From: Chondrosia reniformis | Taxonomy: Eukaryota; Porifera; Demospongiae; Chondrillida; Chondrillidae | Reading direction: 5' to 3' | Length of the DNA stretch: 64,000 nt | NCBI GenBank assembly: GCA_947172415.1 | Contig: OX359196.1 | Coordinates: 3,226,501 to 3,290,500, forward strand | Shown here: piece by piece, positions 1 through 64,000 of the stretch | How positions within the stretch are numbered: the first letter of the stretch is position 1 | Layout: each line of letters opens with the position of its first letter | Program-made: the position numbers and the translations under genes | The notes under the pieces: generated by a model | What the model was told of the DNA's origin: nothing | What the model saw: the letters and a program-made list of their open reading frames with translations, nothing else | The model's database searches: none

Positions 1-106
1 CGTGCAAGCTCATACGGTACATATAGTCAATCTCTGAGTATATTGCTAGCCCCAGCAAAAGTATACTTACAATTGATAATAATATATATATATATATATA
101 ATTAAT

Positions 107-640
107 TCAATCAAGTACTACACAATGCAAGTTACAAATTTATAAACGGATGCAAGTATATATATTAATATATTTTTACTTGCAATTGTCCATGTGTAGC
201 AATAAGGAGTGCTATATTAAGCGTGTTTAAATACAATCAAGTACTGCACAGTGCAAGTTACAAATTTATACACGGATGCAAGTGACTCCCAAGATAATCA
301 CACTGAGGTATATAATATAATACGGATGCAAATGACTCCCAAAATAATCACAATCATGTATATTAAACGCTACAAGGTAGTACTAGTACTTAGTACTAAG
401 TTGTGAAAAGGTAATTGGAAAACCATGCGTTTAACCTTATATGATCTGTAGAGACTATACTACTCTGTATGCAGCAGTTGAGAATTTCAGTGTGGCTAAA
501 GTCTTGTAGCTATTAATATACGTGTTTGTGATTATTTTGGTTGTCATTTGCATCCATATTATATTATATACCTCAGTGTGATTATCTTGGGAGTCACTTG
601 CCTCCGTATATAAATTTGTAACTTGCACCATATACAGTAC
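107..640. mobile_element. Inverted-repeat element A1 (MITE/fold-back type)
   Basis: Two arms of about 120 bases, roughly 240-360 and 520-640, are near-perfect reverse complements. Each contains CAAGTTACAAATTTATA and, further in, AGTGACTCCCAAGATAATCA. A partial extra copy of the arm start lies at 107-160. The interior contains GTGAAAAGGTAATTGG, whose reverse complement is in the interior of the element at 1660-2352, so the two belong to one family in opposite orientation. No coding capacity is seen. It is probably a non-autonomous DNA element; the family name is unknown. Confidence 0.6.
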
Positions 641-649
641 AAATTACAG

Positions 650-1129
650 GTAATCTAATATAATATAATATAATATAAATAAATAAATAAATAATATAAA
701 TAATTCATATGGCTCCAGGAAAGGACCTAACAACAGAATGGGCATAGTATCATAAAGTTTAGGGTATAAAACTCGTTTTAAATTAAGGGATTTTTGATGT
801 AGGTCTCCGTTTGTTTGAAAACGGAGGACAAAGTCTGCATATAAAATGCCATAGGACTATAGAAAAGCTATAGAAAATTTATATTGAAACCAAGTGTTGT
901 ATTGATAACAAATATCAATTGGTCAGATCACTGTGAAACTGATATATATCATGGTACATGTGTATGTCAAACGTCTGGTGAAGTTTTGCTTAATTAAAGT
1001 TGCAAAATAATCGAGATATACTGAAGAATTCAAGCTTAAAATTGCGCAATCTGGTGATGTATTGTGATGTTGCTCTAGTGCGTCATCAACATCTTCGCAT
1101 TTAGTGGATTATCATGTGACATTGCAAAA
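650..1129. other. Non-satellite spacer, no gene seen
   Basis: It begins with a TAATATAA/AAATAAAT simple repeat (about 652-695). There is a short hairpin CTCCGTTT...AAACGGAG near 805-827. No open frame of note, no splice-bounded exon and no recognisable element. It is probably decayed transposon sequence between two inverted-repeat elements. Confidence 0.4.
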
Positions 1130-1280
1130 ACGTCACCGCCTCCTCGTTGTTACAGAAGATCATCCTTTCGAGAACGGCTATGACAAGTCGACACTCTCCT
1201 ATGAGAAGGAGCCACGAAATAAACGAGTTGTAGCGAAGGTTAGATAAAGTGTATTTGTGTACGTTTCCGTTAAGTTTGAG
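1130..1280 (+). repeat. Dispersed repeat, copy 1 (copy 2 at 33310-33430)
   Basis: It shares an extended match with 33310-33430, including AATAAACGAGTTGTA, CGAAGGTTAGATAAAGT and GAAGTTTGAG-like blocks in the same order and orientation. In both places an inverted-repeat element of family A lies downstream, so the pairing could reflect either a shared composite element or an old segmental duplication. No coding capacity is seen. Confidence 0.5.
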
Positions 1281-1404
1281 GCAGAATTGTCCCTATATTG
1301 ATGCAAAAGAACTTCTTATAGTCGACCGTATAGCTCTGTCTTCTCTTCTTACATTTTTTACTTGTCCATGTGTAGGAATTAGGAGTGTTTGTTGCAATCA
1401 TTAT

Positions 1405-1554
1405 GAGAATGAAGCCTTGTTGAGCGTCAGCAACATAAATTTACTAATTTCCTACTTGATATTCCCATTCCTTTATTTCTGATGAAGACTTCCGGGTTGA
1501 AACGTCCAGAATTAGTAAATTTATGTTACTGATGTTCAACAAGGCTTTATTCTT
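1405..1554. repeat. Short inverted repeat enclosing a hammerhead-like core
   Basis: The left arm (about 1405-1450) is the reverse complement of the right arm (about 1509-1554), sharing AACATAAATTTACTAATT and CAAGGCTT blocks. Between them lies a CTGATGA...GAAACGTC motif. It is comparable in plan to the palindromic elements at 7132 and 58416, but the sequence is different. Confidence 0.55.
1479..1511 (+). ncRNA. Hammerhead-ribozyme-like motif (weak helix I)
   Basis: CTGATGA is followed by one extra A, a 4-pair helix II (GACT/GGTT with wobbles, loop TCCG), then GAAAC and GTC. ACGT at helix III is self-complementary, as in minimal dimer-forming hammerheads of Penelope-like elements. Helix I pairs poorly unless it overlaps the core, so activity is doubtful. 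Confidence 0.3.
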
Positions 1555-1659
1555 ATCCATGTGTGTACGTTTTCCATGTGTACAGTAGAATCTCATAACG
1601 AAATTGCTCATAGTGAATGTCTTAAGTATAGTGAAGGCTAATTACACTCAAGTACACTA

Positions 1660-2352
1660 CACAGTGAAAGTTACTGGCAATATTAAAATTACAATCAAGT
1701 ACTACACAGTACAAGTTACAAATTTAAGAGGGCCAAGTGACTGTACAATATTAAAATGACAATCAAGTACTAGCTACACATGCAGTGCAAGTTACAAATT
1801 TAAAGAGATCCAAGTGACCCCTAGGATAATCAGTATTTTAAACAGTACAAGACTTTAGTCACACTAGTACTGTTGCAGGCTTTTAAATCCTCAACTACTG
1901 CATAGAGAGTAGTAGTTGATACAGATCATCCAATTGCATGGTAGAACAATGGCCTACCAATTACCTTTTCACATCTTAGTATAGACTGAAGATGATGCAT
2001 CTGCATGCCATATATCAACAAAGGTTCCAGTATTAAAGGGGTCTCAGCTAATAACCACAGCAGATTTGATTTGCCTTGTGAGGGAGCTAAGAACACCGAC
2101 GGTTGGTTGCATGCATTTGCATAATCAACAGGGTTAGAGACCATTTTGCAACTTGTACACAAGGGACATAACATACGTATATAAAGGCCTTGGCCTTTTT
2201 TGTCCTATCCTAGGGGTCACTTGGATCTCTTTAAATTTGTAACTTGCACTGCATGTGTAGCTAGTACTTGATTGTAATTTTAATATTGTACAGTCACTTG
2301 GCCCTCTTAAATTTGTAACTTGTACTGTGTAATATTGCCAGTAACTTTCACT
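1660..2352. mobile_element. Inverted-repeat element A2 (MITE/fold-back type)
   Basis: The left arm (about 1662-1831) and right arm (about 2205-2352) are reverse complements, with outer ends reading AGTGAAAGTTACTGGCAATATT-like. Each arm holds two copies of a sub-repeat containing CAATCAAGTACT and CAAGTTACAAATTT; the right arm lacks about 20 bases of the outer copy. The interior matches the interior of the copy at 34640-35130. A short minus-strand frame (1926-2174) is shared with that copy but resembles no known protein. Likely a non-autonomous DNA element. Confidence 0.65.
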
Positions 2353-2437
2353 ATATATATATATATACAAGACTATGAACAGGAAGCCATACGCTAACAT
2401 GATTCTGAAAACAATATAGGGATGCCTGCATCGCCCC

Positions 2438-5400
2438 AACTAGTACATACACCTAGTACATACAACTAGACCATACAACTAGTTACTAGTACATACAACT
2501 ACTTCATACAACTAGTACATAGAACTAGTACTTACAATTAGTACATACATCTAGTACATAAAACTATTAAATAAAACTAGTGCTACAACTAGTATTTACA
2601 ACTAGTATATACAACTAGTACATATTCTTATTACATATACATATAACTAGTACTTACAAATTACTACTACTTACATCAACTTGTATCTAGTACATGCAAC
2701 TAGGATCTACCTAGTACCTAGTATAACTAGAACTAGAACCCACAACTAGTATATACAACCAGTACATATAACTAGTATATAAAAATAGTATATACACCTA
2801 GTACATACAACTAGGACATATAGGTAATATATACAACTAGTACACACAACCAGTGCATACAACTAGTGTATAGATACACCTAGAAACTGGTACATGCAAC
2901 TAGTACATAGAATGAGTATATAAAACTCATACATACGACTTGTACGAACAACAAGACACTAGTGCATACAGCTGGTTCATAGAAGGTGAATATAAAACTA
3001 CCACATAAAACTAGTAAATACAACTAGTACAGAGTTAGTATATACATGTTATATATACATACAACTAGTACATACAATTGGTACATAACTAGTACATACA
3101 ACTATTACATACAACTAGTACATGCAATTCGTACATACAACTACCACATGCAAAAACTACATACAACTTGTACCTACAACTATTAAATATAACTAATACT
3201 AGTCCATACAACTAATACATAGAACTAGTACATACACCTAGTACATAAAATTGGTACATACAACTAGTACACACAAGTTCTACATATAACTAGTACATAT
3301 AACTAGAAACTAGTACATGCAACTATATAGTACATAAAAGGAGTACATAAAACTAATACATACAACTAGTACGAACAACAAGATATTAGTACATACATCT
3401 ACTTCATGGAACGTGAACATAAAACTCCCACATAAAAATAGTATATACAACTAGTGCACAGCTAGTACATACAAGTTATATATACATACAACTAGTACAT
3501 ACAATTGTTACATAACTAGTACATGTAACTACTACATACAACTTGTACCTACAACTATTAAATATAACTAATACTAGTCCATATATCTAGTACATAAAAC
3601 TAGTACAAAAACCTAGTACATAAAATTAGTACATACAACAAGTACACACAACTAGTACAGATAACTAGTACATACAACTAGTACATAGAACTAGTACATA
3701 CCTCTAGGACATAGAACAAATACATAAAATTAGTACATACAACTGGTGCATACAACTGGTACATAACTCGTACATACAACTAGTACATACAACTAGTACA
3801 TATATTTATTACATACAAATGTAACTAGAACATACAAAAAGCACAACAACTTGTATATAGTACATGCAACTAGGATCTACCTAGTACCTAGCATAACTTG
3901 AACTAGAACCTACAACTAGTATATACAACTAGTACATATAACTAGTACACACACATATAACTAGTATATATAAATAGTACATACACCTAGTACACCCAAC
4001 TAGGACATACAAGTAATATACACAACTAGTACACACAACCAGTGCAAACAAGTAGTAAATACAACTAGCAACTAGTACATGCAACAAATACATAGAAAGA
4101 GTACATAAAACTCATACATACAACTATTAGAAACAACAAGAGACTAGTACATACAACTAGTTTATAGAACGTCAACATAAAACTACCACATAAAACTAGT
4201 ATATACAACTAGTACACAGCTAGTACAGACAAGTAATATATACATACAACTAGTACATACAACTAGTACATATAACTATTACATTAAACTATTACATACA
4301 ACCATTACATACAACTTGTACCTACAACTAGTAAATATAACTTGTACTAGTACATATATACAACTAGTAAAATCAACTAGTACATACAAATAGTACATAC
4401 AAATAGTACAAACAGCTATTACATTAAACTTGTACCCACTTAGTAACCACTATAACTAGTACTAGAACCTATAACTATTACATACACCTAGTACATACAA
4501 CTAGTACATATACTTATTATATACACATATAACTAGTACACACAACTACTACATAGAACTAGTCCATACACATATAACTAGAACATATAAATAGTACATA
4601 TAACTAGTACTTTCAACTGAAACATAAAACTAGCACAAACAACTAGTATTTATAACTAGTAACTAGCAAAATCAATTAGTACATAACTAGTACATACAAC
4701 TAGTACATACATCGAGTACATAAAATTATAGTACATACAAATATTACATTCAGCTAGAAAATTAAACTAGTACCTACAACTAGTACGTACAATTATTACC
4801 TACAACTAATAAATAAAACCAGTACTAGTACATATAACTAGTGCATACAACTAGTACATACAATTTGCTACGAGTACATACAACCAGTACATACAAATAG
4901 CTACGATGTACATACAACTTGTACCTTAAACTAGTATATATATACAACTACTTCATAAAACTAGCACATAGAACGATTACTTACAACTAGTAAATACATC
5001 TACTACATACAACTAGTACATAAAACTAGTCCTACAAATAGTACATACAACTAGTACACAAACGTAGTCCATATAACTAGAACATACAACTAGTACATAC
5101 AACTAACACATACAGGTAGTACCTACAACTAGTTAATATTACCAGTACTAAAACCTACAACTATTGCCTCCAACTAGTATACACAACTAGTACATATAAT
5201 TAGTATATACATATAGAACATACAACTAGAACTTTCAACTAGTAACTAGTTCATACAACTAGTACATCCCTAGTTGATACTACTAGTACATACAACTAGC
5301 ACAAACAACTAGTACAAAACTAGTACATACAAGTAGTACCTACAACTAGTTAATATTACCAGTAATAGTACCTACAACAATTTCATACAACTATTTCATA

Positions 5401-7131
5401 CAATTAGTTCATACAACTAGTTCAAAAATAATCCATAAAACTAGTTAATACAACTAGCACAAACAACTACTACTTAAATAGTACATACAACTAGTCCATT
5501 CAACTAGTACATGTTACTAGTTCATACAACTAGTAAATATAACTACTACAAACAACTAGTACCTTCAAGTTGTACATAAAACTAGCAAGGAGAATATACA
5601 ACGAGTACATACAACTAGTATAAACAAGTACTTCATTCAACTAGTACATATAACTATAACCCTCAAATAGTGCATAAAACTAGAACTACCACTAGTACCT
5701 ACAACTCGTACACACAACTAGTATATATTACTGGTACATACAACTAGCACATACAAACAGAACAAACAACTAGGACATACAATTAGTAAATAGTGCATAC
5801 AACTAGTACATATAACTAGTGCATACAAGTAGTACCTAAAACGAGTTAATAAAACCAATAAAAGTACCTACAACTAGTTAATACAACTAGTTCATACGAT
5901 CTTGGCGATAGTACATCCTTCAAACAACTTGTACATAAATAGTGCATACAACTAGTTAATACAACTAGCACAAACAACTATATACAACAAAACTAGTATA
6001 TACAACTAGTACATACAACTAGAACATACAATTAGTACATAAAACTATTACATTAAATCTCTACATACAACTTGTACCTACAACTAGTAAATCAACCTAG
6101 TACTAGGACATACAACTATTCCATACAACTAGTACATGAAACTAGTTCATACAAGTAGTAAATATAACTATTACATACAACTAGGACATTCAAGTAGTCC
6201 ATAAAACTAGTTCAAATAACTTGTACGTACATTTAGTATCTTCAAGGAGTTAATATAACTAGTACCAGTACATACAACTAGTACACACAACTGAAACTTA
6301 CAACTAGTAAATATAACTAGTGCATGCAAATAATACATACAAATAGAACATACAACTAGTACATATAACTAGTATTTCAACTAGTACATAGAAGTAATAC
6401 AAAACTAGTATACATATAGCTAGAATATAAACCTGTACATATAACTAGTACATATAACTAGTATATATAACTAGTACATATAACTAGTACATACAAGTAG
6501 TACCTACAACTCCTTAATATTACCAGTAATAGTACCTACAACTCTTTAATATTGCCAGTAATAGTACCTCCAAATAGTTCATACAACTAGTTCATACAAC
6601 TAGTCAATAAAAAGTGCATAAACAACTACAACATATTTGGTACTTACAACTAATACATACAACTAGTACATACAATCAGTACAAACAACTATTACATAAA
6701 CTTATACATACAACTTGTACCTACAACTGGTAAAAAAACCTAGTATATACTAGTACATACAACTAGTCCATACAGCTATATAGTAAAAATAACTAGTTCA
6801 TATAACTAGTAAATATAACTAGAACATACAACTAGTATATTCAGATAGTCCATAAAACTAGTTTATAAAACTTTTATTTGCAACTAGTACATACAACTAG
6901 TACATACAACTATTACATACAATTTGTACATATAATTAGTACCTACAACTAGTTATATTTACTGGTTGTTTTTATTAGTTTTTTAGAAGTTGTATGTATT
7001 TGTTGTATGTACTTGTTGTAGGTACTAGTTGTATGTACTAGCTGTATGTATTAGTCCATATAACTAGTACATACAACTAGTACACACAACTAGTACATAA
7101 AACTAGTACCTATGACTAGTGCATGCAATTA
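2438..7131 (+). repeat. 13-bp ACTAGT satellite, block 1
   Basis: Degenerate tandem array of CTAGTACATACAA-type units, 12-14 bases each, with frequent CTAGTACATATAA and CTAGTACACACAA variants. A longer pattern of several hundred bases recurs, marked by GAACAACAAGA near 2945, 3375 and 4130. The array switches strand in a patch at about 6961-7060. Short open frames in it are translated satellite, not genes. Confidence 0.97.
6961..7060 (-). repeat. Inverted patch of the satellite
   Basis: Here the unit reads TTGTATGTACTAG on the given strand, the reverse complement of the rest. The same inverted patch, with matching flanks, occurs at 29341-29440, so the two lie in a duplicated block rather than being independent inversions. 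Confidence 0.85.
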
Positions 7132-7514
7132 TGGAATAAGGATTTCTTCTAACTGCGTCGAACTTATCTTTGTAAAGGTTCATCTTTCGACTTTTAGAGC
7201 GTCTAGAGACGCAGTTTTTTCCGATTCTTCTGTCTGCCAAACATTTCGACCCTGGGGGTCTTCTTCAGTGACTGGTGTTGGTCTTCAAGGTGTCTTCATT
7301 TATAGGCATCTTAGGCATGGAGAGGGAAGAGAACTGGTACAGAAGAAGAATTAAGGAAGCCCTGAAGATCCAACAATGTCAGGTAAGAATGAACTTAGAT
7401 CAAGGAATTGTACTAAGAAGTGGTTGGAAACCCTTTTTTATGAAAACTCTCTTCACCTCTCCTTCCTCCGGAAATGATGCAACCGATGACATCACTGATG
7501 AGGTAATCGAAAAA

Positions 7515-7538
7515 TGGCGGGAAAAGATGCCTATAAAT
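7515..7538 (+). promoter_or_regulatory. E2F-like box plus TATA box
   Basis: TGGCGGGAAAA (7515-7525) fits the E2F consensus on the reverse strand (TTTSSCGC), and TATAAAT follows at 7532-7538. A hammerhead-like fold starts 26 bases after the TATA box. Transcription has not been shown. Confidence 0.4.
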
Positions 7539-7563
7539 GAAGACACCTTGAAGACCAACACCA

Positions 7564-7600
7564 GTCACTGAAGAAGACCCCCAGGGTCGAAACGTTTGGC
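7564..7600 (+). ncRNA. Hammerhead-ribozyme-like fold
   Basis: Helix I GTCA/TGGC (one wobble), core CTGAAGA (position 7 is free in hammerheads), an extra A, helix II GACCC/GGGTC with loop CCA, then GAAAC and GTT, giving a predicted cut after 7596. Helix III is only the palindrome ACGT, as in dimer-forming minimal hammerheads. The extra A before helix II departs from the consensus. Confidence 0.45.
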
Positions 7601-7669
7601 AGACAGAAGAATCGGAAAAAACTGCGTCTCTAGACGCTCTAAAAGTCGAAAGATGAACCTTTACGAAGA

Positions 7670-8295
7670 TGCATGCAATTAGTACAAACAACTAATACTT
7701 ACAACTATTACATACAACAAGTACATAGAGTGAGTACATACAACTACTTCTGAGTACATACATGTAGTACATACAATTTGTACCAACAACTAGTAACGAG
7801 TACATAAAAACTATTACATACAACTAATACATACAACTACTACCTACAACTGGAACATAAATCTAGTACTTACAACTAGTACATACATATAGTACCTACA
7901 AATATTAAATATACCTGGTACAAGTACATACAACTGGTACATACAATTGGCACATACAGCTAGTAACAGTACATATAACTAGTAAATACATCTAGTATAT
8001 AAAACTAGTACATTCAACTATTAATTACAAGTAATACATACAACTAATAACTAAACCTAGTAAATATAACAAGTATTAGTACATACAACAAATACATAAA
8101 ACAAGTACACACAACTAGTAGATAGAACTAGTACATACAACTAGTACATTCACTTAGTACATACAACTAGTACATTCACCTAGTACATACAACTAGTCCA
8201 TTAACTAGTACATATACTTAATTCATACAACAAGTACATATAACTAGAAAATATATCTATTATATACAACTAGTAACTAGTTACTAGTAACTACA
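7670..8295 (+). repeat. 13-bp ACTAGT satellite, block 2
   Basis: Continuation of the CTAGTACATACAA-type array between two inserts; no other feature is seen in it. Confidence 0.95.
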
Positions 8296-8562
8296 ACTAG
8301 TTTTTTTCACTACCTATTTTTCTCACGACCTATTTTTAGAACTATTACATCATCATTGGCAACATCACATTACGTCACGATTTCTTACCTCACCAACCAG
8401 TGTGTTTACATCTAAGGTGTAACTTATTTGTGTCATTCAGCTGATGAAGGTCTACAGACCGAAACGTCCTGAAGTAATTCATTAATTGTTTCACGCTGCT
8501 ACGGGAAGCTCATCAACTAATTAACCATATAAACAACGTAGCAATGAACCTATATTCTCTCA
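8296..8562 (+). mobile_element. Short non-satellite insert with a hammerhead-like fold
   Basis: About 265 bases interrupt the array. It contains a CRE-like TTACGTCA near 8373, no open frame, and a full hammerhead-like fold at 8436-8473. CAACTAGT sits at both edges, but this is also the satellite unit, so it is weak evidence for a target-site duplication. It may be a solo terminal repeat of a Penelope-like element or a retrozyme-like RNA insertion. Confidence 0.5.
8436..8473 (+). ncRNA. Hammerhead-ribozyme-like fold (best of the set)
   Basis: Helix I TTCAG/CTGAA has five Watson-Crick pairs. The core CTGATGA (8441-8447) is canonical; one extra A follows. Helix II GGTC/GACC has four pairs with loop TACA, then GAAAC (8461-8465) and GTC (8466-8468), so the predicted cut is after 8468. 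Helix III is the self-complementary ACGT. All conserved core bases are present; the extra A is the only departure. Confidence 0.55.
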
Positions 8563-9502
8563 ACTAGTAACTAGTACATACAACTGGTACATAAAACTTG
8601 AACCAATTACTAGTAAATGTAACTAGTATTAGTACATACAACTAGTACATACAACAAGTGGATACAACTAGTTTGTACAATCAGTAACTACATAAAACTA
8701 GAACCTACAACAAGGAAATGTAACTAATACCTACAACTAGCAAACATAACTAGTACTAGTATATAAATCTAGTACACACAACTAGTACATACAACTACTG
8801 CATGCAACTAGTACATACAAGTAGTACATAAAACTAATACATACAACTAGTATATACAATTAGCACCTGCAACTAGTACATACAACTAGTACACACAACT
8901 TAAAACTATAGCTAGTATTAGTACATACAATTAGTACAAACAACTAGGATATACATACAACACGTACATACAACTAGTACATACAACTAGAACTACAAAT
9001 ATTATATAGAACTAGTTAATAGAATGAGAACTAGTACATACATAGAGTACCTACAAATATTAAATATACCTAGTACCAGTACATACAGATACTACAAACA
9101 ACTAGTATCTATGACTAGTAAATAAAACTAGTATTAGTCCATACAACTAAAACGTACAACTGTCACTTTCAGCTAGTAATGTGTACATATTACTAGTAAA
9201 TACATCTAGTATATGCAACTAGTACATACAACTATTAATTACAAGTAATACATACACCTACTACATAAAACTAGTACATACACATATAACTAGTACATAT
9301 AAATAGTACTTACAACTACTAAATACAACTAGTACATACAAGTGGTACATAACTAGTACATACAACTAGTACATATAATTAGTACATACAAATAGTACAA
9401 ACAGATAGGACATACAACTTGTACTTACCTAGTACCCATTATAAACTAGTACTATAAAGAACCTTTAACTATTACATACAGCCAGAACATATATACAACT
9501 AG
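8563..9502 (+). repeat. 13-bp ACTAGT satellite, block 3
   Basis: Degenerate CTAGTACATACAA-type array running straight into the truncated 5' end of the Penelope-like element. Confidence 0.95.
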
Positions 9503-10983
9503 TGCCTACTGGTGGGCAAGCTAGCCCCTCACTAGTTAAGAAGTGTAGCAATAAGCGGTGTAAAACATGTCCCTCTTTAGTTACTGGCCCTACTTTTAAG
9601 AGTTCAGTTACTGGCAGGACCTATCAAGTCCGTAGCCCTTGTGGTCCCCTAGGATGCCAGAGTAGGAATGTTGTGTATCTTATTACTTGTAAACAATGTG
9701 ATGTACAGTATGTAGGAGAAACCTCTCAGATGCTTAGGAGTAGAATGAACAACCATAGGACTAGTACCAAAGGTTTTAAGCCACTGTATCTTTACAATCA
9801 CTTTAATTCTGATAACCATAGTTTTGATGATGCCTTGATTATGCCCATAGAACAGATACCTGAGACACCTAATTCTACTAGCCTCAGACTACTGAGAGAA
9901 GCGTTCTGGTACAAGGAACTTTGCTCTATTTACCCATATGGACTTAACGATAACATTAAAGGCGTTGGCAATATTTCAAAACTTAAAAAAGAAATCATCG
10001 TATGGAACCTTTTTAATCGCTTATCTCATAAAAGACGGCATCGGCGCTCCAATCTAAAATCGACAGGCAGTATTAATAACGCTGCCTACGACCCTGAATG
10101 GCTCAAAGAACGACTACCACTTTACAAGAACGTGGGCTTTCTAGCCAAACTTAAACGCGATACTTTTGCATTACCAGCTCGACACCTTCATCGTTTGTTA
10201 AACTCGGTACAATGTCTCATCGATACCCCAGAAACACCTTTTCCGCTTAGACTTATGCTAATGATTAAAGACGTTATTAAAGCACGCGCTTCAGCCAGCC
10301 TTCCCAAACACCCAACGAAAACGACAAGTCCAGAAGGGTTTCTTAAAATCGTGTTTCATAATAAAGGTGTAGAAAAAATAGGCCTCTCAGGTATCTTAAA
10401 CCAAAAGTTAGTGTTAGAAACTGTCCCACCCTTTATACAAAACAAAGAGCCCCCATGTGTAGTATATAAGTATACCCAACCAATAGGACCTCAAATCTTT
10501 AACTTTTCACAAGCCTCCAAGTCAGATGTTTTTAGAAAACCAGAACCATGTGAGTGTCACAAGTCCCCCTTCATTTACAAGCCCCTAGGCCATGTTTTAA
10601 CAGGTGATCTACGTATTGTTAGTAACCCAAAACTTAGAAAACTTCTTAAGAAAGGACCAAAATTTAGAGAACCTAATAACTTTAATTGGGTAACTGCTTT
10701 AAAAATGTGTAAGGAAGGTCTTAGAAAATATAAGATTACCTGGGCACGTAGAGAAAATGTATCTACTTCTGTATTTAGTGAGTGGGAAAATGCTGTACTT
10801 AAGAAAATTAATGATAGGATCTCTAAGCTGTCTAAATCGTATACCAAATCCTCAGTAGCCAAGAAGACCCTTACTTGCCCTAAAATTAAGAAATTCTTAG
10901 CAGACCTACATGATAAGTATGTTATAGCCCCTGCCGATAAGGCCTCTAATAATATAATTTTTATATGTAAGTCCTACTATTGA
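9502..10983 (+). pseudogene. Penelope-like element: GIY-YIG nuclease and N-terminal RT region
   Basis: The frame opens with GTG at the satellite junction, so the true start is lost. Cys-rich zinc-binding spacing C15-x4-C20-x2-C23 comes first, then C47, C52, C63, C66. The GIY-YIG core spans about residues 57-85: VVY at 57-59, YVG at 70-72, R81 and H85, with a candidate catalytic Glu in the EAFWYKEL segment. The middle region has a CEC...H motif and GHVLTGDL. The end reaches the RT entry motif PADKASNN. TGA at 10981-10983 then breaks the frame; the next codon continues the same protein in the same frame, so this is a single nonsense change, not a natural end. In this family the nuclease nicks target DNA to prime reverse transcription. 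Expression is unlikely. Confidence 0.8.
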
Positions 10984-12288
10984 CAAATTATTAATGAAGA
11001 ACTAGGCAGTACCTCCACTTATGCTAAATGTACAGTAGAACCCCAACAGTTAATTAGGAAACACATAGATTTCTTAAAACTAGAGAACTTAGAACCTAAA
11101 CCAGACTGGTGTAACCTTCCCTCTTTTTACTGGATGCCTAAGCTACATAAGAACCCTTACAGCTACAGATTCTTAGCCGCCTCTCACAAATGTACTACCA
11201 AACCACTTTCTAGATTTCTAAATTCGGCACTCAGACTAATTCTCAAACATTTTAGAGAATACTGCCTAGGTATATATAGGAATACTGGTGTTAATGCCTT
11301 TTGGATAGTAGAAAACTCACTAGAAGTCTTAGATAGTCTTAGGTCTATACCCACTAGAAAAGCCCAGCTAGCTAGTTTTGATTTTTCTACATTATATACA
11401 GTGATCCCCCATAACCTACTTAAAGATAAGATTACTAACCTAATTCATAGTGCCTATACCTGTAGAAAGTCCCAATATATAGAAGTCTGTCAGGATAAAG
11501 CCTTTTGGTCTAACAATGTCTCCAATAAAGCAGTCACAGCTGTTCATTTAGTAGAGCTCTTTAATTACCTTATTAACAACATTTATGTATGTGTAGACGG
11601 TTCTGTATTTAAGCAATGTGTAGGTATCCCTATGGGTACTGACTGTGCCACTGTAGTTGCTAATCTTTTTCTGTTTGCCTATGAGTATGAGTTTATGAAA
11701 GGACTACTTAAGGATAACATCACCCTAGCTATTAAATTTTCCAATACTTATAGGTATATTGATGACCTTTTATGTATTAACAACAAGGATTTTGAACTGT
11801 CAATTAGTGATATTTACCCCAAAGAACTTATTCTTAAAAAGACAAATACCAGCCCTAAAAAATCCCCCTTTTTAGACTTAGATATAACCATTACTAACAA
11901 TCAATTTATCACTAAAGTATATGATAAGCGAGAGGACTTTAACTTTGATATAGTAAATTTCCCCCATTTAGATAGTAATATTCCTAATACCCCAGCCTAT
12001 GGTGTCTTTATTTCACAACTAATTAGGTATTCTAGAATATGTAGTGACTTCTCCAGTTTTCAGGCTAAAAGTTTGCAGTTATGTAGTAGGCTTATTAAGC
12101 AGGGTTACAAATACTTTAAGCTAAAATCAACCTTTAAAACCTTCCTATCCCGGCAGCCTCTAGTTAGAATCAAGTATAAGCAAAAAGTAGCTAGTATGCT
12201 TAAGGACTGTCCTGTGTTACCCCATATTGTGTTACCCCACCTCCAAAGAAATGTTACTACTAGAAGACCTAAGGGTAGACTTACGTAA
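10984..12288 (+). pseudogene. Penelope-like element: reverse transcriptase core
   Basis: It continues in the frame of the upstream part after one TGA; the first in-frame ATG is at 11134. Motifs in order: MPKLHKNPY...PLSRFLN (RT2-like), motif A FDFSTLYTVIPH with Asp at 11380-11382, motif B GIPMGTDCAT near 11620-11645, motif C YIDD with the Asp pair at 11761-11766, then the conserved tail NFPHLDSNIPNTPAYGVFIS. All catalytic aspartates are present. Motif A in the form xLYTxIPH is typical of Penelope-like RTs and unlike LINE RTs. The frame ends with TAA after RRPKGRLT and has no GIY-YIG behind it. Only one stop in about 930 codons suggests a fairly young copy. Confidence 0.85.
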
Positions 12289-12445
12289 TATGTCCTACTT
12301 GTGTCTATAGTTATGCTGAGTCTGTTTTACCTGTACAAGCAGGATTACTAATAGATTTATAATTAATTCATAAAAGTTAATTGGACCTACATTCCTTTCA
12401 TAAAATTAAATTTCATCATGTGTCTTAGTTAACACTTTATTTAAC

Positions 12446-12473
12446 TTTTGGCGCCAAAATAGTGTATATAAGG
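12446..12473 (+). promoter_or_regulatory. Palindromic E2F-like site and TATA box in element 3' region
   Basis: TTTTGGCGCCAAAA (12446-12459) is a perfect 14-base palindrome matching an E2F site on both strands. TATATAAGG follows at 12465-12473, only 5 bases later. In Penelope-like elements the terminal repeat can supply the promoter for a downstream tandem copy, which would explain a promoter at the 3' end. Inferred from sequence only. Confidence 0.5.
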
Positions 12474-12549
12474 CCCCTAGATTTAGCATAGTGAGCCAAG
12501 GATTCACAGAAGATCAAGATAAAGAAAAAGACAAAGACTCCCAGGATCA

Positions 12550-12590
12550 CTGATGAAGGGTGGAATTCCCAGAAACGGCTGTCTTACCCA
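12550..12590 (+). ncRNA. Hammerhead-like motif, degenerate
   Basis: CTGATGA (12550-12556), an extra A, helix II GGG/CCC closed by an A-A mismatch, GAAAC (12572-12576), a short helix III AC/GT with loop GGCT, and the cut triplet GTC ending at 12583. Helix I has scattered mismatches. Its position about 75 bases after the TATA box fits the module seen elsewhere in the window. Confidence 0.35.
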
Positions 12591-12738
12591 GTGGAGAAGA
12601 AGATCAAAGAAGGGAAAAGAAGGAAGAAAAGACTACGGTATCTTCATCTAAAGCTCTCTTTAGGTTTAGTTCCCCTATAGGCTCTTTTTACAGAATAGGC
12701 ATATAGCATGTAGGAAAATGGTATCTTAGATTTTTCAT

Positions 12739-15700
12739 ACAACTAGTACAAACAACTAGTACATATAACTAGTACATACAACTAGTACATACAACTTGTA
12801 TTGAGTACATAAAACTAGTACAAACAACTAGTACATACAACTAGTGCGTACAACTAGAACCAACCTAGTACATAGTATAAACTTGTACTAGAACTTACAA
12901 CTAGTACTTACAACTAGTATATACAACTAGTCCATTTAAATGGTGCATACAACTAGTATATACAACTAGTACATATAACTAGTACAAACAACTAGTATAT
13001 ACGCCTAGTTCACACAACTACTAAAGATAACTAGTACATACACATATAAATAGTACATATAAATAGTATATACAACTAGTACATACAACTAGTACGTACA
13101 CAAATTACACCCATCTTGTATGTAAAACTACTACATACAACTTATATCCAGTAAATATAACTAGGATCTACCTAGTACCTTGTATAACTACTACTAGAAC
13201 TTACAACTAGAGCATAGAACTAGTACATACAACTAATACATGCAACTAGTACCTACAACTAGAAAGTATAACTAGTACATACAGTTATTACACCCAACTA
13301 GAACATACAACTAGTACATATAACTCGTACATACAACTAGTACATGCAACTAGTACAAACAATTAGAACTTACAACTAGTACATACACCTAATACATACA
13401 ATTAGTACGTACAACTAGTACATACAACTAGTTACAACAAATAGTAAATAGAGTTAGTACATACAATAATTAGACACAACGTGAACATATAACTACTACA
13501 TTCACATATAACTAGTATATATAAATAGTACATACACCCAGTACATACAACTAGGACACACAAGTAATATATACAACTAGTACACACAACCGGTGCATAC
13601 AACTAGTACATACGACTAGAAACTAGTACATGCAACTAGTACATAGAAAGAGTACATAAGACTCATGCATACAACTAGTACGAACAATAAGACATTAGTA
13701 CATACAGCTAGCTCATAGAATGTGAACATAAAACTAGTAATTATACAACTAGTACTAATCTAGTACATGCAAGTAATATATACATACAACTAGTACATAC
13801 AATTGGTACATAACTAGTCCATGCAACTAGTACAAACAATTTGTTTATACAACTACTACATGCAACTACCACATACAACTTGTACCTACAACTATTATAT
13901 ATAACTAATACTAGTACATAAAACTAGTCCATATACCTAGTCCATAAAATTTGTACATAGAACTAGTACACACAACTACTAGATATAACTAGTACATACA
14001 ACTAGTACATAGAACGAGTACATAAACCAAGTATAGACAACTAGGACATATAACTAGTACATAAACTATTACACACAACTACTACATACAACTTGTACCT
14101 ACAATTATAAATATAACTTGTTCTAGTACATACAACTAGTAAATCAACTAGTACATACAATCAGTACATACAAATAGAACAAACAGCTAGTACATACAAC
14201 TTGTACCCACCTAGTAACCACTATAACTAGTACTAGAACCTATAACTCTTCAATACAGCTAGTATATACAACTAGTACATATACTTATTACATACACATA
14301 TAACTAGTACACACAACTACTACATAAAACTAGTCCATACACAGGTAACTAGTACCTATAAATAGTATATACAACTAGAACATAAACTAGAACATACAAC
14401 TAGTACATTAAACTAGTACTTACAACTAGTACTAGAACCTACAACTAGAACTTACAACTAGTAAATACAACGAGTATCGAGTACATACAATTAGTACATA
14501 CAACTAGTACAAACAAGTAGTACATACAACTAGTCCATACAACTAGTACATACAACTAGTACCCACCTAGTACCTAGTATAACTAGTACTCGAATGTTCA
14601 ACTAGTACTTACAACTAGTACATACAACTAGCAGATTCAACTAGTATACACAACTAGTACATATAACTAGTAAACACAACTGCAACAAAAAACTAATTCA
14701 TACACAGGTAATTACTACATATAAATAGTGTATGCACCTAGAACATTAACTAGAACATACAACTGGTACATTGAACTAGTACATCCAACTAGAACCTAAC
14801 AAGTACCTAGTACAACGCGTACTAGAACATACAACTAGTACTTAAAGAAGTACATATAAATAGTGCATACAACTAGTACATACAACAAGTAGAAACAACT
14901 AGACATTCAACTAGTACATACAACTACTAAATATAACAAGTACATACAACTGGAACACACATCTAGTACATACAAATAATAAGTACAACTAGTACATATA
15001 AATAGTGCATATATACAACTAGTACATGAAATTGGTACATACAACTAGTACATACAACTACTAAATATAACTAGTACATACACCGATTACAAACAAATAG
15101 AACATACAACTAGTACATATAACTCGTACATACAAGTAGTACACAAAACTAGTATCGCGTACATACAACTAGTACATACAACTAGTACAAACAATTAGAA
15201 CATACAACCAGTACATATAACTAGGACATACAACTATTACACACAACTAGTATTGAGTACATACAACTAGTACATACAACTAGTACAAACAATTAGAACA
15301 TACAACTAGTACATACAACTGGAACATACAACTAGTACATTCAACTAATACATACAACTAGTACATATAACTAGTACACACAACTAGTTACTAGTACATT
15401 CAGCTAGTACATACAACTAGTTATGAGTACATACATGTAGTACATGCTATTTGTACCAACAACTAGTAACGAGTACATAAAAACTATTACATACAAATAA
15501 TACATACAACTACTACCTACAACTGGAACATAAATCTAGTACCTACAACTAGTACATACATATAGTACCTACAAATACCTAGTACCAGTACATACAACTG
15601 GTACATACAACTGGTATCTACGACTAGTAAATAAAACTAGTATTAGTACATACAACTAGAACATACAACTGGCATATACAGCTAGTAATGAGTAAATATA

Positions 15701-16897
15701 ACTAGTAAATACATCTAGTATATACAACTAGTAAATACAACTATTAATTACAATTAATACATTCAACTAATAATTAAACCTAGTAAATATAACTAGTAGT
15801 AGTACATACAACTAGTATACACAACTAATACCTGCGACTAGTAAATATAACAAGTATTAGTACATACAACTAGTACATAAACAAGAACACACAACTAGTA
15901 GATACAACTACTAATGAGTACATAGAAGTAGTACACACATCTAGTGCATACAACTAGTACGTACAAATAGTTCATACAACTAGAACATTAAACTAGTACA
16001 TATACATAGTACATACAACTAATACATATAACTAGTTCATAAAACTAGTACACGCAATATATAATACATACAACTGGTATACACAAATAGTACATACAAC
16101 TTTTACATAAAACTAGAACCACAACTAGTACATACAACTAGTATACATCTAGTATATACATCTAGAGTTCATACAACTAGTACACACCACTAGTACATTC
16201 ACCTAGTATATACAACTAATCCATTAACTAGTACATACACCTAATACATACAACAAGTACATATAACTAGAAAACACAACTATATAGTGCATACAACAAG
16301 TTACTGTTACTTACCATTAGTGCACACAACTGGAACATACAACTTGAACCTACAACAAGGAAATATTACAACTAGAAACATAACTAGTACTAGTACTTAA
16401 ATCTAGCACACACAACTAGTATATACAACAATTGCATGCAACTAGTACCTACAACTAGTAGATACAACTACTACATACAGCCTAAAACTATAGCTAGTAC
16501 TAGTACATACAAAGAATACATACAAATAGTACATGCAATTAGTACATAAAATTAGTACAAACAACTAGGATTTACATACAACTAGTACATACAACTAATA
16601 CATAAAACTAGTACATAGAACTATTACGTACAACTAGTACAAACAGCTAGAACATACAACTAGTACATGCACCTAGAACATGCAACAATTAAATGCAACT
16701 AGTATATACAACGAGTATATACAACTAGACACATACAACTAGTACATACAACTAGTTACTACTACATACAACTAGTACAAACAAATAGTAACTACAACTG
16801 GTAAATATACCTATTATATACAACACACTACTAGTACATATAACAAGTACGTACATATATAACTACTACTATAAATATTACATACACCTAGTATATA
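12739..16897 (+). repeat. 13-bp ACTAGT satellite, block 4
   Basis: CTAGTACATACAA-type units with the same longer pattern as in block 1 (the GAACAATAAGACATTAG marker near 13680). Nothing else is seen in these 4.2 kb. Confidence 0.97.
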
Positions 16898-17144
16898 CTA
16901 GAGAATAATAAAAATTTTCTACAAAAATAGTAGAAGATGTAGGGATGGCACAAAAAGCATAGAAACAAGAAAGGGATGTTACACAGTGAAGAATTATTTA
17001 TGCATGAATCATACAACACCCTTGCTTGTAGGATTCGTGCATAAATAATTCTTCACTGTGTAACATCCCTTTCTTGTTTCTATGCTTTTTGTGCCATCCC
17101 TACATCTTCTACTATTTTTGTAGAAAATTTTTATTATTCTCTAG
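16898..17144. repeat. Long near-perfect palindrome in element F
   Basis: The arms begin CTAGAGAATAATAAAAATTT and end with its exact complement. Pairing runs almost to a 9-base centre. The RNA or single-stranded DNA would form a hairpin of roughly 119 pairs. Confidence 0.9.
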
Positions 17145-17673
17145 TTTCTGTACTTTTTATGGAGCATAAGCTAGGAATTATATAATAGACCATTTTGGTT
17201 TCGCAATATTCGACTGAATATGACGTCATTAAAATGGCGAATTTATTGAATTAATTGACTCTTGGGCCACGAAAACCGTCATGCTCAATAATAACGTTAT
17301 CGCTCTCGCTTCTACAAAAGAATACAGCGCGGAAAATTTGGAGTATTTTCGCTTCAGAAGTATCCCGAAAACTTACTTCCTTGTTTAGTTACAGCGGGCG
17401 AAGAAGATGAAGAAGAAGATGAAGAAGAAGATGAAGAAGATGAAGAAGAAGAAAACGAAAATGGAATATTTCAAAGTTCGCCCATTTGCTAGCGGAACAC
17501 GGTCGCTTGCCTTTAAGGCCAGTTTATAGCATGGCTGGTGTATTTTTAACTATACATAGCTTTTTTTCGGCGATTTTCAGCCTATTTCGGATTTTCGCTC
17601 TTATACCAATGTATAGGGAAAACGAAACAACCCGTACCATCCCTACATAGAGAGTACTACCGTACTCTCTGAT
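16898..17673 (+). mobile_element. Fold-back element F, copy 1
   Basis: About 776 bases. One end is a 247-bp near-perfect palindrome (16898-17144, loop CACCCTTGC). The other end is a small hairpin GAGAGTAC/GTACTCTC followed by TGATAA. ATGTAGGGATGG occurs near each end in opposite orientation. The body has an expanded GAA/GAT run at about 17400-17455 that copy 2 lacks. No protein is encoded. It is antiparallel to the copy at 37811-38558, so the shared ends define the element. Transposon class is uncertain. Confidence 0.7.
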
Positions 17674-20600
17674 AACTAGTTCATACAACTAGTACATACA
17701 ACTAGTACACACAAGTAGTACATACAACTAGTACCCACAACTGGTACACACAACAATTAAACACAACCAATACAAACAACTAGTACATACAAATAGTACA
17801 AACAACTAGTACATACAACTAGAACCCACCTAGTACCTGGTACAACTAGCACTAGAACCAACAACAATTACCTAGAACTAGTACATACAACTAGTATTGA
17901 GTACATAGAACTAGTACAAACAACTAGTACATACAACTAGTACCTAGTATAACTAGTACTAGAACCTACAACTAGTACATACAACTAGTACATACAACTA
18001 GTACATACAACTAGTACATATATATGATGCGTATAACTAGTACATAAAACTAGTACCACAACTAGAAAATACAACGATGACATACAACTAGTGCATACAA
18101 CTAGTACATACAACAATTACACAAAACTAATACATATATTCAGTACATACACATATAACTAGTACATATATATAGTACTTACACCTAGTACATAGGACTA
18201 GTACAAACAACTAGTACATACAATTAGTACACAGCTAATACATACAACTAGTATATACAATGGTTGATAATGGCTACATACACCTAGTTCACACAACCAA
18301 TACCTACAATTAGTTAATACAACTAGTACTAGTACAAAACACTAGTAGATACAATTAGTATATACACCTACTCCATACAACTAGTACATACAACTAGTAC
18401 ATATAATTAGTGCATACAATTAGTACATACAAATAATACATGCAATTAGTACATACAAATAGAACAAACAGGTAGTACATACAACTTGCACTTACCTAGT
18501 ACCCACTATAACTAGTACCATAAAGAACCTATAACTATTACATACAGCTAGAGCATATATACAACTAGTACATATAACTAGTACTTACAACTCGTTCATA
18601 TTATTAGTGCATACAACTAGTACACACAACTAGTACCTGTAAACAGTACAGACAACGACTATATACAACTAGTACACACAACATACATACAACTAATACA
18701 AACAATTAGAACATAAAACTAGTACATACATATAATACATACAATTAGTATATGCAACTAGAACCTACAACTAGTTACTGGTACAACAACTAGTACATAC
18801 AACTAGTAACTACAAATAGTAAATATTGTGAGTACATACAATCGGACACAACTAGAACATATAACTAGGACACCTAGTACATACAACTAAGATATACAAG
18901 TATAAACAGCTGGTGCATAGAACTAGAAACTAGTATATACATACAACTAGTACATAGCTAGTACATACAAGTAATAAATACATACAACTAGTACATACAA
19001 TTGGTACATAACTAGTACATGCAACTAGTTCTTCAACTGGTACATAAAATTCATACATGCAACTTCTACATGCAACTACAACATACAACTATACCAAAAA
19101 CTATTAAATATAACTAATACCAGTACATACAACTAGTAGAGAAAACTAGTGTATACACCTAGTACATAAAATTAGTACATAGAACTAGTACATAGAACGA
19201 GTACATAAAACTAGTACATTAAACTAGTGCATACAAGTGGTACATAACTAGTACATACAAATAGTTCATACAACTAGTAGATATAATTTGTATTAGTATA
19301 TACAATTAGTACAATCAACTGGTACGTACAATTAGTACATAGAAATAGTACAAACAGCTAGTACATACAACTTCTATCTATCTAGTACCCACTATACCTA
19401 GTGCTAGAATCTGTAACTATTACTTACAGCTAGTACATACAACTAGTACATATAACTAGTACATTCAACTAGTACATATACTTATTACAAACACATATAA
19501 CTAGTACATACATAATAGTACATCAACGTGTCTCTAGTACATTCAACTAGGATCTACCTAGTACCTAGTATAACTAGAACTAGAACCTACAACTAGTATA
19601 TACAAGTAAGACATATAACTAGTACATACACATATAACTAGTATACATAAATAGTACATACACCTAGTACATACAACTAGGACATTCAAGTAATACATAC
19701 AACTAGTACGCACAACTAGTGCATACAACTAGTAGATACAACTAGAAACTAGTACATGCAACTATTACATAGAAAGCGTACATAAAACTCATACATAACA
19801 CTAGGACATAAAAGTAATATATACAACTAGTACACACAACCAGTGCATACAACTTGAACGAACAACCAAACACTAGTACATACAGCTAGTTTATAGAAGG
19901 TGAAATGTAAAACTACCACATAAAACTAGTATATATATACAACTAGTGCACAGCTAGGACATACAAGTTATATATACATACAACTAGTATATACAATTGC
20001 TATATAACTAGTACATGCAACTATTTCATACAACTAGTACATGCAATTCGTACATACAACTACTACATGCAACTACTACATACAAGTTGTACCTACAACT
20101 ATTAAATATAACTAATACTAGTACATACAACTAGTATATAAACTAGTATATACACCTAGTACATAAAATTAGCACATACAACTAGTATACACAACTTCTA
20201 CATATAACTAGTACATACAACTAGTAAATACAACTACTACATACCACTAGTACATAGAACAAGTACATACACCTAGTACATACCACGAGGACATACAAGT
20301 AATATATACAACTAGTACACACAACCAGTGCATACAACTAGTACATACAACTAGAAACTAGTACATGCAACAAGTACATAGTAAGAGTACATCAAACTCA
20401 TACATACCACATCAAGTCACCAGTACATACAGCTAGTTCATAGAACTACTACATAAAACTAGTATAAACAACTAGTACACAGTTAGTACATACAAGTAAT
20501 GTATACATAGAACTAGTGCATACAACTAGTACATAAACTATTACATTCAACTATTACATACAACTACTACATACAACTTGTACCTACAACTAGTAAATAT

Positions 20601-23600
20601 AATTAGTACTAGTACATACAACTAGTAAAATCAACTAGTACAGTCAATTAGTACATACAAATAGTACAAACAGCTAGTACATACAACTTGTGCCCACCTA
20701 GTAACCACTATATCTAGTCCTAGAAACTATAATTACAACATACACCTAGTACATACAACTAGTACATAAACTAGAACATACCATTAGTACATTGAACTAG
20801 TACATACAACTAGAACCTATCTAATACCTAGTACAACTAGTACTAGAACCTACAACTAGTACTTACAACTAGTACATTCAACAAGTATCGAGTATATACA
20901 ACTAGTACTTACAACTAGTACATAGAAATAGAAACTAGTGCAAACAACTAGTACATAGAAAGAGTACATGAAGCTAATCCATATAATTAGTACATAGCTG
21001 GTATATACAAGTAATATACACAATTGGTACATATCTAGTACAGCAACTAGTACATACAACTAGTACAAAGAACGAGTACATAAAGGTAGTACATACAACT
21101 AGTGTATACAGCTGGTACATAAGTAGTACATACAACTAGTACATACAACCAGTACATATAACTAGTACATACAACTATTACATACAACTACTACATACAA
21201 CTAGTGTCTACAACTAGTAGAAATAAATTGTACTAGTACATACAATTAGTACAATCAAGTAGTACATACAATTAGTACAATGAAGTAGTACATATAATTA
21301 GTACATACAAATAATACAAACATCTAGTACATACAACTAGTACATATAAGTAGTACACAACTAGTACGTATACTTATTACATACACATATAACTAGTACA
21401 TACTAAAAATAAAAGTACATCAACATATATCTAGTACTTGCAACTAGGATCTACCTAGTCCCTAGTATAACTAGAACTAGAATCTACAACTAGTACATAT
21501 AACTAGTACATACAACTAGTACATACAACTAGTAAATACAACTACTAAATATAACTAGGACATAAAACAATTACACACAACTAGTACATATAAGTAGTAC
21601 GTACAACTAGTATATACAACAAGTACATACAACTAGTACATACAACTAGTAAATAGTACACACAACTAGTAAAAACAATTTGAACAGACAACTAGTACAT
21701 AAAACGACTACTTACAACCAGTACACACAACTAGTACATATTACTAGTACATACAACTAGTACTTACAACAAGTACATACAACTAGTACATACAACTAGT
21801 AAATAATACTCACAACTAGTACATACAACTAGTAGGTAGTACATACAACTAGTACATATACCTACAACTAGTTAATATTACCAGTAATAGTACCTACAAC
21901 TATTTCATACAACTAGTACATAAATAGTGCATGCAACTAGTTAACACAACTAGCACAAACAATTAAAACATAACTAGTACATACAACTAGTATATACAAC
22001 TAGAACATACAATTGGTACACACAACCATTACATTAAACCTGTACATACAACTTGTACCTACAACCAGTAAATAAACAAAGTACTACTCCATACAACTAG
22101 TCCATGTAACTGGTTCATACAACTAGTAAATATAACTACTACATACAACTAGTACAATGAACTAGTCCATAAAACTAGTTCATACAACTTCTACGTACAT
22201 TTCGTATCTTCATTGAGTAAATATAACTAGGACTAGTTCATACAACTAGTACATAAAACTAGACCTACAATTAGCACATACAACTAGTGCAGACAACTAG
22301 TACATATTACTGGTTCATACAACTAGTACATCCAACCAGGCCATGCAATTAGTACATACAATTAGTAAATAGTACATTAAACTAGTACATATAACTAGTA
22401 CATACAAGTAGTACCTACAACTTGTTAATATTACCAGTACATACAACTAGTGCCTACAACTTGTACACACAACTAGTACGTACAACTAGTACATACATTT
22501 AGAAGGTACAACTAGAACTTATAACTAGTAACTTATACATATAAATTAGGACATATAACTAGTACATAAAAATAGTACATGCAACCAGAACATACAACTA
22601 GTACATACAACTAGTAAATAGTACATACAACTAGTTCATATAACTAGTACATACAAGTAGTACCTACAACTATTTAATATTACCAGTAATAGTACCTACA
22701 ACTATTTAATATTACCAGTAATAGTACCTACAACTAGTTCATACAACTAGTTCATACAACTAGTACATAAAAGGTGCATAAAACTAGTTAATACAACTAG
22801 CACGAACAACTACAACATAACTAGTACATACAACTAGTATATACAACTAGAACATAGAATTGGTACGTACACCTATTACATTAAACCTGTACATACAAAT
22901 TTTACCTACAACTAGTAAATAAACCTAGTACAAGTGCATACAGCTAGTACATGTTACTAGTTCATACAACTAGTAAATATAACTACTTAATAGAACTAGT
23001 ACAATCAACTAGTCCAAAACACTAGTTTATACAAGTAGTACATACATTTAGTATCTTCCACGAGTAAATATAACTAGTACTAGTTCATACAACTAATACA
23101 TAAAACTAGTACATAACACTAGCAACGAGTACATACGATTACTCACGACTAGTACATAAAACTACTTCATACAACTAGTACGTATAACTATAACTTACAA
23201 CTAGTACATACGACTAGTATCTACAACTAGTACATAAAACTAGACCTAAAATTAGTACATACAACTGTACACACAAGTACTGCATGTAACTAGTACATAT
23301 AACTAGTACATACACATATAACTAGTATATATAAATAGTACATACACTTAGTATATACAACTAGGACATACAAGCAATATTTGCAACTAGTACACGCAAC
23401 CAGTGCACACAACTAGCTAGAAACTAGTACATGCAACTAGTACATAGAAAGAGATTATAAAACTCATGAATACAACTAGTATGAACAACAAGAAACTAGT
23501 ACATACAGCTAGTTCATAGAAAGTGAACATAAAACTACCACATAAAACTAGTATATACAACTAGTACACAGCTAGGACATACAATTAATATATACATACA

Positions 23601-23827
23601 ACCAGTACATACAATTCGTACATACAACTACTACATGCAACTACAACATACAACTATTAAGTATACCTAATACTAGTACATACAACTAGTACATAAAACT
23701 AGTACATACTCCTAGTGCATAAAATTAGTACATACAACTAGTACACATGAGTACTGCATATAACTAGTACATATAACTAGTACATACACATCTAACTAGT
23801 ATATATGAATAGTACATACACCTAGTA
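17674..23827 (+). repeat. 13-bp ACTAGT satellite, block 5
   Basis: The longest block of the first half. The longer pattern with a GAACAACA-type marker recurs near 19860 and 23485. An apparent minus-strand frame at 20856-21059 (MYVLVAVLDMYQL...) is translated satellite and is not a gene. Confidence 0.97.
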
Positions 23828-25157
23828 TGCTTTAGAAACAAAAGCCTTAATGGAGAACTTTGTTACTTCCTGCCTTAGTTAACTAAGGCAAGGAGTGTCT
23901 GGCTTGGACAACCCTCAGTCCGTTATGTTTTCCCTTCTTCGGGTTTTTAGCCAGAAACCTCGGCTTTGCCTCCTTCCGGCAGTAGCAGACAGGTGCACGT
24001 CGGGCCAAAGTTGACCGTCATAATAGGAGGGAGTACCTCCATACACAAAACCTAAGGCCTTTGGCCTTCATGTCACTTATCTGACCTCCCTGTCTCTTAC
24101 TACTCTTTTGATTGTCTGATTTCCTTCTCTAGTTGCATGGCTGCGATTCGTTGGTTGTTTTTCCCTCACAGCCATAGCAACAGAGTAGACCAGGCAGTTC
24201 AGGTGCCAGGCCGACCTAGGGCCTTCCTGCCACTCTTTCTCCACCCAATCATTGGCCTCCTGAAGCAGTGCCGCATGAATATGGTTGAACCGCACCGCCC
24301 CACAGGGTTTTCTATCAGAGAAATCTACAGGTTTCTTTCGGAGACAGGCATCTTTTGCTTTGCCTAAAAGTTGCATCAGATGATCATTGCCACTTGTCCT
24401 GGGACTGGGATGATAATGTGAGGGAGTTTCAACAGGGCCTGTAAACAGCTCATCATTTTGTCCAGTCCTGGCCTGAACTTGGTGTGGCTCTTCCTGTCCC
24501 TGGGCTCTCACACCTTCCTCCACAGTCTCAGTTAGGGTGGCTAAACCAGGAGAGTCAGGTTCCACAAGGTTTAGTCGCGAGAGACCTTGACTTCTTTGGA
24601 TTCTACTAACTCTTGTAGTTAGCGCTACCTTTGTGGTTTTATGGTCTGGCATTTTAGCATTCCAAGCCCGGTAAAACCGCTCGGCATACCCCTTTTCCAT
24701 GGGCTTACTTTCTCGGTAGAGCTCCATGAGGATATTATCCCTTTGAAGGTTCCAGATCACCCCTTGGATCCTTCTCCTTCTAGAGGCACCTTGCGGTGCA
24801 TCATTAACCAAATCTAAATCTCGGCTACCAGTTACTTGCAGTACTCCGTCTCCTACCAAGTTCCTTTTGGCTTGGAAGGCAAGGGTTCGACCGGTCTGAG
24901 GCAAATGTGGGTATTTGCTCAGCCATTCCCGCTCTAAACGCTTCTGATAGCCACCTCTTTTGGGTTCAGATCGCTCATAGCAATCAATTAGTGCCCTAAC
25001 CATGTCCTCGGTCTAGAGGTCTGGTTGGTTTGTCATGGGGACCGAAGAAAGGCTATTACATTCAGGTGCATCCACCTGGGAGGCACCAGTGGAATCACCT
25101 ATTCTGGTGGACCCAGGGTTTTCTTCACCACTGGTGCACCTAGGCCACAGCCTGTCT
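23828..25157 (-). mobile_element. Probable retroelement-type insertion with a 308-residue frame
   Basis: A 1.33 kb GC-richer insert. It is flanked by a 20-base direct repeat with one mismatch (AATAGTACATACACCTAGTA at 23808-23827, AATAGTATATACACCTAGTA at 25158-25177), which looks like a target-site duplication. The minus-strand frame stays open up to the 25157 edge apart from one TAG, so the 5' end is probably truncated. About 250 bases of non-coding sequence follow the stop. It has no RT or nuclease motif. It may be an internally deleted retroelement or a non-autonomous one. Confidence 0.55.
24077..25003 (-). CDS. Unrecognised basic protein from a mobile element
   Basis: 308 codons from ATG at 25003 to TAA at 24077. 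Reading further upstream in the same frame gives about 50 sensible codons broken only by a TAG just before TEDM, so the ATG is probably internal and the original protein longer. The first half is rich in Arg/Lys/Trp and has two similarly spaced segments (ALIDCYERSEPKRGGY...W, and LMELYRESKPMEKGY...W) that look like repeated helix-turn-helix or Myb/SANT-like units. The second half has an acidic linker followed by a helical region ending LNCLVYSVAMAVREK. Repeats of this kind occur in N-terminal regions of some retroelement proteins. No enzyme motif is visible; the function is not known. Confidence 0.55.
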   Translation of the reverse strand: MVRALIDCYERSEPKRGGYQKRLEREWLSKYPHLPQTGRTLAFQAKRNLVGDGVLQVTGSRDLDLVNDAPQGASRRRRIQGVIWNLQRDNILMELYRESKPMEKGYAERFYRAWNAKMPDHKTTKVALTTRVSRIQRSQGLSRLNLVEPDSPGLATLTETVEEGVRAQGQEEPHQVQARTGQNDELFTGPVETPSHYHPSPRTSGNDHLMQLLGKAKDACLRKKPVDFSDRKPCGAVRFNHIHAALLQEANDWVEKEWQEGPRSAWHLNCLVYSVAMAVREKQPTNRSHATREGNQTIKRVVRDREVR

Positions 25158-27445
25158 AATAGTATATACACCTAGTACATACAACTAGGACATACAAGTA
25201 ATATATATAACTAATACACACAACCAGTGCATACAACTAGTACATACAACTAGAAACTAGGACATGCAACTAATACACAGAAAGAGTATATAACACTCAT
25301 ACATACAACTAGTATGAACAACAAGACACTAGTACATACACCTAGTTCATAAAACTACCACATAAAACTAGTATATGCAACTAGTACACAGCTAGTACAT
25401 ACAAGTAATATATACGTACAACTAGTACATACAATTGGTACATAACTAGTACATGCAACTATTACATACAACTAATATATACAATTCGTACATACAACTA
25501 CTACATGCAACTATTACATACAACTATTAAGTGTACCTAATACTAGTACGTACAACTTGTACATAAAACTAGTACATACAATTAGTTCACACAAGTACTG
25601 CATATAACTAGTACATATAACTATTACATACACATATAACAAGTATATATAAATAGTACATACACCTAGTATATACAACTAGGACATACAAGTAATATTT
25701 GCAACTAGTACATGCAACCAGTGCACACAATTAGCAAGAAACTAGGATATGCAACTAGTACACAGCTAGTACATACAAGTAATATATATGTACAACTAGT
25801 ACATACAATTGGTACATAACTGGTACATGCAACTATTACATACAACTAGTATTTACAATTCGTACATACAACTACTACATGCAACTACTACATACAACTT
25901 TTAAGTATACCTAATACTAGTACGTACAACTTGTACATAAAACTAGTACATACACCTTGTACATACAATTTGTACATACAACTAGTACACACAAGTACTA
26001 GTTATAACCAGTAGATACAACAAGTAAATACAACTAGTACATACAACTAGACCATACAACTAGTTACTAGTGATTACAACTAGGATATACAACTAGAATA
26101 TACAACTAGTACGTTCAACTAGTACATAAAACTAGTAACGAGTACATACAAATAGTACATACAACAAGTACATACAACTACTTCATACAACTAGTACATA
26201 GAACTCTTACTTACAATTAGTACATACATCTAGTACATACAACTAGTACTTAAAACTAGTGCTACAACTAGTAAATACAACTAGTACATACAAATAGTAC
26301 ATATAACCAACACACATAACTAGTTCACACAACGAGTACATAGAACTAGTCGATACGACTAGTACCTTCAACTAGAACAGAAAATTAGTTCATAGAACTA
26401 ATACACACAACTAGTACATAGAACTAGTACATATAACTAGTACATGTATTTAGAACATACAACTAGAACTTAACACTAGTGACTAGCTCATACAACTAGT
26501 TCATACAACTAGTACATGACTAGTTGATACAACTAGTACATACAACTAGCACAAACTACTAGTACAAACCTAGTACATACAAATAGTACATAAAACTATT
26601 ACATACAAGAAGTGCCTACAACTAGTTAATATTAACAGCTATAGTACCGACAACTAGTTCATACGACTACAAGTATATAAATAGTGCATACAACTAGATA
26701 AAACAACTAACACAACCAAGTACTACATAACTTGTACATTCAACTGGTCCATAAAACTAGTTCATACAGCTAGTACGTACATTTAGTATCTACAACGAGT
26801 AAATATAACTAGTACTAGTTCATAAAACTAGTACATACAAGTAGTACATAAAACTAGAAATGAGTACATACGAGTTCATACAACTAGTACATACAACTAC
26901 TTTATACAACTAGGACATATAACTATTACTTACAACTAGTAGATACAACTATTATCTACAACTAGTACATACAACCAGACCATACAACTTGTACATACAA
27001 CTAGTAAATAGTACATACAACTAGTACATATAACTAGTACATACAAGTAGTACCTACAACTAGTTAATATTACCAGTAATAGTACCTACAACTGTTTGAT
27101 TCAACTAGTTCATACAACTAGTTATAAATAGTGCATACAACTAGTTAATACAACTAGCACGAACAACTACAACATAACTAGTACATACAACTAGTACATA
27201 CAACTGGAACATACAATTAGTACATACAACTTTTACATTAAACCTTTAAATACCACTTGTACCTACAACTAGTAAATAAACCTAGTACTAGTACATACAA
27301 CTAGTACATGTAACTAGTTCATACAAGTAGTAAATAAGACTACTACACACAACTAGTACATTCAAGTAATCCATAAAACTAGTTCAAAGAACTAGTACGT
27401 ACATTTAGTATCTTCAACGAGTAAATATAACTAGTACCGGTACAT
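25158..27445 (+). repeat. 13-bp ACTAGT satellite, block 6
   Basis: CTAGTACATACAA-type array. Its first 500 bases continue the pattern interrupted at 23827. Confidence 0.96.
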
Positions 27446-27466
27446 CATCATCATCATCATCATCAT
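27444..27466 (-). repeat. (CAT)n / (GAT)n tail of the LINE
   Basis: About seven ATC/CAT units at the 3' edge of the LINE on its coding strand. An exact 13-base repeat AGTACCGGTACAT lies at 27433-27445 and 28599-28611, a good target-site duplication because CCGG is absent from the satellite consensus. Confidence 0.8.
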
Positions 27467-28598
27467 GTAGCTCATCTCCTCAGTAGGAGGTCGTTGTTAC
27501 ATACGGTAAAAATACTTTAAATTTTCAGTTTCTATAGGAATATAGACTGTTCTGCATAATAATATATAGGCAAAATCATTAAGTGTCATCTCTCCATCTC
27601 TTTCTTGGCCTCCCTTTGGTCGTTTACCACACACCTCTTCCTCAAACACTCTTCTCGCCAACCTCTCCTGAGCCATTTCCTCAATCTTTTTCCTCCACTC
27701 CTCCTTCCTATCTGCCATTTCTAAAACTGCTTCAACCTCCAGCCTTCTTCTAATATCTTCATTTATTAATCTGTCCATTCTGGTCACACCTTCTACTCTC
27801 CTAAGGTACCTCATCTCCACAGCTCTTTGCGTTCAATAATTTCACTTCTTAATGCCCCCACCATTCTTGCTGCTGCCCCAATCCTGTTCTCAATCTCATG
27901 ATCGCATGATCCTTCCTCATTAAACATGGCCCCCAAATATTTTGCTGTCTGTACTCTTTCCACCTCAACTCCATCCACAACTATGTGACATGTGCCACGT
28001 CCCCTCTGTACTACCAGCACCTTGGTCTTCTCTCAGTTTATCTTCATCTTCCACTCTGTCATTACTTCATTGAGCACTTCAACATTTCTTTTCATGTCCT
28101 CCTCCTTTTCAGTCACTACCGCAAGGTTATCCACAAACATAAGAAATTGTACCTTACTTGCTTCCAACTGCACACCACCCTGGAAACTCACCCTCGCCTC
28201 CCTCACTATGTTGTCCAGAAATAGGTTAAAAAGCCAAGGCGACAAGGTGCACCCCTGTCTCACACCCTCTCTCTACACCAAACCAGTCTGAATTTTGCCT
28301 CTGTATCCGTACACATGCTTCACTTCTTAGGTACAGAGACTTCACTGCTTCCTTCAGCCTCCTCTTGACACCATATCTCTCTACCACCAACCATAGCAAC
28401 ATCCTATTCACTGTGTCAAAGGCTTTTTCTAGGGCTATGCATACCATGTTCATTGTTTTGTTCTTCTCAATTATCTTCTCCTCGAGTTGTCTCACTGTGA
28501 ATAACTGATCAATGCAACTTCTTTGCTTCCGGAATGCACCCTTTTCTTCTAGTACACCTTCCCTGGAACAATTAGTAGACTAATACCCCGGTAGTCAA
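27446..28598 (-). pseudogene. Dead LINE fragment: RT and C-terminal region
   Basis: Read on the minus strand, several frames in succession give one LINE reverse transcriptase. GAFRKQRSCIDQLFTVRQL is at about 28500-28550. A motif A relative, CIALEKAFDTVNR, follows at about 28400-28440. MRQGCTLSPWLFNLF lies at about 28220-28263, in another frame than the preceding part. The usual FADD box is FVDN at about 28125, so catalytic Asp is lost. KYLGAMFNEEGSC is at about 27930 and MRYLRRVEGVTRMDR at about 27780-27815. At least two frameshifts and the changed catalytic box make it inactive. It is 5' truncated and ends in a GAT-type simple tail. The clade is not assigned. Confidence 0.85.
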
Positions 28599-29999
28599 AG
28601 TACCGGTACATACAGCTAGTAAATATAACTAGTACATGCAAATAGTACATACAAATAGCACATAAAAAGTGCATAAAACTAGTTAATACAACTAGCACAT
28701 TCAATCAGCACATACAACTATTACATAAACCTGTACATACAACTTGTACCTACAACTGGTAAATAAACCTAGTACTGGTACATACAACTAGTCAATACAC
28801 CTAGTAAATATAACTAGTTAATACAACTAATAAATATAACTAGTTAATACAACTAATAAATATAACTAGTACATACAACTATATAGTACATTCAGCTAAT
28901 CCATAAATCTAGTTCATACAACTAGTACGTACATTTAGAATCTTCAACTTGTAAATATAACTAGTAATGGAACATACAACTAGTAAATTACATACAATCA
29001 GTTCCTACAACTAGTACATACAACTAGTACATACAACTAGTATTTTAGCTAGTACATACAAGTAGTATATAACTATTATATATATATAACTAGTGTATAT
29101 ACCTAGTACATACAACTAGTACATAAAACTAGTACATATGACTATTTTATACAACTAGCACATTCAACTAGTACATAAAACTAGTCCTTACAACTAGAAC
29201 ATACAACTAGTAACGAGTACATACAAGTAGTCCCTAGAACTAGTACATACAACTTTTATATGCAACTAGTACATACAACTAGTACATACAACTATTACAT
29301 AAAATTAGTACATATAATTAGTACCAACAACTAGTTATATGTACCAGTTGTATGTACTAGTTATGTACAAGTTGGATGTATTAGTTGTATGTACTTGTTG
29401 TATCTACTAGTTGTATGTACTAGAGCTGTATGTACTAGTCCATAAAACTAGTACATACAATTAGTATATACAACTATTAAATAAAACTAGTACATATAAC
29501 TAGTGCATGCACCTAGTACACACAACTAGTACATACAACTAGTACATAAGACTAATACATACAACTAGTGTATACAATTAGCACCTACAACTAGTAGATA
29601 CAACTAGTACACACAACTTAAAACTATAGCTAGTACTAGTACAACAAACATATAACTAGTACATACACATATAAGTGGTTCTTATAAATAGTACATACAC
29701 ATAGTACATACGAATAGAACATAAAAATATTACATATAACTAGAAACTAGTACATACAAGTATTTCATAGAATGAGTACATAATACTAGAACATACAACT
29801 TGTATATACAACTAATAGATAGCTACTACATACAACTCTTATATACGTACAACTAATATATACATACAACTCCCACATAACTAGTACATGTAACTAGTAC
29901 ATACAACTAGTATCTACTACAAACAACTAGTGCCTACCTAGGTCCTAGTATAACTAGTATTTGAACCCATATTTAGAACATACAACTCATACATACAAC
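28599..29999 (+). repeat. 13-bp ACTAGT satellite, block 7
   Basis: Array with an inverted patch at about 29341-29440. The last 350 bases (from about 29640) match 43111-43480 and 62490-62840. Confidence 0.96.
29341..29440 (-). repeat. Inverted patch of the satellite, second copy
   Basis: It reads TTGTATGTACTAG on the given strand and matches 6961-7060 with its flanks. Confidence 0.85.
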
Positions 30000-31053
30000 C
30001 TTTCATTTCTACGTCAGTCGATGCTTCTATTTTCCAGCTCAACTCAGCCGATTGAGTAAAAAACCCTATCATAACTTAAGAAATGATGCGTCGCCGTTAG
30101 GTGACTAAGTCTCTTGGCAACTTTCATGAAATTTGAAAATGTCAACGAAAGACACACCCCTCATTTTTGTGACACGCCCTAAAAAGAGCTCCCGTAAACA
30201 ACCACTTTGTAAGGATGTTTATGAATAATTTAGTAGCTGATACCAGCAATTAGAATATCCCAGAAAACTACGAGAACTTTTCTAGGAAAACGCCTCCTAA
30301 ATTTGAGAAAATACGTGTAACCAGATCTGTAACCAGGATTCTTTCTCAATCTCAATGTTCCCTTGTATCTCCAATGGTCGACAACAATAAAAAGAAAATT
30401 GTGAGATCTTAAAGAAGAAAGTAAACAAGCTGGCTTATTAACTAAAATTAGAACACGTATTAAAATGTGCTTAGAAATAACAGAAATGATAAACAGGAAC
30501 AGCCTCACACACGTGCAGTTACAACATAGACTATGTACGTACGTGTCATGGGAACTACCACAACAAACAAAATTGTTTACATAACAAATATGAATATACT
30601 TAACAGTTTGATACCCGACCAGAATGATGCGTAGTAAACAGAATTACAACAGAGCCATAAACGAATACTAAATGATTGCATTATTGCGTAACGCATAAGG
30701 CCATCTTGGCATTCTACACGCATCCAGACATAATACATAATAATGGATAACTATATAGATATATATCACGTCAAACAGTCGGCAACTTTATATATGTACA
30801 TAGCGAAGCATAGTTTAGGAAATCCCAGGAATGCTTTTTGCAAATGTTTGACTATATTAGAGTATGCATGAATAGCGTAACACGTATATTCATAGCCGAC
30901 ACTAATGAAATCAGACTGATCAGAGAAAATGCAAGCATGGTCCTTTTATAATCATACTTAATGAATATAATCTTCCACTGTTAATTAATTTACATGTATA
31001 TAGCGATGCAGAACTTCCAACTATCATAACTGTGACTTTACAACTTAAAATAT

Positions 31054-31362
31054 TTAGGTAGAGTTGCTTTCGTAATCCACTAGGGCTGCAAGCATGATCT
31101 TTTCTTCTTCCTCTGATAGTGGATAGGGTTCTTCACACTCATTGCTCCCCATTACCTGATTAACCTCCTCTCCTTTAGATAGAAGAAGGTCCCACTCTTA
31201 GTCATCCATGACCAATTCTCCATCTTCTAATCCTGACATTTCTTCATTCTGGCTGCACTTCAGTAGTTCTTCATCAGTTATTTCCAAATCACTTAATTCC
31301 TTTTCTGAATGTGAATGTGTTACCTTCTCCTGTTTCTCTTCCTCCATTCTATCAAGAAGCTC
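31054..31362 (-). pseudogene. Acidic protein fragment with one internal stop
   Basis: Behind an AG acceptor (ATATAG before 31362), a frame of 103 codons runs to TAA at 31054-31056, interrupted by TAA at 31198-31200. It is very acidic: ELLDRMEEEKQEK, then SDLEITDEELLKC, then after the stop LSEEEEKIMLAALVDYE. Because sensible composition continues in the same frame after the stop, this looks like one former exon with a nonsense change. The end resembles the end of the predicted exon at 32876-33010. Function unknown. Confidence 0.4.
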
Positions 31363-31638
31363 CTATATGCCTATATACCCTTATTCCCAACGTTCACAAA
31401 ACTAAAATTTAGCAAACTTAGCACTTTGATGTGATTTGGCAGATACAACCCTGTTAATCAATTAATTACCACATCACCATTTAGATATCTTCACGTATAA
31501 TTTATTTCATATTCGTAAACGTTATTGTATCAGTGAACTAATATGGACAGAGCTACAACTACTTACAATGTATAAGGAAATATGTCCTTAGTAATATACG
31601 CCTCCGATCGCAAAAGACCTGCCTAAAAAACTACTAAG

Positions 31639-31994
31639 GCAAAAAAGGGAAGAAAACCAGGCCAAAAACACTTCCAACTTTGTGCCGCTACCAAAGAAGC
31701 TGCAAAAAGCCAAAAGGAACCTGTAAATTCCTATATGTGTCCCAGGACCTTCTAAAGAACAAACCCTATAAATTATGCTGGGACTACCCGCAATGCAGGA
31801 AGGAAAATTGTCCCTTTATACATTATAACTGTGAAAATCGGGACACCTCCAACGATGAAGACCAACCGGCAATATGTGATCCACCACACTCTGAAAGATC
31901 AAGTGACCTTGAAGATGCCCTTCTACTTGAAGAGCAGAATACGAATGGTGGAGTCATGGATACTACTTCACCATCAAAAACTTCGAACAACTGA
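31639..31994 (+). CDS. Possible exon with a CCCH-type zinc finger
   Basis: After an AG at 31637-31638 the frame reads a basic stretch (KKGKKTRPK) followed by Cys clusters, and ends in TGA at 31992-31994. There is no ATG near the front, so an upstream exon would be needed. The second cluster is C-x5-C-x4-C-x3-H (CWDYPQCRKENCPFIH), the spacing of Nab2/ZC3H14-type CCCH fingers that bind RNA. The first, C-x5-C-x6-C-x3-Y, lacks the His. The remainder is acidic and low-complexity. The overlapping minus-strand frame at 31823-32029 is its shadow. Host gene or transposon origin cannot be told. Confidence 0.4.
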
Positions 31995-32875
31995 TATTCT
32001 ATATCATTATTATTATCGTAACTTAACACTTAACATTATATTATACGTACATACCTAAATTTCGTATCCACTGTGGGAGTCGTTATACTAGCTGCTTTGT
32101 ACCACGAAAGCTATCTTAAAGAATATATAGCTGTATCCTCTCTGGAAACGTAAACGATATACTTGACTACGATTGCATCCAATTAAAAGCAAACGGTAAG
32201 TTACCATTTGTGCAAGTGTGCACGAATCCCTAATTCACTGATTAAACAAGTTATATTGCAAAGTATGCGTACAAATTCACTAAAATCATGTTGTGCCAGG
32301 CCTTACAATATTAATTACATTCTACCATAGACACGAACAATTTGTACGCGTTTTTGTTCAAACAAGTGAGATTGGCCCAAGTATACTGACTACCTCTTAG
32401 CATGTAGTTAAAATCGTTTATAGGTAAGTATTTTTATACGTATACATACTGATATTAAAGTTTCCCCTTCTGCATACGAAAAGCTAGGCCTTTCCTAATC
32501 AGCAGAGAGGATACTTCAGATATACTGAACTGTGTAAAGACAAATCTTTCACATAAACTTGTGTATAGCTTGCTTTAAGCGTAATTCTTTAGAAATCACA
32601 ACTTGTACCTGTTTCTTAATTTAAATTTTAGCTAAAAGTCCATTATAGGACTGCTAACGTTGACAACAGGAAGAAGGTATAAATGTACGTATCCTTTAAA
32701 AGATTTTATGGATACCTTCAACATCCTTTAAATATATGTTAAATGTAACTTATTAATATTGCTACCACGATAACCTAATTCCCTCGAAAAGCTTCACTGG
32801 AATACCCATTGTTATTATGATGCTGACTCTTAATATTTAATATTAATATAAAAACAGAAAGTCTTGGTATAACCA

Positions 32876-33124
32876 CTATGCTTTAATTTCAAAACTTATA
32901 ATAGCCGCTTTTTCCTCGTCTTCGTGAGTCATAACTCGTAGTTCATTCCAGCCTGGATCCTCAGAATGGATAACATCCATTATTTCCTTTGTTGTCATCC
33001 CTTCGATTATCTGTATAAAAACAATTAAATTCTTAATTGAACATTTCCATAGCCCTAATTCACCAGCTTACTAGTGGTTCTAGATGATCCTTAGCTAGAT
33101 CCGCTTGCGCAATTATTCTTACAT
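32876..33124 (-). CDS. Two predicted terminal exons split by a 61-base intron
   Basis: The exon at 33072-33124 (53 bases; VRIIAQADLAKDHLEPL) ends at a GTAAGC donor. The intron 33011-33071 ends TTTTTATACAG. The exon at 32876-33010 reads IIEGMTTKEIMDVIHSEDPG through EEKAAIISFEIKA to TAG at 32876-32878. The reading phase matches across the intron, and an upstream acceptor (TTATAG) precedes the first exon. No earlier exon was found; a dispersed repeat starts about 190 bases upstream. No known family is recognised. It is supported by phase and splice signals only. Confidence 0.4.
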
Positions 33125-33309
33125 CTATAATTACAAATCATCACATATATAGAACAGTCCATGCTTTGATTACCCACAACCCTCTACATATCATCACACC
33201 CCTTATATGTGTCAAAACGTAGACGTTCCATAAGTACTTATATCATTGCACAATCGCATGATGCTACGTCAACAACACCTTATGTCGCTGCGTACATTTT
33301 ATGAATCAT

Positions 33310-33430
33310 GTGGCTGGAGCTTAGTGAGAACAGCTGTGACAAGTTGACCCTCTTCCACGAAAAGGAGCTACCAAATAAACGAGTTGTATCGAAGGTTAGA
33401 TAAAGTAATTGTATACGTCCCCGTGAAGTT
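33310..33430 (+). repeat. Dispersed repeat, copy 2
   Basis: It matches 1130-1280 in order and orientation (CAAATAAACGAGTTGTA, CGAAGGTTAGATAAAGT). It may interrupt the candidate gene on the minus strand. Confidence 0.5.
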
Positions 33431-34639
33431 TGAGAATCAATACTGCATGATACATCGTTTAAGCATAGATTATATATAGAGACTACGTAACGTAGCCTAT
33501 GGTTTAAGCGACCGTATCACTATGCTAACTGAAGCTTTTAAGCTCCGTGCTCTCTTATGTTACTGTTAGTTTTCTTCCTCATCATTGCGTGTACGCATAT
33601 TTCCAAGAGTGTACCGCATTAGGTTGGGATATATATGAATAAATTTGTATTGCCTACTCTGTACCTATTACCTTATTTGGAGCATGTTCTAAGTCTTTAA
33701 TAAGACTGTTTGTTCTATTTAAGTTTTAGAGGTACATCCAATCGCTAAGTCTACAGTTATATTTTCTTTCAATATAGTCCTTCCATCTTTAATTGTTGTG
33801 CCAAACCATATGTGAGTAGATGTACTGTATGTGTTCATTTCACATATGAGGAGATGTACTGTATGTGTTGATCTGTATCAACAAAATCTTTTGTATATTG
33901 TGTTTCATTCAAATCTTACAACTTTCTAAAGAGGCTTTTTTAAAACTATTCCTAATTTCCATACTTGAAACTACATGGCACCAATAATATTATGAAATCA
34001 ATCTATAGAATTTTCAATACTACAAACCCTACCATCTTCATCAACCTTATCCCTTAACCACTCTTAAGAATTTATTAATACCTCACCTCCTCAATTCAAA
34101 ATTCATAGCTCAAAAAAACCAAGGATATGAATTTTAAATTAAACAACAGTGGAAATTGCCTTTGAAAACCTCTAGAACACAAACAGAGCACACTTAGTCA
34201 ATTTATAAGACTATTACGTATGCTCTAAGTGTGTAAATAGGTATAAGAAAGGCAAAATAATCACTATATATACGTTTAATAATATGCTTAGAAACAAACA
34301 GTACTTATGATAGTGACTTACCCAAACAGTACATATTGCGCTAAAAACAAAATCTAAGCAAACTAACCTTTAGTTAAAAACTTTAGATTTTTAATTAAAA
34401 TAAACGTTCTCTATAATTAAAAGCAAAATATATATCTCTATCCAACATTAAAATGAAAACATAAACCATCTTCATCTATAGAATCTAGCTTCCATAACCA
34501 ATCTTGCTTCTATGATTTCTGATTCTGATTCTGGATCTTTGCTGGTTGATCATGCCGGAGTATTCTTCATTTACGATTTGACTGACATCAACTGGTGATG
34601 TAGTAACATCTAATAAAGGGTGCAAGTTACGGACAAATA

Positions 34640-35130
34640 TATATATAAAATACTAAAATTACAATCAAGTACTAGACAGTACAAGTTACAAATTTATGAG
34701 AGCCAACTGACTAAACAATATTAAAATTACAATCAAGTACTAGCTACACAGTTCCAGTTAAAAATTTAAGGAGATCCAAGTGACCCCTATAGGATAATCA
34801 GTATTTTAAATAGTACGTATAGTTGCAGACTTTCAAATCCTCAACTACTGCATAGAGAATAGTAGTTGATACAGATCATCCAATTGCAAGGTAGAACACA
34901 TGGCCTACCAATTACCTTTTCACATCTTAGTATATAGACTGAAGATGATGCATCTGCATGCCATATATCAACAAAGGTTCCAGTCTTAAAGGGGTCTTAG
35001 CTAATAACCACGTTGACAGCAGATTTGATTTGCCTTGTGAGTGAGCTAAGAATACCGACAGTTGGTTGCATGCATTCACATAATCAACAGGGTTGGAGAC
35101 CATTTTGTAACTTGTACACAAGGGACATCA
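34640..35130. mobile_element. Element A3, lacking its right arm
   Basis: The left arm and interior match 1660-2180 closely (CAATCAAGTACTAG, GATCCAAGTGACCCCTA, CAACTACTGCATAGAGA). The right inverted arm is absent; an AT-rich run follows at 35128-35155. The interior differs from A2 by a 6-base insertion that keeps the short minus-strand frame open. Confidence 0.6.
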
Positions 35131-35596
35131 ATATATATATTAATATATATATATAATACGACTTCATACGCAACTATTATAACACATTTTATACGTCGAT
35201 AGATGTAGAATATGAGTTCATATGCAACTATTGTAACACTTAATTTATACGTCAATACATCGTTTTTGCAAATGGTGGCGTTCAGGAAGCTTTAGTTAAC
35301 GACGCTTTTCTGTCGCTGTTTATAATTATTAGGACACTTAAGCGTCCTCAATCGTTAGGATTAAGAGTAATATGTCAAAGCCCAACGATGCGGCCAAGTA
35401 GTTTGAGTAAATTCGGGGGGCGACAGCCCCACGAATTTTTAAACTCCAACTACTTGTTATCCTAGGAACAGTCTTTGGTACAGATTCAGAGCCTATATGT
35501 TTGAAATCGGGAGCCATTATAACTAGGAGATAAGTCATAGAGCTTGGGGAACACTTTTATCGAGTTCGGAGGCCATTTTATCCTAGGAATGGTCTT

Positions 35597-37810
35597 TGGT
35601 AAGCTAATTCATAAAATTTGTACTTACAATTAGTACCTATGACTAGAACATTAACATATAACTGGTACCTATAAACAGTCCATACAACAAGTACCTCAAA
35701 CCAGACCTCCAACTATTACAACTACTGAATATATCTAGGACTAGCACTAGTATATACAACTAGTTCATAAAACTAGTACCTACAACTAGTAAATATTACT
35801 AGTACTAGTACATATTAGAACTAGCACATGCAACTAGTACATAACTAATACATAAAGTTAATACATAAAATTGTACACATAACTAGTACATACCACTAAT
35901 TTATACAACTAATACATACAACTAGTATACAACCAGTACATAAAATTAGTTCATACAATTAGAACATACAACTATTACATACAACTAGTACATACAACTT
36001 GTACGTACAAATAGTAAATATAACCAGTGCTAGTACGTACAACTAGTACATGCAACTAGTGCCTACAGTTAGTATATATTACCTTTACTTGTACATTCCA
36101 CTAGTTAATCCTAGTAGTACATACAACTATTACATACAACTAGTACATAACTAGTACATATATACAACTGGTACATACAACTATTATATACAATTAGTAC
36201 AGGCAACTATTACATTCGACTAGTTCATATAAGTAATACCTACAAATATTTAATATAACTAGTACTTGTACATTCAACTAATACCTACTTAATATCTGGT
36301 ATACCTAGTACTAGAAACCTACAACTAGTACACATAACTAGTACATACACCTAGTACTTACAACTGGAACATACTAATAGTACATACAACTAGTACATAA
36401 AAGTAGTACATTCAATTAGGACATGCAAGTAGTAAATACAACTAGTACATACAACTAGCACATACATCAAGTACATACACCTAGTATATAACTAGTCCAT
36501 ACAGGTGGTACATACAACTAGTTCATACAATTAGAACCTACAACTACTAAATACAACTAGTACATACAATTAGTACATACAATTATAACATTCAACAAGT
36601 CCATGCAACTAGTAACATAACCTAGTAAGTATAACTAGTGCTAGTACATACAACTAGTACATATACCTAGTACAAACAACTACTATGTATAACTAGTACA
36701 TACACATATAACTAGTACATATAAATAGTCCATACAACTAGTACATTAAACTAGAACTCCTTCTATGACGTATAATTATTTCACACAATTAGTGCATATA
36801 TCTAGTACATACAACTAGTCCATACATTTTGTGCTACAACTAGTACATACAACTAGTGCATACCACCAGTACAATCAACTAGTAAATATAACTGGTAAAT
36901 ATAACTAATATATATAACTTGTACTAGTACACACAACTAGTAATTATAACGATTAAATATTACTTGTACTAGAACATATTACTAGTTGATACAACTAGCA
37001 CATACAACTAGTACATACAACTGGTATACAACTAGTACATACAACTAGTATATGCAATTAGTACTTACAACAAGTATCTAATTATTACCTAATTTTACTA
37101 GTCCTAGAACTTAAAACTAGTACCTATAAATAGTACATACAACTAGTACCTGCAATTAGTACATACAATTAGTACATACAATTAGTACACAGAACTAGTA
37201 CTTAAAACTAGTTCATATAACTAGTACATAACTAGTACATACAATTAGTACATAGAACTAGATCAAACAATTAGAACAAACAGCTACTACATAAAACTAA
37301 TACCTATAATTAGTAAATATAGCCTGCACTAGTACATACAACTAGTGCATAAAACTAGAACCTACAACTAGTAAATACTACCAGTACTAGTAAGTGCAAT
37401 TAGTTATAAGAACTAGTAAATGCATCTAGTACATGGCTAATACATACAGTTAATACACACTATGGGTACACACAACTAGTACATACAACTAATATATACA
37501 ACTTATACATACAACTAGTATATAACAAGTACATACAACTAGAACATAAAACTAGTTCATACACTTAGAACATACAACTACTACATACTGTTAGTACATA
37601 CTACTAATACTTACAACTAGTAAATATAACTAATACTAGTACATACAACTAGTTCATACAACTATTACATTCAACTATTACACAGAACTAGAACCTACAA
37701 TTAGTAAATATTACCAGTACTAGTACATAGCATTAGTTAATACTACTAATTCACACAGCTAGTACATACAGCTAGTGCAAAACTAGTACATTCAACTGAT
37801 ACATACAATT
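35597..37810 (+). repeat. 13-bp ACTAGT satellite, block 8
   Basis: Array whose 35690-37500 part recurs at about 45000-46900 and in parts at 51950-52700, with markers such as CCTCCAACTATTACAACTAC and GTATATATTACCTTTACTTG. Confidence 0.96.
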
Positions 37811-38558
37811 ATCAGGGAGTACGGTAGTACTCCCAATGTAGGGATGACATGGTTTTTTTCGTTTTCCCCATACATTGGTATAGGAGCGAAATCCCGAAAT
37901 AGGCCGAAAATCGACAAAACAAGGCTATGTATAGCTAAATATACAATATACATACTCTAAATAGACCTTAAAAGCAAGCGAATATGTCCCGCTGGTGAAA
38001 TAATAAACTTTAAAAATTCCCATTTTCGTCTTCTTCATATTCTTCTCATTCTTCGTCAGCCATAACTAAAAAACTATATAAGCTTTTGGACTAATTGTTA
38101 CACGAAACTACTGCAAATTTTCCGAGCTGTATTCTTTTGTAGAAGCAAGAGCGATAACGCTATTATTGAGCATGGCGGTTTTCATGACCCTAGAGTCAAG
38201 GCATCAATAAAGTCGCCATTTTAATGACGTCATAATCAGTCGAAGATTGCGAAACCAAAATGATTTTAATTATACGAATCTAATTCCTAGCCCATGCTCC
38301 ATAAAAAGTACAGAAACTAGAAATATTAAAAATTTTCTACAAAAATAGTGAAGATGTAGGGATGGCATAAAAAGTAGAGAAACAAGAAAGGGATGTTACA
38401 CAGTGAAGCATTAGCTATACATGAATCCTACAAGCAAGGGTGTTGTATGATTCATGCACAGCTAATGCTTCACTGTGTAACATCCCTTTCTTGTTTCTCT
38501 ACTTTTTATGCCATCCCTACATCTTCACTATTTTTGTAGAAAATTTTTAATATTTCTT
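37811..38558 (-). mobile_element. Fold-back element F, copy 2
   Basis: Antiparallel to copy 1. It starts ATCAGGGAGTAC...GTACTCCC (small hairpin) and ends with a palindrome of about 240 bp (about 38319-38558, centre GCAAGGGTG). The body matches copy 1, including ATGACGTCAT and GAGCATGGCGGTTTTCATG-like blocks, but has no expanded GAA/GAT run. There are no open frames. Confidence 0.7.
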
Positions 38559-41329
38559 TATATATAATTAGTACATGCAACTATTACATTCAACAAGTAC
38601 ATCCAACTAAAACCTACAACTAGTAAATATAACTAGTCCTAGTACATACAACTAGTGCCTACAGTTAGTAAATATTACCAGGACAAGTACAAACCACTAG
38701 TTAACACAACTAATACATACAACTAGTTCATACAACTAGTACATAACTAGTACATACAACTATAATATAGAACTATAATAAGCATTTATTACATATAACT
38801 ATTACATTCAACTAGTACATATATCCAGTACCTATAACTAGTTTATATAACTAGCACTTGTACATACAAATAGTACCTACTTAGTAACCAGTTTTGCTAA
38901 AAGCAGAACCTACAACTAGTACATATAACTAGTATATACAACTAGTACCTACAAATGGTACACACAAATAGTACACACAACTAGTACATACAACCAGAAC
39001 ATAAAACTAGTAGACACTAACTACTACATATAACTAGTATATACACATATAACTGGTCCATATAAATAGTACATGCATCTAGTACATACTACTAGTACAT
39101 ACAACTATAACATAAAACTAGTACATACAACTAGTACCCACTACTAGTACATTCTACTAGTACGTATAACAAGTACAAACAAGAAATAGATATAACTAGT
39201 ATATATAAATAGTACGTGCATCTAGTATATACCACTAGTACATACAACTAGTTCATACAACTATAACATAAAACTAGTAGATACAACTAATACACACTAC
39301 TAGTACATTCTACTAGTACGTGTAACAAGTACAAACAAGTAATGCATTTAACTAGTACCTACAACTAGTACACATAACTAGCACATACAACTAGTGCGAA
39401 CAACTACTTCATACAACTTGTACCTACAACTAGTACCTATGACTTGAACATACACATATAAACAGTACATACAACTAGGACATTAAACTAGAACTCCAAC
39501 TAGTATTACATATAACTAGTGCCTACTTAGTAACTAGATTAACTAGTACTCAAACTTACTAGTACTCTTACATACAACTAGTCCATATATACACATATAA
39601 ATAACTAGCGCATACAGCCTATATTGGCACTTATAATTTGTACTTACCACTAGTAAATATAACTAGTACTAGTATATACAACTAGTACTAGAACATACAA
39701 CTAGTTTATATAACTAGAAAATATAGCTAGTACTAACAACTAGTACATACAACTAGGACATTAAACTAGAACTCCAACTAGTATTACATATAACTAGTTC
39801 CTACTTAGTAACTAGATTAACTAGTATTCAAACTTACTAGTACTAGTACATACAACTAGTCCATATATACACATATATATAGCTAGTGCATACAGCCTAT
39901 ATTGGCACATATAATTTGTACTTACCACTAGTAAATTTAACTAGTACTAGTACATACCACTAGTTTATACAACTAGAAAATAAAGCTGGTACTAACAACT
40001 AGTATTTGCAACTAGTACATACAACTATTACACACAACTAGTACATTCTACTAGTACTTATAACAAGTACAAACAAGTAATACATATAACTAGTACATAC
40101 AACTAGTACATACAACTAGTACATTCACCTAGGCTAACAACTACTTCATACAACTTGTACTAACAACTAGTACCTATGATTGAAACATACACATAAAATT
40201 AGTACATATAAATAGTATATACATACAACTAGGACATTAAACTAGAACTCCAACTAGTATTACATTTTACTAGTGCCTACTTAGTAAATTGATAAACTAG
40301 TACTCAAGCTTACTAGTGCTAGTACATACAACTAGTCCATAAACATATATATATAACTAGTAAACACAGACTATATTAGTACATACATAGTTTGTACATA
40401 CATCTAGTAAAATAACAAGTACTAGTACATAAAACTAGTTAACAAAATGTATAGAAAATATCGCTAGTACAAACACGAAGTACATACAACTAGTACATAC
40501 AACTTGTACATACAACTAAAACGTATAACTAGAACATATAACTAGAACATGCACATATAACTACAACATAGAACTAGTACATACAGGTATCAATGAGTAA
40601 ACACTACTAGTACATAGAACTAGTACATACGACTTCTACATATAACTAGTAAACACAACTAGTACATACAACTAGTACATATAACTAGTTCATACAACTA
40701 GTACACACAACTAGTATACACAATTAGTGTATACAACCAGTACATTCAACTAGTCCTAACACTAGTTCCTATAACTAGTACTAGAAAGTACTTCCATTAG
40801 TACATACAAATAGTTTATACAATTAGAACATACAAGTAGTACATTAACCTAGTACATAGAACTAGTACATAGAAAGACTACATAAAACTGATACATACAA
40901 CAAGTACACGCAACTAGTAAATAATAATTAGTATATAAAAATAGTGCAAATAACTAGAACATAGGACTTTCGACTAGTACTTAAAACTAGCAAACATAAC
41001 TTGTATATACTACTTGCACATACAAAAAATACATACAATTCGTACCTACAATTAGTATATATGACCAGTACTAGAACATAAAACTACAACGTACAACTGG
41101 TACATACAACTAGTAACGAGTACGTACAAATAGTACATAGAACTAGTACATACAACTTGTACATACAATTAGTACGTACATCGATTACGTACAATTTGTA
41201 CTATGACTAATTCATATAACTAGTATATACAACTCAAAAATAAAACTAGTATATACAAATAGTATCTACAATTAGTAAATTTAACTAGTACTAGTATATA
41301 AACTAATACATTGAACTAGTACATACACG
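38559..41329 (+). repeat. 13-bp ACTAGT satellite, block 9
   Basis: The stretch from about 40340 to 41329 closely matches 59560-60605, and partly 49830-50430. Confidence 0.96.
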
Positions 41330-42764
41330 TAGCATCCTTTGAGGTGCTCCATTTATCAGGTAACTGGGGGATGGTCGCATTACTGGCTGCTCACCGCCAG
41401 GACCTACATTCATCCTTAATGCGATTAGGGTATCATCATCAAAAGCAGTGTGAATCTTCGCTTGATCAAAGACAAAGATCACATCGTAAATCCTAGGGGT
41501 ATATTTAAAAGCTGCAATTTTTGCAGCCTTAGATACCTGTGCACAAAAAGTTTCAGCAGTAAAATATCCTTCATTCTCTGCAGCAATATAGAGCACTTCT
41601 CTAGCCAGCATTGGAACATCTGAACCATCTTCATCCCGTCTACTTATCTCAAATTGTGAGAGCTGTAAAAGGCCATTGAATTAATCCAAAAGTCTGTTAC
41701 CATTATTCCTATACCCTGATCTTTTGTTCTAAGAGGATACTTTCCTTTTTCATACCATGAATAACTAACTCCCTCATTGGAATGAAAAGTACTTTCATCA
41801 TGGTAAATAAGCACAAGATATTTGTCTGCATCAGGGTTCCCTAGAGGATAAGGATGGATTCCATCCATTGGTGTGGGTGGTGGTTTGGGGGAGTTTTCTA
41901 ATTCTTGCATCATATGTAAGAAAATATTTCGATCTGTTACTAGGTCAGCCTTTTCATGGCCCATCAACATACCCTTTGTTTATTTTAGAATATTCAAACC
42001 CTGCAATTTTCATCAACCTCCAAGCTGACATTGCTGAAATGGAATGTGGACTTCCTACTGTAACTGGAATACGTGATACAAGTGTGGGCAATAAAACCAT
42101 GTTAATGAATTTTTGAAAGCTAGCAATATTTATTTTGTAATTTCTTTTACCAGTGTACATCCTGAGCCACTCTATTGCCTTAGCTTAAACCTTTTCATTT
42201 TTTATTAGTCCAATCCTCTCCCACTGACCTCTTCCATCATTTACTAAGTCTCCTTGTAATGTATAAAAATCTTGATGCCACTTTCTAATTGACCTCTTCT
42301 GATATGCCAGTGTAGCTTGAGGTTATTTCTGCTGCTTTCCTTTTAGTCCGCACTGTACGAAGAAGTGCATCCATTAGCATGATACCTGGCATGTGTAGAG
42401 TTTCAGTTGGTTGCCGTGAAATCCACTCTTTGAGTATTGTTTGGGCATCATCACTGCTAAATTCATATTCATTATCACTGTCATTACTGTCTTCTGGACT
42501 ACTATCACTGGATTGTGTTTGAGCAAGCATTGAACTGGAAGATTCCCTTTCAATTTTGGATGGCCTTTCCTCATCTTCAGTTACATTTAGATTAGGTAAG
42601 CCTAGAACAGTCATGTCAGGATCTTGTTCATGTGTAGAAGTGCTTGCAATTGAAAGTGCTACTTCAGCAACAGGATTTTTTCGACTTTCTTTGCCTAATC
42701 GAACCAATTCCATTCTTTCTTGTAAGCGTTTTCTTTGAAACCATCGATTAGACTTTTAAGACAT
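41330..42764 (-). pseudogene. Decayed DDE-type transposase
   Basis: On the minus strand an ATG at 42764 is followed by a TAA at the third codon; the protein then continues in successive frames. Parts in order: an acidic N-terminal region (42285-42713), KWHQDFYTLQGDLVNDGRGQ, a helical block ending GFEYSKINKGYVDG (41954-42160, one stop before it), then LIYHDESTFHSNEG and GKYPLRTKDQGIGIMVTDF (41644-41950), then VIFVFDQAKIHTAF and LRMNVGPGGEQP (41330-41640). HDEST and VFDQA-x2-H are the usual DDE-domain strands of a transposase family also common in fungi and animals; I cannot name the superfamily. Frameshifts near 41960 and 41630 and at least two stops show it is dead. The 3' end is cut at the satellite edge. 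Confidence 0.75.
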
Positions 42765-43110
42765 GGTGACTAACAAATACGATCACAAAATAATGAGTTA
42801 TCAACTATTTAAATTGGATTATGCATGATGACCTTACGCCATGTTTTTAATAGGAACGATGTAATATGGGATGATGTCATAAAATATACGAGGTCGCATC
42901 CTGTGGTCAATTACTTCATTGTAAACGTCATAGGTATTCTGTAACCTGATTGGTTAAAATGTATATTTCAACACAGAAGCATCCTGTAGCCTTTCTGATG
43001 TCATAATTGGATTCTACACTATTGAAAACCCCTTCCCGCATCAAACCACAACCGGAAATAACTAGGGTACGAAGTCACAGTTAAAAAAGTAAATGGGAAG
43101 TTCTTCCTAA
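42765..43110. other. 5' flank of the DDE transposon
   Basis: Non-satellite sequence upstream of the transposase. Its outer edge reads TATAGTGCATATTAGGAAG on the minus strand, with a GGAAGAACTTCC palindrome; this may be the terminal repeat. The opposite end has been lost, so no terminal inverted repeat can be confirmed. Confidence 0.4.
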
Positions 43111-46100
43111 TATGCACTATACATATAACTAGTACATACACATATAACTGATACTTATAAATAGTATATACACATAGTACATAAAATAGTACATTAAAAT
43201 ATTACTTATAACTAGAAACTAATACAAGTATTTCATAGAATGAGGACATAATACTAGACCGTACAACTTGTATATACAACTAGTAGATAGCTACTACATA
43301 CAACTCTTATATACGTGCAACTAATACATACAACTCGCCCATAACTAGTACATATAACTAGTACATACAACTAGTATCTAGTACAAACAACTAGTGCCTG
43401 CCTAGGTCCAGGCATAACTAGTATTTGAACCTATATTTAGAACATACAACTCATACATAAAACTAGTACATACAACTACACCAAACAACTAGGTCAAATA
43501 ACTATTACATATACCTACTACATATTCCCAGTAAATACACATATACCTTGTAATTATATATAGTACATACAACTAGTAGTGCATACAACTAGTACATATA
43601 ACTAGTCCATACACATATAAACTGGTACTTTTAAATAGTACATACACATAGTACATATATTCAAAGAGTACATACAACTAGTACACACAACTCTAAACTA
43701 GTACATACAACTAGTTCATAGAACGAGAACATAATACTAGAATGTACAACTTGTATACCCAACTTGTATATAACTACTACATACAACTAGTTCATACGTA
43801 AAACTAGTGCGTAAAACTCGTACATAGCTAGAACCTACAACTAGTAAATATAACTAGTACTAGTACATAAAACTAGTACATGCAACTAGTACATCAAAAT
43901 ACTACACGCCACTAGTACATACAACTAGTACATCCACCTACTAAATATGACTATTACATACACATAAACATAGAAATTATAAATAGTTCATACAACTAGT
44001 GCATACAGCTAGTGCATACAACTAGTAGAGATAACTAGTACACAAGCATATAACTAGTACATACACATATAACTGGCGCTTATAAATAGTACATACACAT
44101 AGTACATGCACCTAGTACATACAACTAGTACATACAACTAGAAACTATGATATACAAGTAGCTCATTGAACGAGTACATAATACTAGAACGTACAACTTG
44201 TATATACAAGTAGAACATAGCTACTACATACAAGTAAAAGCAACTAGTACATATAACCAGTACATTCACCTACTACATATAACTAGAACATACACATATA
44301 TCCAATTATTATAAATAGTACTTGCAACTAGTACATACACCTAGTACATAAACTAGTACATATAACTGGTATATATAGCTACTACATATGAATAGTACTT
44401 ATACACATAACTAGTACATAACAATAGTACATACAACAAGTACAAAACATTAGTTCCTTCCTATTACTTAGTATAACTTGTAATGGAACCTACAACTAGT
44501 TCAAACAACAAGTACACACAACTAGTACATACAATTAGTCACCTGTACATACAACTAGTACATACAATTAGTCACTAGTACATACAACTAGTATCTATAA
44601 CTGGGACATATAACTGGCACATATAACTAGTACATATAAATAGTACATACAACTAGTTCATAAAACTAGTATATACAAGTAGTACATGCAACTAGTATCT
44701 AGTACATACAACTACAACCTATCTAGTACCAAGTATAACTAATACATGAACCAACAACTAGTACATACACATAGTACATACAACTAGTACATACTACTAG
44801 TGTGTACAACTAGAAAGTAGTACACACCACTAGTACATACAACTAGTACATACTACTAATACAAACAGCTAGGATATAAAACTAGTACATCCACCTACTA
44901 CATATGACTAGTACATACACATATACCTAGAAATTATAAATAGTATGTGCAACTAGTACTTACACTTAGTTCATAAAACTAGTACATACAACAAGTACAT
45001 CAAACTAGACCTACAACTATTACAACTACTGAATATATCTAGTACTAGTACTAGCACATACAACTAGTTTATAAAACTAGTACCTACAACTAGTAAATAT
45101 TACTAGTACTAGTACATATTAGAACTAGCACATGCAACTAGTACATAACTAATACATACAGTTAATACATACAACTAGTACACACAACTAGTACATACCA
45201 CTAGTTTATACAACTAATACATACAGTTAGTATATAACCAGTACATACAACTAGTACATAAAATTAGTTCATACAATTAGAACATACAACTATTATATAC
45301 AACTAGTACATACAACTAATACCTACAAATAGTAAATATAACCGGTGCTAGTACATACAGCTAGTACATACAACTAGGACAAATATTAGTATATAACTAG
45401 TACATACAACTAGTACATAAAACTAGTTCATACAATTACAACATACAACTACGACATACACTAGGACATGCAACTAATACCTACAAGTAGTAAATATAAC
45501 TTGTACTACTACATACACCTGGTTCATCCAACTGGTTCATAAAACTATAACATTCAACTAGTACAGACAACTTGTACGTACAACTAGTAAATATAACCAG
45601 TGCTAGTACGTCCAACAAGTACATACAACTAGTGCCTACAGTTAGTATATACTACCTTTACTTGTACATTCCACTAGTTAATCCTAATCGTACACACAAC
45701 AATTATAAACAACTAGTACATAACTAGTACATACAACTGGTACATACAACTATTATATACCATTAGTACATGCAACTATTATATATCTGGTATTACTAGT
45801 ACTAGAAACCTACAACTAGTACACATAACTAGTACATACACCTAGTTCTTACAACTAGTACCTACTAATAGTACATACAACTAGTACATTAAATTAGTAG
45901 TAAATACAACTAGGATATACAACTACTACACCTAGTATATAACTAGTCCATAGAGGTGGTACATACAACTAGTTCAAACAATTAGAACATACAACTACTA
46001 CATACAACTAGTACATGCAACTAATACCTACAACTAGTAAACATAACTTCTACTACTACCTACAACTATATAGTACTTACAACTAGTATTTACAACAAGT

Positions 46101-47075
46101 AAATATTACCAGTAATAGTAAATACAACTAGTTAATACAACTACTACATACAACTAGTACATGAATAGTTCTTACAACTAATACATACAACCCGTACAAT
46201 TAGTACCTACAACTAGTAAATATAACAAGTGCTAGTACATACAACCAGCACCTACCTGGTACCTAGTTTAACTAGTACTAGAACCTACAAGTAGTGTATA
46301 TACAAATAGTATATACAACTAGACCATATAAATAGTACATACCATAGTATATATAACTCATACATACCACTAGTTCATACAACTAGCACATACAACTAGT
46401 ACCTATGACTATAACATACACATTTACCTAGTACATATATATATATACAACTAGTACATGAGTCTAGAACTCCTACAATGACGTATAATTATTTCACACA
46501 ATTAGTTAACACAACTAGTCCATACAATTAGTGCTACAACTAGTACATACAACTAGTACATACAACCAATACAAACAACTAGTAAATATAACTTTTAAAT
46601 ATAACTAATATATATAACTTGTACTAGAACATACAACTAGTAAATATAACGATTAAATATAACTTGTACTAGAACATATTACTAGTTGATACAACTAGCG
46701 CATACAACTAGTACATACAACTGGTATACAACTAGTACATACAACTAGTATATGCAATTAGTACTTACAACAAGAACTAGAACTTACAACTAGTACCTAT
46801 AAATAGTACCCTACTAGTACAAATAACTAGTACATACACATATAACTGGTACCTATAAATAGTACATACACCTAGTAAATACAATTAGTACATACAACTA
46901 GTACTCAGAACTAGTACTTAAAACTATTTCATATAACTAGTACATAACTAGTACATAAAATTAGTCATAGAACTAGTTCAAACAATTATATAGAACATAC
47001 AGCTACTTCATAAAACTAATTAGTAAATATAGCTTGCACTAGTACATACAACCAGGGCATAAAACTAGTACCTAC

Positions 47076-48427
47076 AACTAGTAAATTTTACCAGTAAAAT
47101 GCAACTAGTTATTAGAACTAGTACATGCATCTAGTATAAAGCTAATACATACAGTTAATACATACCACAAGTACACACAACTAGTACATACAACTAGTTT
47201 ATACAACTAATACATACAACTAGTATATAACAAGTACATACAACTAGTACATAAAACTAGTTCATACACTTAGAACATAAAACTACTACATACAACTAGT
47301 ACATACAACTAATACTTACAACTAGTAAATATAACTAATACTAGTACATACAACTAGTTCATACAACTATTACATTCAACTATTACATACAACTAGTACC
47401 TACAACTAGTAAATATAACCCGTGCTAGTATGTACAACTAGTACATACAACTAGTGCCTACAGTTAGTATATATTACTAGTACCAGTACATAACACTAGT
47501 TAATACTACTAGTACATACAGCCAGGACATACAGCTAGTACATAACTAGTACATAAAACTAATTAATATAAATAGACCTTGTACATACAAATAAAACCTA
47601 CTTAGTATCTAGTATTACTACTACAAGAACTTACAACTAGTACACATAACAAGTACATACACCTAGTACATACTACTAGTACATACAAATAGTACATACA
47701 GCTAGTACGTAAAGGTAGCACATTCAACTAGGATATAAAACTAGTACCTACAACTAGTAAATTTTACCAGTAAAATGCAACTAGTTATTAGAACTAGTAC
47801 ATGCATCTAGTATAAAGCTAATACATACAGTTAATACATACCACAAGTACACACAACTAGTACATACAACTAGTTTATACAACTAATACATACAACTAGT
47901 ATATAACAAGTACATACAACTAGTACATAAAACTAGTTCATACACTTAGAACATACAACTACTACATACAACTAGTACATACAACTAATACTTACAACTA
48001 GTAAATATAACTAATACTAGTACATACAACTAGTTCATACAACTATTACATTCAACTATTACATACAACTAGTACCTACAACTAGTAAATATAACCCGTG
48101 CTAGTATGTACAACTAGTACATACAACTAGTGCCTACAGTTAGTATATATTACTAGTACCAGTACATAACACTAGTTAATACTACTAGTACATACAGCCA
48201 GTACATACAGCTAGTACATAACTAGTACATAAAACTAATTAATATAAATAGACCATGTATATACAAATAAAACCTACTTAGTCTCTAGTATTACTACTAC
48301 AAGAACTTACAACTAGTACACATAACAAGTACATACACCTAGTACATACAACTAGTACATACAAATAGTACATACAGCTAGTACGTACAAGTAGCACATT
48401 CAACTAGGACATAAAACTAGTTCATAT
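47076..48427 (+). repeat. 676-bp tandem duplication within the satellite
   Basis: TACCAGTAAAATGCAACTAG occurs at 47089 and 47765, and the following 650 bases agree with only a few differences (for example CCAGGACATACAG against CCAGTACATACAG). The copies are about 47076-47751 and 47752-48427. Given how diverged the 13-base units are, this is a recent event. Confidence 0.9.
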
Positions 48428-49736
48428 AACTAGTACATAACTAGTACATACAACCAGTATGTACAACTAGTACAAACAACTAGTATATACAACTAGTTCA
48501 TACAACTTGCACATACAATTAGTAGTAACAACTAGTTCATACAATTTGTACTTACAATTAGTGCCTATGACTAGAACATTCACAAAAACTGGTTCATAGA
48601 AATAGTACATACAACTAGTACATCAAACTAGACCTCCAACTAATTCAACTACTGAATATAACTAGTAGTAGTACATACAACTTGTTCATACAACTAGAAA
48701 TACAACTTGTACATACAACTATTACATACAATCAGTACATACACCTAGTACATACAACTAGTTATTAGAACTATTACATACAACTAGTACATAACTAAAA
48801 CATACAGTTATTACATGCTACTTGTACACACAACTTGTGCATAAATAGTTCATCCAACTAGTACATTCAACTAGTACATATAGTTAGTACATACAACTAT
48901 TGCATTCAACTAGTACATCCAACTATAACCTACAACTAGTAAATATAACTAGTCCTAGTACATACAACTAGTACATACAACTAGTGCCTACAGTTAGTAA
49001 ATATTACCAGTACAAGTACAAACCACTAGTTAATACAACTACTACATACAACTAGTTCATATAACTAGTACAACACTAGTACATACAACTAATAAATACA
49101 ACTAGTACATCAAAGTAGTGCCTACAACTAGTACATGGAACTAGTAACAAGTACATATACTTAGTACATACAACTAGTACATACAAGTGGTGCGCACAAC
49201 TAGTACACACAAGTGGTACACACAACTAGTACACACAACTAGTACATACAACCAGAACATAAAACTAGTAGACACCAACTACTACACATAACTAGTATAT
49301 ACAAATATAACTGGTCCATAAAAATAGTACAGGCATCTAGTACATACCACTAGTACATACAACTAGTACATACAACTAGTACACACTACTAGTACATTCT
49401 ACCAGTATGTATAACAAGTACAAACAAGTAATACGTATAACTAGTACATATAAATAGTACATGCATCTAGTACATACCGCTAGTACATACTACTAATACA
49501 TACAACTACAACATAAAACCAGTACATACAATTTGTACACACTACTAGTACAATCTACTAGTGCGTATAACAAGTACAAACAAGTAATACATATAACTAG
49601 TACATACAACTAGGACACGCAACTAGCACATACAACTAGTGCGAACAACTACTTCATACAACTTGTACTTACAATTAGTACCTATGACTTTTACCTACAC
49701 ATATAAATAGTACATACAACTACGACATTAAACTAG

Positions 49737-49815
49737 TTCTAGTAAGTTTGAGTACTAATTAATCTAGTTACTAAGTAGGTACAAGTTATATGTAATACTA
49801 GTTGGAGTTCTAGTT
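49737..49815 (-). repeat. Third inverted satellite patch
   Basis: It reads in reverse orientation and is the reverse complement of the AACTAGAACTCCAACTAGTA...TTAACTAGTACTCAAACTTA stretch found in direct orientation at about 39490-39560 and 59050-59110. The flanks match those copies in direct orientation, so a segment of about 80 bases flipped in place. Confidence 0.75.
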
Positions 49816-52800
49816 ACATACAACTAGTCCATACACATATATATATAACTAGCACACACAGTCTATGTTACTACATATAATTTGTACCTACAACTTGTAA
49901 ATATAAATAGTACTAGTACATAAAACTAGTTAATAAAATGTATAGAAAATATAGCTAGTACAAACACCGAGTACATACAACTAGTACAACCACTTGTACA
50001 TACAACTAGAACATATAACTAGAACATATAACTAGAACATACACATATAACTAGTACATACAACTAGTACATACATCTAGTAAATATAACTAGTTCTAGT
50101 ATATAAAACTAATACATAGAACTAGTACACACAGGTAGCAATGAGTAAACACTACTAGTTCTATAGTACATACGACTTGTACATACAACTAATAAACACA
50201 ACTAGTACACACAACTAGTAGATATAACTAGCTCATACAACTAGTACGCACAACTAGTATACACAATTAGTGTATACAACCAGTACATTCAACTAGTCCT
50301 AACACTAGTTCATATAACTAGTACTAGAAATTACTTCCAATTAGTACATACAATTAGTTCATACAATTAGAAGATACTAGTAGTACATTAACCTAGTACA
50401 TAGAACTAGTACATAGAAGGACTACATAAAACTAGTATATATATCTAGTGCATACAAATATAACGAGTTCATATAAGTAGTTCATACAACCAGTACATAC
50501 AATTAGTACTTATAAATAGTATATACAACTAGTACATACAACAATTACACTCAACTAGTATATATAACTACTACATACAATTGGTACATATAAATAGTAC
50601 AAACAACTAGTACATACAACTAGTATCTCGTACATACAACTAGTACCTACCTAGTAACTAGTCTAACTAGTACGGGAACCTACAACTAGTATATACAACT
50701 AGTACATACATCAAGTGCATACAATTAGTACACAAAAAGAATAGTACATATCTCTAGTTCAAAGAAATATAACGAATACATATAAGCTGTACATACAACT
50801 AGTATATACAACTAGTACATGCAACTAGTATCTAGTACATACAACTACAACCTATCTAGTACCTAGTATAACTAGTACATGAACCAACAACTAGTACATA
50901 CACATAGTACATACAACTAGTACATACAACTAGTACATACTACTAGTGTGTACAACTAGAAACTAGTACATACTACTAGTTCATAGAACGAGTACATAAT
51001 ACTAGAACATACAACTTGTTTATGCAACTAGTTCATAGCTAATATTTATGACTAGTATATACATACAACTAGTACGTACAACTGGTACACAACTATTACA
51101 TACAATTACTACATCCCACTAGTACAAAAAATTCGAACAAACAACTACTACATACAACTTCTACATACAACTAGTATCTACAACTAGTAAATATAACTAG
51201 GACTAGTACATAAAAAGCATGCATACAACTAGCACATGCTACTAGTACATACAACTAGACCAAACAACTAGGTCAAATAAGTATTACATATACCTACTAC
51301 ATATACCCAGTAAATACACATATACCTTGTAATTATATATAGTACCTACAGCTGGTGCATACAACTAGTACATATAACTAGTCCATACACATATAACTGG
51401 TACTTATAAATAGTACATACACATAGTACATATATACAAAGGGTACATACAACTAGTACATACAACTAGTACATACAACTAGTTCATAGAACGAGAACAT
51501 AATGATAGAATATACAACTTCTATACACAACTTGTGTATAGCTACAACATACAACTAGTTCATACGTAAAACTAGTGCGTCCAACTCGTACATAACTAGT
51601 ACCTACAACTAGTAAATATAACTAGTACTAGTACATAAAACTAGTACATACAACTATAAACTAGTAGATACAACTAGTTTATAGAACGAGAACATAATAC
51701 TAGAATGTACAACTTGTATACACAACTTGTGTATGGCTACTACATACAACTAGTACATAAAACTAGTTCATACAATTACAACATACAACTACTACATACA
51801 CTAGGATATACAACTAATACCTATAGTAGTAAATATAACTTGTACTACTACATACAACTAGTTCATACAACTATAACATTCAACTAGTACAGACAACTTG
51901 TACGTACAACTAGTAAATATAACCAGTGCTAGTACGTACAACTAGTACATACAACTAGTGCCTACAGTTAGTATATATTACCTTTACTTGTACATTCCAC
52001 TAGTTAATCCTACTAGTACATGCAACTATTATATACAACTAGTACCTAACTAGTACATACAACTGGTACATACAACTATTATATACCATTAGTACATGCA
52101 ACTATTACATATGACTAGTACATATAAGTAGTACCTACAAATATTTAATGTAACTAGTACTTGTACATTCAACTAATACCTACTTAATATCTGGTATTAC
52201 TAGTACTAGAAACCTACAACTATATAGTAGACATAACTAGTACATACACCTAGTTTTTACAACTAGTACATACTAATAGTATATACTAATAGTACAAACA
52301 ACTAGTACATTCAATTAGGACATGCAAGTAGTTAATACAACTAGGACATACAACTAGTAGACACAACAAGTACATACACCTAGTATATAACTAGTCATTA
52401 CATGTGGTACATAGAACTGGTTCAAAAAATTAGAACATACAGCTACTACATAAAACTAATACCTATAATTAATAACTATAGCTTCCACTAGTACATACAA
52501 CTGGTGCATAAAACTAGTACCTACAACTAGTACATGCATCTAGTACATAGCTAATGCATACAGTTAATACATACCACTAGTACACACAACTAGTACATAC
52601 AACTAATATATACAACTAAAACATACAACTAGTATATAACAAGTACATACAACTAGAACATAAAACTACTTCATAAACTTAGAACATACAACTACTACAT
52701 GCACCTAGTACATACAACTAGTACATACAACCAGTATATACAACTAGTACAAACAACTAGTAAAATACAACAAGTTCGTACAACTTGCACATACAATTAA

Positions 52801-53011
52801 TATTATCAACTATTTCATACAATTTGTACTTACAATTAGTACCTATGACTAGAACATTCACATATAACTGGTACTTATAAATAGTACATACAACTAGTAC
52901 ATCAAACTAGGCCTCCAACTAATTCAACTACTGAATATAACTAGTACTAGTACATATAACTTGTTCATACAATTAGAAATACAACTAGTACATACAACTA
53001 TTACATACAAT

Positions 53012-53080
53012 TAATTTATTTAATTAATTAATTAATTATTTAATTAATTAATTAATTATTTAATTAATTAATTAATTAAA
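53012..53080. repeat. (TTAA)n simple repeat at the 5' edge of the element
   Basis: Runs of ATTAATTAATTA broken by ATTTA every 20 bases or so. They lie inside the target-site duplication and so arrived with, or grew in, the element. Confidence 0.85.
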
Positions 53081-53186
53081 TGGATTAAAAAAGTTCGAGC
53101 CAAAATAAGATCCTTCCTTGTTAGATTTGTTATAGAAATCATTCCGACCGACCGAATCAAACGGATATCTGTTCTCTAGAGCGGCA

Positions 53187-54635
53187 ATGCCCTGTTGTGG
53201 ATGTAACTGCAATGGTCGCTGTAAGAACTGCTCCTGCGTGAAGGAAGGGAAGAAGTGTGACAGTTGTCTCCCTCACCAGACAGGGAAATGCTTCAACTTG
53301 AATCGCGAAGAATCATCTTCTGAACAATCCTTGGAATTACAACCTACCGAATCAGTAAGAACTCAAAGTGATCAGCCGCCCGTTTCCTGTACGACAGTTT
53401 CAGACGATAAATGGCCATCTCCTGATCCACAGACGGCCGCTTTTCGATGGGGATCACTCGATGGGAAGGTCTTTTCTGATCTCACAGTGGCTGCATACGA
53501 TGAAGTTATACACTGGAAAAGAAACCTCTTTCTAGTGCCATCAGGATCTTCTGGGAAAAACTTTGTGGCAGAACTGGCCCGCCTCTGGCAAGCCTTCGCT
53601 GACTGCTCTACCCTTGAAGGCATTGCGATGAAGGCAAGTACCATCTTACAGGTCTTGCTTCTACAAAAACCAAGTAAACACAGCAAAAGCAAAGACCATG
53701 TAACACACCTGAAAAGGAGGCTTGACCTTTGGCACAGAGGGGACATCCAGTCACTCCTAAGGGAAGGTCGTTGCATTCAGGAACATCTCCACAGATCACC
53801 AAGACCAACTGACAGTGAGTTAATTGCACAAACCTTCAAACGCTTGATGATGCAAGGGAAGACCCAAAGTGCACTAAGACACCTGTCTAGAAAAACAAGT
53901 GGTGGGGTCCTAACTCTGGAAGACCTCGTGCCAGAGACAACCGATAGTGGTGAACGACAATTCCGCTCCACCCTTAGTGTACTACGGGACAAACATCCTA
54001 CAGGAAAGCCACCTAATGAAGATTCCCTGCTTAACAACACCACCCCCCAACTGGTTGACCCTATTCTTTTTGAACATTTGAATGCAGACACTATCCGCCA
54101 AGCAGCCATGCGTATTCATGGAGCAGCAGGTCCATCAGGACTAGACGCTCATGCATGGAAGCGATTGTGCTCATCTTTTGGACAGGCTTCATACAGCCTC
54201 TGCACTGCAATGGCTGAGGTGGGTCGCCGCATATGTACCACATTTGTCCATCCAAACAGCTTGAGTGCTTTTGTCGCTTGCCGACTAATCCCTTTAGACA
54301 AATGCCCTGGAGTAAGACCTATAGGAGTAGGGGAGGTCCCAAGACGAATCATAGCAAAGTCTGTGCTTCGTATCATTGGTTGGGATATTGGAAAAGCGGC
54401 AGACCCTCTTCAGCTATGTTCTGGGCAGGAGGGGGGATGTGAAGCAGCAGTACATGCCATGCGACAGATATTCAGAATCCCTGAGACTGAAGGCATCCTC
54501 CTGGTGGATGCCACAAATGCCTTTAACACCATTAACAGGCAGGCTGCCCTCCATAACATCAGCATCCTATGTCCTCCTTTAGCACCTATTTTGATCAACA
54601 CCTATAGAGCACCAGTCAGGAAGTGGAGAAATTGA
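53187..54635 (+). CDS. LINE-like element: CXC-like domain and reverse transcriptase N-terminal part
   Basis: The ATG at 53187 is the first Met after an in-frame TAG. Residues 3-37 are Cys-rich (CCGCNCNGRCKNC, then CDSCLPHQTGKC), resembling tesmin/TSO1-type CXC zinc domains that bind DNA; target-site recognition is a reasonable inference. A linker follows to about residue 280. RT starts near GPSGLDAHAWKRL, with RLIPLDKCPGVRPIGVGEVP (motifs 1-2) and motif A LLVDATNAFNTI, catalytic Asp at residue 441 (54507-54509). The frame ends artificially at APVRKWRN, where it shifts relative to the downstream part. Overlapping frames on both strands (53372-54601) are shadows. Confidence 0.85.
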   Translation: MPCCGCNCNGRCKNCSCVKEGKKCDSCLPHQTGKCFNLNREESSSEQSLELQPTESVRTQSDQPPVSCTTVSDDKWPSPDPQTAAFRWGSLDGKVFSDLTVAAYDEVIHWKRNLFLVPSGSSGKNFVAELARLWQAFADCSTLEGIAMKASTILQVLLLQKPSKHSKSKDHVTHLKRRLDLWHRGDIQSLLREGRCIQEHLHRSPRPTDSELIAQTFKRLMMQGKTQSALRHLSRKTSGGVLTLEDLVPETTDSGERQFRSTLSVLRDKHPTGKPPNEDSLLNNTTPQLVDPILFEHLNADTIRQAAMRIHGAAGPSGLDAHAWKRLCSSFGQASYSLCTAMAEVGRRICTTFVHPNSLSAFVACRLIPLDKCPGVRPIGVGEVPRRIIAKSVLRIIGWDIGKAADPLQLCSGQEGGCEAAVHAMRQIFRIPETEGILLVDATNAFNTINRQAALHNISILCPPLAPILINTYRAPVRKWRN

Positions 54636-56280
54636 ATCAACGGAAGGTACAACACAAGGGGACCCCTTGGCAATGGCCATGTACGCTCTGGCAATTACCC
54701 CATTGATCCAGCAGCTGAGAACAAGAAATCCAGAAGCCAGTCAAGTGTGGTTTGCCGACGATGCGACATGTGCTGGTACCTGCACACAACTGAGAGCTTG
54801 GTGGGAAAATCTATCATTAAGTGGACCCACCTTCGGATATCATCCCAATGGTTCCAAAACACATCTAGTGGTGAAAGAAGAACATGAGGAAAGGGCCAGA
54901 CAGATATTTAGAGACACCGACATACAAATCTCCATTCATGGGAAACGCCACCTAGGTGCTGCCCTCGGTTCCAGGACCTTTACCGAGGAATATGTCCGTG
55001 ACAAAGTACAAGGTTGGCTCCAGGAGATATCTCACCTATCCGAAATAGCCATCTCCCAGCCACATGCTGCCTACGCTGCCTTTGTACATGGCCTATCTAG
55101 TCGCTGGTCATACCTGTCACGAACAATTCCAGACATTGATGATTTACTACTACCTCTGGAGGCTGCCATTCAGCAAACCCTGATTCCTGCCCTGACAGGT
55201 CGGGCGACCTGCTCTGACCTTGAGTGCGAACTGCTGGCCCTTCCTGCTAGATTAGGTGGGATGGCATTGGCAAACCCCGCAACAAAAGCTGGCGAAATTT
55301 TTGCCGCCTCAGAAGAATTTACAATGCCCCTTGTAGCCCTGATAGTCTCACAAGAGTCCAATCAAGTGATTGAGGCCGGCCAGATCATGTCCATCAAGCA
55401 AGACATTCGGCATAAGAACAGACAGAAGCAGGATAAGAAAGCCAAAGAGGTATACGATCATCTCTCCCCCCATCTGCAGCGTGCAGTTGACCTGGCCAAA
55501 GAGAAAGGATCTTCTTCCTGGCTGACAGTCACTCCATTGGAAGAGCATGGATTCTACCTAAACAAGGGGGAATTTCGAGATGCACTATGCCTAAGATATG
55601 GATGGACCCTAAACAACCCTCCCCAAACATGCAACTGTGGAACAGCGTTCACTGTTGATCATGCCATGATATGTCCAATGGGTGGCTTTCCGATCATCCA
55701 CCACAATGAGATCCGTGATATCACTGCCTCATTGCTCACCGAGGTATGCCACAATGTTGCCACAGAACCTCCCTTACAGCCACTGACAGGTGAAACATTT
55801 CATCTACGTTCAGCAAATGTTGCAGATGGTGCTCGCCCAGACATCCGTGCCAGGGGTTTTTGGAGCAAAGCTCAGGACGCATTCTTTGATATACGGGTTT
55901 TTCACCCAAACGCGCCCAGCAACCGTTCCTCCTCATTGGCAACTGCATACAAGAAGCATGAGGCTGCAAAGAAAAGAGAATATGCCCAGCGCATACGGGA
56001 TGTTGAACATGGAGTATTTACACCCATTGTCCTCTCCACTGTAGGAAGTATGGGAAGGGAGGCAACCATCTTCTACAAGAGGCTGGCAGACCTGGTTGCA
56101 CAGAAGCAGCAAAGGCCATATGCCCTTGTCATGAATTGGTTGAGATGCCGTCTGTCGTTTGCTATACTTAGGTCCGCCATCATGTGCATCCGTGGAAGTC
56201 GTTCCTCTCTACATCACCCAATCTGTGAGGTGGACATATCTCTTGCTGCCTCTGAGGGACGCATCTCAACAAACCATTGA
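54601..56280 (+). CDS. LINE-like element: RT C-terminal part, CCHC knuckle and restriction-like nuclease
   Basis: It continues the upstream protein in another frame; the first sensible codons are at 54601. Motif B reads STEGTTQGDPLAMAMYALA, and motif C is WFADD with the Asp pair at 54757-54762. There is a knuckle C-x-C-x7-H-x4-C (CNCGTAFTVDHAMIC, about 55630-55674). Next is RPDIRARGFW...FFDIRV, with PD at 55837-55842 and Asp at 55888-55890, then KKREYAQRI; these match the PD...D/K pattern of restriction-like LINE nucleases, which nick the target for primed reverse transcription. It ends in TGA at 56278-56280. Catalytic residues look intact; only the frameshift (probably a small deletion after APVR) prevents one polyprotein. 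There is no natural ATG for a separate protein. Confidence 0.85.
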   Translation, partial: PIEHQSGSGEIESTEGTTQGDPLAMAMYALAITPLIQQLRTRNPEASQVWFADDATCAGTCTQLRAWWENLSLSGPTFGYHPNGSKTHLVVKEEHEERARQIFRDTDIQISIHGKRHLGAALGSRTFTEEYVRDKVQGWLQEISHLSEIAISQPHAAYAAFVHGLSSRWSYLSRTIPDIDDLLLPLEAAIQQTLIPALTGRATCSDLECELLALPARLGGMALANPATKAGEIFAASEEFTMPLVALIVSQESNQVIEAGQIMSIKQDIRHKNRQKQDKKAKEVYDHLSPHLQRAVDLAKEKGSSSWLTVTPLEEHGFYLNKGEFRDALCLRYGWTLNNPPQTCNCGTAFTVDHAMICPMGGFPIIHHNEIRDITASLLTEVCHNVATEPPLQPLTGETFHLRSANVADGARPDIRARGFWSKAQDAFFDIRVFHPNAPSNRSSSLATAYKKHEAAKKREYAQRIRDVEHGVFTPIVLSTVGSMGREATIFYKRLADLVAQKQQRPYALVMNWLRCRLSFAILRSAIMCIRGSRSSLHHPICEVDISLAASEGRISTNH

Positions 56281-56462
56281 CAATACTATATAGACTTGTA
56301 GCTTTGATTTTTTTAAAGACACTGTCAAAATCCATCACGTATTAATAATCTCTTGTAGATGAACAATTAGGCATTTTTTAATTCTTCTTTTGAATGTATA
56401 GCATCATTTCACTATTTTAACTCATTTGTTGTACACTAGTTATTTATTTATTATTATTAATT

Positions 56463-57500
56463 ACTATTACATACAATCAGTACATACACCTAATATATAC
56501 AACTAGTTATTAGAACTAGTACATACAACTAGTACATAACAAATACATACAGTTATTACATGCAACTTGTACACACAACTAGTGCATAACTAGTTTATAC
56601 AACTAGTACACACAACTAGTGCATAACTAGTTTATACAACTAGTACATTCAACTAGTACATATAATTAGTACATTCAACTATTATATAGAACTATAATAA
56701 GCAATTAGTACATATAACTATTACATTCAACTAGTACATATATCCAGTACCTATAACCAGTTAATATAACTAGTACTTGTACATACAAATAGTACCTCCT
56801 TAGTAACTAGTTTTGCTAATACCAGAACCTACAACAAGTAGATATAACTAGTACATACAACTAGTAAATACAACTAGTAGATCAAACTAGTGCCTACAAC
56901 TAGTACATGGAACTAGCAACAGGTACATATACGTAGTACATACAACTAGTACATGCAAGTGGTACACACAAATAGTACACACACCTAGTACATTCAACCA
57001 GAGCATAAAACTAGTAGACACCAACTACTACATATAACTAGTATATACAACTAGCACATACAACTAGGCTAACAACTACTTCATACAACTTGTACTTACA
57101 ACTAGTACCTGGTCCATATAAATAGTACATGCATCTAGTAAATACCACTAGTACACACAACTAGTACATACAACTAGTACATACAACTAGCACATACAAC
57201 TAGGCTAACAACTACTTCATACAACTTGTACTTACAACTAGTACCTATTATTGAAACATACGCATAAAATTAGTACATATAACTAGTACATTCACCTACT
57301 ACATATAACTAGTACATACACATATATCCAATTATTATAAATAGTACGTGCAACTAGTACATGCACCTAGTTCATAAAACTAGTACATACAACTAGTATA
57401 TACACCCAACTAGTACATATAACTAGTACATATAACTAGTACATATAACTAGTGCACACACCTACTACATACAACTAATACATAAAATTATAACTAGTAC
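56463..57500 (+). repeat. 13-bp ACTAGT satellite, block 11
   Basis: Array running into the assembly gap. It contains short direct duplications (CACAACTAGTGCATAACTAG twice near 56575-56635). Confidence 0.95.
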
Positions 57501-57700
57501 NNNNNNNNNNNNNNNNNNNNNNNNNNNNNNNNNNNNNNNNNNNNNNNNNNNNNNNNNNNNNNNNNNNNNNNNNNNNNNNNNNNNNNNNNNNNNNNNNNNN
57601 NNNNNNNNNNNNNNNNNNNNNNNNNNNNNNNNNNNNNNNNNNNNNNNNNNNNNNNNNNNNNNNNNNNNNNNNNNNNNNNNNNNNNNNNNNNNNNNNNNNN
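57501..57700. other. Assembly gap (200 N)
   Basis: Exactly 200 N, a typical fixed-size scaffold gap; the true length is unknown. The sequence changes from satellite to Penelope-like coding DNA across it. Confidence 0.99.
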
Positions 57701-57867
57701 ACTGCCGCCTGTGCCAGGTGTCCACTCACTAGAGCCCGTTTGTGTTCCTTCAGCCGTTGGGCCAGTGTTCTGCCAGTCTGGCCTACATACACTGATGGAT
57801 GTTCAGCAGCCATATCACCAGAGGTGCCTGCTGGAATCGTGGCACATCCGATCTGAATTGAACACAA
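57701..57867 (-). pseudogene. GIY-YIG nuclease fragment of a Penelope-like element
   Basis: Minus-strand frame with SVYVGQTGRTLAQRLKEHKR, the YVG...R...EHKR part of a GIY-YIG nuclease as found at the C terminus of classic Penelope-like elements. It differs from the N-terminal nuclease of the element at 9503. It runs into the gap at 57700, so its end is unseen. The sequence before it (MCSIQIGC...) does not look like RT, so it is a fragment or follows an intron. Confidence 0.6.
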
Positions 57868-58075
57868 TGAATAGAGATGAAGGCTACCTCCCCCGGTTTA
57901 TGACCTCCTCGTCCACCAGCCTCGATCCTCAGACTAGTCAAGCCCCACCCACCCCTTAACCCATCCAGTCACACACTTTCACTATTTATTCCTTACTTAA
58001 TGCACTGTTTGTTTTATCTTACTGCATAAAATATACCTCACGTGACCACCCACACTCCCAGCTTCCCACCCATTA

Positions 58076-58126
58076 TTTTCCCGCCCACAGCCATCTCACC
58101 TGCCCCTCCCCCTACCGATATATAAG
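58076..58126 (+). promoter_or_regulatory. E2F-like box and TATA box
   Basis: TTTTCCCGCC at 58076-58085 and TATATAAG at 58119-58126, 23 bases before the hammerhead-like fold. It has the same plan as at 7515 and 12446, with unrelated surrounding sequence. Confidence 0.4.
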
Positions 58127-58148
58127 TCACCATGCCCTGTAATCTCAC

Positions 58149-58190
58149 TACCACTAATGAAGACCCGAGATTGGGTCGAAACGTTTGGTA
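58149..58190 (+). ncRNA. Hammerhead-like fold, probably inactive
   Basis: Helix I TACCA/TGGTA (five pairs), core CTAATGA, an extra A, helix II GACCC/GGGTC, GAAAC, cut triplet GTT ending 58185. The G5 of the core is A here, a change expected to abolish cleavage. Stems are intact. Confidence 0.4.
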
Positions 58191-58262
58191 ATCATTGACA
58201 AGCGACATCTCTCCCAATCCCTTGACTAGTGCAGTTCCAGATTCTGAAGCACATATACCTAT

Positions 58263-58415
58263 TATAAACAATTAGTACATGCAACTATTACATTCAACTA
58301 GTACGTATAAGTAGTACCTACAAATATTTAATATAACTAGTACTTGTACATTCACCTAATACCTACTTAATATCTGGTTTTACTAGTACTAGAAACCTAC
58401 AACTAGTACATATAA
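58263..58415 (+). repeat. 13-bp ACTAGT satellite, block 12
   Basis: Short satellite stretch between the Penelope-like fragment and palindromic element copy 2. Confidence 0.9.
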
Positions 58416-58785
58416 CTTTGTAAAGGTTCATCTTTCGACTTTTAGAGGGTCTAGAGACTCAGTTTTTTCCAATTCTTCTGTCTGCCAAACGTTTCGACCC
58501 TGGGGGTTTTCTTTAGTGACTGGTGGTGGTCTTCAAGGTGTCTTCGGCATCTTTTCCCGCCATTTTTGATGACATCACTGATGAAGTAATCGAAAATGGC
58601 GGGAAAAGATGCCTATAAATGAAGAAACCTTGAAGACCACCACCAGTCACTGAAGAAGACCCCCAGGGTCGAAACGTTTGGCAAACAGAAGAATTGTAAA
58701 AAACTGCGTCTCTAGACGCTCTAAAAGTCGAAAGATGAACCTTTACAAAGATAAGTTCTACGCAGTTGGAAGAAATCCTTATTCC
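58416..58785. mobile_element. Palindromic element P, copy 2
   Basis: 370 bases, antiparallel to copy 1 at 7132-7669. The arms meet around CGCCATTTT/AAAATGGCG near 58560-58600. It is flanked by an exact 14-base repeat ACTAGTACATATAA (58402-58415 and 58786-58799), although that string is common in the satellite. The longer terminus (ending AAGAAATCCTTATTCC) is on the right here and on the left in copy 1. The minus frame at 58513-58812 is spurious. Confidence 0.7.
58646..58682 (+). ncRNA. Hammerhead-like fold in element P copy 2
   Basis: Same fold as at 7564-7600: helix I GTCA/TGGC, CTGAAGA, extra A, helix II GACCC/GGGTC, GAAAC, GTT. Preceded by GCGGGAAAA (58599-58607) and TATAAAT (58614-58620). 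Confidence 0.45.
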
Positions 58786-61700
58786 ACTAGTACATATAAA
58801 TAGTACATGCATCTAGAACATACCACTAGTACATACAACTAGTACATACAACAATAAAATAAAACTAGTTCATACAATTAGTACACACTACTTGTACATT
58901 CTACTATTACGTATAACAAGTACAAACAAGTAATGCATATAACTAGTACATACAACTAGTGCGAACAACTACTTCATACAACTTGCACCTACAACTAGTA
59001 CCCATGACTTTAACATACACATATAAATAGTACATACAACTACGATCTTAAACTACAACTCCAACTAGTATTACATATAACTATTGCCTACTTAGTAACT
59101 AGATTAACTAGTACACAAACTTACTAGTACTAGTACATACAACTAGTCCATATATACACATATATATAACTAGGGCATACAGCCAATATTGGCACATATA
59201 ATTTGTACTTACCACTAGTAAATATAACTTGTACTAGTATAAACAACTAGTACTAGTACATACAACTAGTTTTTACAACTAGCAACTATAGCTAGTACTA
59301 ACAACTAGTACATACAACTAGCACATACAACTAGGCTAACAACTACTTCATACAACCTGTACTTACAACTAGTACCTATGATTGAAACATACACATAAAA
59401 TTAGTACATATAAATAGTGCATCCAACTAGGACATTAAACTAGAACTCCAACTTGTATTACATTTTACTAGTGCCTACTTAGTAAATAGATTAACTAGTA
59501 CTCAGCTTACAAGAACTAGTACATACAACTAGTCCATACACATATATATATAACTAGTACACATAGCCTATTTTAGTACATATAATTTTTACCTACAACC
59601 AGTAAATATAACTAGTACTAGTACATACAACTAGTACTAGTACATGCAACTAGTTTATACAACTAGAAAATATCATAAAATATATTAAAATGTATAGACA
59701 ATATAACTAGAACAAACACAGAGTACATAAAACTAGAACAAATAACTAGAACATATAACTAGAACATGCACATATAACTAGTACATACAACTAGTACATA
59801 CATCTAGTAAATATAACTAGTACTAGTATATACAACTAATATATAGAACTAGTACACGCAGGTGGAAATGAGTACACACTACTAGGACATAGAACTAGTA
59901 CATACGACTTGTACATACAACTAGTAAACACAACTAGTACATACAACTAGTACATATAACTAGTTCGTACAACTAGTACACACAACTAGTATACACAATT
60001 AGTTTATACAACCGATACATTCAATTAATCCTAACACTTGTTCATATAACTAGTACTAGAAAGTACTTCCAATTAGTACATACAACTAGTTCATACAATT
60101 AGAACATACAAGTAGTACATTAACCTAGTACATAGAACTAGTACATAGAAGGACTACATATAACTGATACATACAACTAGTAAATGCAACTAGTACATAT
60201 TAATTAGTATTTAAAAATAGTGCATATAACTAGAACACAGGACTTTCGACTAGTACTGACAACTAGCAAACATAACTTGTATATACTACTAGCACATACA
60301 AAAAGTACATACAATTAGTACCTCCAATTAGTATATATAACCAGTACTAGAACATAAAACTACAACGTACAACTGGTACATACAACTAGTAACGAGTACG
60401 TACAAATAGTACATAGAACTAGTACATACAACTTGTACATACAATTACTACGTACATCGATTACGTACAATTTGTACTATGACTAGTTCATATAACTAGT
60501 TTATACAACTCAACCATAGAACTAGTATATTCAAATAGTATCTACAATTAGTAAATTTAACTAGTACTAGTATATAAACTAATACATTGAACTAGTACAT
60601 ACACGTAGCAACGAGTACATACAACTGTATAATACCTACAACTAGTAATTAGTAAATACAAGTAGCAACGAGTACATACAATTAGTACCTAAAACTAGTA
60701 AATATAGCTAGTTTTAGTACAAAGAACAGGTAAAGTACATACACTTAGTACATACAACTAATACATAAAACTAGTACATACAACAATTACCCACAACTTG
60801 TCCATACATCTAATATATATAATTAGATCATACAACCAGTACGTACAACTAGTCTTATGCACCTACAACTAGTACTTCCCTAGTGCATAGTATAACTAGT
60901 ATTAGAACCTACCACTAGAACATACAAATTGTGCATACAACTAGTATATAAAACCAACAGGTACAATTAGCACATATAACTGGTCCACACAACTACTACA
61001 TATAACTAATACATGTAAATAGTACATACATCTAGTGCATACAACTAGTATATGCAACTTGTACATATAACTGATTCATATCTAGTGCATACAACTAGTA
61101 CATACAGCTACAACATACAACTAGTACATATAACTAGTTCACAAACATATAACTAGTACATGCAAATTGTAAATACAACTCAACTACTATATACAACTAG
61201 TACATACAACTAGTTCATAAAACAAGTTCATACAACTAGTACATAAAACTAGTTTCTAGTACATACAACTAGTACCTTCCTAGTACCTAGTATAAGAAGT
61301 ACAAGAATCTACAACAAATACATAGAACTAGTACATCCAATTAGAACATACAACTAGTACATAGCTAGTATATACAACTAGTATATACATACAAATAGAC
61401 CATAAAACTAGTTCATACAATTTGTACATAGAACTACTACATACAACTACCACATACAACTAGTACATACAACTAATACATACAACTAGTACATATAACT
61501 AGTTCACACAACTACTTCATATAGCCAGTACATATAAATAGTACATACATCTAGTACATACAACTAGTACATACAACTAGTACATAGAACTAATAAATAC
61601 AATTAGTACATAAAACTAGTTCACAGCCAGTACAAACAACTAGGGCATACAACTAGTACATACAACTAGTACATACAATAGTACATACAACTACCACATA

Positions 61701-63187
61701 CAACTAGTACGTACAACTAGCACCTACAACTAGTAAATATAACTATATAGTAGTAGTACATAGAACTAGTACCTGCAATTAGCATATACAACCAGTTTAT
61801 ACATACAGCTAGTACATACACATATAATTAGTAAATATAAATAGTAAGTACAACTAGTACGTATAACTAGTACATACAACTACTACATATATCTAGTACA
61901 TAAAACTAGTACATATATCTAGTTCATATAAGTAGTTCATACAACCAGTATATACAACTAGTACTTATAAATAGTATATACAACTAGTATATACAACAAT
62001 TACACTCAACTAGTATATATAACTACTACATACAATTGGTACATATAAATAGTACAAACAACTAGTACATACAACTAGTATCTCGTACATACAACTAGTA
62101 CCTACCTAGTAACTAGTATAACTAGTATATACTGGAACCTACAACTAGTATATACAACTAATAAATACATCAAGTGCATACAGTTAGTACACATAAATAG
62201 TACACACAACTAGTACATACAACTAGTGCATACAACTGGTACATATAAATAATAAATACAACTAATGCATAGCTAGTACAAACAACTAGTGTATAAAACT
62301 TGTACATACAACTGGTTCATATCTAGTACACACAACTAGTACATACAACTAGTAAATATAACTAGTGCTAGTGCATAGAACTAGTGTATACAACTAGTTC
62401 ATAAAATTAGTACATACAACTAGTACATGCGTACTAGTACAAACAACTGGTATATATAACTAGTACACATAAATATAACCATTACTATTACACAAACATA
62501 TAACTAGTACATACACATATAACTGGTACTTATAAATAGTACATTCACATAGAACATATGAATAGTACATAAAAATATTCCATACAACTAGAAACTAGTA
62601 CATACAAGTATTTCATAGAATGAGTACATAATACTAGAACGTACAACTTGTATATACAACTAGTAGATAGCTACTACATACAACTCTTATATATATACGT
62701 ACAACTGATACATACAACTCGCACATAACTAGTACATATAACTAGTACATACAACTAGTATCTACTACAAACTAGTGCCTACCTAGGTCTTAGTATAACT
62801 AGTATTTGAACCTATATTTAGAACAGACAACTCATACATACAACCAGTATATACAACTATTTCCTACATCTAGTACAAACAACTAGTACATACAACTAGT
62901 ACATATGACTAGTACATATAGCTAGTGCATATGAATAGTACTTATACTCATAACTAGTACATAACAATAGTACATACAACAAGTACAAAAAATTAGTTCC
63001 TTCCTTATATACCTAGTGTAACTTGTACTGGAAGCTACAACTAGTTCAAACAACAAGGACATACAACTTGTACATACAATTAGTCACTTGTACAAACAAC
63101 TAGTACATACAATTAGTCACTAGTACATACAACTAGTACATATAACTAATACATATAACTGGCACATATAACTAGTACATATAAATA
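58786..63187 (+). repeat. 13-bp ACTAGT satellite, block 13
   Basis: Last block. 59560-60605 matches 40340-41329, and 62490-62840 matches 43111-43480 and 29640-30000, which makes this the uninterrupted version of the region that the DDE transposon replaced. Confidence 0.97.
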
Positions 63188-63615
63188 GTATAGTGCATTT
63201 CACTATAAATGTAAAATTTTCTTTTAAGGCGCTTTATGGAAAGTATCCTCAGTATATTTTTAAATTTGGTATCAAATGAAAGAGGAAACACTAGGGGATC
63301 TGTTTTCGGTTTTGCGATAGCAGCTATCGTTTAGAAGATAGGCGTTATTGAAAGAGGATACCTATTTCAGCCAGTCAAATGGCTTCATTCAGTCACGTTT
63401 CCATAATTAATAAGGTGAAATCGAGTTACAACGCAACGTTCCCGCGTATAACCATTATCGAAAATTGGATGTCTAAAAATAAACAAATAAACACTTACAT
63501 ATTTTAAGCTTTTTAGAGGCGTATACGCTTTTTACGTTGATAACGCTTTATTCGAAGGTCAAGCTATAATAGTTAAGGCGATTTAAAGACTAAAAAGCTT
63601 TTAAAGTGGGAAATT
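63188..63615. other. Left edge and leader of a terminal non-satellite element
   Basis: It opens with a hairpin TATAGTG-CATTT-CACTATA, the kind of end seen in DNA transposons, then non-coding AT-rich sequence. The right end lies outside the window. Confidence 0.4.
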
Positions 63616-63964
63616 ATGTCAGAAATCGACTGAGAATCGGCCGAAGTCGGCAATCGTGATAACGAGGAACTATCCAGTGAACAAATGACTGAGGAAAGCG
63701 GTTGTAGCACAGTTGATCAAGGCATACCACAGAGTAGTACTCCTTCCCCAGCCTCAAGACTGGGTAAAAGGCAAAAGAGGTCTGAAAAGGCAAGATTATT
63801 TGATTAGAAAAATGTGCTTTTAAATGTATTTATCATTTGAGCCAGAAGGTAAAAAAGTAAATACTGCCTTTAAAGACTGTCACTGCCTAGTTGTATGTGA
63901 ACCTCGAGGAGTCTTAATTGGTAAAAAATGTCAAATGAAAGTTATTAGTGGTTGTCTATATTAA
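63616..63964 (+). pseudogene. Degenerate N-terminal part of an unidentified protein
   Basis: ATG at 63616, TGA at the sixth codon, then an open stretch to TAG at 63805-63807 with NEELSSEQMTEESGCSTVDQ and RLGKRQKRSEKARLFD. In another frame, 63824-63964 gives 46 codons with a Cys/His cluster (CHCLVVCEPRGVLIGKKC) to TAA. An acidic or Ser-rich leader, a basic patch and a Cys cluster would suit a transposase N terminus, but no family is recognised and the frames are broken. Confidence 0.35.
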
Positions 63965-64000
63965 CCCCACTTTTCAGTTAAATTTTATACCCAAAAAAGT

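Follow-up and report, generated by a model that had tools for sequence, protein, structure and literature searches.

E2F-like boxes and TATA boxes upstream of minimal hammerheads in Penelope-like pseudo-LTRs of Chondrosia reniformis

Penelope-like elements (PLEs) with minimal type I hammerheads in their pseudo-LTRs (pLTRs) have been described in thousands of copies from many animal genomes (PMC6155905, PMC7761336, which credit the original descriptions to Cervera and De la Pena 2014 and Lunse 2017). Three further systems share parts of the arrangement studied here. In the Penelope pLTR of Adineta vaga Pen2, a TATATATA box precedes an Inr-like TCACT by 20 bp, and pLTRs also occur inverted, with palindromes where they join; unlike in our elements, no hammerhead enters the account, the word occurring 0 times in the available text of PMC3846280. 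In Cer1 of C. elegans, which differs in being a Ty3/gypsy LTR retrotransposon, predicted E2F sites are conserved in the LTRs, and mutating GGCGCGAA shifted reporter expression from germline to soma, a result given as unpublished in the part of PMC3315495 that describes it. The plant retrozyme NbRZ1 combines promoter and hammerhead in one LTR, with a start upstream of the ribozyme cleavage site; it differs in being non-autonomous, in its circular RNA, in its efficient cleavage in plant cells (PMC12029980, sections available) and in its type III hammerhead (PMC6155905).

We located four modules, each with an E2F-like box, a TATA box and a hammerhead-like core, in a 64-kb stretch of Chondrosia reniformis DNA (the window), at 7515, 12446, 58076 and 58599, as a sequence-only reading had proposed. 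The reading also held correctly that the first and last are copies of a single element (family A, cores at 7568 and 58650) and that the other two, family B (58154) and family C (12550), have unrelated flanking sequence. Relative to the first C of the core, TATA lies at -36 in both family A copies, at -35 in family B and at -85 in family C. The features of the window are as follows.

1479..1503, + strand: PLE-type hammerhead-like core without E2F box
7166..7670, no strand: family A PLE remnant, inverted arms 7166-7312 and 7524-7670 flanking the 3' end of an ORF
7516..7525, + strand: family A E2F-like box GGCGGGAAAA, -52..-43 relative to the ribozyme core
7532..7538, + strand: family A TATA box TATAAAT, start predicted at ~7562-7563 (copy ends)
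7564..7600, + strand: family A minimal type I hammerhead, stem I GUCA/UGGC, predicted cleavage 7596/7597
8436..8473, + strand: PLE-type hammerhead without E2F box, top Rfam match Hammerhead_HH9 (E 0.0025, under the gathering score)
9469..12288, + strand: Penelope-like ORF with one internal stop, GIY-YIG at the N-terminus followed by a reverse transcriptase-like part
12446..12459, + strand: family C E2F-like palindrome TTTTGGCGCCAAAA
12465..12471, + strand: family C TATA box TATATAA, copy starts ~30 nt downstream, near 12495
12550..12583, + strand: family C hammerhead-like core, predicted cleavage 12583/12584
58076..58085, - strand: family B E2F-like box, reading TTTTCCCGCC on the + strand
58119..58125, + strand: family B TATA box TATATAA
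58150..58189, + strand: family B hammerhead, CTAATGA in place of CTGATGA
58413..58753, no strand: second family A copy, head-to-head inverted pLTRs (arms 58413-58545 and 58621-58753, inner arms 58546-58577 and 58582-58613)
58553..58560, - strand: E2F-like box of the inverted arm of the second family A copy
58599..58606, + strand: E2F-like box, second family A copy
58614..58620, + strand: TATA box, second family A copy
58646..58682, + strand: hammerhead, second family A copy

Judged from sequence, the modules are pLTRs of three unrelated PLE families. Two family A copies have the inverted arms of a pLTR arrangement; in the remnant at 7166-7670 these arms are 147 nt long and 99% complementary, and the open frame terminates at a stop within the ribozyme core. 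An ORF adjoining another family A unit (L022) matches RVT_1 (1.3e-10). On the polymerase side the family C ORF matches only RdRP_1 (9.6e-6), and its N-terminus matches GIY-YIG (PF01541, 1e-4, 23 bits), above the cut-off of 22.6. In family A the domain was not seen; a minus-strand fragment adjoining family B scores 17.2 bits for GIY-YIG, under that cut-off. The 3' end of the copies takes two forms, one of them with a tail-like extension. Retrozymes are small tandem or circular RNA units that are non-coding, lie between hammerheads and lack RT; here ORFs adjoin families A and C, and many copies are short solo units.

The predicted structure, a minimal type I hammerhead, lacks a helix III loop and lies in pLTRs, as do the known PLE hammerheads (PMC6155905, PMC7761336, available text). 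All four pairs of stem I covary. Across 11 sequences, 96% of the cells in stems I and II are paired and 28 cells carry a double change (8.2 ± 2.6 in shuffles), and none of 500 shuffles reaches either value or equals the covariation score; pairs with a double change (7/9) and pair types are equalled by 32 and 65 of the 500, respectively. Folded alone, the family C core gave no hammerhead, and for families A and A3 folding was no stronger than in shuffled sequence (z -0.9 and -1.2). An Rfam scan of the window at gathering scores returned 0 hammerhead family matches. When two 101-base stretches were scanned permissively, the only hammerhead recovered was 8423-8491, whose best match scored 20.8 bits versus the 52 needed for HH9; in 7540-7640 no hammerhead match appeared up to E 10. 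Relative to Rfam HH9, the sampled families have an extra A after the core, a feature demanded by the search pattern itself. The hammerheads of the modules may be active ribozymes. The family B copy in the window was rejected as a working ribozyme: it reads CTAATGA, versus CTGATGA in the 13 family B cores compared, and because hammerheads require G5, activity of this copy is improbable.

The four hammerhead-like loci of the sequence-only reading stand, and the window contains at least two further PLE-type cores, 1479+ and 8441+. In the 150 nt upstream of these two no strict E2F box was found, so the strict box is present in three of five window hammerhead families; a chance-like descriptor match at 33043-33094(-) was omitted from this count. 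In the 117-Mb host genome, the PLE hammerhead pattern has 2889 matches (32 in a reversed control) and TATAA-hammerhead modules number 579 (0 in the control). Complete modules of E2F-like box, TATA box and hammerhead core number 257 of A type and 285 of C type, each versus 0, counted as copies and not as independent events. Of 14 representative families, 11 have TATA at -35..-43; five of the 14 (A3, D2, E, G and H) came from a search requiring TATAA 27-57 nt upstream. Viral contigs gave 0 matches to one hammerhead pattern and four chance-like matches to one TATA-hammerhead pattern.

We consider it likely that these pLTRs carry a TATA promoter that starts on or a little upstream of the hammerhead. 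The modules would act as promoters, probably for RNA polymerase II, with a start site that copy ends place at the first nucleotides of the hammerhead in family A and ~55 nt upstream of it in family C; in families A3, B and D, TATA spacing predicts a start at the first hammerhead nucleotides. The RNA templates that became inserts would mostly have been uncleaved, and the ribozyme would chiefly cut RNA that is multimeric or read-through, in which one hammerhead may pair with another as a dimer. Superfamilies A, B and C have an E2F-like box upstream of TATA (the gap is 6-7 bp in the A and C copies of the window), and E2F/DP bound there would favour expression in cycling cells. A broader scenario is speculative and, taken whole, rather doubtful: several unrelated PLE families of this one genome would have acquired by convergence, or inherited from a deep ancestor, TATA promoters under E2F control with transcripts that start precisely at the hammerhead; the ribozyme would be a cap-proximal element that stays in the insertion template and cuts tandem multimers as dimers instead of trimming the 5' end; and E2F would tie RNA supply to cycling or germ cells. 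PLE hammerheads are known; the fixed TATA-ribozyme spacing, the mapping of starts by copy ends and the E2F boxes go unmentioned in the available text of PMC6155905 and PMC7761336, and the TATA-ribozyme geometry and E2F boxes look new. Kept promoter-ribozyme spacing, with copy ends that record the start, offers a direct route to ask whether cut or uncut RNA becomes a new copy.

Genomic copy ends mark the start site and coincide with the TATA-predicted start; they would correspond to RNA 5' ends. Exact patterns for the sequence downstream of the ribozyme find 122 copies of family A and 327 of family C. In family A, 32 of 63 genomic copies start 0-7 nt before the core, a set that cannot reveal trimmed copies because it was found via the ribozyme; in an unbiased sample, only 3/20 start at -10..-6. 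(One extra A in the reference copy produces a spurious 57-nt peak in the family A counts.) Among 30 family C copies sampled irrespective of the ribozyme, 14 start at -57..-51, ~30 nt past TATA. The sequence-only reading suggested that the ribozyme could trim the 5' end of the transcript; on this account the trimmed 5'-OH RNA would be the one copied. The position of the ribozyme would allow removal of a 35-90 nt leader, 4/20 family A copies start at +19..+60, and 6/30 family C copies start inside or just past the ribozyme (+24..+39), including two no more than 1 nt from the predicted cleavage site (+34); some trimming is therefore possible, in a minor role. However, none of the 20 family A copies starts at the predicted cleavage point (+29); with so few starts there in either family, inserted copies usually keep the ribozyme. 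The largest start clusters lie at the TATA-predicted site with the ribozyme retained, a pattern that does not support trimming as the principal way in which new copies arise. For the lizard PLE PAc, ribozyme mutants left in vitro insertion unaffected, and no read started or stopped at the cleavage site (PMC11167929, available text). We regard this trimming account as improbable. Less probable still is that these ends are stops of reverse transcriptase at RNA structure. The minority of ends inside or just past the ribozyme would suit such stops, but a polymerase heading to the RNA 5' end would halt at the 3' side of the fold and not at its 5' edge, and the main family C cluster lies ~50 nt upstream of the fold.

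Whether the boxes are E2F sites is a separate matter, on which we put the chances as about even. GCGSSAAA occurs seven times in the window (mean 0.25 and largest value 2 in 100 shuffles), and six of the seven, at 7517+, 12447-/12451+ (a single palindrome), 58077-, 58553- and 58599+, fall within the modules described or the element that carries them; the seventh, 55300-, lies outside. Enrichment over background was borne out: E2F-like boxes number 18 in the 26.0 kb that lie up to 300 nt from a hammerhead (choosing loci for their family A copies inflates this figure) and 4 in the other 218.0 kb. As a general rule the combination did not hold up. Three of seven TATA-bearing superfamilies have the strict box, namely A, B and C, all three seen by the sequence-only reading; a relaxed box brings this to four, and the remaining three lack either. 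Among the four independently found superfamilies none has the strict and one the relaxed box, and ten additional TATA-bearing loci have neither. The seven exclude hammerhead loci cut at the ribozyme or without usable TATA (among them L089, L091, L093, L094, L097, L102, L103, L107, L111-L113, L123, L124, L126 and L190-L192), and no strict box was found in the upstream sequence searched at these; family E likewise has none. The GGCGGGAA/GGCGCCAA boxes could instead be bound by another factor, or have been inherited as part of coding or promoter sequence with no regulatory role, a quite possible reading, if short of even, and compatible with a promoter starting at the ribozyme. Families D, L105, L106/8441 and L090/L193 carry TATA and hammerhead with no box, the family A box doubles as coding sequence, and the motif was picked after inspection of the sequence. 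Against this, subfamilies A and A3 both retain GGCGGGAAA although the codon phase in which it is read differs between their ORFs, suggesting constraint at the DNA level; family C has a full palindromic E2F-like site; and several family B copies have two boxes (e.g. L021, L062, L072). The A-type box-to-TATA distance stays at 13-16, mostly 15, while the spacer diverges (among the matches listed, 100 of 257), and for three of seven superfamilies the P value from dinucleotide shuffles is 1.5e-6 to 3.6e-6, before correction for motif choice. The host encodes E2F/DP-type DNA-binding domains (five PF02319 matches, best 8e-26) that may bind the box. If the E2F boxes work, a retroelement class outside the LTR elements would be tied to a host cell-cycle or germline regulator.

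Strict boxes also occur farther upstream at two loci: at -147 in L092, which belongs to family C but has different upstream DNA, and at -138 in D2 (L186), within its inverted partner.

All four modules noted by the sequence-only reading (E2F-like box, TATA box, hammerhead-like fold) are present in the window. That reading also suggested possible S-phase control through the E2F sites and possible removal of the RNA 5' end by the ribozyme. Two of them are members of one family (A); the other two (B and C) are unrelated to A. A descriptor scan of the window recovered the named hammerheads and an inverted partner, along with two additional cores, at 1479 and 8441, at which the strict E2F box (GCGSSAAA) is absent. 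This box occurs seven times in the window versus 0.25 expected from shuffles, and six of the seven lie inside module elements.

7243-7268, minus strand: inverted partner hammerhead
7515: module, family A
9469-12288: ORF preceding family C
12550: module, family C
33043-33094, minus strand: one further descriptor match, judged chance-like
58154: module, family B
58599: module, family A

From ORF domains, inverted arms and alternative 3' ends, we classify families A and C as pseudo-LTRs (pLTRs) of Penelope-like elements (PLEs); family B is placed with them from its hammerhead and promoter layout only, as a minus-strand GIY-YIG match nearby scores under the cut-off. The ORF ahead of family C has a GIY-YIG match at its N-terminus and an RT-like part; PLEs with GIY-YIG at the N-terminus are called Naiad-like. 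Family A sits at the end of an ORF whose frame remains open across the E2F box and TATA, with a TGA stop within the ribozyme core (CACTGA in the ORF at 7302-7573). At L022, a locus fetched from the same genome, an RT ORF adjoins the family A unit (RVT_1, 1.3e-10), from which it is separated by stops. In the window, each A copy sits between inverted arms, which measure 147 nt (99%) for one copy and 133 nt (94%) for the other. The 3' end of A units comes in two forms, and one of these bears a tail-like extension. Penelope elements are described with inverted pLTRs and a tail (PMC3846280).

The source genome of the window (117.4 Mb, 15 contigs) was scanned with reversed patterns as control. CTGANGAAG-N4..34-GAAACG matched 2889 times versus 32 reversed, and there were no reversed matches for TATAA-N22..52-hammerhead (579), GCGGGAAA-TATAA-CTGANGAAG (257), GGCGCCAA-TATATAA-CTGANGAAG (285) or GGCGCCAA-N22..52-TATAA-CTGANGAAG (11); these totals are repeat copy numbers, not independent events, and the three box-TATA-CTGANGAAG patterns require just the beginning of the ribozyme core. 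Ten of the last 11 matches represent one further family, first found at L114, and one is a family C copy.

TATA lies at -35 to -43 from the first C of the ribozyme core in 11 of 14 representative families (exceptions: H, -28; C, -85; L106, -52/-46), a spread that is partly imposed since five of the 14 came from a search demanding TATAA at -27 to -57. Among 63 A copies found through the ribozyme (L009-L088 and the window; some paired at one locus, one merely A-like), 32 break 0-7 nt ahead of the core, 7 at 26-48 nt, and 24 run on. A search with the stretch downstream of the ribozyme samples copies without bias as to whether the ribozyme is there. Of 20 such A copies examined among 122 matches, 12 run on, one starts at -79, three at -10 to -6 and four at +19 to +60; none starts at +29, the predicted cleavage point. 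The C sample, 30 copies out of 327, contains 14 with starts at -57 to -51 and 8 that run on; two start at -43 and -37 and six at +24 to +39, two of these six being within 1 nt of the predicted cleavage point, +34. The 14 C starts upstream of the core and the lack of A starts at +29 argue against trimming of the RNA 5' end by the ribozyme, proposed earlier, as the main route. The main start clusters of A and C both lie ~30 nt downstream of TATA. The family B start is placed by TATA alone because fetched B copies show no break at the ribozyme.

Most likely, TATA-directed transcription would begin at the ribozyme or some 50 nt ahead of it, RNAs retaining the ribozyme would be the main insertion templates, the ribozyme would work on multimers or read-through RNA, and E2F would boost expression in some families. 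Ribozyme-retaining templates agree with a lizard PLE whose ribozyme mutants insert normally in vitro, according to PMC11167929. The start-site geometry may have been noticed earlier in the founding PLE hammerhead papers, which were outside the reach of our literature search.

Head-to-head A units at L009, L066 and L070 are joined at the ribozyme 5' edge, and the resulting palindromes have their centre close to the predicted start site, as expected if reverse transcriptase had reached the RNA end and then turned back; PMC3846280 argues for self-priming in such palindromes. Host DNA preceding family C insertions (among L149-L168 and L203-L212) often ends in CAT or CATG-like sequence, possibly a target preference.

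Eleven family sequences, aligned as minimal type I hammerheads with L112 retained despite stem II misalignment, have 96% of cells paired and 28 double-change cells versus 8.2 ± 2.6 in shuffles. All four stem I pairs show double changes, and sliding the partner strands destroys the signal; two of five covariation measures are weaker, being reached by 32/500 and 65/500 shuffles. Stem III is the palindrome ACGT only. Stems I and II appear in the lowest-energy folds of A, its subfamily A3, B and the 8441 core and are absent from that of C; fold energies of A and A3 are not better than shuffles. The families sampled carry an extra A behind the core relative to Rfam HH9, which the search pattern itself demanded. 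In reviews (PMC6155905, PMC7761336), the hammerheads of PLEs are characterised as minimal forms without helix III that may cleave as dimers.

The idea that E2F boxes accompany the hammerheads is partly supported. Strict boxes number 18 in 26.0 kb within 300 nt of hammerheads, a count inflated by A-picked loci, versus 4 in 218.0 kb beyond. Among seven superfamilies, defined from flanks by our judgement, three (A, B, C) have the strict box and four (these and L114) a relaxed one. Enrichment of the strict box over shuffles (P 1.5e-6 to 3.6e-6) is overstated because the motif was chosen by eye and superfamilies A, B and C served for its discovery; outside them the strict box is found in 0/4 superfamilies and the relaxed box in 1/4. 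Ten further TATA-bearing loci had no box, and 7 of 20 sampled TATAA-hammerhead loci had a strict one (six of family A3 and the D2 locus, L186). By loose sorting, the strict box is kept by 25/40 A/A2-like, 5/8 A3 and 1/4 other copies of the A superfamily, where several variants differ by one change, at the box CpG. GGCGGGAAA is common to A and A3, though read in different codon phases, and box-to-TATA distance is 13-16, mostly 15, in divergent subfamilies with unlike spacers among 100 listed of the 257 matches, all selected for a box; together these are the best sign of a possible constraint. Several B copies have two boxes, and the genome encodes five E2F/DP domain matches.

In the literature that we searched, PLE promoters and E2F were not brought together in any paper. 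Penelope-like, hammerhead and E2F occur together in PMC12477314, whose mention of E2F concerns Brassica transposons. Predicted E2F sites are already known in the promoter of the retroelement Cer1. Promoter-like stretches without an E2F box (window 8346-8400, L090, L193, L194) have ATGACATCATC/TTACATCATC motifs in common, which may be a different factor's site.

L034 is a chimeric insertion in which an A unit is fused to an inverted C unit. A run of 200 N (57501-57700) lies within or beside the GIY-YIG-like minus-strand fragment adjoining the B module. Another retroelement-like ORF pair, at 53136-56280, with a cysteine-rich start and an RVT_1 match under the cut-off, does not appear Penelope-like. 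A diverged 13-bp minisatellite, (CAACTAGTACATA)n, occupies much of the window (2437-6953, 7672-8301, 12736-23788 and others) and lies just behind several PLE 3' ends (near 7672, 12736, 58260 and 58790).
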